A stretch of 37,336 bases of DNA, taken from positions 1 to 37,336 of the IMG/VR virus record IMGVR_UViG_3300034061_003231, one strand, 5' to 3'. Under the pieces are notes generated by a model that was not told where the DNA came from, made no database searches, and was given only the letters and a program-made list of their open reading frames with translations. The DNA is from a virus. The number at the start of each line of letters is the position of its first letter. Position 1 is the stretch's first letter. The position numbers and the translations under genes are program-made. This document shows positions 1-37,336 of the stretch, in pieces.

Positions 1-3000
1 GACGACGGCGAACCACCTATCATCGACATCGGCGGCGAAGCAGAACCTGCGGACGGTCCTGAGTTTGCCTTCACTCGCGCTCGCTTTGCTCCGCCAAAAC
101 CGGAGGACCAAATGTATCAAGTCCATTCGGACGAGGAAGCTACCAAGAAAGCCTTTGCCTGGATCAACGCCGTTGGCCCACTCCGGGCTGCCGACCTGTT
201 GATGGCAGACCGTGCGCCGAGCGACATGGACCTCAACGTGAAGAACATCGTCATGGGTGGTCTGCTCAAAGGTTTCACAGAGATTTCGATAGACCCCAAC
301 GCCAGTGAGGACGAGAAAACGGTCGCACGCGCCACCAATCAACGGCTTGGGAAGTATCGAGTACGGATGAACCAAGACGCCGCCCGTGGCATGCGTCAGA
401 TTGGAGTGCAGAACGGTGCAGTGCTTCAACTCATCGCCCCTATTCTTGCAGTGGAAGAGGTGCTCGCAGATCACGGAGAGAAGATTCTGGAGGATCAGTT
501 CGAGGGAGGATCGGAAGGTGCGGCTCCGCGAGTAGCCGGTGCTGCCGAGACGGCCACTGCCGAAGCCGACGAACGATTGGAGAACATCATCCGTCGATTG
601 ATGGGCAGCCTGCGTCCAAAGCAAACCTCTGTTGGTGCGCTCGCCCGCATGTTCCGTGGTATGGGACAGCGTGACCAGATCATCGACGAAGTAGCCAAAG
701 CCTTGATGCTCAAAGCCCGTGGCAACGTGGTCGCTCCCGAACGGAAGACCGCGCTTGCCAATTTGGTGAGCAGCCTTAAAAGCACTCTCGCAGCCAGTGT
801 GAAGGGTGAGAAGAAGCCCGCGCCCGAGCGCACGCTGCAAGACCTGCTGACCAGCGCATTCGTCAATCAGGTGTCTGAGGGTCCGGCGTTTGAATCAGCG
901 TGGAAAGAGGGTCGTCAAAAAGTGCTCGACATGCTGATTGATATGGAGTTGGACAAAACTTTCCATCCAGCCCAAAAGCGTCTGGCCGATCTTCGTGCCA
1001 AACTCACCTATTTGGAGGCTGGAAGTGCCGAACAGCAGGAAGCCAGTGCCGCAGAACGCGCTCAACTCGCCGACCAGATCAAGGTTGCCAAGGTGGAAAC
1101 GAAAGCCGCTATGGATGCGGTCAAGGCAATGACGCCTCAACTCGAAGCGCAGCGCGATGCGTTGATGCCCGCCGCTCCAACGGTGGCGTTTGACCCCGTG
1201 TCTTCCCGTGAAGCGATTGGCCGTGCATTTGAGAAGGCAGGTTACACCGCCGACTTGGCAACGGGTCTGGACAAGTCCGGCAAACGCACTCTCAGCATCA
1301 AAGACGCGCTGCTCAACCGTCAACGCGCCACTGACGCCGTGATAAAAGTGTTCGACGCGGAGATGCAAGTCCCGGACGCCGCGACTCAAAACGATTGGCC
1401 GCAAGCCCGCGCCCTTGCACTCAAGGCGGTCAACGAGACTCTCGACTCGTGGCAGGCGCAGACAGACGCCGACAAAGTGGCGAAGCTAGAAGCCGCCAAG
1501 CAGAGTCTTCTCAGCGAGGACTCCAAAGCTCTTGAGAAGCTGGTTAACTCCATCCGCAATAGAATCCTCCCCGACTCAGATTGGTCTGACATTCTCTACG
1601 ACCTGCCGCGCACACAGGCGGAACGTCTTGCCGCCATCAAGGACCGTGTCGCCAAACATGAGGCACTGAAGAACCTCACCCCGGATGAGTCGAAAAAGTT
1701 GGCGGAGAGCATCGACAAACTGTGGCAGCGCGAAAGACTCAAAGCGTTCCAAGACGAACTCTTCAAAGCTGGCGTCCTGAAAGCCAAGACCACCAAGGCT
1801 GTTGCGAACGTGGCGTCTGCTGCTCCCGAGCTTCTCCGACTCATGAACCTGGGAGTGTTCAACTCCAGCACTTTCCGCGAAGCGATCTCCAAACGGTTCG
1901 GCTTGAAGCTCCTGACCGGCGTTCAGGCCGATGCTTTGCGCAAGCTGGCAGCCGAAGCGTGGGGCAGTCCCCAAGGCGTCCTGCGCAATCAGAAACTCGG
2001 CCAATTGGTTGAAGGCATCCAGCACGCCACTGGTGCGAACTGGGCAGACGTGATGAACTCCTACTGGATCGCCAGTGTTCTTAGCGGTTTGCGCACTCAC
2101 TTCGACACCTGGGGAGGTGTCGTGAATGGTCTCGGCACCAACCTCATTCAAGCAGGAGTCCAACTGTCGAAGGGCAGAGGGGTTGCCGCTTTCGACATCC
2201 AGGCTCAATGGTGGAAAGGATTGTTCACCGGACTCAATGAAGCCCTGTATCTCCTGCGCACCGGAGACCCCTCATTCACCAAGCGTTTTGAGGCCGATCT
2301 TATCGACGCTCTGAATGGCGAGAAGACCGCGCACCCCATTGCCATCGGCGAGAAGATGTGGAAAAGCGGCAGCCTGCTCCAGAAGATTCCCGGCGCTCTG
2401 ATGATGGTGGTCGGTCGTAGCATGGTCGCCGCCGACCACGTGAACAACACCGCCACCACGCAGGGAGCGATGGCCGTGGCTCGGGCGATGAATCCTGAGC
2501 TTTATGAAGGCAAGACATCTTGGACTCAGAAGGAGATCGCCGACGCTCGCAAGCAGGCGATTGCCGAGGCCACGGCAGGAGCGGAACCCGCGACCAAATT
2601 TGAACGCATGCTGGTCGCCAAGCGCACTCGCGAAATTCTTAACGCCGGGCTGACCGAGGCAGACCAGATGGCTGCTTCTGAAGTAGGAGACATCGCCGCA
2701 TTCCAGAACGATCCGACGGGGTTGTTTGGCGGACTCTACCATGCGGTTAAGTCAGGCTTGTCTTCCGCAGTCCGCAGTCTGGACCAAGTTGCACAAGATG
2801 AGGAAGCTGCCAAGATCACGCGAGCGTTCGCCGCAGTGACGGCAGGCAGCGTCCACGCCCTCACCGGCACGAGGTTCATGCGCTTCGGCTTCAACCTCGG
2901 CAACGAGTTCATGCGCTACATGCCCGGCTCGTGGCTGCTGAACAAAGGCACCAACATCCTCGGCAGCAAACTCAGCCCGATGCAGCAGGATATGCTGATT

Positions 3001-3963
3001 GGTAAGAACGTGGTCGGGGGCATTCTGCTTGCCACTCTCTATTCTCTGTTTGGAGACGACGACGAATCCGAGGACGGCAAGTGGCACATGGAAGGTCCGT
3101 GGAACGATCTCAGTCTCGGTGAGCAGTCTTCCCGCCTGAGCGCGGGATTGGCGAAGAACTCCTTTTGGCGCAGGAAAGACGGCAAGATTGAGCGCATCAG
3201 CTATGCACAATGGCCGACTGCCGGACTTCTAGCCGCTGTGGGAAGCATGCTCGACGAGAAACGCTACAAGCCTGAAGACTGGAATCAGCGCGGAGTAGCG
3301 GGACACATTCTTCAAGGCGCTGTCACTGGGCTGTTTCAAGTCCAAGATGCTGCCGCCATGCAGCAGGTTGCCGAACTTTTCAGCACCTCGTCCTCGTACG
3401 GGGCGGCACAAGGGATGCCGGAGAAAGTCATTAAAATGGGTACGAACTACCTTGGGGGTCTGGTACCCACATCCGTCAAAGATTTGGACAAGTGGCAAGA
3501 CCCACGCAATTTCCGGGCAGACGGCGTCTGGGAAAAGCTCGTCCGCGAGATGCCTGTCGCACGTCGATTTGTCAACGATGGGCGTCCGCAGTTCAACCGC
3601 ATCGGTCAAGATGTCCGACTCCACCGCGAGCCTTACAGCCGTCTCTACACAACTGACGAAGCAGACAAGGCGACTGTGGCCTACGGGCAGTTACTCGCGA
3701 GGGGTATCGACTTTCCTACACCGAGCACCAAACGTCAGATCATCAAGGACGGCAAGAAGGTGCCTATGGACACCCTCGGCAAAGGAGTTACTTACGACTT
3801 CGAGAAAGCGGTCGCTCTCAGCTATGGCAAGTTCTTGCAGGAGAACGGCGAGCGGATCACAGGAATGTCCACCAAGGCGCTCGACAAACTGATTCGTGAT
3901 CGGGCCACGCGCATCCTCGACATCGAGACCCGCAAGGTTCAAGCGAAAGTCAACAACCCATGA
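1..3963 (+). CDS. Giant internal virion / polyvalent protein, 5' end cut by window edge
   Basis: The frame is open from base 1 and reads as normal protein before the first Met at 112 (a stretch with an FTRARF motif, like linkers in phage polyvalent proteins), so the gene starts outside the window. The visible part is about 1320 residues. The first half is helical and rich in Ala, Lys, Glu and Gln (coiled-coil-like, roughly residues 150-600 after Met112). The second half has Gly/Ala-rich amphipathic or hydrophobic stretches (for example VVGGILLATLYSLFG) followed by an Asp/Glu cluster. Such architecture is typical of very large phage internal or ejected proteins that carry accessory enzyme domains at the missing N-terminus. 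No catalytic motif is visible here. The Met at 112 has a GGAGG five bases upstream, so an internal restart is possible. The stop overlaps the next start (ATGA). Confidence 0.75.
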   Translation, partial: DDGEPPIIDIGGEAEPADGPEFAFTRARFAPPKPEDQMYQVHSDEEATKKAFAWINAVGPLRAADLLMADRAPSDMDLNVKNIVMGGLLKGFTEISIDPNASEDEKTVARATNQRLGKYRVRMNQDAARGMRQIGVQNGAVLQLIAPILAVEEVLADHGEKILEDQFEGGSEGAAPRVAGAAETATAEADERLENIIRRLMGSLRPKQTSVGALARMFRGMGQRDQIIDEVAKALMLKARGNVVAPERKTALANLVSSLKSTLAASVKGEKKPAPERTLQDLLTSAFVNQVSEGPAFESAWKEGRQKVLDMLIDMELDKTFHPAQKRLADLRAKLTYLEAGSAEQQEASAAERAQLADQIKVAKVETKAAMDAVKAMTPQLEAQRDALMPAAPTVAFDPVSSREAIGRAFEKAGYTADLATGLDKSGKRTLSIKDALLNRQRATDAVIKVFDAEMQVPDAATQNDWPQARALALKAVNETLDSWQAQTDADKVAKLEAAKQSLLSEDSKALEKLVNSIRNRILPDSDWSDILYDLPRTQAERLAAIKDRVAKHEALKNLTPDESKKLAESIDKLWQRERLKAFQDELFKAGVLKAKTTKAVANVASAAPELLRLMNLGVFNSSTFREAISKRFGLKLLTGVQADALRKLAAEAWGSPQGVLRNQKLGQLVEGIQHATGANWADVMNSYWIASVLSGLRTHFDTWGGVVNGLGTNLIQAGVQLSKGRGVAAFDIQAQWWKGLFTGLNEALYLLRTGDPSFTKRFEADLIDALNGEKTAHPIAIGEKMWKSGSLLQKIPGALMMVVGRSMVAADHVNNTATTQGAMAVARAMNPELYEGKTSWTQKEIADARKQAIAEATAGAEPATKFERMLVAKRTREILNAGLTEADQMAASEVGDIAAFQNDPTGLFGGLYHAVKSGLSSAVRSLDQVAQDEEAAKITRAFAAVTAGSVHALTGTRFMRFGFNLGNEFMRYMPGSWLLNKGTNILGSKLSPMQQDMLIGKNVVGGILLATLYSLFGDDDESEDGKWHMEGPWNDLSLGEQSSRLSAGLAKNSFWRRKDGKIERISYAQWPTAGLLAAVGSMLDEKRYKPEDWNQRGVAGHILQGAVTGLFQVQDAAAMQQVAELFSTSSSYGAAQGMPEKVIKMGTNYLGGLVPTSVKDLDKWQDPRNFRADGVWEKLVREMPVARRFVNDGRPQFNRIGQDVRLHREPYSRLYTTDEADKATVAYGQLLARGIDFPTPSTKRQIIKDGKKVPMDTLGKGVTYDFEKAVALSYGKFLQENGERITGMSTKALDKLIRDRATRILDIETRKVQAKVNNP

Positions 3964-4547
3964 AACGCCCCTTCAACGAAACTGTGGTCCCGCCTGGAGG
4001 TGGCTGGAAATACACCGACCCCGTCACCGGAGTTCCCGTGTCGTCCAACTCCCTGACCGTCATGCTCCAGCAGGTGAAGGCGCAGCGCGTTGCCAATGGT
4101 GTCGAGGTCGGGAGTGGCTGGGAGCATGTGGTGCTCGACGAGATGTGCGAGCAGAACCCCGGCTTCCGGTGCATCGAGGCTGGAGCGCCCGAGATCCACA
4201 TGACGGGGGACGACGTGAAGCGGTTCCTGCTCACACTTCAAGAGCTGTACGGCAATGAGTTGGTCAGTGACGAAGAGCATCGCCGCCGCGCCGACATCTG
4301 CCTGTCATGCCCCAAGATGGCTGACGTTGCCTGCACGTTCCCGTGCGGTTGGGTGAGCAAGAAGTTGACCGAGATGCTCGGTGGTCGGAAGATTCACCGG
4401 CCTGCGGAGCTATATAAAAAGGGGTGCAGTGCTTGCGGCTGCGACGTGTCGAGCAAAACATACTACCCCCTCGACGTGCTCAAATCTGTGGACGTGAAGC
4501 TGGGGAAGCAGCCGGACTACTGGGAGAATTGCTGGATGCGGGAGTGA
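3960..4547 (+). CDS. Cysteine-rich hypothetical protein, possible zinc ribbon
   Basis: 195 residues. It starts on the ATGA that ends the giant protein, so the two are translationally coupled. The N-terminal 100 residues have no recognisable motif. The C-terminal 90 carry clustered cysteines (CLSCPK, then CTFPCGW, then GCSACGCD), which looks like one or two zinc-binding knuckles. No family is recognised with certainty. Position behind a virion protein suggests a virion-assembly or late role, but that is inference. Its last 68 bases overlap the tail of the convergent Dps gene. Confidence 0.7.
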   Translation: MKRPFNETVVPPGGGWKYTDPVTGVPVSSNSLTVMLQQVKAQRVANGVEVGSGWEHVVLDEMCEQNPGFRCIEAGAPEIHMTGDDVKRFLLTLQELYGNELVSDEEHRRRADICLSCPKMADVACTFPCGWVSKKLTEMLGGRKIHRPAELYKKGCSACGCDVSSKTYYPLDVLKSVDVKLGKQPDYWENCWMRE

Positions 4548-4941
4548 TCCTCTTCTGGATCAAGAACTGCCGTTGCTCCGAGTCGTCACATAGCTGGGCC
4601 AGCAGGTTCTTGGTGCCTTCGGTGGCTTTCGGCATCTCCGACACGAGGACGGCGCACAGGTTCTTCTCACCTGACAGGAGATCAGCAAACAGCTTTTCCG
4701 GGGAGTGCTCGTTCGGGTGGAACGCGGCTTTCGTGGCAGCGTCCATCCCCAGCTTGGCGAGGTCCATCTTGCTGCCGAGACCAACAGCCCGTTCAACCAC
4801 CGAATCGTAGGCCGCGTCGTAGGCTTCGTAAAACTTCCCGAACGTCTTGTGGTCGGCGAAGAACGTCGGCCCTTGCGTGTCGTGATGGGCGCGTTGGGCA
4901 AACAGACGCAGGGTGAGCAGTTGGAGGGCGGCGAGGTCCAT
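4480..4941 (-). CDS. dps-like: Dps-family ferritin-like protein (DNA protection / iron oxidation)
   Basis: 153 residues, normal Dps length. The Dps ferroxidase ligands are all present with the canonical spacing: His19, His31, Asp46 and Glu50 match the E. coli Dps H-12-H-15-D-4-E pattern, within a QGPTFF...H...ERAVGLG context typical of helices A and B. A last helix containing EGTKNLLAQL matches helix D of the family. Known Dps dodecamers oxidise and store iron at inter-subunit sites and can coat DNA, protecting it from peroxide. The N-terminal tail is nearly absent, while the C-terminal tail is Ser/Pro/Ala-rich and lies in the 68-bp convergent overlap. The gene is solitary with its own promoter very close to the ATG. 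A phage copy could protect packaged or intracellular DNA during oxidative stress (inference). Confidence 0.85.
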   Translation of the reverse strand: MDLAALQLLTLRLFAQRAHHDTQGPTFFADHKTFGKFYEAYDAAYDSVVERAVGLGSKMDLAKLGMDAATKAAFHPNEHSPEKLFADLLSGEKNLCAVLVSEMPKATEGTKNLLAQLCDDSEQRQFLIQKRITPASSNSPSSPAASPASRPQI

Positions 4942-4949
4942 GGTGGCGG

Positions 4950-4978
4950 ATTGTAGTGGAGCCGGGGTGATGGGTCAA
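4950..4978 (-). promoter_or_regulatory. Sigma70-like promoter of the Dps gene, apparently leaderless
   Basis: On the minus strand there is TTGACC at 4978-4973, a 17-base spacer, then TACAAT at 4955-4950. Only eight bases separate the -10 from the ATG at 4941, so transcription should start within a few bases of the start codon, giving a leaderless mRNA. There is no Shine-Dalgarno; the bases before the ATG are CCGCCACC. The -35 sits in the near-palindrome GGGTTGACCC. Confidence 0.6.
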
Positions 4979-5145
4979 CCCTTTGCAAGTGTCATGGAAG
5001 GTGCAGCCAAACCCAGCGATACCATACCCGTATAAATAGTTGCCTTTGAACGGTTTTTATCTCAGGGCAGAACAGCCACACCAGAGTAGCCGCCCACATA
5101 GCAAGGAGCCTGCGCATTGGTCTGGTGATGGGGAAGTGCATAAAA
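4979..5145. other. Intergenic region between Dps promoter and glycosyltransferase gene
   Basis: About 170 bases without a convincing gene. It contains an A+T-rich stretch (around 5031-5062), unusual for this G+C-rich window, and no clear terminator hairpin with a U-run on the minus strand. Confidence 0.4.
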
Positions 5146-6369
5146 TCAAGCCTCCGTGATCGGGATGGTGTTCTGCACCCAGCCAGCTTTGGCTACGGCA
5201 TATCCGTTGATCGAGAACGTGCCGATGAGGTAGGCCACATCAACTTCCAGCTTCTCCGCCAAGTCGTTGACGCGCATCTTCTTGCCACCGAGGGCGGCTT
5301 CGATGTCGGCGCGGGTGATTTTCTTGACGGGTTTGACCTCGGGGGTTTTGATCTTCACCTCCTCGGGCAACTCGGTAACAGTGACGACGGGTGCCTTCGT
5401 GACGGTGTGAGCCGGAGGCTCGGGAGCCTTCACTGGGATGACCTCGGTAGGCTTCTCATCGTCGCCCCAGAAGGCGTCATCTTGGGCCGGGTTCGTGGCA
5501 GCCTCGACCACGTTTTCTGCCGCCTGCCGAAAGGACTCGACATCCACCTCAACAGTAGTCGTCTCCACGCTCCAACCGCTTCCCAACGTCCGCGCTTTTT
5601 CCCCACGTCCCAACACGATGTCAGCCAGCGACCCGTCTTTGCAGCCATGCACCAGCACGGCCTTGGGGCTGACGACACCACCGCGAGGACGCACCACACG
5701 GCTGCCGTGATCCACGGACTCACAGACGAGGTTGGTTCCTTCCATGTGGTAGTTCTGCGTGGACCACATGTCGCTGATGAGTTCGGTGTGCGACACGCCG
5801 ATGTTGCGGATAGGCCAGCGAAGGTACACGTCGAACGGTTCACGCGGGTTCATCGTGTAAGGTTTGGCGAGATCGAGCAGCAGCGGCTTGATCCGTTCGT
5901 CCTTCTCCATGTTGGCGGGGTAGATGCCGGTGCCCATCATCATCTGATCGCCGTCCTTGTAGGCGATCTGTCCGTTCACGTTGAACGGCGTGTTGACGAG
6001 GACGCCACGGAACGGGGTGCCGCCGTAGCGGTAGTCCTCGAACAGGGCGACCGCCCAGCGCGGCTTCACCGGCAGCATGTCTAACTCCATCCACAAGAAG
6101 GGATCGGTATTGCCCATCTTGGCGAGTGCGAAGACCACGCTGGCGAAGTGTCGGTTGCAGGCGACAGGCGCTCCACCCTCGAAGTCCTGAGTCAGCGGGT
6201 AGGTTTCCGCGCCCAGACGCTCGGCATGCTCATAGGCGGTGTCCTTGGCGGCAGATGTGGGGAAGAAGATGACGGGATGCTCTTCCAACCCGCCGAGCTT
6301 GAGCAGGCATTCGGTGAGGTCGGGCAGCAGGTGCTTGTCGTGGGCGGATACGGGGATGGCGATTTTCAT
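5146..6369 (-). CDS. Glycosyltransferase-like protein with C-terminal small domain and internal FWG motif
   Basis: 407 residues. The first about 250 look like a GT-A type sugar transferase: an N-terminal beta-alpha start (MKIAIPVSAHDKHL) and an acidic metal-site-like motif ELDMLP at residues 95-100 following a hydrophobic strand. Residues 300-350 are a Pro/Val/Lys/Thr-rich linker. Residues 350-407 form a small helical domain (ITRADIEAAL...KMRVNDLAEKL) that resembles a winged-helix or peptide-binding fold. Just before the linker, residues 297-304 read DDAFWGDD, an internal version of the tag found at the C-termini of several other proteins here. It is the last member of the coupled operon running from 12.2 kb. 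Donor and acceptor cannot be predicted. Confidence 0.65.
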   Translation of the reverse strand: MKIAIPVSAHDKHLLPDLTECLLKLGGLEEHPVIFFPTSAAKDTAYEHAERLGAETYPLTQDFEGGAPVACNRHFASVVFALAKMGNTDPFLWMELDMLPVKPRWAVALFEDYRYGGTPFRGVLVNTPFNVNGQIAYKDGDQMMMGTGIYPANMEKDERIKPLLLDLAKPYTMNPREPFDVYLRWPIRNIGVSHTELISDMWSTQNYHMEGTNLVCESVDHGSRVVRPRGGVVSPKAVLVHGCKDGSLADIVLGRGEKARTLGSGWSVETTTVEVDVESFRQAAENVVEAATNPAQDDAFWGDDEKPTEVIPVKAPEPPAHTVTKAPVVTVTELPEEVKIKTPEVKPVKKITRADIEAALGGKKMRVNDLAEKLEVDVAYLIGTFSINGYAVAKAGWVQNTIPITEA

Positions 6370-6857
6370 GGTTCAGGCGTTGAGGCGTTAAAGAGTTTGG
6401 CTGGGTACAAAGTAGTTAAGAAATAACCCAAAGAGCAAAAAGGGTTGTCTTGTTTGTCTATTCGGTTGACCCACCTTACTTCCAGGATGTCTTCCGGCAT
6501 CAAGTTTTCGGGAGTGGATAGGGCTTGAGCAAAAGCGTCGAGAGTAGTTTTTTTCGGGTTCTCGTCTTTGCACAGATAGGTAAGATCCAGATATGTCCTC
6601 CCGACCTCAACGGCTTCACGCCTACCCACGCTCTGAGGCAAACGCAGAGTCCTGTTTTTTATGCACAGGTTGTGCAAGAAGCGGTTGAGAGGAGTGTCTT
6701 CGCTGACAGAATCCGCAAACACTTTTTCCGCCACGAGGGCATACTCCTCGCGATCTTTCTCAGTCTCCTCAGACAGATCAGGACCACCAGTCTGCACCCA
6801 TTTCCAGTCTGATAGACCGGATCGGGTGAATTTCATAGGCTCTTTGGAAGTACTCAT
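6366..6857 (-). CDS. Hypothetical protein in glycan operon
   Basis: 163 residues, not recognised. It is a soluble, charged protein with no signal peptide or membrane segment. It has an Asp/Glu-rich segment around residues 27-45 and a hydrophobic C-terminal stretch (FCSLGYFLTTLY). Both ends overlap neighbours by ATGA, so it is a true member of the glycosyltransferase/methyltransferase operon. Confidence 0.6.
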   Translation of the reverse strand: MSTSKEPMKFTRSGLSDWKWVQTGGPDLSEETEKDREEYALVAEKVFADSVSEDTPLNRFLHNLCIKNRTLRLPQSVGRREAVEVGRTYLDLTYLCKDENPKKTTLDAFAQALSTPENLMPEDILEVRWVNRIDKQDNPFCSLGYFLTTLYPAKLFNASTPEP

Positions 6858-7219
6858 GGTGCGAGAACGTGTTGGGGGATTCGTAGATATTCTCCGTTGG
6901 CGAAGTTGTATCGGTTCGGGTTCGCGTCGGCCAACACTCCGGGGCGCGACTTGGACATGCCAATAGATAAAGGCTCGTCTTGCCCCTTCCTCCGAAATCT
7001 CAGCAACAATCTCGCCGACCCTTTCTCTTCCACCGTTTGGCGCATCTCAACAGAGAGAGCACTGCTAAAGATCACCACGTCCTCATAAGCCGCTGTCAGA
7101 TACTCAGGGTTGACCACATACTTTGCCGCTTTCGGCAGAGCAGGCACCAAGCCGGTGATCTCCATGGCTGCGGCACACGCTGCCCCGGCAAGGAGTTTGA
7201 AGATGGAGCGACGGTTCAT
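6854..7219 (-). CDS. Small exported protein with Tat-like signal sequence
   Basis: 121 residues. The N-terminus MNRRSIFKLLAGAACAAAME has a twin-arginine pair followed by Ser-x-Phe-Lys and a hydrophobic Ala/Gly-rich core, close to the Tat consensus. No clean Ala-x-Ala cleavage site with a mature start is obvious. The rest is a compact globular domain without known motifs. It overlaps both neighbours by ATGA. A Tat-type leader means the product may fold in the cytoplasm and be exported by the host Tat system. Similar RR-leader starts also occur on small phage structural proteins, so export is inferred, not shown. Confidence 0.6.
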   Translation of the reverse strand: MNRRSIFKLLAGAACAAAMEITGLVPALPKAAKYVVNPEYLTAAYEDVVIFSSALSVEMRQTVEEKGSARLLLRFRRKGQDEPLSIGMSKSRPGVLADANPNRYNFANGEYLRIPQHVLAP

Positions 7220-8214
7220 AGGCTGTAATTTTCAAGAGCTTGTTGTACGCGGAGAAACTGGGCCTGCCCCCCGTGATCCGCAAAGAAGGCGGGGCATCGT
7301 TCGACATTGGCGTCGTACACGGCGTCCTCGGCATCATCAATAGTGAGATTCTCCCTCTTCGCAACTTCTCTCACCAAAAGTTCAAAGCAGGGTGAAGCTC
7401 CACCGTTGTAGCGCCAGTTCCCCGGTGGCGTGGTGTGGATTTTCTTCTCCGTCTTGGGGCGGACTCCGCGCAGCACGGTGCCGTCTGGCAGCGTGACCAC
7501 GCCGTCAGCGACATGGGAGGCGTTGGGGCGGACGTAGATGCAGTCGGGGAAGCCCAGATGAGTCTCTTGAATGAGGTTGTGTTTCAGCCCTTCGGCGATG
7601 GCGTTGGCACAGGACTGGTTGCCGATGAACAGGTCAGACCCTTTGATCAGCCGCGCCACCTCCAACATGTCTGTGGTGGGCTGGAACTCGACGTAGCCGT
7701 GGTGGCCGATGAACTCGCGCCACTCGTGATGCAGTCCGACGAAGAGCAGACGGTTGCGGAGATGAGCCACGATCTCTTTCCACGGGAACCGCTCGTTGCG
7801 ATAGCGCCCGGTGCGGTTGATCACCACACGCCCTTTGGAGCGCGGCGACGGTTCGACGCCGTACAGCCACGGCTCGTCGGCGGTGAAGTTCTGCCCGATG
7901 CTGTGCGTCTTGATGAGGTGGTTGAGGTGCGCCCGCATGAGCGTCTCGCCTTTGGTGTAGTGACGTTCGCGGAAGCCCTCGCTCTTCCAGTCCACCGGGT
8001 CGCCCGGCTGGATGATCTGGATGTCCGCGATGTAGGGTTGCAGCTTCACCAGTGGTGCCAGCAGATCATACATGCGTTGCACGCCTTCCGGTCCTTTGGC
8101 CTTGGTCGAAGACGATGAACGCAGGCACAGGGTGTGTGGGCCGTCGGGGATCTGTTTGAGCAGACACAGCGCAAACACCACATCGCCAATGTCACCTGTA
8201 GAAGAAATTTTCAT
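7216..8214 (-). CDS. GT-B glycosyltransferase, family 9 (heptosyltransferase-like)
   Basis: 332 residues from the ATG at 8214. The start MKISSTGDIGDVVFALCLLK is the classic N-terminus of heptosyltransferase/GT9 enzymes (Gly-Asp-x-Gly-Asp just after the first strand). The C-terminal half has LFIGNQSCANAIAEGL, the donor-site signature region of this fold. A longer reading from a TTG at 8262 that overlaps the previous stop is possible, but it adds 16 unlike residues and loses the family-typical start. GT9 enzymes transfer sugars from ADP- or other nucleotide-activated donors to lipopolysaccharide cores. Here the target could be host envelope or virion glycan. Confidence 0.75.
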   Translation of the reverse strand: MKISSTGDIGDVVFALCLLKQIPDGPHTLCLRSSSSTKAKGPEGVQRMYDLLAPLVKLQPYIADIQIIQPGDPVDWKSEGFRERHYTKGETLMRAHLNHLIKTHSIGQNFTADEPWLYGVEPSPRSKGRVVINRTGRYRNERFPWKEIVAHLRNRLLFVGLHHEWREFIGHHGYVEFQPTTDMLEVARLIKGSDLFIGNQSCANAIAEGLKHNLIQETHLGFPDCIYVRPNASHVADGVVTLPDGTVLRGVRPKTEKKIHTTPPGNWRYNGGASPCFELLVREVAKRENLTIDDAEDAVYDANVERCPAFFADHGGQAQFLRVQQALENYSL

Positions 8215-8258
8215 GTGTTGGGGGATATTTCTTATTTCGTCATAAAATCTCCCCACGG

Positions 8259-9485
8259 TCAAATGAAGTTCTTATGCCGTGGCTCCGGCCCCACTGGCTG
8301 CGGGTCAGCCCCTTTCCAGATAGCGTCCAAGGCGCGGTTCTGCGTGCCGAACACGCATTTCTGGCAATGCACCATCGGGTCGATCAGCGAACGCACAGGC
8401 TGCTCGTAGAGTTCATGAATGGTGTCCCAGCGTCCGATGACGTAGGCGCTGCCGCCCTGTGAACGGTTGGCTTGATCCAAAAGGGTTACGCTATCGCAGG
8501 GTGTCACGTCGCCGGAAGGCCATAACACGGGATGTGAATAACCAAGCAGACAACAGGTGTGGGGGGCTGGCGGCTTGTACTGCACCATGATGCGAGGGTC
8601 CACTTCCAACGCCAGTTGTTCCAACTCGATGCACCGTTCCGGGATCTTCTGAATCTCGTAGCAGTTCGGCAGCGCACGGATGTAGGTGAACGGTTTGGTG
8701 GAAAGCAACTCCTTCAATTTCTGCTTTATGAACGGGAGGCGGTCCTTGCCATAGGTCACGCGCTCCGCTTCATCGCCTGCGAGCAAAGGAGTTTGAAGGT
8801 CTTCGGGACGACTGACTTTTCCGTGCCGGTCGAGCGGATCTTTGTAGGAGTCGTGATACACCCAGCTTCCGCCAAGAGCAGTCAGTTCTGGATTGATGTC
8901 AGGCACTTCCACTTCCTCACCATGGTCCCACGCGCTGAGAGAGATGCGAATCCATGTCAACTTATCCAAGGTTTCAGGCCGAACGGTTCTCCAAGAGGTC
9001 CGGCCATCGGGATACTGCACCATGTTCTTGAGGCCGTTGCTGATCAGCCCGATTTGCAGACCTTTGCCATGCAGCGTGTCCACCAAGTCGTCGAAATCGT
9101 AGCCCTTTTCGCGGTCCTTCCACAATATGGGGTTCCCTCCCCCGCTCAGAATAACGGCTTTCAAACCCAATGGAATGAGCTGATCCACATATGTTTCCAC
9201 CTGATGCAATGTCAGGGCGGCGTTGCCTCGGTTGGCAGTAGAACAGAAAGAACACTTGTGCTGGCAGGCGTCTCCCACAAAAATCCCGCTCACCTTGGGC
9301 ACTCCTTTGCCTTGATGCAGCCCCTCGATGATGTCGCGGTGCCAAGGGATTTTGGATGAGGTGCTGGTGAACTCGTTGAGCAAATCCTTCATGGACTCAG
9401 GAGTCTCGTGATTACACGTCTCTGAGTCGCCGGGGATGGTGTCCAGTTCGGGCTTGTCGGCGATGGCGGAAGGGAGGGTGTTCAT
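8259..9485 (-). CDS. Radical SAM protein with auxiliary-cluster-like C-terminus
   Basis: 408 residues. The start is the ATG at 9485 that overlaps the preceding stop (ATGA); an in-frame GTG 18 bases upstream is less likely. The radical SAM cluster motif CxxxCxxC is Cys74-QHK-Cys78-SF-Cys81, followed by a GGGNP-type SAM-binding motif. The C-terminal third has further cysteines (CC, then GDVTPCDS, then HCQKC), typical of SPASM/twitch domains that hold extra iron-sulfur clusters. Such enzymes modify peptides, sugars or nucleotides by radical chemistry. Within a glycosyltransferase/methyltransferase operon a sugar or peptide modification is plausible, but the substrate is unknown. Confidence 0.8.
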   Translation of the reverse strand: MNTLPSAIADKPELDTIPGDSETCNHETPESMKDLLNEFTSTSSKIPWHRDIIEGLHQGKGVPKVSGIFVGDACQHKCSFCSTANRGNAALTLHQVETYVDQLIPLGLKAVILSGGGNPILWKDREKGYDFDDLVDTLHGKGLQIGLISNGLKNMVQYPDGRTSWRTVRPETLDKLTWIRISLSAWDHGEEVEVPDINPELTALGGSWVYHDSYKDPLDRHGKVSRPEDLQTPLLAGDEAERVTYGKDRLPFIKQKLKELLSTKPFTYIRALPNCYEIQKIPERCIELEQLALEVDPRIMVQYKPPAPHTCCLLGYSHPVLWPSGDVTPCDSVTLLDQANRSQGGSAYVIGRWDTIHELYEQPVRSLIDPMVHCQKCVFGTQNRALDAIWKGADPQPVGPEPRHKNFI

Positions 9486-10063
9486 AGAGGTTTCCGTGCC
9501 CACATCTCCAACGAGAAGATACGGCGGTTAAGTTTTGGCACGATCTCGGCAACCGTGGGCGAGTGGTTCTCGTCTGAGTTGACAAGGAGATGGACGTGGT
9601 GTGAGGGGAAACCTGCGCGGACAAAATGTGCCCACATGGAATCCTCTGTGAAGATTTGAGCGTGCTGGTCAAACCACAAAGCTGCCTCGAACCACGTTGG
9701 GATAGGGTTCGGTGGATCTGTCACCTCGAACAAACGAGGCCAGTTCTCGTTGCGGTCCTCGTCGTGGACAGAACGGAAGTAGGTGGCGTCTGGCACGCTC
9801 ACCAGTATCACGCCACCAGGGTTGAGCACTCGCAGCACTTCCTTCATCACCTTGACCGCTTCACGGCAGTCCATGTGCTCCAGAACATGGCTGCACAAAC
9901 AGCCGTCAAACGAGTTGTCGGGAAAAGGGAGTGGCTGGCGCAGATCGTGCCGGACGAAGTTCGGCTCGTTGATCTCATGACCACCGCCCTCCCAGTTGTC
10001 GAGGTTGACCCAGATGTTGTCGATGGGTCTTGTTGACCCGGCTCCGAGGTTGAGAATTTTCAT
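9482..10063 (-). CDS. Class I SAM-dependent methyltransferase (Methyltransf_11 type)
   Basis: 193 residues. Motif I is LNLGAGS at residues 4-10; later there are FDGCLCSHVLEH (post-motif region) and LNPGGVILVSVPD (motif III-like). This is the standard order of small-molecule methyltransferases with a Rossmann fold. The gene overlaps both neighbours by ATGA. It probably methylates a sugar or lipid intermediate made by the surrounding enzymes (inference). Confidence 0.75.
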   Translation of the reverse strand: MKILNLGAGSTRPIDNIWVNLDNWEGGGHEINEPNFVRHDLRQPLPFPDNSFDGCLCSHVLEHMDCREAVKVMKEVLRVLNPGGVILVSVPDATYFRSVHDEDRNENWPRLFEVTDPPNPIPTWFEAALWFDQHAQIFTEDSMWAHFVRAGFPSHHVHLLVNSDENHSPTVAEIVPKLNRRIFSLEMWARKPL

Positions 10064-10797
10064 ACTTTCAAGTCGTGTTCAGTTTGGTCGAGGATGCTGG
10101 AATAGTCCAGTCCGGTGATGGCGCTGGCCTCGTCAAAGTGGGCCTTCTGCTGCTCCAGGGTGAGCGGGCGCAGGTCAACGCCGGGGTTGGGGTAGGGCAG
10201 TTCTTGGGAGAACGTGATCAACCGGCGCGACTGTTTCTTGACGAAGAGGGTCAGCCCGTTGTCGGAGTGGAGGTCGAGTTGCTGCCAATCTGTAAGCCCT
10301 CCCAACCTGTCGGTCAGTCCGTCCACCAACATGCGGGGACCAACGCAGTTCTCCACGTCATCGAAGGCTATAAAGGAAGCGCCTCGGTTGATCGCCGTCT
10401 TCATCTCGAACAGCGCGGCCTCGTGGCTGTGCCAAGCGTCGATGTAGATAAAATCCACACGCTCCGGCCAGATGCTCAAGTTCTTGGTGTCACCGTCATG
10501 GAACTCCACCCAATCGCGGACACCGAGATGAGTCAGGTTCTCCTCGGCGTGTTGCTTCGGCGTCTTACCTTCAAGGATGTGTACGTGCTCCAATAACGAC
10601 CAGTTGTCGAGGCAGTGGACGCGGCCTAGGTTGTTCTCTTGGCAGGCTTTCGCCATCCATGCGGCAGACAAGGCCCGGTAAGTGCCACAATCGACGATAT
10701 GCTGCGGCTTCAGACAGCGGGTGAATCCGTGCAGCAGGCGCGGGCTGTCGTAATTCCAAGAGGCGTAAACCTTGTTGATTTCTTCGTAAAAACTCAT
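10060..10797 (-). CDS. Class I SAM-dependent methyltransferase (Methyltransf_24 type)
   Basis: 245 residues from the ATG at 10797, which overlaps the previous stop (ATGA); a longer in-frame reading to 10836 lies within the upstream gene. Motif I is HIVDCGTYRALSAAWMAKA. The DFIYIDAWHSHEAA segment is the acidic motif IV region characteristic of Methyltransf_24 proteins, often found in glycan clusters. The function is inferred from fold and context only. Confidence 0.7.
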   Translation of the reverse strand: MSFYEEINKVYASWNYDSPRLLHGFTRCLKPQHIVDCGTYRALSAAWMAKACQENNLGRVHCLDNWSLLEHVHILEGKTPKQHAEENLTHLGVRDWVEFHDGDTKNLSIWPERVDFIYIDAWHSHEAALFEMKTAINRGASFIAFDDVENCVGPRMLVDGLTDRLGGLTDWQQLDLHSDNGLTLFVKKQSRRLITFSQELPYPNPGVDLRPLTLEQQKAHFDEASAITGLDYSSILDQTEHDLKV

Positions 10798-11573
10798 GCT
10801 TTTGGTTGGTGTGAAATCCACATGTCTTTGGTGCATCCCGGCATCAACGCCTCGTAGGTGGCGATGTCCTCGGTGTTCTGTTCAGGCTCCATGGCTCGAT
10901 AGTGGTGCGAGTAGTGGTCGATGTAGAGCGACCCGTCAGTCACCCGGATAAACTTTGGCTCGGCCCATGTTGGCGTCCATATCAGGCGCTCGTGCATCTT
11001 CACCTCCGGGTCGTAGCACAGGAAGGGGGTGTTCTTCAATAGCCTGAGTTGCCAGTCGTGCTCCGCGTGCCAGTTCTGGCAGGGGCGGTCCCACTCACCG
11101 GGAGCACCGAACCAGTGACGGCGGGACACGCAGATGGCGAGAGCTTGCTCTGCCTCGGCATGCCCGATTAAATGCCGCAGCTTCTCACGCTGGTTGACGT
11201 TGCCGCCAGCACCCGTTTGGTTGGAGACGTGCAGATCGGGGGTGAGTGTCTCGGGGAACTTGCCGGTGCCAGTGACGCCGAGGATGGGGGCAAGCGGCCA
11301 CACCCGTTCATCCGCGTCCAAGATCATCACCCATTCGCAGGACGAATACCCGATGCAGCGGGTTCGTAATGCTCCGAAGCCCTGGCTCAGGGTATCGTGG
11401 ATGAGCTTGTGACCGGACGCCTCTGCAATGGCAATCGTCTCAGGGTCAGCCGGGGTGCCGTCCATGGGAGAGGATACGAGCACGATCTCGTCGAACATTC
11501 GCTCGGCGGTTTCGATAAAGCCGGGCAGAGCATGGCGCTCGTTGTGGAAATGACAGACTGCGGAGATTCTCAT
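10794..11573 (-). CDS. GT-A glycosyltransferase, family 2-like
   Basis: 259 residues. The start MRISAVCHFHNERHALPGFI is the usual GT2 opening. VMILDADERV carries the DxD metal and nucleotide-sugar binding motif at about residues 83-92. The C-terminal half is rich in His and Trp and may form the acceptor site. It is coupled to both neighbours by ATGA. Together with the GT9-like and GT-A-like genes it makes three sugar transferases in one operon. Confidence 0.75.
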   Translation of the reverse strand: MRISAVCHFHNERHALPGFIETAERMFDEIVLVSSPMDGTPADPETIAIAEASGHKLIHDTLSQGFGALRTRCIGYSSCEWVMILDADERVWPLAPILGVTGTGKFPETLTPDLHVSNQTGAGGNVNQREKLRHLIGHAEAEQALAICVSRRHWFGAPGEWDRPCQNWHAEHDWQLRLLKNTPFLCYDPEVKMHERLIWTPTWAEPKFIRVTDGSLYIDHYSHHYRAMEPEQNTEDIATYEALMPGCTKDMWISHQPKA

Positions 11574-12205
11574 ACTCGCGTAAATTGGATAAACCCGCAG
11601 GACTTCGGCACCTCAGAGGAGGCAGGTTTGAGTCCGGGGTAGTGCCATGAACCGGTGATGCACCCTTCGTCTAAGGAGACACTCTCCCTGAACAAATCCA
11701 TCCACATGTCCAGCGGCCATGCGTTGCAGTGTGACGGGTCGGAGTTGTCCTCGTCGCGGAGGTAGGGACCGTCGGGATGGTGAGTCAGCGGGACGATGGC
11801 GAGTAGGTGCTTCCGGGTGGAGGCGAGCAGTTGTTTGAGCAGAGGACGAAGTTGATCGAGCAGGATGTGCTCTGCCACATCCTTCAGGATGATGTGATCA
11901 AACCGTTCATCGGGCATCACGTTGGACACATAACCCTTCACCCCTTCGTCGCAGTTCTGGATGGCCCACTCGCTGCTGTCGTATCCGAAAGCGTTCACCC
12001 CGCGCATGCGTAACGCCTTGACGAGGTAGCCTCGGGCGCACCCAAAATCGAGAACCGTGTCGCCGTCCTTAATGTGCAGGACGCGCTTGAGCCAGTCCGC
12101 CATGGGGAGCGTGAGATCGGGCTTCCAACTGTAATCGACGTAGTTTGATTTGCCGGATGTCGGGCCGGTCAGGTAGTACTCGGCGTCGTAAAATTCAGAT
12201 TCCAT
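11570..12205 (-). CDS. Class I SAM-dependent methyltransferase
   Basis: 211 residues from the ATG at 12205. Motif I is VLDFGCARGYLVKAL, followed by FGYDSSEWAI (acidic loop) and FDHIILKDVAEHI. A TTG at 12244 overlaps the terminase stop (TTGA) and would add 13 residues. The ATG is preceded by CCGCACCC, like other non-SD starts here, so I prefer it. This is the first gene of the glycan/methyl operon downstream of the terminase. Confidence 0.7.
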   Translation of the reverse strand: MESEFYDAEYYLTGPTSGKSNYVDYSWKPDLTLPMADWLKRVLHIKDGDTVLDFGCARGYLVKALRMRGVNAFGYDSSEWAIQNCDEGVKGYVSNVMPDERFDHIILKDVAEHILLDQLRPLLKQLLASTRKHLLAIVPLTHHPDGPYLRDEDNSDPSHCNAWPLDMWMDLFRESVSLDEGCITGSWHYPGLKPASSEVPKSCGFIQFTRV

Positions 12206-12240
12206 GGGTGCGGCGTTCTTCGTGTTTGATAGGGTGAATG

Positions 12241-14205
12241 TCAATGGAAACTTTGATCAGCCCAGCCCTGATTGGCGCTGAGTGAGGCGGTGATCAGGTC
12301 CGAGTATTTGCCCCGTCCCTTCGTGTCGGTCACGGCTGCCACCAGATGAGCGTGACGGACGGACATGGGGTTCTTGGGCGCGTTCGACGGCAACGCGGTT
12401 CGGCGGGCAGCCTTGACCAGCGAAGTCAGCCCATGACGGCGACGGGCGATCTCGATGCAGCCGAAGAAGGCGTCGGCGCGGTCGGGGCTTCTGCCGTTGG
12501 TCCGCTGCTTCATCACCTTCTTGGACTCCACCTCAACTTTCTCCCGGTCCACGAGCTTGTACATTCTCGCACACATCTGGATGCACGTCTCTGGGTCGAG
12601 GCCACGAATCTGTCCGGCCTTGATGAAGTCTTTGCCGACGTACCACAGCTCGGACACCCGGTTGGCGAACCTGTCCTTGCCGGTGCGCGAGTTGGTGGTG
12701 CCCACGGTCTTGTCTGACGGCGCTCCCGCGAAGCTCACCATCTGGAAGCCCCGGCCCATCTTGATCGCCATGAGCGAGGCGAACGGATCACCGGCCCCTG
12801 TGGAGTCGGAGCCTCGGTCTTCCACTTTGACGCCGCGCTTGGCGCACTCGGCATCGTAGAGATTCACCAACTGCTGATTGCGGTCCACCGTCTTGTTACT
12901 GGCATCGACCAAGGCCATGAGGTTGATCGTCTCAACCAGTTCAATACCTTTGACGGTGCGCTGGTGGATGGCTGAGTAGTAGTCGCCCACCCGACAAAAA
13001 CAGGCGTCCGCTTCGTCTCCACCATGGCTGAAGGCCGGGTCGAGGAAAGCAATTGGGGTGGGCGGGGTGAGCCATGTGCTGACTCTGTGCTGGCTGCCGC
13101 TGCTGGTGATCTCGACTTCCGTGTAGATGGCATTGGCGTCTCCATCGGGGGAGAGGAAGCCGCGCACCATGCGGTAGTACTCCGGCGACTTCGGGCCAAG
13201 GTCTCGACGCAGATCCGTGACGGTGCGCAGGCTGAGAATGCCCTTCCACACCTCCCGACCGGCGAGCACGTTGGGAGACTTCTCCCCGTCAAATCGAATG
13301 CAGTAGCCACGTTTGGTCTTCCACCCGTCGAAGGTTTCGTCGATGGAGTTCCACCCTTCCTCCGGCTCCATGAACACGCCGAGCGGGTCAAACGGCGAAG
13401 TGGGGTTGCCAATGCCGATGAACTGCAAGTACTCATTGGACTGCAAGTTGGTGATGGCGGTGTTGTAAAGACTGTGGGTGAGCAACGGCAGTTCGTCCGC
13501 GATGAAGATCACACAACGGTTCTTGAAACCGATCTTGGTCGAGGCGTCCTTGTCCTGTCCCTTGCCGCCAGCAACGAGAGTGATGCCTGCGAGCTGGTTC
13601 TGCTTGCCATCAGAATTGACGCGCACGATCTTGCCGAGGGAGGACACCAGCTTGGCCTGCATGTACTGCTCGCCGCCGAAGAACCGGCAAATCTCCGCCC
13701 AGTAGCCCTCGACGACGCCCCAGATACGACCGCGAGACTCGTCCAACGATGTCGAGGTAATGAACACCTTCACATACTCAGGAGATGCCACAGGGCAGTC
13801 GGGAAAACGTGCGCCGATGAGGAAGCGCCCAATGGCGTAGAGGGCGAAAAATTCAGACTTGGAGCAACTGGCGTGCCCCGCGACGGCGAGGAAGTTGTTG
13901 GAGTAGGCTTCTTCCAACATCCGCATGGCGTACGGGTTCCACTCGAAGCGGTAGCGGGGGTTGGTCTCGGGACGATCCAGCATCAACGAGATGAACCTGC
14001 GGAAGTGCCACGTCCACGGGTTGAGCTGGCTGCCCGGCAGATTAACGAAATGCTCGTAGTTGCCCAAGATAAACTTTTCGAGATCCACCTCCTGCAACAG
14101 CTCATACCCGGCGCTCGTCTTGGGCACGCCGGGGAGACGTTTCCACCACCGCCCATAGCGAGCGATGTGGGTGCGTTCCATCTGCTGGGGAGAGGGTTGG
14201 GGCAT
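12241..14205 (-). CDS. terL: Terminase large subunit (DNA packaging ATPase-nuclease)
   Basis: 654 residues from the ATG at 14205, which overlaps the upstream stop as TGATG. The ATPase domain has a Walker A-like GHASCSKS at residues 110-117, degenerate because Ser replaces the usual Gly before Lys. Walker B is CVIFIADELP with Asp237-Glu238, followed by a coupling-like stretch (QFIGIGNPTS). The C-terminal RNase H-type nuclease shows its acidic residues in AFLDPAFSHGG (Asp389), DSTGAGDPF (Asp467) and RSPDRADAFFG (Asp575/Asp578). The enzyme cuts concatemeric DNA and drives it into proheads. No small terminase subunit is recognisable next to it. Confidence 0.9.
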   Translation of the reverse strand: MPQPSPQQMERTHIARYGRWWKRLPGVPKTSAGYELLQEVDLEKFILGNYEHFVNLPGSQLNPWTWHFRRFISLMLDRPETNPRYRFEWNPYAMRMLEEAYSNNFLAVAGHASCSKSEFFALYAIGRFLIGARFPDCPVASPEYVKVFITSTSLDESRGRIWGVVEGYWAEICRFFGGEQYMQAKLVSSLGKIVRVNSDGKQNQLAGITLVAGGKGQDKDASTKIGFKNRCVIFIADELPLLTHSLYNTAITNLQSNEYLQFIGIGNPTSPFDPLGVFMEPEEGWNSIDETFDGWKTKRGYCIRFDGEKSPNVLAGREVWKGILSLRTVTDLRRDLGPKSPEYYRMVRGFLSPDGDANAIYTEVEITSSGSQHRVSTWLTPPTPIAFLDPAFSHGGDEADACFCRVGDYYSAIHQRTVKGIELVETINLMALVDASNKTVDRNQQLVNLYDAECAKRGVKVEDRGSDSTGAGDPFASLMAIKMGRGFQMVSFAGAPSDKTVGTTNSRTGKDRFANRVSELWYVGKDFIKAGQIRGLDPETCIQMCARMYKLVDREKVEVESKKVMKQRTNGRSPDRADAFFGCIEIARRRHGLTSLVKAARRTALPSNAPKNPMSVRHAHLVAAVTDTKGRGKYSDLITASLSANQGWADQSFH

Positions 14206-14747
14206 CAGTCTGTTCGTGGTTTCTTCAGTTGGCCTGCGCATTCGGCATACCCGATGATGTCAACCAGGGTGTCTCGCTTCGTACTCGTCTTGGCTCGGCT
14301 GACTTTCAACAGAATCATCATCTGCGCCACGTCCCACGGGGAGATGTGCGACCCTGTGTAGGCGCTCCACAGTTTCGCGATGCGAGCGAAAGAGTCGTTC
14401 ACGTCGCCGTAGTCGGCTGCACGGTCTCCAGCCACAATGGCTGCGGCCTCTTCGGCGAGGGATTGAGGGGCTTTGGGGTCTGTGTCGGGGGATACTACAC
14501 GGTAAGGCCCGCGCAGGTGCAGGGTTTCGTCGTCGGTTTCGACGTTCGGCACGGCGTACCAAGAGTTGAACTGCTCTGCATGTAGGTGTGCCCCAATCAG
14601 CAGACTGGGTCGCCACTCGTGGGGGCACCCTTCGAGATCGTTTTTCGCATCCCAGACCAACGTGTCCTGTGGCACTGGGTCTGGCACGTCTTTCCCGAGC
14701 ATCACTGTGTAACCTTCCGGCGCTTCTGGTTTGTTGTCGTCTTTCAT
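14205..14747 (-). CDS. Phage protein with C-terminal DUF6378-type domain
   Basis: 180 residues from the ATG at 14747, whose leader ends in ACACC like many genes here. An ATG at 14771 overlapping the methyltransferase stop (ATGA) is a real alternative (188 residues). The C-terminal about 80 residues (DRAADYGDVNDSFARIAKLW, then DVAQMMILLKVSR, then DIIGYAE) match a small domain common in phages and annotated DUF6378; its biochemical role is unknown to me. The N-terminal part is a linker and a small unassigned region. Confidence 0.7.
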   Translation of the reverse strand: MKDDNKPEAPEGYTVMLGKDVPDPVPQDTLVWDAKNDLEGCPHEWRPSLLIGAHLHAEQFNSWYAVPNVETDDETLHLRGPYRVVSPDTDPKAPQSLAEEAAAIVAGDRAADYGDVNDSFARIAKLWSAYTGSHISPWDVAQMMILLKVSRAKTSTKRDTLVDIIGYAECAGQLKKPRTD

Positions 14748-14765
14748 GGTGTCTGTGTGGTTAAA

Positions 14766-14822
14766 TTTCATCCCCAAAAATCTTCTTCGTTAAAACTCAT
14801 CCCCAAAACTGCGCTTCGTTGA
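14766..14822 (-). repeat. Tandem copies of the tag-coding segment
   Basis: Two adjacent copies (14795-14822 and 14766-14793) of a 28-base unit with core GATTTTTGGGGATGA, about 22 of 28 matching. Each copy supplies FWG-stop to a different reading frame. The second copy matches the end of the helicase gene (15569-15596) at 26 of 28 bases. Confidence 0.7.
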
Positions 14823-15574
14823 AGGTCGCAGCATGCTTTGGCGAACTCCGCCGCAATTTGGGGAACGATTGCATTGCCGTAACCGCGCAGGCGCACCACT
14901 CGGGCGGGAATTTCATGAGCCAACGGGAAAAATGCGGGTTCAGTTGGGATGCGGCGGCTTTTTCCGTCTCTACAGTGAATGCTGCTACTCTCGAAAGCAT
15001 GTCGTTCCTTTCCTTCCCATCTTTCCTCCATCGGCTGTTCTCCAGATTGCCAGTGTCTCTGTAGTCCCTGGCTGCCGGAGTTGGCCACCCAGTAGAGTCT
15101 CCGTCTGATATGCGGTGCGCCGACGCTGTGTGCGCCCAATACGGCAGACCCGCAGGTGTAACCTTCTTCACCCAAGTCTGTCGATATTCCATCGAGCCAA
15201 CCTTTGCCAATCGCGCTTGCAACCTGCTCCCCAAAGACATATTCAGGGCGGCATTCCTTGATGAGATTGAAGAACACGGGCCAGAGGTGTCGCTCGTCTG
15301 CTTGAGCAAGTCCCCTTCCTGCTGTTGAAAATGGCTGGCAAGGGCAGCTTCCGGTCCACACAGGACGATCTGAGGGCCATCCTGCAAGTTGCAAAGCAAG
15401 GCTCCATCCTCCGATTCCGGCGAAGAAATGGCACTGCGTGTATCCGGCGAGATCGCTTGGGCGCACGTCTGTAATTGATCTTTCGTCAACAACTCCATGC
15501 GGGATAAGGCGTTGCTTGATAAGTTCTCGCAGCCATGCGGCGGTTTTTTTGTCATGTTCATTGTAGTAATTCAT
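14768..15574 (-). CDS. DNA (cytosine-5) methyltransferase ending in FWG tag
   Basis: 268 residues from the ATG at 15574 that overlaps the helicase stop. The motifs are in canonical order: FAGIGG (residues 51-56, SAM), SCPCQPFS with catalytic Cys79, GEQVAS at 115-120 (in place of the usual ENV), RRRLYWVA (motif VIII) and GNAIVPQIAAEF (motif X). The target-recognition region between VIII and X is short. It probably modifies phage DNA to evade host restriction. The last residues are SFNEEDFWG, the tag shared with unrelated neighbours. Almost the whole gene is overlapped by a second plausible frame (14797-15561). AGGAGG in the preceding gene lies about ten bases before the start, one of the few SD-like sequences here. 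Confidence 0.85.
   Translation of the reverse strand: MNYYNEHDKKTAAWLRELIKQRLIPHGVVDERSITDVRPSDLAGYTQCHFFAGIGGWSLALQLAGWPSDRPVWTGSCPCQPFSTAGRGLAQADERHLWPVFFNLIKECRPEYVFGEQVASAIGKGWLDGISTDLGEEGYTCGSAVLGAHSVGAPHIRRRLYWVANSGSQGLQRHWQSGEQPMEERWEGKERHAFESSSIHCRDGKSRRIPTEPAFFPLAHEIPARVVRLRGYGNAIVPQIAAEFAKACCDLQRSAVLGMSFNEEDFWG
14797..15561 (-). CDS. Overlapping-frame ORF inside the C5 methyltransferase gene
   Basis: 254 residues in another frame of the same strand. Its composition is protein-like, and its segments (YRQTWVKKVTPAG, then GWPTPAARDYRDTGN, then LNPHFSRWLMKFPPEW) resemble a family repeatedly found with, and overlapping, phage cytosine methyltransferases. It ends in TFNEAQFWG, its own copy of the tag, encoded by a separate tandem copy of the same DNA segment that encodes the methyltransferase tag. 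That makes a spurious frame less likely. The function is unknown. The main doubt is that open frames can be maintained as a by-product of the conserved overlapping gene. Confidence 0.45.
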   Translation of the reverse strand: MNMTKKPPHGCENLSSNALSRMELLTKDQLQTCAQAISPDTRSAISSPESEDGALLCNLQDGPQIVLCGPEAALASHFQQQEGDLLKQTSDTSGPCSSISSRNAALNMSLGSRLQARLAKVGSMEYRQTWVKKVTPAGLPYWAHTASAHRISDGDSTGWPTPAARDYRDTGNLENSRWRKDGKERNDMLSRVAAFTVETEKAAASQLNPHFSRWLMKFPPEWCACAVTAMQSFPKLRRSSPKHAATFNEAQFWG

Positions 15575-17016
15575 CCCCAAAAATCCTCCTCGTTAAACTC
15601 TGGTTCCTCCACTGGCACAAACTTCAAGGGTTTGCCTTTGCGGTCGCCTTCAAGCAACATCAGGGCGGTGAGTAGCCGCTGCTCCGTGTTGCGCTTTTCT
15701 TCTAGCACCTCGGCCACGACATCGTCCACGGTGTCGGGCACCATCAAACGATAAACTGTGACTACGTCTTTCTGTCCCCGCCGATGGAGACGTGCGATGG
15801 TCTGCTCATAGCACTCACGCGAGTAAGTAAGGGACATCCACACCATGGTCTGTGAACCAGTTTGGAGATTTAGACCGTGGCCCATGGACATCGGGTGCCC
15901 GACCAACATTGAGATCTCTTTGCGGTTCCATTGCGAGATCATTTGCATCTGCAATGCTGGTGTTTTTGCATCGGCAAAAAAGCGAGCCTGCGGAAACTTG
16001 CGACGGATACGGTCTTGCTCGTGTTTGAAATCACAGATCACCAGCAGCGGCCCTTTGGTTTGCTTTGCGATCTTGGCTAGGGCGGCGGTCTTGCAGTCGT
16101 GAACCTCGTGGACTTTTTTCTCGCCGTCGTAGATGGCACCGGAGGTGAACTGCAACAGCTTGCGCACGAGCACAGCGGCGTTGGCTGCGGTGATTTGCAC
16201 TTCCGACCGAAGTTCGAGGATCAGTTCTTTCTTGAACTCCTCGTACTGCTCCAAGACGTGTTCCGGCAACTTAACCTCCACGTCCTCGATGTGGCAGTCC
16301 GGCAAGTCTTTGAGCCAGTCGGACGTACGCAGGGTGAGAGTGATGTCGGCAATGCGCTGGTCGATGCGTTCGGCTGCCCCAGGTATCGGTTCCCAGTTGT
16401 ATTGCTGGTAATCGGTGGCGGCGAAGTAGGTTTTCTTGAAGTGGTCATAGCTGCGACCAAGGCGTTGCCCGTCGTCGAGCAGGCGCACTTGGGCGAACAG
16501 ATCGAGGAGGCTGTTGGGCGCTGGAGTTCCAGTCATCGCGATCCGGTGCTTCACTTGCGGTAGCTCGCGACGAAGCATGTTGATTCGTTTGCTGGCAGGG
16601 TTCTTGGCTTTGGTGCTCTCGTCGTACACGATCATCTGGTAAGGCACTGTGCCGCCGCGCTTCTCTACCAGCTTCACCAACATCGGGATGGCCTCGTAGT
16701 TCACAACATACACATCAGCCTGACCGGCGATGAAGGCGCGACGACCTAGCGGCGTGCGAAGATTGGCGACTTTGAGGTGCTGGAATTGTTCCCATTGCTG
16801 CACCTCCATCGGCCACGTCAAATTACACACTCGCACCGGGGCGACGACCAGCATGGCCTCGACCTCTAGGTTTTGCTGCAACTGACAAAAGGCGGACAGG
16901 ATACTAGAAGACTTACCTATTCCCATGCCTACGAGGGCAAACACGACATCTTGGTTGACGATCTTGTCGATCATCAGTTTTTGAGGCGGTTCGGGTGTAA
17001 AATTCACGCCGCCCAT
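15571..17016 (-). CDS. SNF2-family DEAD/DEAH helicase-like ATPase ending in FWG tag
   Basis: 481 residues. Motif I is GMGIGKSS (residues 30-37), motif II is VYDESTKAKN (Asp132-Glu133), motif III is MTGTPAPNS (161-169), and motif VI is IARLHRRGQ near residue 420, with the HPMSMGHGLNLQ segment before it. This is the compact SNF2 type common in phages. Such proteins translocate on double-stranded DNA and may act in replication, recombination or remodelling of bound proteins. The C-terminus is EFNEEDFWG. The start overlaps the upstream gene by 13 bases; a GTG overlapping the stop (GTGA, at 17006) is an alternative that removes three residues. Confidence 0.85.
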   Translation of the reverse strand: MGGVNFTPEPPQKLMIDKIVNQDVVFALVGMGIGKSSSILSAFCQLQQNLEVEAMLVVAPVRVCNLTWPMEVQQWEQFQHLKVANLRTPLGRRAFIAGQADVYVVNYEAIPMLVKLVEKRGGTVPYQMIVYDESTKAKNPASKRINMLRRELPQVKHRIAMTGTPAPNSLLDLFAQVRLLDDGQRLGRSYDHFKKTYFAATDYQQYNWEPIPGAAERIDQRIADITLTLRTSDWLKDLPDCHIEDVEVKLPEHVLEQYEEFKKELILELRSEVQITAANAAVLVRKLLQFTSGAIYDGEKKVHEVHDCKTAALAKIAKQTKGPLLVICDFKHEQDRIRRKFPQARFFADAKTPALQMQMISQWNRKEISMLVGHPMSMGHGLNLQTGSQTMVWMSLTYSRECYEQTIARLHRRGQKDVVTVYRLMVPDTVDDVVAEVLEEKRNTEQRLLTALMLLEGDRKGKPLKFVPVEEPEFNEEDFWG

Positions 17017-17321
17017 CCTTCCACCGTGCGATACTCAATGGGACGCCCAGCAACCTGTGCCGCACGAACACCAAACTCCATGCCTCGGCTTATGCCGCAG
17101 TCAGTGTACACGACGGTCTTGTTTGCTCGCCACGCCAGCCCTGCGGCAATGCCCATGGCGCGGTCGGTCGGGTCTTCGTCGTCAAGGACTTGGGTGTAGA
17201 GCAGGTGGCTCACCATCGGCGCTTCGCCGCGCAACAGCGAGTCGCGCATGGCGGCACGGGCGTAGCGGATATTGCGTTGCAGGTTGCCTGCGTAGGGCGA
17301 TTCGAGGATTACGGTGGTCAT
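17004..17321 (-). CDS. DUF7768-like small protein (nucleoside deoxyribosyltransferase-like fold)
   Basis: 105 residues. It opens TVILESPYAGN and contains RARAAMRDSLLRGEAP-like, SHLLYTQVLDDEDP and TVVYTDCGISRGM segments, matching a family common in phages and annotated DUF7768/DUF4406-like, related in fold to nucleoside 2-deoxyribosyltransferases. A role in nucleotide metabolism is inferred. A GGGGAG seven bases before the ATG is one of the few SD-like sites. Confidence 0.65.
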   Translation of the reverse strand: MTTVILESPYAGNLQRNIRYARAAMRDSLLRGEAPMVSHLLYTQVLDDEDPTDRAMGIAAGLAWRANKTVVYTDCGISRGMEFGVRAAQVAGRPIEYRTVEGWAA

Positions 17322-17323
17322 GT

Positions 17324-17827
17324 TTATTCTCCCCAGAAGTCTTGTTCGTCCAGCGTTGGAGGGCGTACCAGCACTCCGTTGATATGCCCTGCCAGCCTTG
17401 CTTTATCCAGAGCTGAGTAGTCGGCTTCCGAGAAGCCTACTAAGGCGCAGTCTCGCATGATGGAAAAGTTGCTACCGTCCAGTCGGGTGAACTTCGGGCG
17501 CTTTTTGAGGAACAGAACGGCTGACGCGGTAAAGCAGTACTCTTGAAACCATTGAGTTCCTGTGCTGGCAAGAACTAATGCTACCCCGCTACCGTGGGAT
17601 TTCATCTTCTTCATCCACGGCGCGGGGTTCGAGTATGGTGGGTTGCACCAAACTCTACCCTCCCAGGGGGTGGCGAGTCCGCACTCGGGGAGAGATATTA
17701 TGCGATCTGCTGTTGGATGCACAGACACTCCGCAACAGTCGATGTCGAAATCCCCCAAAGAGCGAATCAGCGGCAGCGGTGTGAGAGATATGTCTTTGTC
17801 CTCGTTCTTATGGTGTTCGGGATTCAT
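17324..17827 (-). CDS. Phage N6-adenine methyltransferase (Dam-like) ending in FWGE
   Basis: 167 residues from the ATG at 17827; an earlier in-frame ATG at 17848 lies inside the preceding gene. VWCNPPYSNPAPWMKK contains the catalytic NPPY motif of adenine methyltransferases, and the upstream DFDIDCCG and downstream VALVLASTGTQWF segments fit the phage Dam family (PF05869). It likely methylates adenines in phage DNA against restriction. The C-terminus LDEQDFWGE carries the shared tag with one extra Glu and different codons (TTC TGG GGA) from the helicase copy. Confidence 0.8.
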   Translation of the reverse strand: MNPEHHKNEDKDISLTPLPLIRSLGDFDIDCCGVSVHPTADRIISLPECGLATPWEGRVWCNPPYSNPAPWMKKMKSHGSGVALVLASTGTQWFQEYCFTASAVLFLKKRPKFTRLDGSNFSIMRDCALVGFSEADYSALDKARLAGHINGVLVRPPTLDEQDFWGE

Positions 17828-17828
17828 G

Positions 17829-18278
17829 TCAAAAAGGGTCTCCATCATCTTCTTCCACGGGTGCCGCCTGCCCGCGTATCTTTGCGTTGACGAACTGCTG
17901 GCGGCGTTCGGCGTTGCCCTTCACCACATTCTCGGTGCAGGTGAGCACTTGAAGATTGTCGAAGGTGTATCCCTTCGTCGCGTCGATGCGGTCGATGTGC
18001 AGGCAGAATCTCCCCTTGCCTTTGTCGTCCATGTACCGTGTCGGTTCAACCAATGCTCTGAACTCGTCTAGGGTGAGGGCGAACTCGATCTTCCGCTTGC
18101 GAGCGGATGCACGCAGGTTGTCGAAAGCGCAGTGGACGGGGTTGTTCAGCCGCCACTGCTCCTTGGCGTGGGAGCCGCAAAGCTGGGTGCTGCGAGGATG
18201 GTCTGACAGGTTCCTCGGTTTGCTGCGGCAGCGTGCGACGGGACAGCGGCCCGGCAGTTTCTTTTTGCGCAGTTTCAT
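17829..18278 (-). CDS. HNH-type nuclease with SSB-tail-like C-terminus
   Basis: 149 residues, ATGA-coupled to the VRR-NUC gene. The N-terminus is basic with Cys pairs (CPVARC, LCGSH). The core CLHIDRIDATKGYTFDNLQV followed by CTENVVKGN matches the His-x-Asp-Arg ... Asn-Leu-Gln ... Asn ... Lys-Gly pattern of HNH endonucleases (about residues 92-120). The last eight residues, EEDDGDPF, closely resemble the acidic Asp-Asp-x-Pro-Phe tail of bacterial SSB proteins. This may be a homing or DNA-processing nuclease. Its position among tagged DNA enzymes argues for a working phage function. Confidence 0.7.
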   Translation of the reverse strand: MKLRKKKLPGRCPVARCRSKPRNLSDHPRSTQLCGSHAKEQWRLNNPVHCAFDNLRASARKRKIEFALTLDEFRALVEPTRYMDDKGKGRFCLHIDRIDATKGYTFDNLQVLTCTENVVKGNAERRQQFVNAKIRGQAAPVEEDDGDPF

Positions 18279-18583
18279 CCCCAGAACCCTCCTTGCTCAA
18301 TCAGTTTGTCCACGAAGTCTTTGCCGTCCGACACGTTGTCGCACCAGCCTGTGTTGGCACCCACCTTCGCCAGCAGTTCCATTTCTGCTTCCTGTGCCTT
18401 GGTCGGCTTGCACCCACCGCGCTTGATCTCCAAAAAGCCGACCACCCCGCCCGGCGCAATGATCAGACGGTCAGGCACCGAACGGTTGTTGGGTGAGACG
18501 AACTTGCGGACGTAGCAGCCTTTCAACTTGGCGTAGTCGCAGATTTTTTTCTCGATCTCCTTTTCGAGGGGTGGGGGTTTCAT
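18275..18583 (-). CDS. VRR-NUC domain nuclease ending in FWG tag
   Basis: 102 residues from the ATG at 18583 (ATGA overlap with the upstream gene). It shows the family pattern: Glu near the N-terminus (EKEIEKKI), VSPNNRSVPDRLI with the active-site Asp, FLEIKRGG with Glu-x-Lys, and a Gln downstream. This is the PD-(D/E)xK fold of VRR-NUC proteins, which act as structure-specific nucleases (for example on branched DNA). The C-terminus is IEQGGFWG; the codons for Gln-Gly-Gly create AGGAGG nine bases before the next start. Confidence 0.8.
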   Translation of the reverse strand: MKPPPLEKEIEKKICDYAKLKGCYVRKFVSPNNRSVPDRLIIAPGGVVGFLEIKRGGCKPTKAQEAEMELLAKVGANTGWCDNVSDGKDFVDKLIEQGGFWG

Positions 18584-18669
18584 AAGTCGTGGTCTCCATA
18601 AATTACCCAATGGATGGTCAGAAGAACCAATCCAGAGAAGACGAGGATGAAAGGAAGGTGCTCACTCAT
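18580..18669 (-). CDS. 29-residue single-pass membrane peptide
   Basis: A short reading frame with one hydrophobic segment (LPFILVFSGLVLLTIHWVIYG). It starts on the ATGA ending the previous gene, with AGGAG upstream, and itself ends in ATGA with the nuclease start. The double coupling supports a real gene. Function unknown; it could be a small membrane effector. Confidence 0.5.
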   Translation of the reverse strand: MSEHLPFILVFSGLVLLTIHWVIYGDHDL

Positions 18670-18812
18670 TTCCTTCTCCTCTTTTTGATTTTGTTGGCGT
18701 GATATTGCATCCGGCATGGCGGGCACATTAGAAAGTCGGCTTCGTCTGTGTGCAACTTGAATGTTCTGCCGCACCGACAAATGCGACCTCGGGTGTGTGG
18801 TGTTTCGGACAT
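18666..18812 (-). CDS. 48-residue zinc-finger-like protein
   Basis: Starts five bases after the polymerase stop. It has the Cys pattern CRCG ... CPPC, suggesting one zinc site, and ends in a basic tail (KIKKRRRK). It is probably a small nucleic-acid-binding protein. It is coupled by ATGA to the membrane peptide. Confidence 0.55.
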   Translation of the reverse strand: MSETPHTRGRICRCGRTFKLHTDEADFLMCPPCRMQYHANKIKKRRRK

Positions 18813-18817
18813 GGTGG

Positions 18818-20881
18818 TTACTTGGTGTAGTAGGGTTGAACTTTACCATCGGCTGCCACGGGCAGACCTTTCGTCCACTCAGGCACATTGGTCATGTGTC
18901 CAACCAATTCTTCGATGGACTGGCTTTCACGAGTGTAGGTGAGAATCTGGTCATGGATCAGCGAGCACACCTCGTAGCCCGCTGCCTCTGATTTGATGAT
19001 GCCGTTGTTGAGCAGGTCAGCGCCGACCCCTTCGCAGAAATTCTGGAGCAAAAGACCTCCGTATAGACCGCATCGACCCCAGATAGTTTTGCCGCGAATC
19101 TGCCCCCAGTAGGTGAGAGATTGACGAGTTTTGATCTTGCCGCTTTCCCACGTCTCAATCTCTCCGGTCTTCTTGTTCCGACTGACGGTCTCCTCAATTT
19201 TGGGATCGCGGTAGGCGAGACGACGACCTGACGGCAGTTTGGCGAACAGATACTTGGTTCCCGCCGTTACCGCGCAAAAGAACTCGACTTTGCCCGCCTG
19301 ATGGCGGGAACCAAAATTACTCACGGCGGCTTTGGCCGCACGATCATAGGCGTGCCAGACTTTGACGATGTTCGGATTAGCTTCTCGCCATTGCTCGACC
19401 ACCTCCTCCAACTCTTCCTCCTCCAACTCTTCCTCCTTCACCCCCATGTCGAGAGCACCCATGGCTTTGAGAGCTTCCACTCCGCCCTGGTATTGAAGTG
19501 CCAAACTTGCGACCTTACCCTTCTGTCGGTCTGGGTGATGTTTGCCGTGCTCTTTGGCGTAGTCTAGCATCTCCTGCAAAGGCATCCCAGACATGCGGCA
19601 TGCGGTCGCCTCGTAAATCTTGCCGTGAGTGCGGAACACTTCAAGCGTCCACTCCTCGTTCGCCAACCATGCCGCGATACGGGCTTCGATACTGCTGAAG
19701 TCCACGTCGAAGATCGGCCCAGCTTCGTCGTGAATGAAGTGACGGATGCACGAGCCGATGACCTCCAGCAGAGGTCCGTAGAATATTTCGATGTGTGCCT
19801 CGCTCGCTCCCGCCATGATGTCGGCGTAGGCGGCGTCGGTGTTTTTGATCGTGGGGCGTTTGAAGTTCTGCGGCTGAACCAGTCTGCCGGATGCACGACC
19901 CGGACCTGCGCCGTAGAATTGAATGGTGCCGCGCACCCGGCTGTCAGCACACGCACACTCGATCATTGCTTTCACCTTCTTGATGCTGGCAAAGCTGAGA
20001 GACTTTTTGATGGTGAGCACGCGACCAACCGTCGTGGTGGGGTCAAAGGCTTCATCCTCCAACTGTTCGTCCAGTGTGTCGGCGCGGAGGTTGTCGCCCT
20101 CATACCCGTGCTCCTTGAGCCACTTCAACAGCACGTCACGTTGGGTCGGGTTGAAGCCGGTGAGTTCACGGAACTCCTCGGTCATGCGAGCCTCGTTGGC
20201 TTCGATCAGCGTTTGAGCGTGACGCAGGGCGGGCAGGTTGACCGGCAGACCACGGGAGTTGATGGCGAGGTCAGCCTGGAACGCTGCCAGCGTGTTGCCG
20301 GTCAGCTCGAAGTGCTTGAGAGTTTTGTGGATTCCCTGCTCCGCACGAACGTCTTGGATACAGTAATTGCAGAATGCAATAAAGTCGTCCTGTCGGTCAA
20401 TGGGTTGAATGAACTTGCCGGAGGCTTTCTGCGGGATGGAGAACTTGCGGATCAGTGCTTTGCCTTTGCTGTCCTTCTGTTGCAGCAAGCCCAGCGTCTC
20501 GGCAGCTTTCTCCAGGGATGGCGGGATGGCAGCGCGGCGGGACATGGCGGCGGTGCAGCGCCAGCGGCGGTAGTCGATCTTGAACCAACGGTTGTTCGGG
20601 CAGTGGTTGGTGATCGCCTGCTCGAAGTAGGCGTTATGCGCGTACACCGGAGCATCGTTGCGGTTCATCTCGGCAATCAGTTCGTCCACCCCTGGCGACG
20701 ACCGGCACACGGACATGTCGTCGAACTCGAACTTGGGATTCACCCACAGCAGCGGACCCTCGCCGTCGCGAGCTATGGCTGCGCACAGGATCTCAGTGGA
20801 CGGGTCTTCCGCGTACCGAAAAGCGCCTGTGCGCTTGATGTCCGCCGTTGAGCGTGTCTCGAAATCCAGATGAAAATTCAT
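18818..20881 (-). CDS. Family A DNA polymerase with 3'-5' exonuclease
   Basis: 687 residues. The exonuclease domain has Asp6-Phe-Glu8, AHNAYFEQAI (residues 81-90) and YCIQDVRAE (173-181). The polymerase motifs are A, FDVDFSSIEARIAAWL (391-406), B, RQKGKVASLALQYQGG (452-467), and C, LIHDQIL (641-647). Motif C normally reads His-Asp-Glu; here Gln645 replaces Glu while the catalytic Asp644 is kept. It is the likely phage replicase, clustered with primase-helicase, SSB and nucleases. An Asp/Glu-rich segment (EEEELEEEELEE-like, about 482-493) lies in the fingers region. Confidence 0.9.
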   Translation of the reverse strand: MNFHLDFETRSTADIKRTGAFRYAEDPSTEILCAAIARDGEGPLLWVNPKFEFDDMSVCRSSPGVDELIAEMNRNDAPVYAHNAYFEQAITNHCPNNRWFKIDYRRWRCTAAMSRRAAIPPSLEKAAETLGLLQQKDSKGKALIRKFSIPQKASGKFIQPIDRQDDFIAFCNYCIQDVRAEQGIHKTLKHFELTGNTLAAFQADLAINSRGLPVNLPALRHAQTLIEANEARMTEEFRELTGFNPTQRDVLLKWLKEHGYEGDNLRADTLDEQLEDEAFDPTTTVGRVLTIKKSLSFASIKKVKAMIECACADSRVRGTIQFYGAGPGRASGRLVQPQNFKRPTIKNTDAAYADIMAGASEAHIEIFYGPLLEVIGSCIRHFIHDEAGPIFDVDFSSIEARIAAWLANEEWTLEVFRTHGKIYEATACRMSGMPLQEMLDYAKEHGKHHPDRQKGKVASLALQYQGGVEALKAMGALDMGVKEEELEEEELEEVVEQWREANPNIVKVWHAYDRAAKAAVSNFGSRHQAGKVEFFCAVTAGTKYLFAKLPSGRRLAYRDPKIEETVSRNKKTGEIETWESGKIKTRQSLTYWGQIRGKTIWGRCGLYGGLLLQNFCEGVGADLLNNGIIKSEAAGYEVCSLIHDQILTYTRESQSIEELVGHMTNVPEWTKGLPVAADGKVQPYYTK

Positions 20882-20988
20882 AGTGCGGAAAAAGGTGCCA
20901 GCGCCAAGGATACCAAGCAGGCTGGCGGCTACTCCAATAGAAGGGTAAAGAGAAAACCCTCGGTTGCGACTCTCTTGGCTTATCGGAT

Positions 20989-21102
20989 TGGTGACTCAAG
21001 TAGGACTCGAACCTACGGTCTAGGGTTTTACGGATTGCTCCGCGTGTATGAGCCTAGCTTGGAATGCACTCCAATGCGTGCCGCCTTCCACGCTTTTGAG
21101 TC
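20989..21102 (-). tRNA. Aberrant tRNA-like gene, 114 nt with very long variable arm
   Basis: On the minus strand all four closing helices of a tRNA can be drawn. The acceptor GACTCAA pairs with TTGAGTC (7 bp), followed by A and encoded CCA. The D-arm is GCGTG/CACGC with GG in the loop. The anticodon stem TTGGA/TCCAA closes a 6-base loop GTGCAT. The T-arm GTAGG/CCTAC has the standard TTCGAGT loop. Between the anticodon and T arms lie 42 bases that fold as CTAGG/CCTAG around a CGGA-GCAA-TCCG hairpin. Abnormal points are the 6-base anticodon loop, A at position 8, and the huge variable arm. If the loop is read with T33, the anticodon would be GCA (Cys). It may be a degenerate tRNA, a tRNA mimic, or a tRNA with an insertion. 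Confidence 0.5.
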
Positions 21103-21109
21103 GAATTGG

Positions 21110-21352
21110 TCAGCAACCCCACCGTTTACGCGCAGCCTTGCCGCGTTCGCCGGTCCACCCGCTGGAGCGAGCGCAGAAGCTAGCCTTTCGGCCTTTGTCC
21201 GCGTCGGTCTTGGGGCTTGGTGCTGGCGGCTTCAGGTTGGAGCCGGTAGCCGCGTTGTATTTTGCACGACCCTTGGCGGTGAGTCCTGCACCTTTGGACA
21301 CAGGCAGCTTTTCGCCTCGTCCGACACTGAGATTTGGTTTCTTGTCTGGCAT
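21110..21352 (-). CDS. DUF6321-like small basic phage protein
   Basis: 80 residues from the ATG at 21352 (leader CCAACACCCAAACATC, no SD). Segments GLTAKGRAKYNAATGSNLK and RKASFCARSSG are typical of a phage family annotated DUF6321, found near replication genes. It is strongly basic, so nucleic-acid binding is plausible. The 3' end is next to the tRNA-like gene. Confidence 0.65.
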   Translation of the reverse strand: MPDKKPNLSVGRGEKLPVSKGAGLTAKGRAKYNAATGSNLKPPAPSPKTDADKGRKASFCARSSGWTGERGKAARKRWGC

Positions 21353-21372
21353 GATGTTTGGGTGTTGGCGAG

Positions 21373-21483
21373 CTACCACATTGTCAGCAGGTTGCTCAGT
21401 CTCCGTTCGGAAGGTGGAGTCTTTAGTTCTTGGATTGGGTACCAAGCGATCAAGACGATATAGCCACCTCCAAAATTCTTCAC
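21373..21483 (-). CDS. Likely 36-residue protein with GTG start overlapping SSB stop
   Basis: The frame begins with GTG overlapping the SSB TGA (GTGA), the same type of junction as at 28216-28219, and ends 20 bases before the next start. The translation has a hydrophobic N-terminal half and a polar tail (TPPSERRLSNLLTMW). Small size makes it uncertain. Confidence 0.4.
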   Translation of the reverse strand: MKNFGGGYIVLIAWYPIQELKTPPSERRLSNLLTMW

Positions 21484-22112
21484 ATGTCGTCGATGCTAAG
21501 ATCGGCGGCAGGTTTCTTCGCAGCCGGTTTGGTGGCTGGCGCGGGTGCGCTCTCGGACTCGTCGTCCAGATCAATACCGGCAAACTCGGACTCGGCGTCC
21601 ACCGGGGCAGCGCCGAAGGGTTCGCCGTCAGCATGGAAGATGACCACACGCAGCTCGGCGTTGATGCGCTTGCCGAACTTGTTGTCCATGGCCCAGAGGC
21701 GCACAGAAGCGTGGACGTAGCAACCAGCGTAGGGCTTGCCGTCCTCGGGAGACAGAGGCTCGAACGCCTTGTTGACCACACGAGGTTTGCGGTCCTGCTT
21801 GGAACTGGCGGAGAGGAACATGACGTTGTCGCCATAGCCGTCGCTGCCGTCGCGCTCGGAACCGTCGCGAAGGCAAGGTTTGATACCGCCCGGAGGCTTG
21901 CCTTTCCACTTTTCTTTCTTGAGGGCGTCGATGCGGGCCTCGACAGCTTTGATGGTTTCAGCGTTGGTCTTCTTGTCGAGGATGAAGTTGGCGCTGTAAA
22001 ACGGATCGCCGCCTTCGTCGCCAAAAGGGGCAGGTTTGAAGATTTTCGGGTAGGACAGTCTGACGTTTTTCAGCAGAACGATGTTCGGATCGGCGGTGTT
22101 GGCTTGGCTCAT
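21480..22112 (-). CDS. ssb-like: Single-stranded DNA-binding protein, DUF2815 / T7 gp2.5-like
   Basis: 210 residues from the ATG at 22112; the longer open frame upstream covers the promoter and an AC-rich leader. The N-terminus (IVLLKNVRLSYPKIF) and FYSANFILDK are signatures of DUF2815 proteins, related to T7 gp2.5. The C-terminal 50 residues are a Pro/Ala/Lys linker with acidic stretches (EFAGIDLDDESES, then DLSIDDM at the end), the usual partner-binding tail of phage SSBs. It coats single strands during replication. It is preceded by its own promoter and followed by GTGA coupling to a tiny ORF. Confidence 0.8.
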   Translation of the reverse strand: MSQANTADPNIVLLKNVRLSYPKIFKPAPFGDEGGDPFYSANFILDKKTNAETIKAVEARIDALKKEKWKGKPPGGIKPCLRDGSERDGSDGYGDNVMFLSASSKQDRKPRVVNKAFEPLSPEDGKPYAGCYVHASVRLWAMDNKFGKRINAELRVVIFHADGEPFGAAPVDAESEFAGIDLDDESESAPAPATKPAAKKPAADLSIDDM

Positions 22113-22178
22113 GTTCGTGGTCTCGGTTTGTGTGTGTGTGTTTCTCGGGTCGCCGCGTTGTGCGGTAGAGGTAGAGGT

Positions 22179-22208
22179 AGAATATCCACAGATGGTTCTG
22201 CGGGTCAA
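22179..22208 (-). promoter_or_regulatory. Promoter upstream of SSB
   Basis: TTGACC at 22208-22203, 18-base spacer, TATTCT at 22184-22179 on the minus strand. The -35 lies in GGGTTGACCC, the same ten bases as at the Dps promoter. The leader to the SSB ATG is about 65 bases with CA repeats and no SD. Confidence 0.45.
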
Positions 22209-22216
22209 CCCCGAAA

Positions 22217-23416
22217 TCATTCTTCGTTCAAATCTACGCCAGCAAAGTCGCTGGTCATGTCGTTCTCGTATGTTTTGCGTGGGTCGCTCTCAGGCACGGC
22301 CATCGGGCTGCCGGGCGGCTTCACAATCAGGCGTTGCAGCTCGATCATCTTCGGACCTTTCATCTTGTCCGTCAGTTTCTCTGCCGCAGCAGGGGTGATC
22401 ACGTCAGACGGCGGATAGACTTCGTCGTGTGGAAGGTTCAAACTGAGCAGCAGTTTGCCCGCTTCGGCAGGGTCGGTCCAACGGCGGTGCCCGCCACGGG
22501 AGAGCACCAGCTTGACGCCGGGCAGTTTGTTGCCGGAGATCAGCCGAGCGGTGACGAACTTCTCGATCTCACTCAACCACAGGTAAATGCTTTCCCTCGC
22601 TTTGAACGCCTTCACCACATGCTCATCAGGGAGGGTGGCTACGGCAGGCGGCTCGTTGCCCTCCAGCACTTCCAACACCTCATCCTTAAAGTCGTCCAAC
22701 ATGGCGTCGTTGTAGGTAGGGCAGATGGCTGCCCCACGGCACCACTTGCAAATCTTCGGCCCGCACTTGAACACGCCGGGATCGCCGCGCAGGATGGCTG
22801 CCGCTTTGGGGGTGATCCGCTCATCCGTGAATTTCTTCAACTCACCCCAGGTGGTCGTCCAGGTGACGTGATCCTGCTCCAGCCGGGGTTGGAAGATGGT
22901 CATGGTGACGGGGTAGCTGTCGGCTGGCAGTGCCTCCCAGAACCCGTCGAACATGGACTCGATCAAACTGCGGGCGTAGATCGCCATCTGGAGGTTGTTC
23001 TCACTCTCCACTGGATCGTAGCCGTACTTGTAGTCAACGAGGTGAGCGCCGTTCTTGGTGAGCGCGTGGAAGTCCACGGTACCACGCTCGGACGGGAGGT
23101 AGTAGAGTGGCGCTCGGAACTCGGCACCCCAGCGGATGACATCACACTTTGGACCCATCACGTCATGGCAAAACTCGGCGTACGCTTTGCCGTGCCGCAG
23201 CATTTCCTTGGTCGCCCACTTTGGCGGCTCTTTGCCGAGAAGCAGATACTCGGCAACTGTGTGGGCCTTGGTGCCTTCCATGGCTGACGGTCCCGGTCTG
23301 TCCGGTGGCAGCCGGTGCTCGTTGGCCTTGACGAAAGCCAGGGCAACCGTGCATTCGGTCCAAGTGTGAGCCTTGGACGGGGAGAGGCGAGAGTGTTCGG
23401 GAGTGGTGTCGGCCAT
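22217..23416 (-). CDS. DUF2800 protein, Cas4/RecB-like PD-(D/E)XK exonuclease
   Basis: 399 residues from the ATG at 23416, five bases after the previous stop. SAMEGTKAHTVAEYLL, GTVDFHAL and LVDYKYGYDPVE (about residues 115-130, acidic plus Lys active site) and a cysteine patch CKWCRGAAICP near 225 fit DUF2800, a RecB/Cas4-like nuclease family often paired with DUF2815 SSB in phage recombination modules. The last residues are DFAGVDLNEE. In the same frame after the TGA come Phe-Arg-Gly-stop, i.e. a nonsense-truncated relative of the NEEDFWG tag. Confidence 0.75.
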   Translation of the reverse strand: MADTTPEHSRLSPSKAHTWTECTVALAFVKANEHRLPPDRPGPSAMEGTKAHTVAEYLLLGKEPPKWATKEMLRHGKAYAEFCHDVMGPKCDVIRWGAEFRAPLYYLPSERGTVDFHALTKNGAHLVDYKYGYDPVESENNLQMAIYARSLIESMFDGFWEALPADSYPVTMTIFQPRLEQDHVTWTTTWGELKKFTDERITPKAAAILRGDPGVFKCGPKICKWCRGAAICPTYNDAMLDDFKDEVLEVLEGNEPPAVATLPDEHVVKAFKARESIYLWLSEIEKFVTARLISGNKLPGVKLVLSRGGHRRWTDPAEAGKLLLSLNLPHDEVYPPSDVITPAAAEKLTDKMKGPKMIELQRLIVKPPGSPMAVPESDPRKTYENDMTSDFAGVDLNEE

Positions 23417-23421
23417 GGGGA

Positions 23422-23667
23422 CTATTTGTTGAGTTCCGCGATAAGGCAAACCGCGTGGATGGTGGCTTTTTCAGCGATGTCTTCGTAAAAATCATATCCT
23501 TCTCCCGTCATGTCCGCATGGTCATGTTTTATCACCAACTGGTGGTTGGCGAGGAGTCCTTGCATCGCCATCGCAGCGAAGTATTCGCGTTTGGTGAGTC
23601 CCGCCAGAGACGGGTAATCTTTGTCTGTTTCTGTGGAGAAAGTGGGGGCTTCGGTATGAGTTTCCAT
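23422..23667 (-). CDS. Small conserved phage protein
   Basis: 81 residues with TKREYFAAMAMQGLLANHQ and a C-terminal helix ending AVCLIAELNK, a pattern seen in many phages near replication and recombination genes; the function is unknown to me. First gene after a terminator, with no obvious promoter. No SD before the ATG. Confidence 0.7.
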   Translation of the reverse strand: METHTEAPTFSTETDKDYPSLAGLTKREYFAAMAMQGLLANHQLVIKHDHADMTGEGYDFYEDIAEKATIHAVCLIAELNK

Positions 23668-23679
23668 AAGTCTGTACCC

Positions 23680-23712
23680 AAAAAGCCGTCACCCCTCATC
23701 GGAGTAACGGCG
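23680..23712 (-). terminator. Rho-independent terminator
   Basis: On the minus strand a 10-bp stem (CCGTTACTCC with GGGGTGACGG, two G-U pairs) closes a five-base loop and is followed by CTTTTT. It lies between the 231-residue gene and the small gene at 23422, separating two transcription units. Confidence 0.7.
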
Positions 23713-23730
23713 GATTGTGGTGTGTCGGTC

Positions 23731-24426
23731 TTAGCCGAGGTCCACTTCTTCAGTCTGTGCGTCAGGGTCGGTGTCCACAGCGCCGATCTTGACGGCGGCG
23801 GCGTGGATGTCCGCGTAATGCTCGGGGGCGATCTCGGCCATGGTGTTGTAGCCGAACTTCTTCACGAAGTAGGCTTTGAGCTTGGCCTTACCTTCGTTCG
23901 GAAGGGTCTTCACGGTCTCGCGCAGACGTATTTCGGTGATGGCAGGCTGCTCAGGCTGCTCGGGCTGCTCGGGTTCTGGTTCAGGCGCAGGGGCCGGGGC
24001 CGGGGCGGCGGCTTTGGTAGCCTTGGCTTTGGCGGGTTTCTCGACGACGGGGGCGGGCGTTTCCGGCTGCGGTGGTGGAGCGCCGAGAGCGCCAGTGGCG
24101 AGGTTGTTGATGGCATCGACAAGCGGCTTGACGCAGATGTCGAAGAAGGACTTGAACAGTTCGTTGGTCATGGTGTTTGTGTGGGTGTGTTGTTTTTCAT
24201 CCTTTCCCGGCAACGTACCGGGAACTGATTGAAAGTCGAAAGGAAGGGATCGGATAAAGCGGTTTAAGGCGTGGTTGTAAAGGCGGAACAACTCGGGTTG
24301 CTGCTGGCAGAGGTAGAGGAGTTTGCGCTGGGAGGCGCGGCCACGGTCGTACGGGGCGTCACGCAGCGACTCGAAGCCCCAGTCGTGTGCTTTGAGCAGG
24401 GTGATGAAGTCGGTGGTGGGGATCAT
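23731..24426 (-). CDS. Two-part hypothetical protein with probable internal start
   Basis: 231 residues. The start at 24426 overlaps the upstream stop (ATGA). Residues 1-70 form one small domain (HDWGFESLRDAPYDRGR...). Residues 71-85 read as a His/Thr string encoded by an AC-rich stretch that looks like the leaders before other genes, and Met86 (24171) is preceded by ACAAACACC. A second product of 146 residues is therefore likely. That part has a Pro/Ala/Glu/Lys linker followed by a C-terminal domain (ITEIRLRETVKTL...FVKKFGYNTM...) and an acidic end EEVDLG. Function unknown. Confidence 0.6.
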   Translation of the reverse strand: MIPTTDFITLLKAHDWGFESLRDAPYDRGRASQRKLLYLCQQQPELFRLYNHALNRFIRSLPFDFQSVPGTLPGKDEKQHTHTNTMTNELFKSFFDICVKPLVDAINNLATGALGAPPPQPETPAPVVEKPAKAKATKAAAPAPAPAPEPEPEQPEQPEQPAITEIRLRETVKTLPNEGKAKLKAYFVKKFGYNTMAEIAPEHYADIHAAAVKIGAVDTDPDAQTEEVDLG

Positions 24427-24427
24427 T
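24403..24427. repeat. 25-bp direct repeat, copy 1
   Basis: Matches 24670-24694 at 23 of 25 bases. This copy covers the start of the 231-residue gene. The second copy begins with an ATG but hits a stop after nine codons, so it looks like a truncated duplicate of the gene start. Confidence 0.6.
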
Positions 24428-24629
24428 CTATGATGCCTTCGATGTTTTCAAAGCCGCCTGAAATAGTGGATATGTCATCCAGAGTCAAAAAACCTTTGGT
24501 GTGGAGAACTTCGCACAGACGCCCCACCGCACGGGATGTTCTTTCAGCCTTATCACGAGCCACCTCCAACGCGCCTGCGCCGTAGTCTAAACTGTCGGTG
24601 CAGCGGTCAAAGTGGTCAGCAACAGACAT
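24423..24629 (-). CDS. Small hypothetical protein (68 aa)
   Basis: Mainly helical, with no recognised motif. Leader CAAACACCACC before the ATG, no SD; ATGA overlap with the next gene. It sits between two copies of a 25-bp repeat, suggesting it was inserted as a unit. Confidence 0.55.
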   Translation of the reverse strand: MSVADHFDRCTDSLDYGAGALEVARDKAERTSRAVGRLCEVLHTKGFLTLDDISTISGGFENIEGIIE

Positions 24630-24649
24630 GGTGGTGTTTGATTCTGATT

Positions 24650-24694
24650 TTCATGAGTCCTCACTATTGGATGAAGTCGGCGGTGGAGATCATT
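24650..24694. repeat. Junction of two direct repeats
   Basis: Bases 24650-24675 match 25033-25058 (22 of 26). Bases 24670-24694 match 24403-24427 (23 of 25). The two duplications meet here between the genes at 24423-24629 and 24690-25037, as expected if one or both small genes were inserted or duplicated between once-adjacent genes. Confidence 0.6.
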
Positions 24695-25037
24695 TCGTCA
24701 GTTGATCTTTCAACGCCTTGACTGCCGCGTTGTAGATGTCGGGAAGGTCTTGCTGCATCATTTTGCTTTTGGCAATCTCAGGAATCACGACCATCATGGC
24801 GACGGTGTTGGAAGAGGGAATGAACGCGGAAAACAGCAGAGTAGTTACCGCCACAATCATGCACCGAAACCCGGATTTTCTTATTTTGGGGCGATCTTCG
24901 TCATCCAAATCAGGGTAGGTGGAAGCTACATAAGAGACGATGGCAAAAATTGCGCATGCAACACTGAAGACTATGACAGCAGAGCCGAACTTGTCGGTGA
25001 GTTGCCAGAGATAGATGGTGAGCGGGGTGATGTTCAT
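24690..25037 (-). CDS. Two-TM phage membrane protein
   Basis: 115 residues. It has two hydrophobic segments (AVIVFSVACAIFAIVSYVA at about 20-38; MIVAVTTLLFSAFI at about 60-73) and a soluble helical C-terminus. This topology is common among phage inner-membrane proteins of unknown function. It is ATGA-coupled to the primase-helicase. Confidence 0.6.
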   Translation of the reverse strand: MNITPLTIYLWQLTDKFGSAVIVFSVACAIFAIVSYVASTYPDLDDEDRPKIRKSGFRCMIVAVTTLLFSAFIPSSNTVAMMVVIPEIAKSKMMQQDLPDIYNAAVKALKDQLTK

Positions 25038-25058
25038 AGGTTTTCACTATTGGATGAA
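25033..25058. repeat. 26-bp direct repeat, copy 2
   Basis: Matches 24650-24675 (22 of 26, with 15 contiguous bases TCACTATTGGATGAA). It covers the 3' end of the primase-helicase gene and the next start codon. Confidence 0.6.
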
Positions 25059-27634
25059 TTTTCAGACTTGTCCACCAACATTTTCACGGGATCTCTGCCA
25101 TTGAGGCGATCGGCGCGTGCCCAGACGTACTGCCGCTCACCCGCGATCATGTGCCGACCGGATGGCGAGAACCCAGCGTTGCGCAGGACATGGGTGAGGT
25201 ATTTGGGGGTGATGTTCTTGACGCCTTCCGCGTCCAACGCGGACCTGAGAGCACCGACAGCCACCGCGTCAGCCTGGATCAGCGGGCACTCGTCGTTTTG
25301 CCAGATGCGGTTGAGCACGGCAGTCACGTCGTCGCTGGTGTCGGTGATCATTTCCTGCAAATATGAGGTAGTCGGGGCCGGGCCGGAGGGACGAAACGTG
25401 GAGCTGATGACGCGGTTCTCGAACATGTAGCGGTAGCCGCCTGCGTGGGTGGTTAGCGACTCGGCGAACCGGGCGAAATATTCCGGGTCTTTGTCCACGA
25501 TGGCGCGAATCTGCTCTTTGTGCTGGAGCTTCGACTTCACGACCCACCAGCGGCGTGAATCCTCACCAACCACGATGGCGTCATGGTGGTTGGTGAAGGC
25601 CATGTAGTTTGTCCTATTCTGGATGTTCCGCGTGTTTTTGTTTCGCTCATTGACCGGCAGGAAGTCGTTGGTGATCGGCTCTTTGAGCGTGTTCATCAAC
25701 TCGTGACGGTTCTGCCCGGCCACTCGAAGCTCTTCGATGCACACCACCTGTGAGCCGAAGGCCCAGTCGTTCCACCCTTTTTTGATGGTGTCGGAATTGA
25801 TCAGACGGGTGTTGTCGAGTCCCAGGATAGCTCGGATGACGCCGAAGAGCAGCGTTTTGCCGCAACCCTCCACCCCCTGGATGAGCAGCGCATGACGCAC
25901 CTTGCTGCCGGGGAACTGCGCATGGTAGGCGATCCAGTCGAGCAGGTGAGTTCGGTAAGCAGGTTCGATGATAATGTTGCAAAGTTGCTCGCACAGCACG
26001 TCTTCCGCGTAGTCGGCCAGTGCTTTGTCGGCTTCACGGTAGCTGCGACGGTAGAGGTTCACAAAGAGCTTGCCCTCCTCCCGCGTGATGATGTCCTCCG
26101 GGGCTGACGGGTTGTAAGTTACGTCGTCAACGGTCTGACATTTGAGATGGTTGAGCAGGTACAGCGACGGCAACACCTTGGGCGTGTTGAGGGTTTGCTC
26201 GTTCACGTCTCGACCGATGGCCTGCAACTCGGCAGCCGTGGGGAGCAGTTTGCGGGCAAACACCGAATCGAACGGCACCTTCTTGTACTCCTGCCGGGTG
26301 CGGTGCCGCAGGAACGTATCAGTGGCGGCGATGTACACGAAGCCCAACGACCATGGGGGGTGAATCACTTCCGCCGACTCGCTGCGTTTGGCGACGAGAC
26401 ATTCGCGAAGCACCTTCAACTCACGCTTCACGTTCATGAGCGGCAGCGGTTGCTGGTAGTCCTGCCGGGACTTCATCACCAGTGTTTGCAGCAAAGCGCC
26501 TTCCTCGACGTGGGAGAGCAGCGGGGCGGCAGCGATGCGCCGCACACCTTCGTTCATCAACTGGACTGCCGACTTGCATTCAAACATGATCCAGTCAGAG
26601 ACGGTCTTGAAGCTAGACTCCTTGACCTTGTCACTGTTCCACCCACCCTCGACAGCACGTTTGAGCAGCGAGCGGATGGTGACGGGTTTGCGGCCTTGAG
26701 CCTGTTCTTGGAACGAGCGCCAGACGGTCGCCGTGTCCTTGTCGCCTTCATACTTGCTGCCCGTGGCGCTCCACGAGTCAAAAAGGGTGTACGCCTCATC
26801 GTCCTGCGATCCGCCGAATTGGTGCTTCAGGGCTGCCGCGATTTCCAGCCACTCGGGACGGGAGCAGTCGGCATTGATGAACGTAAGAGCCTCCTCCACC
26901 TGGGTAAGGTTCACACCTGCCACCGGGAATTGGAAGAAAGTCAGGAAGTCGTCGATGCTGCCGGAGGACGGCCCGCGACTCGGCTTGCTGCCCGACACGA
27001 TGCCCGGCAGCGAGTCGAGGTCGGTGGAAATGTCGTCGGGTTTGAACGCACGCCCACCAAAATGCATGACGAGCACGGGATGCTCCAGATCGGGATCTTG
27101 ATCCGCGAAGACGGTGGGACGAAACATCGGTTGGCACACGATAGCAGACTCCCTCGTCACCTTTGGCAGCCCTAGAAGCTGCCCCACCGTGAGGGCTGCG
27201 TCGGGGTACCGCTCAACGGGCACGCTGTCGGCTTCCACGATGACGCGGATGCGTGGGGACGCAGGCGTTGAGCTAATGGTTTGGTAGGCTGCGAAGTTGT
27301 ATTTACCCAGTGCGTCGATCAGCAGACTCGGCTCTTCCACAAAACGTCTGGCGTCGTCGGCGTCGTCGATGTCTAGGATGATGAGGTGGCAGGGTCGGGC
27401 GTGCTCCAGCTTGCGGCCTTCCCACGGCGAAGTACTGAAGGTGCAGGGGACCACATACCCAACGAGTTTTGCTTTAGCTTTTTCGGCTTTGGGCAGTGCA
27501 TGGTATTCCGCGTGGGTGACGGAGAGCGGCACCGGCAGATCGATAAATTGCTGAGCAAAATCGCGGAAGGTGGAAGCTGGTGACTTGACCAGCGTGTGGC
27601 TGCCAACGTGCTTGCCTGTAAAGTAGGAGGGCAT
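25034..27634 (-). CDS. Primase-helicase (AEP-like primase plus SF3/D5-type helicase)
   Basis: 866 residues from the ATG at 27634, seven bases after the previous stop; the longer open frame overlaps the upstream gene. The N-terminal domain has LIILDIDDADD (about 84-94) and SSTPASPRIRVIVEAD (121-136), the metal-site and Arg/His region of archaeo-eukaryotic-type primases. Next comes a primase C-terminal-like segment (WLEIAAALKHQFGG). The helicase has Walker A QGVEGCGKT near 590, Walker B VVCIEELR near 630, and TNHHDAIVVGEDSRRWWVV near 685, the D5/DUF5906 phage helicase pattern. It is the likely replicative initiator, unwinding and priming for the family A polymerase. Confidence 0.85.
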   Translation of the reverse strand: MPSYFTGKHVGSHTLVKSPASTFRDFAQQFIDLPVPLSVTHAEYHALPKAEKAKAKLVGYVVPCTFSTSPWEGRKLEHARPCHLIILDIDDADDARRFVEEPSLLIDALGKYNFAAYQTISSTPASPRIRVIVEADSVPVERYPDAALTVGQLLGLPKVTRESAIVCQPMFRPTVFADQDPDLEHPVLVMHFGGRAFKPDDISTDLDSLPGIVSGSKPSRGPSSGSIDDFLTFFQFPVAGVNLTQVEEALTFINADCSRPEWLEIAAALKHQFGGSQDDEAYTLFDSWSATGSKYEGDKDTATVWRSFQEQAQGRKPVTIRSLLKRAVEGGWNSDKVKESSFKTVSDWIMFECKSAVQLMNEGVRRIAAAPLLSHVEEGALLQTLVMKSRQDYQQPLPLMNVKRELKVLRECLVAKRSESAEVIHPPWSLGFVYIAATDTFLRHRTRQEYKKVPFDSVFARKLLPTAAELQAIGRDVNEQTLNTPKVLPSLYLLNHLKCQTVDDVTYNPSAPEDIITREEGKLFVNLYRRSYREADKALADYAEDVLCEQLCNIIIEPAYRTHLLDWIAYHAQFPGSKVRHALLIQGVEGCGKTLLFGVIRAILGLDNTRLINSDTIKKGWNDWAFGSQVVCIEELRVAGQNRHELMNTLKEPITNDFLPVNERNKNTRNIQNRTNYMAFTNHHDAIVVGEDSRRWWVVKSKLQHKEQIRAIVDKDPEYFARFAESLTTHAGGYRYMFENRVISSTFRPSGPAPTTSYLQEMITDTSDDVTAVLNRIWQNDECPLIQADAVAVGALRSALDAEGVKNITPKYLTHVLRNAGFSPSGRHMIAGERQYVWARADRLNGRDPVKMLVDKSENSSNSENL

Positions 27635-27641
27635 GGGGCGG

Positions 27642-28016
27642 TTATTCTTCGACCCAGAGGTTGAGAGCGTGGAGAAAAGCCTTGGCCTGCTGCTCGGCAG
27701 TCGCGGTGGCGCGGTCTGCAACATGATCGACGTGCCCCCCATGTTTCACCAAACCGTCCAGCAACTCGATGTACCTCCAATATGTGTGCCCGTCTGGCAG
27801 CTTTTTCACAGCCTCGTGCATAGCGTCGAGACTGTCGAGGTAGTCAGGGATGATCTTGACCACGCCGCCACTACGCCAACCTTTGCGCCGTGTCCTGGCG
27901 GCGGAAGGAGTGAAGTACCCACGCTTCCACGCATCAGGGTCGGCAGGGTTGGCGACCTTCAGTACTTCAAGCCCGCACGCCTCGGCAATCGCAATTCGCT
28001 GTTTCTCGGGTGTCAT
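27642..28016 (-). CDS. Small phage protein, ABA-sandwich-domain type
   Basis: 124 residues from the ATG at 28016 (ATGA overlap). It begins MTPEKQRIAIAEACGLE, a common phage opening, and has DYLDSLDAMHEAVKKLPDG, a signature of the phage ABA sandwich domain. Function unknown. It is coupled to the upstream HTH gene. Confidence 0.65.
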   Translation of the reverse strand: MTPEKQRIAIAEACGLEVLKVANPADPDAWKRGYFTPSAARTRRKGWRSGGVVKIIPDYLDSLDAMHEAVKKLPDGHTYWRYIELLDGLVKHGGHVDHVADRATATAEQQAKAFLHALNLWVEE

Positions 28017-28219
28017 AGATTCAAGTCGCTGATGTTGATGTTCAAAGCCTTGGTGAGCTTCTGCAATGTGGACAACTGCGTGTCGCCGACGCTGTTCTCG
28101 ACGTTCCAAATGGTTCCGACGGCCACGCCGGACTTGTCGGAAAGCTCGGTGATGGTGAGTCCTGCTGACCGGCGCACACGCTGGAGCCGTTCGCCGGGGG
28201 TTTCGAGTTTGGGGATCAC
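28013..28219 (-). CDS. XRE/Cro-CI-type HTH regulator
   Basis: 68 residues, almost entirely one helix-turn-helix domain (GERLQRVRRSAGLTITELSD then VAVGTIWNVENSV). The start is GTG overlapping the previous stop (GTGA). This is the only clear transcription regulator of this class in the window and a candidate to bind the repeated promoter elements at 31-37 kb, which is inference. Confidence 0.8.
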   Translation of the reverse strand: MIPKLETPGERLQRVRRSAGLTITELSDKSGVAVGTIWNVENSVGDTQLSTLQKLTKALNINISDLNL

Positions 28220-28431
28220 TTCTTATCCTCCAAAATAAAACGACACGCTGCGTTGAAAATAAACCACATGGCGTACTGTGATGGAGTGGGGACGTGCTGC
28301 CGGATGATGTCGCGGAACCCCGGAGTTTGCAGCTTCCGAGGATTCCTCATTTGCCGAAGGCGGAGATACCTCTCTTCCGCCACCTTGGCGGCACGAGTGT
28401 AAACCTGGCTGTTGTCGTATGGAACGCTCAT
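28216..28431 (-). CDS. Small hypothetical protein (71 aa)
   Basis: Basic N-terminal half (YTRAAKVAEERYLRLRQMR) and an aromatic C-terminal half (YAMWFIFNAACRFI). Overlaps both neighbours by stop/start contacts. Not recognised. Confidence 0.55.
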   Translation of the reverse strand: MSVPYDNSQVYTRAAKVAEERYLRLRQMRNPRKLQTPGFRDIIRQHVPTPSQYAMWFIFNAACRFILEDKK

Positions 28432-28607
28432 GATAGTGCTGCAAACTCCTGCGGGTTTTTGGCAACGGGCAGCTTCCGGTACTCGCTGTCAGACATGTCA
28501 ACGTACACCCCGATGTAGCCCTGCGCTTTCAACTCTTCCACACGAAGCGCGTCAGTGCCCTTGGGTTCGCCCTCGACACATTCGCAGCCGACGCGGCGAG
28601 GCCACAT
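28428..28607 (-). CDS. Small hypothetical protein (59 aa)
   Basis: ATG at 28607, stop overlapping the next ATG (ATGA). The sequence is coding-like: MWPRRVGCECVEGEPKGTD, then EELKAQGYIGVYVDMSDSEY. The frame is open further upstream but without a start codon. Function unknown. Confidence 0.5.
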   Translation of the reverse strand: MWPRRVGCECVEGEPKGTDALRVEELKAQGYIGVYVDMSDSEYRKLPVAKNPQEFAALS

Positions 28608-28652
28608 GCCCTTGAGCGGTTTGGGGTGGTTGGTGATCCAGGTCCTGACAGG

Positions 28653-30116
28653 TCAACCGTTCCTAAGATTCTCGCGAACCTCCACCAAAGTGTAATCCTT
28701 TTGCAGGACTCCGTCCTCGAACACTGGGACGAACGCACAGTCGAGCACTTCCTCCCAAGTCGCTTGGTCCTTCAGTTGGTACTGCCCATCGGTTTTGAAC
28801 ACCGCAGTCAACCCTTTGGCCGACTTCTTGGTGCCGTCGTCTGTTTTCGGAGCTTTGAAAATCTCGCGGTCAACTCCGTTGACTCGGGCAAATGTGGCCT
28901 TCACTGCAAACCCATCCGTATCGCGGGTGACGTATTGGTAGGTGTAGCTGCCAATGCCAAACACCGCGTTGGTCGAGGCGAAGCCTTTGGACTTCAGACC
29001 TTCGCAGATAGCCTCGGCACGTTCGAGAGTGATGCTGTCCCCGTAGATCAGACCAACGTGGGTGTCCAATTGGCGAAACCTTTGCGGAGTGATTGTGCCT
29101 CCGAACACCTCCCACAACACCTCAATAGAACCTTTGTACTCGGGGGAGTCTGCGGGCGCGTCTGGATCTCCACACACCACCTTCACCGGGTCTCCTGTGT
29201 CGGGACGAAACACCACTTTACCATCGCGGGAGAGGATGTCTTCCTTCAGTTGGACTGTGAACTGGGTCAACACCTGCCAGTAGTCCCACGAGTCCGAAAC
29301 GATAGAGACGACTCCTGCCGGGTAGATGTCTTTGATCAAGCGACGGAAGGTACCAAGTTCATTGTCCATGCCTCCGGCGCACATAACGCTATGTTCGGTC
29401 GCAGGGACGCTGCCACCAACAAGCTCTTTGTCCGAGTCGGCGTTGTAATACTTCTCAAGGAAGTCGATGGCTGGGATGGTGTCTGTCCCAGTGAAGCTGA
29501 GAAGGTGTCCCGCCCCCGACATCATGGCTGCCTCCGGCCCAAACATGCCTCGAAACGAGAAGTCGTGACCCTGCCATTGGACGAAGTCTGTGCAACCGAC
29601 CGTGTCCAAAGCATATCTGTCAAGCAGCAGTCGATACTGCCGGGCTGTCGTAGCAGAAGTACACATCCCCCAAACGCTTGTGGACAGGATCGTTTCAAGG
29701 TAGTTGGTCAGCCAGAAAAAGTCTGGCAAAGTGTTCCAGATCACCATGCAAGGTACTCGAATCGGGTACACACTGCCTTCCGGCAAAGACATGATCTTGA
29801 TCGGCAGGTAGCCGAGATGGTGGAGGGCTTCGATATGCGCCGTTCCGACTTCGTTCGGACCCAAGTAGTTTTTGATACGTCGCTTGAACTCGGCCACAAC
29901 CTTTTCTTTTGGACGTTGGAAGAAGTTCTCGTTCCACTGGCGTATGAGCACTTCTTTGACGAAGTATTGCAGTCCGAAAAACACCATGTCAGGATTTCCG
30001 GCGCGGCGGGTTTTACGGGCGGTCAGGTTGCTGAACACCAGCTCGGTCCCTTCTGGGTATTGGCGGCGGTGGTCCACTTTGTAGCCGTCGATTTGAGTGC
30101 AAGGATTTGTGGTCAT
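28653..30116 (-). CDS. NAMPT-family phosphoribosyltransferase, likely NARP1 Namat
   Basis: 487 residues from the ATG at 30116 (an ATG at 30155 is possible). The sequence follows nicotinamide phosphoribosyltransferase throughout: QIDGYKVDHRRQYPEGT near the N-terminus, SVPATEHSVM with the active-site His region, VSDSWDYW, VFRPDTGDP, and YGDSITLERAEAICEGL. Classical NAMPT joins nicotinamide to PRPP to make NMN. In phage NARP1 the homologue Namat instead joins nicotinamide to ADP-ribose pyrophosphate, remaking NAD+ directly. The nearby PRPP-synthetase-like gene and the absence of any NMN adenylyltransferase in the window favour the NARP1 role. It would counter NAD+-depleting defences such as Thoeris or SIR2-type systems. 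Confidence 0.88.
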   Translation of the reverse strand: MTTNPCTQIDGYKVDHRRQYPEGTELVFSNLTARKTRRAGNPDMVFFGLQYFVKEVLIRQWNENFFQRPKEKVVAEFKRRIKNYLGPNEVGTAHIEALHHLGYLPIKIMSLPEGSVYPIRVPCMVIWNTLPDFFWLTNYLETILSTSVWGMCTSATTARQYRLLLDRYALDTVGCTDFVQWQGHDFSFRGMFGPEAAMMSGAGHLLSFTGTDTIPAIDFLEKYYNADSDKELVGGSVPATEHSVMCAGGMDNELGTFRRLIKDIYPAGVVSIVSDSWDYWQVLTQFTVQLKEDILSRDGKVVFRPDTGDPVKVVCGDPDAPADSPEYKGSIEVLWEVFGGTITPQRFRQLDTHVGLIYGDSITLERAEAICEGLKSKGFASTNAVFGIGSYTYQYVTRDTDGFAVKATFARVNGVDREIFKAPKTDDGTKKSAKGLTAVFKTDGQYQLKDQATWEEVLDCAFVPVFEDGVLQKDYTLVEVRENLRNG

Positions 30117-30200
30117 TGGAAGGAGTAAGGGTCGTTGGTTTTTTCGAGACTCCATCCCGCTCGGATAACCGAGATGAATGTCGCCGCGATAATCAGCAGG

Positions 30201-30437
30201 TCAGTTAACAGGCTCGTAGGTTTGTTCAAAGATGTCGGGTTTGCAGGCGTACACCTCGCCTTGAACTCCTGTGATGATCCAATCGCCTGGAGTCACTTCG
30301 TGTTTGATGGCGGTGTGCTCAAGCGTGTGGATGCCGAAACCTGTGGGGGATGTAATATCTGCCACAACTGAAGGGTGATCCCCTTCTTTGTTGAACCGCG
30401 TAGCTTCGATGATGACTGGTCTTTTCCTGAATTTCAT
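30201..30437 (-). CDS. Conserved small phage protein between the NARP1 pair
   Basis: 78 residues from the ATG at 30437 (ATGA overlap with the Prs-like gene). It starts MKFRKRPVIIEATRF and has GDWIITGVQGEVYACKPDIF, a very widespread phage family of unknown function. The placement between the two NAD-salvage genes may be coincidental. Confidence 0.75.
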   Translation of the reverse strand: MKFRKRPVIIEATRFNKEGDHPSVVADITSPTGFGIHTLEHTAIKHEVTPGDWIITGVQGEVYACKPDIFEQTYEPVN

Positions 30438-31222
30438 AGTCCGAGTTTGATGGTGGTTACTTTGTCTGCGGCGTGATGCCAAAAGCTGTCGGTTGTGATG
30501 ATCTCGTCAAACTTCTCCTTCAAAGTGTGAAAACCTTTGGAGAAGATGCCGTGCGAAACTATCAGGGTGAGGTGAACTGGTTCAATCTGCTCTGCGATGG
30601 CAAGGAACGTGGCTCCACCATCGCAAATGTCGTCGATGATGACGCAGTTGCGTCCAGTGCAAATTTCCGGGTTCTGTACCACGAGGGACACACGCCCGGT
30701 CGTGGTGTCGCGGACTTTGTCGCAGAACACTTTTTCCGAAAGGCAGGCGTTCCAATCTTGGTAGTCGGCGGCTTTGCTGACAGCTCCTTTGTCGGGCACG
30801 ATGAGAACCGCGCCCAACTGGTTGTAGGCTTTGACCAGCCTGCTGTTGTTGTGAGATCGCGAGTTGTGAATCAAAGATGTGGCAACGCTGCTGTGAACAT
30901 CGAACAGGTTGACCGATAAGAAACCACAGGAGTTGATGCACTGCGCCACCACCTCAAGGTCAAAACTGTCGCCAGTATTGATGATGCGGTCGTACCGAGC
31001 ACCCATCAGGTAGGGTACCACAAGTTCGCGGGGTGTCGCTTGTGTGTGTCGCACTGCATTGACCACGAGCATCAACTGAACTAGTTCGAGGGGACTTCGG
31101 ATTGGACAAACAACCCGCACGTCGTCTCCCGGCTGAATGTCATTCACTGTGACGTGAGGCTGGTTGTCCGGGAAAAGGAGAGTTTTTACACGCTCTCCGG
31201 TGATCAGGTTGATGGTCTTCAT
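30434..31222 (-). CDS. Ribose-phosphate pyrophosphokinase-like, likely NARP1 Adps
   Basis: 262 residues from the ATG at 31222 (leader ending CAAACACACC, no SD). It has the PRPP synthetase pattern: ARYDRIINTGDSFDLEVVA (about 68-86), FDVHS, and the ribose-5-phosphate/PRPP loop CVIIDDICDGGATF (about 190-203). It is shorter than the roughly 310-residue bacterial Prs. In NARP1 the homologue Adps pyrophosphorylates ADP-ribose, giving the donor for Namat. In a plain salvage route it would make PRPP. It is the first gene of the unit with the NAMPT-like gene, behind its own possible promoter. Confidence 0.85.
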   Translation of the reverse strand: MKTINLITGERVKTLLFPDNQPHVTVNDIQPGDDVRVVCPIRSPLELVQLMLVVNAVRHTQATPRELVVPYLMGARYDRIINTGDSFDLEVVAQCINSCGFLSVNLFDVHSSVATSLIHNSRSHNNSRLVKAYNQLGAVLIVPDKGAVSKAADYQDWNACLSEKVFCDKVRDTTTGRVSLVVQNPEICTGRNCVIIDDICDGGATFLAIAEQIEPVHLTLIVSHGIFSKGFHTLKEKFDEIITTDSFWHHAADKVTTIKLGL

Positions 31223-31238
31223 GGTGTGTTTGAATTTC

Positions 31239-31270
31239 ACTATACTGAAACGGTGCGGACAGATTGTCAA
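31239..31270 (-). promoter_or_regulatory. Possible promoter of the Prs/NAMPT unit
   Basis: TTGACA at 31270-31265 on the minus strand, overlapping the stop of the preceding gene, and TATAGT at 31244-31239. The spacer is 20 bases, longer than ideal; a weaker -10 (CAGTAT) gives 17. Confidence 0.3.
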
Positions 31271-31716
31271 CCCCAAAAGTCGTCAGATTCTTCGACTGGC
31301 ATGGCCTTCCGACTCTCCTCGTCAATCTCCGCCTGCTCGGCGGCAGTGTAAGGCCACGCAGACGTTTCCCGTTTTGCCTGCCGCTTCGGAAAATACGCGT
31401 ACATCGTGTGCCGCGCATTGTTGACCCGGTTGGCGAGGCACACGTCCACGAAGGCGACCGAGTGTACGGCTGTCACCTCCTCCACGAACTTCATGGTCTG
31501 TTCCAACGGGACGATCAGGGTCGGTATGCTGTCCTCCAGGATGTCCTCGGCGTAGTCGGTCAACGTGCCAAGCTGCGACACTTTGCGGGCGGCGGCAGCC
31601 TCGTCGAGGTAGAGAGAAAAACCGTTGCTCTCGTGGAGCATGCGCAGGGTAGCGCGGGGGGCGGCGGCTCGCATGGCGGCGAGCTTGTCGGTGAATATGG
31701 ATTTGAAAAAGGTCAT
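31267..31716 (-). CDS. Hypothetical protein with C-terminal FWG tag (149 aa)
   Basis: Not recognised. It opens MTFFKSIFTDKLAAMRAAAP; the middle is helical (LTDYAEDILEDSIPTL, then VEEVTAVHSVAFVDV). The C-terminus is VEESDDFWG, encoded GAC GAC TTT TGG GGT TGA and not overlapping a downstream ATG, so here the tag is not explained by start-codon coupling. Start overlaps the previous stop (ATGA). Confidence 0.6.
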   Translation of the reverse strand: MTFFKSIFTDKLAAMRAAAPRATLRMLHESNGFSLYLDEAAAARKVSQLGTLTDYAEDILEDSIPTLIVPLEQTMKFVEEVTAVHSVAFVDVCLANRVNNARHTMYAYFPKRQAKRETSAWPYTAAEQAEIDEESRKAMPVEESDDFWG

Positions 31717-31955
31717 GCGAGTATTCGTTTAGGAGTGGAAAGTTTTTTGCGTAGCGAGCGGAACAAGTGATCCCACCCACATTCAACGGTCTTGCCTTGA
31801 GCGATGACCTGGATGCCATTCATGCGCGTCCCCTGCTTGATTGCCCACCGCCTCATCCTCCCGTCTGCCGCATGCCATTGCAGCACGCCCAGCAGTTCAC
31901 CGGCTGTATCCGGCTGTATCCGGCAGGTCCACTTGAGCGTTTGATCTTGGGTCAA
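31713..31955 (-). CDS. Small hypothetical protein with TTG start (80 aa)
   Basis: The TTG at 31955 overlaps the previous stop (TTGA). The N-terminal half contains WTCRIQPDTAGELLGVLQWH and the C-terminal half is basic (LFRSLRKKLSTPKR). No in-frame ATG lies near the 5' end. Function unknown. Confidence 0.5.
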   Translation of the reverse strand: MTQDQTLKWTCRIQPDTAGELLGVLQWHAADGRMRRWAIKQGTRMNGIQVIAQGKTVECGWDHLFRSLRKKLSTPKRILA

Positions 31956-32272
31956 CCCCAGAACTCTTTATCGTCTGAGGTGGCATCGGCTTGCTTGAGC
32001 TTCTCGCGCAGTAGGCGCATGCGGTGGGCCATCCACTGAGGATGTGCCTTTTGCTTCTTGGCGTTCCACGCGGCGGTCTTGGTCAGGTCGATCTTGCTGT
32101 CAAGGATGTGTGGTTTGCTGCCGCTTCCCGGTTTGCGCGGAGCCTTGGGCTTGCCTTTCTCGGCGCGATGGCGCAGCACGGTATTGGGGTGGCAACCGAC
32201 GATATTGGCAATCTCTTCGTTGCGCATGGTTTTCCATGAGATGGTCTTCGGGTACTTGATGGGGTCAGACAT
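31952..32272 (-). CDS. HTH-containing small protein with C-terminal FWG tag
   Basis: 106 residues. An HTH-like stretch MRNEEIANIVGCHPNTVLRHR (about 16-36) is followed by a Pro/Lys/Arg-rich linker and a basic helix (WMAHRMRLLREKLKQ). It ends SDDKEFWG (TTC TGG GGT TGA). Probably DNA-binding. The ATG is preceded by GGTCAT, no SD. Confidence 0.65.
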   Translation of the reverse strand: MSDPIKYPKTISWKTMRNEEIANIVGCHPNTVLRHRAEKGKPKAPRKPGSGSKPHILDSKIDLTKTAAWNAKKQKAHPQWMAHRMRLLREKLKQADATSDDKEFWG

Positions 32273-32289
32273 ATGACCGACAGGCTAGG

Positions 32290-32655
32290 TTAAACTTTAG
32301 CCGTTTGCAAGAGGGATTCCAGCGGCCATCGGGCGAGGAGTTTCTGGATTGGCTCGCATACAAACTCTGGGCAGCCGATCTTCTCCATTCGTTCGTGCAG
32401 GCTGAGTAACTCGGCGATCAGAATCCGCGTGCTCTCCCATCCTGCTTCGGCGTTTCCGGCGCAGGCGGCGATGTAGGCGGCGTTTGCATCGGAGTTGTCC
32501 ATGCAATCGCAAATGAAATCTGCATCACTCCAGACCTCATTTGTGATTGTGCCTTCTTGCTGCCACCTCCCCGGCGTCCGTTTCGCGGCAATTTCGAGGA
32601 GATGGGCGAGGTGCGCGTCGATCTTGCGCAGGTGGTCGAGTTGGGCGGTGGTCAT
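32290..32655 (-). CDS. Conserved small phage protein (121 aa)
   Basis: Start at the ATG overlapping the previous stop (ATGA) with an ACACC leader. Segments RTPGRWQQEG, DFICDC and NAAYIAACAGNAEAGWEST fit a widespread phage family of unknown function. Confidence 0.65.
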   Translation of the reverse strand: MTTAQLDHLRKIDAHLAHLLEIAAKRTPGRWQQEGTITNEVWSDADFICDCMDNSDANAAYIAACAGNAEAGWESTRILIAELLSLHERMEKIGCPEFVCEPIQKLLARWPLESLLQTAKV

Positions 32656-33251
32656 GGTGTTGGCTCTCCAATCCGGCATTCAGCCGTGTAAAGGTGTTCA
32701 AGGGACTCGAAGCGTGGGAGCGTTTCGCAGGGTGTAGCAAATGCGCTGTCCACACTCAGTACGCGGTTGTTTGGGACTGCTGCAAACCAGCCTGCCTCGA
32801 CCTGGAGAACGTGGAGCTGTTTGTGCTGCTCGAAGTCGTTCGCCAGTGCGTTGCCTTCGAAATCCAATGTGAAGAGGTAGCGGGCGGCAAGGCGTTCGGG
32901 GTGTCCTTCGATCTGGCGCACGTTGAGCAGTTCAGCGTTGCCCCGCTTCCACAGGGCGAACTCGTGGACGCAGAAGGTCGAGGAGAACGTATCCCAAGGC
33001 TGGATCAATTCGGTGTCTGGCAGAGGGCACGGTTTCCAGCAGAGCGCCTGGATTGGTAAACAGAACATCGCTCCAGCCATTTCCGGCTCATCGAACCTCA
33101 CTTGGAACTGGAGGCTGGCTGCTTCCTGGCAACGTATCCCCAGGATGTGGGCCTGAAGGTACTCGCCTTTCCGGCTTTGATGGTTCTGCGTGAACTCGGC
33201 GCGGACTAAGCAGCGGACGATTGAGGGCGTGTCGGAGAGAATGAAGGGCAT
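32652..33251 (-). CDS. Hypothetical protein (199 aa)
   Basis: Not recognised. A beta-rich, Cys- and aromatic-containing soluble protein without signal or membrane segment. Leader CCCAACGCC before the ATG, no SD; ATGA overlap with the next gene. Confidence 0.6.
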   Translation of the reverse strand: MPFILSDTPSIVRCLVRAEFTQNHQSRKGEYLQAHILGIRCQEAASLQFQVRFDEPEMAGAMFCLPIQALCWKPCPLPDTELIQPWDTFSSTFCVHEFALWKRGNAELLNVRQIEGHPERLAARYLFTLDFEGNALANDFEQHKQLHVLQVEAGWFAAVPNNRVLSVDSAFATPCETLPRFESLEHLYTAECRIGEPTP

Positions 33252-33269
33252 GGCGTTGGGCTTCGGTGG

Positions 33270-33638
33270 TCACTTGATGAAGGGTTGGAGTTTGGTGAGG
33301 GCTGCCTGCATCTGTGCCAACACGTCAAGCGTGTCGTCACGAGTACCCCGAACGAAGATTTGGAGTTTTATGGCGTTGCTTGCCTCTTTGATCGCCTCGC
33401 GCATCTTGGACAGTTCAGAAGGCTCGTGGTCTCGCAGAAACTTGTCCGTTTCGTCTTGGGCGTTCACCTCGTCGTCGCGTATTTCCAGAAGGAGTTCGCG
33501 GGCATCGTCTTTCCATCTGGCGAGGTCGTCGCGCTCACGTTCCAGTTTTTCCATTTTTTCGCGCAATTCAAAGCTCCATGCTCCTTTGGAGGCCATAATC
33601 GCGGCCTGAGTTTCTGGTGTTGGTCTTGTGTCGCTCAT
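33270..33638 (-). CDS. Coiled-coil phage protein (122 aa)
   Basis: From the ATG at 33638 (ATGA overlap). About residues 20-70 form a highly charged helix (ELREKMEKLERERDDLARW), a common phage coiled-coil type; the rest is helical with a short C-terminal segment. Function unknown. Confidence 0.65.
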   Translation of the reverse strand: MSDTRPTPETQAAIMASKGAWSFELREKMEKLERERDDLARWKDDARELLLEIRDDEVNAQDETDKFLRDHEPSELSKMREAIKEASNAIKLQIFVRGTRDDTLDVLAQMQAALTKLQPFIK

Positions 33639-33895
33639 GATTTCTTGGTGCTGAGTTGTTTCTTCCGCTCGGACTCGCTCCACTGCGCCATCCACATGAA
33701 GCACACGTCACGCGGATCTTTGCGCTTGAACGAATTGCGAAAGCCTGGGTTGGTTTTCCAATGGTGGCGCAGGCGGACGCAGAGCCGGGTCTGTTCGTCG
33801 CGGTCACGGGTTGCCCGACTGGCGATGACTTCCGGCACCAGATCGGGCAGGGCTTTGTCGATGTCAGGGTTGAGGTACTTGGATTTGGTTTTCAT
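33635..33895 (-). CDS. Small basic hypothetical protein (86 aa)
   Basis: Rich in Arg/Lys/Trp (CVRLRHHWKTNPGFRNSFKR, then CFMWMAQWSESERKK). The leader TAAAAACCCCGCGCC directly before the ATG is one copy of the repeated leader of this region. Possibly nucleic-acid-binding. Confidence 0.6.
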   Translation of the reverse strand: MKTKSKYLNPDIDKALPDLVPEVIASRATRDRDEQTRLCVRLRHHWKTNPGFRNSFKRKDPRDVCFMWMAQWSESERKKQLSTKKS

Positions 33896-33907
33896 GGCGC
33901 GGGGTTT

Positions 33908-34081
33908 TTAGGCGTTCGGGTATAGCAGCGAGCTGCTGCCGTTTTGCTCGTACTCGCGGGTTTCCGGGTTGCGCCAGAAATAAAGCCACATCCCGCCCTT
34001 GCGAATGGCGGTCTCTCCGCTGGCGAGCGTTTTGTACGCGGTAACTCCGAACTTTTGCAGTATGTCTTCAACAGTTTTCAT
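33908..34081 (-). CDS. Small hypothetical protein (57 aa)
   Basis: Opens MKTVEDILQKFGVTAYKTL and contains MWLYFWRNPETREYEQNGS; clearly protein-like. First gene behind a promoter whose -10 lies nine bases from the ATG, so its mRNA is probably leaderless. Confidence 0.55.
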   Translation of the reverse strand: MKTVEDILQKFGVTAYKTLASGETAIRKGGMWLYFWRNPETREYEQNGSSSLLYPNA

Positions 34082-34090
34082 GGGCGTGGG

Positions 34091-34119
34091 GTTTTAAGGG
34101 TGAATTTTCATCGTGTCAA
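34091..34119 (-). promoter_or_regulatory. Promoter, repeated type, leaderless
   Basis: TTGACA at 34119-34114, 17-base spacer, TAAAAC at 34096-34091 on the minus strand, nine bases before the ATG at 34081. The same 30-odd bases recur at 35335-35363, almost letter for letter. Confidence 0.55.
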
Positions 34120-34134
34120 GCTGGTATGTGAAAG

Positions 34135-34281
34135 TCATTTCACAAACCGTGCATCCGTGCAAGGCTCGGTCAGGTTGGTCGTTTGGTTGCGTTTGAGGGT
34201 GGCGAGCTTGAGCCGCCAGTGCTGGCGTTTGTCGGTCACACGGTCAGCCGGGCGGACGAGTCGCGGGGTTTTGGGTTTCAT
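34135..34281 (-). CDS. Small basic protein (48 aa)
   Basis: ATG at 34281 overlapping the previous stop, leader GACGACACC. Strongly basic (MKPKTPRLVRPADRVTDKRQ). Function unknown. Confidence 0.45.
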   Translation of the reverse strand: MKPKTPRLVRPADRVTDKRQHWRLKLATLKRNQTTNLTEPCTDARFVK

Positions 34282-34640
34282 GGTGTCGTCAGGTTGAGAA
34301 TGCGTTGAGTGATGCACGAGGCCAAGCCTCGCGCCTCCATCTCGGTTTTGCGGTTGCCTTGCCCGTCGAAATTCCATTTTCCATTGTGCGGGTTGCAGTC
34401 CACTTGCGTCCGGGCTTTGGTTGGGTCTGCAAATCGACCCATGACGGACAAGAAACGCAGCGTGTCCCGGCCAGTGCCGAACGCCTTCTGCGCGTGGCAG
34501 GTGTAAGGCCCGACCATGGTTTGCACGGTGTACTCTTCCTCGCCGTATGGGTTGGCAACGGGAGCGATGCCACGGGCGGCGAAGTCTTGCCTGATCTGGT
34601 CAAGAAAAGCCTCGTGGACTGCTTTGGTGTTGGTCTTCAT
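34278..34640 (-). CDS. Hypothetical protein (120 aa)
   Basis: From the ATG at 34640, leader CTAAACCCC. Segments VHEAFLDQIRQDFAARGI and PHNGKWNFDGQGNRK; not recognised. ATGA overlap with the next gene. Confidence 0.55.
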   Translation of the reverse strand: MKTNTKAVHEAFLDQIRQDFAARGIAPVANPYGEEEYTVQTMVGPYTCHAQKAFGTGRDTLRFLSVMGRFADPTKARTQVDCNPHNGKWNFDGQGNRKTEMEARGLASCITQRILNLTTP

Positions 34641-34645
34641 GGGGT

Positions 34646-34804
34646 TTAGAGAGGCAGTCCGTTGGAATCGCATTCGCGCACGTCGAGAAGTGTTGAGCCG
34701 GGGCGGTCCCAGGCTCGCCAGACATGCGCGGCGGAGACGCCGGGCAGGGTGATGGTGTAGCGGTTGGTTTCGATGCGGTAGGTGATGAGGAAACGGGCTT
34801 TCAT
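34646..34804 (-). CDS. Small hypothetical protein (52 aa)
   Basis: From the ATG at 34804 behind the repeated leader TAAAAACCCCGCGCCC. Translation MKARFLITYRIETNRYTITL and onward looks like a small beta-rich protein. Confidence 0.5.
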   Translation of the reverse strand: MKARFLITYRIETNRYTITLPGVSAAHVWRAWDRPGSTLLDVRECDSNGLPL

Positions 34805-34817
34805 GGGCGCGGGGTTT

Positions 34818-35132
34818 TTAGAAGGAGTACCCGGCTTTGATGAGCGCGGCCTTGGCGGCGTGCATTGCGTAATGGACTTTGGTGTTGCCTGTTCCTGACT
34901 CAGGGTGCCCAGCAAGCATGTTTTCAATCTCTTCCAATGCTTTCGCCATGTCGGGGGCGGCGGCGATGAATTGAATGTTGGGCTTGTACGTCGGCAACAA
35001 ATTGCCCTGCACGCGGCAGATGACCATGGCAGACTTCCCTCGTGGGGAGTCTTCGACGGTGCCTGCGATTATGTATCCGGGAAACTCGTGTGCGACGTTC
35101 CATTCTCCAGAGGTGATGTTTGGTCTTTTCAT
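34818..35132 (-). CDS. Small conserved phage protein (104 aa)
   Basis: From the ATG at 35132 behind a repeated leader variant. Contains TSGEWNVAHEFPGY and IQFIAAAPDMAKALEEIENM, a pattern of a widespread phage family (AAPDM-LEALE) of unknown function. Confidence 0.65.
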   Translation of the reverse strand: MKRPNITSGEWNVAHEFPGYIIAGTVEDSPRGKSAMVICRVQGNLLPTYKPNIQFIAAAPDMAKALEEIENMLAGHPESGTGNTKVHYAMHAAKAALIKAGYSF

Positions 35133-35145
35133 GGGCGTAGAGGTT

Positions 35146-35325
35146 TTAGGCGACGGTGTGTCCCGTTTGTTCAAGGCTGCGCACGAATGTGTTTTTGTCC
35201 GCACGTCGGCGGAAGGTCTGGAGATCGAAAAAGGGGCTGCCGTCTTTGTGGAATTTGGTGCCTCCGTGGAAGGAAACGGAATGCCGGGTTTTGCCGATGG
35301 GCGGGTTGTCTCGAAAAGTTTTCAT
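35146..35325 (-). CDS. Small conserved phage protein (59 aa)
   Basis: ATG at 35325. Contains VSFHGGTKFHKDGSPFFDLQ, a pattern seen in small phage proteins, then a basic tail. The promoter -10 lies nine bases upstream, suggesting a leaderless mRNA. Confidence 0.6.
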   Translation of the reverse strand: MKTFRDNPPIGKTRHSVSFHGGTKFHKDGSPFFDLQTFRRRADKNTFVRSLEQTGHTVA

Positions 35326-35334
35326 GGGCGCGGG

Positions 35335-35363
35335 GTTTTAAGGGTGAATTTTCATCGTGTCAA
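35335..35363 (-). promoter_or_regulatory. Promoter, repeated type, leaderless
   Basis: TTGACA at 35363-35358, 17-base spacer, TAAAAC at 35340-35335 on the minus strand. Same sequence as the element at 34091-34119. Confidence 0.55.
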
Positions 35364-35425
35364 GCGCACAATCCAAAACTCGGCGGCCCCTGGCTATGGG
35401 GCGGGCGGGTTCTGGCTTGCGGGCT

Positions 35426-35908
35426 TTAGCTGCGGACGTAGTAGCTTTCACCTTGGTACTCGACCGTGGAGTAGTCCTGTTGCAGTTGCTCGGCGGCTTC
35501 AGTCCAGTCGATGCAGGTGAAAGGCCATGTGGCCTCGCGAACTGCTTTCCCGTGGATGTCCTCGGCCATCTCGCGGGCGTAGTCCTCGAAATCGTTTTCG
35601 AGGATCATCGTCTCACCGTGCATGAACTCGCTGATCTCGTTTTCGAGGGTTTCGAGTTCGTCCAGCTCGGCTTTCTCGTCGTCGCTGAAGTCGGACTCGG
35701 CGATTTCAAGATTGCTCTCTGCGTCTGTCACTCCTTCGCTGGCAATCTCCAGCGCGGCCTCGCTCGCCTCATCTTCGGGGGTTTCCTCCAATGCTGCCAG
35801 CTCGCCTTTCTTTCCCTCCAGTTCCTCGCGTGCCGTGGTGACGGCATCGCGGAGTTCTTCGAGTTTGCATTTACGCTTGTACAGGTCGCGGGTGTATAGT
35901 GTTTTCAT
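35426..35908 (-). CDS. Acidic coiled-coil phage protein (160 aa)
   Basis: Long Glu/Asp/Ala-rich helices (residues 15-100) followed by a C-terminal module FTCIDWTEAAEQLQQDY, SYYVR that recurs in phage small proteins. Highly acidic, so possibly a DNA mimic or a structural helper; this is speculation. Leader CCAAGACAAT, no SD. Confidence 0.6.
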   Translation of the reverse strand: MKTLYTRDLYKRKCKLEELRDAVTTAREELEGKKGELAALEETPEDEASEAALEIASEGVTDAESNLEIAESDFSDDEKAELDELETLENEISEFMHGETMILENDFEDYAREMAEDIHGKAVREATWPFTCIDWTEAAEQLQQDYSTVEYQGESYYVRS

Positions 35909-35988
35909 ATTGTCTTGGTCGTTTGGTTTGTTGCGTCACTCTGCATTTGTCCGGGCTTGTGACCGGCGCACCGTTGCGGCTGCATTAA

Positions 35989-36006
35989 CGCCCGAAGGCG
36001 GTTTTT
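35989..36006 (+). terminator. Terminator-like hairpin, plus direction
   Basis: CGCC-CGAA-GGCG stem followed by GTTTTT on the plus strand. No plus-strand gene precedes it, so it may be fortuitous or serve an unseen antisense transcript. Confidence 0.25.
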
Positions 36007-36463
36007 AGTTGATCTCCTGCAACTGCTCAAGCTCGGCCCCGGTGAAGAAGGCGCGCAGCCGTTTGGCGAAGGCCGAACAGCGGCGGAACGTCTGGAGTGA
36101 TTTGATGCTGTCCGACTCGTACCCGTATTCCGCGCAGAAGTCCGCGAAGGTTTCCGGCGTGTACGCATCGCCCGAGATGCAGGCGAGCACAGAATACGCG
36201 GAGACGGTTTGAATGCCTTTCTCCGCGTCTGCGATGCTTGACCAGAAGTCGAAGGTCAGGCGGTTTGAAGCGCAGACGTTGCCGGTATGTTCTGGAGTGC
36301 CTGCTTTGCCCTTGCTAAGCGTCACACGGTAGTGATGGCCGTGCTTGCCGTTGTCTCCCCACGCTGGCGCTTTGGTGTCGCTCAGCGTGGCGCGGAACTT
36401 GATCTCGTTGGAGGTCAAGAACTGCTCCGCTTGGGTGTCGTATTCGTTTGGTGTCGTTTTCAT
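36005..36463 (-). CDS. Conserved phage protein (152 aa)
   Basis: Opens MKTTPNEYDTQAEQFLTSNE and has HYRVTLSKGK, SAYSVLACISGDAYTPETF and DFCAEYGYESDS, matching a widespread phage family of unknown function that occurs in early regions. A long leader (about 80 bases) separates it from its promoter. Confidence 0.75.
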   Translation of the reverse strand: MKTTPNEYDTQAEQFLTSNEIKFRATLSDTKAPAWGDNGKHGHHYRVTLSKGKAGTPEHTGNVCASNRLTFDFWSSIADAEKGIQTVSAYSVLACISGDAYTPETFADFCAEYGYESDSIKSLQTFRRCSAFAKRLRAFFTGAELEQLQEIN

Positions 36464-36549
36464 ATGTTTTGCTTTTGACGTTTTGCGGGTGTCTCCCCCG
36501 TTGGTTTCTCTGTCTGCCAGCGTCCACCGCTGGAAATTGATTGCGCGGG

Positions 36550-36577
36550 TATATAGTTTAAATGCTCACAGTGTCAA
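36550..36577 (-). promoter_or_regulatory. Promoter of the 36.4 kb gene
   Basis: TTGACA at 36577-36572, 16-base spacer, TATATA at 36555-36550 on the minus strand. The -35 lies within the last codons of the pentapeptide gene. The first twelve bases, TTGACACTGTGA, are identical to the promoter at 37273-37300. Confidence 0.6.
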
Positions 36578-37235
36578 TCACTTCAAGGCAAAAGTTCATT
36601 GCCAGCAGGCGCGACTTTTTCAGATTGTCTGGCCCGGCTTCGATGTACGCCGCGAGTTCTTCGGGCGTGCCTTGGAAGCAGCCGCAGAAAAACCTCTTGG
36701 CTTCTCCAATGGTTGCCAGCGTGAGCATTCGCCCGCACTCGCCGTGCCCGGTGAAAGCGACTTGCGCGAATTGCAAACCCCGGTTTTCGGAGAGGTTCGC
36801 GCCGGAGAGGTTCGCGCTGCGGAGGTTCGCGCTGCGGAGGTTCGCGCTGCGGAGGTCCGCGCTGCGGAGGTTCGCGCCGTAGAGGTTCGCGCCGGAGAGG
36901 TTCGCGCCGTAGAGGTTCGCGCCGTAGAGGTTCGCGCCGTAGAGGTTCGCGCCGGAGAGGTTCGCGCTGCGGAGGTCCGCGCCGTAGAGGTTCGCGCTGC
37001 GGAGGTCCGCGCTGCGGAGGTTCGCGCCGTAGAGGTTCGCGCCGGAGAGGTTCGCGCCGTAGAGGTTCGCGCCGTAGAGGTTCGCGCCGTAGAGGTTCGC
37101 GCCGGAGAGGTTCGCGCTGCGGAGGTTCGCTTCGCAGAGGTTCGCGCCGGAGAGGTTCGCGCGTTTTCCGGCGGGGTCATTTACCAACCAAAGGGAATGT
37201 AAACGCAGGGTTTCTTTGATTTGTTCGGTGTTCAT
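36558..37235 (-). CDS. Pentapeptide-repeat protein
   Basis: 225 residues. Residues 26-150 are 25 consecutive A(N/D)Lxx repeats, predicted to form a right-handed quadrilateral beta-helix. The N-terminal helix (MNTEQIKETLRLHSLWL) and the C-terminal domain (GHGECGRMLTLATI, then FFCGCFQGTPEEL) match a phage-associated architecture. Some pentapeptide proteins mimic DNA (Qnr/MfpA bind gyrase), but this C-terminal domain is not part of those, so a gyrase role is only a possibility. The repeats are nearly identical at DNA level and include a duplicated block, showing recent expansion. Confidence 0.85.
   Translation of the reverse strand: MNTEQIKETLRLHSLWLVNDPAGKRANLSGANLCEANLRSANLSGANLYGANLYGANLYGANLSGANLYGANLRSADLRSANLYGADLRSANLSGANLYGANLYGANLYGANLSGANLYGANLRSADLRSANLRSANLRSANLSGANLSENRGLQFAQVAFTGHGECGRMLTLATIGEAKRFFCGCFQGTPEELAAYIEAGPDNLKKSRLLAMNFCLEVIDTVSI
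36786..37160 (-). repeat. Tandem 15-bp coding repeats
   Basis: 25 units of 15 bp with only a few unit types. Units 4-11 and 14-21 are the same series (SG, YG, YG, YG, SG, YG, RS, D-RS), a 120-bp block repeated with a 150-bp period. Confidence 0.85.
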
Positions 37236-37241
37236 GGTGTC

Positions 37242-37300
<59 letters not shown>

Positions 37301-37336
37301 GCCGGGAATGCGATTTTGATCCAGACAAACCCCGCC

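Follow-up and report, generated by a model that had tools for sequence, protein, structure and literature searches.

Lineage-specific acidic Phe-Trp tags on unrelated phage proteins as putative docking peptides

Docking tails shared by several proteins of one phage are already known, on few proteins. In phage T4 the three proteins gp43, gp55 and gp33 carry interchangeable sliding-clamp-binding C-termini, which are tolerated internally in fusions and dock to one DNA-bound hub (PMC2988020). The tails of the T7 single-stranded DNA-binding protein (SSB) and helicase act on the polymerase (PMC5686142, PMC12593628), and in crystals of Enc34-type SSBs the C-terminus occupies the groove of a neighbour (PMC5686142). 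The bacterial SSB C-terminus is DDDIPF, with a terminal Pro-Phe and a free carboxylate. Sliding-clamp motifs are likewise short motifs in flexible tails, delivering many enzymes to replicating DNA (compare PMC9690074). Different in the phage lineage described here are the number of protein families that bear one ending, about 16, its presence on genes that vary among close relatives (Dam, Dcm and PAPS reductase), and its exchange for another ending in other lineages. The titles and abstract openings searched in the open-licence PubMed Central literature held no description of such tags.

The window, by which we mean the whole analysed stretch of 37,336 nucleotides of viral DNA, carries the tag copies listed in Table 1. 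The first-pass annotation had reported seven FWG endings, and all seven are present; the eighth, internal copy had been missed. Endings of the form FWG followed by zero to two residues occur on 7 of 52 hand-called genes, compared with 0.007 expected from composition (P about 1e-19), and the maximum in 3000 residue shuffles was one. A chance origin of the seven endings is thus ruled out. None of 430 greedily chosen ORFs from unrelated phage loci ended in FWG. The greedy chooser also loses true tags, retaining five of the seven in the window (46 ORFs), and among the controls it missed a 104-residue ORF of record G016 that ends DFWQGDDFWG. Among the tagged proteins, the 18275 nuclease matches the phrog_93 endonuclease family with no Pfam family match, and the phrog_664 match of the HTH protein is weak (E 7e-4). 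The 31267 protein has no PDB match at E 0.001, and its AlphaFold model has a mean pLDDT of 63 with a low-confidence tail region. Family profile searches with ORF 5146-6369 gave no match; judged by eye, it is possibly glycosyltransferase-like.

Table 1. Tag copies, tag-DNA joint and replication genes of the window
Feature	Coordinates	Strand	Location and assignment
AQDDAFWGD	about 5461..5487	-	internal linker copy, ORF 5146-6369
FNEEDFWG	14771..14794	-	C-terminus of Dcm-like C5-methyltransferase, gene 14768-15565, PF00145
FNEAQFWG	14800..14823	-	C-terminus of Dcm-overlapping ORF, other frame, gene 14797-15561, phrog_1008
FNEEDFWG	15574..15597	-	C-terminus of SNF2 helicase, gene 15571-17016, PF00176
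DEQDFWGE	17327..17350	-	C-terminus of Dam-like N6-methyltransferase, gene 17324-17848, PF05869
IEQGGFWG	18278..18301	-	C-terminus of VRR-NUC-like nuclease, gene 18275-18610, phrog_93
EESDDFWG	31270..31293	-	C-terminus of protein of unknown function, gene 31267-31716
SDDKEFWG	31955..31978	-	C-terminus of HTH protein, gene 31952-32272, phrog_664
Tag DNA as recombination joint	14767..14795, paired with 15570-15598	-	flanks Dcm cassette; blastn breakpoints of G005, G010, G012
Family A DNA polymerase (PolA)	18818..20881	-	untagged; candidate hub
T7/Enc34-type single-strand DNA-binding protein	21480..22220	-	PF10991; untagged; candidate hub or tail archetype
DUF2800 exonuclease	22217..23449	-	
Primase, VapE-like	25034..27742	-	phrog_1156; untagged in window; candidate hub

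Checks proposed with the first-pass annotation were whether orthologues keep the tag and whether it persists where the downstream gene is absent. Across records of the window lineage (the clade; all counts include the window), an FW-type tag is kept on SNF2 in 14 of 15 records, the exception being G006, where the protein ends AFNWDD, and on the VRR-NUC-like nuclease in 12 of 12, with six different tails. The 31267 protein keeps it in all six records and the HTH protein in five of six (exception G022), and the internal copy is present in 11 of the 12 records having that ORF, the G022 homologue being without it. In G005 the SNF2 tag persists although Dcm is absent. Many of these records are near-identical, so the counts are not independent; short records (G001, G002, and the contigs of L040/L131 and L138) were excluded from the tally.

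The sister lineage lacks the tag on SNF2 (0/4) and in the ORF 5146-6369 homologue (0/2). Dcm and the ORF overlapping it in another frame each carry the tag. Neither member of this pair does so in sister G023 (0/1 each): the sister Dcm, 72% identical, stops 16 residues earlier, and the homologue of the overlapping ORF is 4 residues shorter with an unrelated end. Three near-identical PAPS reductases of the clade are tagged, compared with none of 43 other closed ORFs of this family outside it. The DUF2800 exonuclease is untagged in eight of ten clade copies, with FW only in G006 and G022. Records also have their own flavour of the tag, FWG in the window group, mostly FWD, FWE, FWA or FWS in G022 and FWD or FWE in G006. 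The bearers include HTH-like and ribbon-helix-helix-like proteins, and the tagged PAPS reductase, DUF4326 and GNAT proteins are not known DNA binders. The Dam gene is missing at the corresponding place in G003, G005, G010 and G012, and no relatives of the window Dam were found in the viral contig collection. A scan of viral contigs for the tag pattern returned 111 stretches; among the loci read from it, two or more convincing tags in a locus were confined to the window clade. Locus L041 showed one tag and a 58-residue ORF judged spurious. Host clues were not obtained, as a terminase scan of genome contigs and a search of the phage collection each found no relative. The tag, with the consensus acidic-x-F-W-[G/D/S/A/E/K] on C-terminal tails or linkers, is a property of the lineage and not of the protein family.

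Other lineages carry endings of their own. In G026 six proteins end in D-P-L-x-[GD]-[VI]-[WF], with codons that all differ, and three more have near forms. The N4-methyltransferase and PAPS reductase of G026, 69% and 78% identical to those of the window lineage, bear the G026 ending in place of FWG. A possible relative of the 31267 protein (23% identity) ends VDPLADVF, the primase homologue ends KKIADIW and the SSB ends DDDLDGVM, a tail similar to the ending that the G026 proteins share. A third lineage shares an acidic-WI ending. The ending follows the genome and not the gene, the same enzymes bearing the ending of whichever phage genome contains them. An unbiased scan for C-terminal tail motifs, which is crude, gave corrected P values of 5e-6 for the window, 2e-7 for G003, 2e-5 for G026 and only 4e-3 for G005, and the endings of G022 and G027 escaped it. 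In the comparison set (stretches or whole records of 15 named phages, two sisters and G014) the lowest values were 6e-3 (SGC, G024) and 9e-3 (ST, MJing1). Both values seem to come from false ORFs, yet the G005 value is of similar magnitude.

The first-pass annotation had argued for selection on the peptide and had offered, as a competing view, a function of the DNA. On this second account the tag would matter only as DNA, either by providing the next gene with a Shine-Dalgarno-like stretch and an ATGA or by serving as a recombination joint, with the peptide as a by-product. In its favour, ATGA overlaps the tag at four of the seven window copies and at 17 of 36 distinct clade sites (by tag and flank), and both the gain or loss of Dcm and an exchange of SNF2 alleles break within the tag DNA. 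Sister genomes moreover have a near-identical DNA junction, TTGGAGGACTGCGGCGTATGA (LEDCGV), on N6/N4-methylase and HNH-like genes; this is likely a DNA junction rather than a tag, because it is nearly identical as DNA and found only at ATGA junctions, although it could still be a fourth lineage tag.

Against the DNA-only account, three of the seven window copies and 19 of the 36 clade sites have no ATGA (18 of 32 when sites are counted by tag codons alone). Tag codons and stop codons vary, and a DNA-level role alone is insufficient because it leaves copies ending TTGA, TAA or TAG unexplained. In the orthologous SNF2 (L141) and HNH-like (L011) genes FWG persists with GGT-TGA and GGC-TAG, internal copies exist, and the G026 endings draw on varied codons and on each of the three stop codons. 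The 36-site count excluded six ORFs taken to be spurious or structural (L156:7275, L146:166, L006:7995, L011:5305, L158:9431 and L011:12760), and its pattern required an acidic residue within four positions, so that the VRR-NUC ending SPRGFWG went unmatched. Conservation confined to start-codon overlaps or joints, which would have refuted selection on the peptide, is thus not what is seen. As sole cause the DNA element is contradicted and very unlikely. Selection acts on the tag peptide, a claim strongly supported by the orthologues, the codons, the sites without ATGA, the absence outside the lineage and the alternative endings elsewhere.

The DNA-level view held in part, at the SNF2/Dcm site. 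Here the 28-29 bp of tag DNA include the Shine-Dalgarno-like stretch and ATGA, and the breakpoints show that this DNA doubles as a joint for cassette exchange, a second role beside the peptide. A gene arriving at this joint could acquire the tag, the Shine-Dalgarno-like stretch and the next start together.

For the function of the peptide, docking to one phage or host partner, as the first-pass annotation had suggested, remains the best inference and is not demonstrated. We lean towards the tag being a short linear motif by which accessory DNA enzymes are brought to a single replication hub, with both partner and hub inferred in the absence of binding data. All tagged proteins of one phage may bind one common partner, most likely the site in the phage replication machinery to which the phage's own T7-type SSB docks its tail; this site could lie on the PolA polymerase, on the primase-helicase or within the SSB groove. 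Such binding would bring the methyltransferases and nucleases, as well as the SNF2 helicase and the DNA-binding proteins, to replicating phage DNA. The window SSB ends ADLSIDDM, unlike FWG, none of 11 clade SSBs carries an FW tag, and SSB residues 186-210 have pLDDT below 50, as for disordered tails. The DUF2800 tail SDFAGVDLNEE resembles the SSB motif SEFAGIDLDDE, and the two tails co-vary across 18 genomes (matched score 28.2 vs 21.4, sd 1.3, when permuted; P at most 5e-5). The permutation ignores kinship, and the true pairing ranked best in only 4 of 15 lineages. A link to the SSB is possible and rests on this co-variation, on the G026 SSB and, more weakly, on that of G006 (SDDWD).

An alternative hub is the host beta clamp (DnaN), with the tag comparable to QxxLF-type peptides. 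Most of the tagged proteins are DNA enzymes, and the tag, like clamp motifs, may be internal or terminal. None of nine records examined contained a phage beta-clamp domain (PF02768), so a host clamp would be required; these records are possibly fragments, and gp45- or PCNA-type clamps lie outside this search. Bacterial clamp motifs have a conserved Gln and Leu, which the tags, by eye, lack, and the clamp pocket is conserved, whereas FWG, DPLxGVW and WI differ too much from one another. We consider this explanation unlikely. Also unlikely is a virion-loading signal that packs DNA enzymes into the head for ejection with the genome, as is thought to happen with the Dar proteins of P1. The bearers include several methyltransferases and a helicase, as do the Dar proteins, and a lineage-specific tag could suit a lineage-specific capsid or internal protein. 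However, the tag is also found on proteins of HTH-like and ribbon-helix-helix-like type and, in two of the records, on the DUF2800 replication exonuclease, and the co-variation of DUF2800 and SSB tails favours replication. Finally, each tail might mimic DNA and mask the DNA-binding site of its own protein. The T7 SSB tail and single-stranded DNA compete for one surface (from the title of a reference cited with the PMC5686142 material), and removal of the Enc34 SSB tail altered DNA binding (PMC5686142). Yet one sequence on many unrelated folds, changing with the genome, is not expected of separate contacts in cis, and we regard such autoinhibition as very unlikely.

If the docking proposal is true, it explains how captured genes are integrated into the phage replication programme, allows the clients of the hub, uncharacterised proteins like 31267 among them, to be listed from sequence alone, and provides natural orthogonal tag-receptor pairs. 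A bolder reading, possible but less likely than not on the present evidence, gives each lineage of phages with a T7/Enc34-type SSB replicon an address code of its own, an SSB-tail-like peptide copied onto the C-termini of its accessory DNA enzymes so that these join only the replication machinery of their own phage and neither the host's nor a co-infecting phage's. Domestication of a captured gene would then consist in gaining the tail, sometimes through recombination in tag DNA. Under this reading FWG, DPLxG[VI][WF] and acidic-WI would represent three such codes that evolve together with their receptor.

Among known systems, the T4 clamp-binding tails are matched in that short hydrophobic-acidic C-termini recur, within one phage, on several proteins unrelated to each other. 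The interchangeability shown for T4 is paralleled only by natural differences in ending between lineages, and where T4 has three proteins on a phage clamp, the window lineage has an FW motif on about 16 families, and no PF02768 clamp was found in nine records. T7 gp2.5 and Enc34-type SSBs have an acidic tail with an aromatic or hydrophobic end in the same replication module; the tag is acidic and aromatic as well, although it fits such an end only in part. The SSBs of five named phages end in [DE]DFL plus zero or one residue (the Emery SSB being our own assignment), and two NatCom phages have primase-helicases ending DEDFLN and FEDFLQ; the SSBs of Pasteurella, Stiles, BcepC6B, AchV4, APSE-1, MJing1 and SR18 end differently. 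No such tail was found on SNF2 (0/9) or VRR-NUC (0/8) proteins of the named phages. The window-lineage tag sits on accessory proteins instead of the SSB, need not be terminal, and follows FW with G, D or S. The bacterial SSB C-terminus is similarly a short acidic-aromatic docking peptide and hub signal in DNA metabolism, but there the peptide belongs to the hub and has a terminal Pro-Phe, which the tags lack, whereas the tag is on clients and continues for at least one residue after FW. From the sliding-clamp motifs of DNA enzymes, the window-lineage tag differs in its sequence and in being lineage-specific.

The FW tag, an acidic-x-F-W-[G/D/S/A/E/K] peptide found at C-termini or in linkers, is a lineage-specific peptide under selection on unrelated protein families, and the same families bear other endings elsewhere. 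The first-pass annotation had reported seven C-terminal FWG endings in the window; all seven were present, as FWG(E), on minus-strand genes. Among 52 hand-called window genes, 0.007 FWG-ended genes were expected (P ~1e-19), and at most 1 FWG end arose in 3000 shuffles. An eighth copy is internal, in the linker of ORF 5146-6369, which by eye we take to be glycosyltransferase-like; family searches of this ORF gave no match.

Table. Positions of tagged genes and other features in the window (G000, 37,336 bases, possibly a fragment) and in related loci
Feature	Record or locus	Position	Strand	Remarks
Dcm-like C5-methyltransferase	window	14768-15565	-	FWG(E) end
ORF overlapping it, phrog_1008	window	14797-15561	-	FWG(E) end
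SNF2 helicase	window	15571-17016	-	FWG(E) end
Dam-like methyltransferase	window		-	FWG(E) end
VRR-NUC-like nuclease, phrog_93	window	18275-18610	-	FWG(E) end
Unknown protein	window	31267-31716	-	FWG(E) end
HTH protein	window	31952-32272	-	FWG(E) end
ORF 5146	window	5146-6369		internal FW copy
Protein with PF-like tail	window	17829-18278	-	
Cluster adjoining terminase	window	8259-12244	-	radical SAM (PF04055), three SAM methyltransferases, family 2 glycosyltransferase (PF00535)
NAMPT and ribose-phosphate diphosphokinase-like gene	window	28653-31276	-	NAMPT PF04095, PF18127; diphosphokinase-like below NCBIfam cut-off
Pentapeptide-repeat-like protein	window	36558-37235	-	SGANLYGANL repeats by eye, from DNA repeat
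Terminase-like gene	window			by eye
Family A polymerase	window			
Primase	window			phrog_1156
Enc34/T7-type SSB	window			PF10991
DUF2800 exonuclease	window			PF10926
TTGGAGGACTGCGGCGTATGA-form junction	L173	4205-4240, 5213-5248		
TTGGAGGACTGCGGCGTATGA-form junction	L174	7714-7749		
TTGGAGGACTGCGGCGTATGA-form junction	L175	2020-2055		
TTGGAGGACTGCGGCGTATGA-form junction	L176	6400-6435, 7454-7489		
N4-methyltransferase region	G026, L187	2600-4900		
104-aa ORF	G016, L153	7121-7435		

Relatives were gathered from viral_contigs through SNF2 and terminase searches and a tag-pattern scan. The clade comprised 16 records (G000, G003-G013, G019-G022), any of which may be a fragment and among which many are near-identical; the sister lineage (G023, G024, G025, L175) has terminases near 60%. 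Counting the best match per record with the window included, the clade carried the tag on SNF2 (14/15), VRR-NUC (12/12), the unknown protein (6/6), the HTH protein (5/6), ORF 5146 (internal copy, 11/12), and second HTH-like, RHH-like and HNH-like proteins (5/5 each). The prediction that orthologues would keep the tag thus held for most clade families; DUF2800 had it in only 2/10. Clade SSBs lacked it (0/11), as did sister-lineage SNF2 (0/4), VRR-NUC, ORF 5146 and HNH-like proteins (0/2 each), Dcm and the Dcm-overlap ORF (0/1 each). The latter two genes overlap almost fully in different frames, also in sister record G023, and their window tags lie 29 bases apart. The sister Dcm, 72% identical, stops 16 residues short of the window protein; the ORF that overlaps it, 51% identical, stops four residues short and has an unrelated end; therefore both overlapping window frames bear tags absent from the sister pair.

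With window families included, about 16 clade families are tagged. PAPS reductase (PF01507), DUF4326 (PF14216), N6/N4 methylase (PF01555), GNAT (PF00583; two tags on one protein, locus L142) and DUF2800 join the list, as do, by eye only, an HNH/AP2-like protein, the second HTH-like protein and ribbon-helix-helix-like proteins, in which a short basic stretch follows the tag. Acidic residues precede the FW core. As last residue the window group mostly has G, whereas 6/7 tags of G022 have D, E, A or S and those of G006 have D or E; the tag closes with K in the VRR-NUC of G005 and with S in the SNF2 of G008.

The tag follows the genome, and the same families end differently in other lineages. Among 46 closed PAPS-reductase ORFs (two further loci had none), three near-identical clade copies end in NFWG. 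FW is absent from all 43 others, of which 16 end exactly in SCEIGAD[DE] and the remainder otherwise. In record G026, D-P-L-x-[GD]-[VI]-[WF] ends six proteins (XRE-like and HNH-like, both by eye, N4-methyltransferase, a possible relative, 23% identical, of the unknown protein, and two more), with all codons different and all three stops represented. Near forms end its PAPS reductase (DLLADIW), VRR-NUC and primase, and its SSB ends in DDDLDGVM. The pattern [GD][VI][WFM], picked after seeing the endings, closes 9/72 G026 ORFs chosen by a greedy procedure, SSB included (0.08 expected). Record G029, whose primase is 98% identical to that of G026, repeats these endings on three proteins. N4-methyltransferases of G020 and G026 are 69% identical and end in EKEFWG versus DPLAGIW; PAPS reductases of G003 and G026 are 78% identical and end in NFWG versus ADIW. 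Another set of endings occurs in G027 (DUF2800 LEDWI, PAPS EEGEWI, SNF2 EEESWI) and the 4-kb record G028 (VRR-NUC KGEWI, SNF2 EEEEWI). Separately, the G026 N4-methyltransferase lies behind a DNA copy of the VRR-NUC tail and an apparently duplicated SNF2 gene start, an arrangement that we read as the mark of an inserted cassette.

A competing view held that the motif acts as DNA, for example by supplying ATGA for the next gene. However, when the clade sites are told apart by tag plus flank, 19/36 lack ATGA (six other rows were left out as spurious), and 18/32 lack it when tag codons alone are used. The Gly codon and stop that close FWG in SNF2 read GGA-TGA in the window, GGT-TGA in locus L141; in the HNH-like gene they read GGA-TGA and GGC-TAG. 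The tag is kept as a peptide, not as DNA only, so the first-pass claim of peptide selection held on codon and stop variation and on sites without ATGA. The DNA-level view held in part, at SNF2/Dcm. There, alignments to the window switch inside the tag DNA itself (28-29 bases), both in the Dcm-less G005 and in G010 and G012, whose SNF2 is 58% identical; cassette exchange therefore occurs at the tag, giving its DNA a second role besides the peptide. The G010/G012 allele falls outside the window-type group in the SNF2 tree, its exact position weakly supported. In the sister lineage a recurring junction between genes, TTGGAGGACTGCGGCGTATGA in form and coding for LEDCGV or near forms, ends both an HNH-like gene and one for an N6/N4-methylase.

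Several other loci were recorded. The 104-aa ORF of G016, an unrelated 113-kb record, ends in GEVDFWQGDDFWG, which holds two FW motifs; no other convincing tags were seen in the 60 kb read. No FW tag was found on the five proteins of the terminase-adjoining cluster, for which DNA or capsid modification is possible. The NAMPT gene and the diphosphokinase-like gene are likely a phage NAD-salvage pair. The 17829-18278 protein and its orthologues have [DE]..PF-like tails (EEDDGDPF, DNEGDPF, EQDGDPF, QEGDPF; sisters DEDENPF, PDDEQPF), with QDGEAF in the L007 counterpart; a different G027 protein ends in EENEPF. Bacterial SSB-Ct is DDDIPF, which these tails resemble, and they are possibly a second kind of docking tail, whose targets might be the partners of host SSB.

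We compared nine named phages having this SNF2 module. A tail of the acidic-aromatic kind was absent from SNF2 (9/9) and from VRR-NUC (8/8 looked at). Seven of their SSBs were seen: five finish in [DE]DFL followed by 0-1 residue, among them that of Emery, a gene without annotation that we assigned ourselves; Stiles has DSFLA at its end and Pasteurella differs. Primase-helicases of two NatCom phages end in DEDFLN and FEDFLQ. PF10991 was present in 9/9 records searched and the beta-clamp domain PF02768 in 0/9. Across 18 genomes, the DUF2800 tail was closer to the SSB tail encoded in the same genome than to those of others (28.2 versus 21.4, sd 1.3; P <=5e-5), and without three window-clade relatives the values were 26.0 versus 20.2 (P again at most 5e-5). 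This permutation ignores kinship; individually the match was best in 4/15, poor in several and rank 10 for AchV4 and MJing1. We infer, with no binding shown, that the tagged proteins likely share one partner, which would probably be the receptor that takes the SSB tail within the phage's replication machinery. In published structures, the C-termini of Enc34-type SSBs occupy a neighbouring SSB's groove; in T7, the tails act on the polymerase and the helicase (PMC5686142, PMC12593628). The nearest precedent is T4, with its trio of interchangeable C-termini (PMC2988020).
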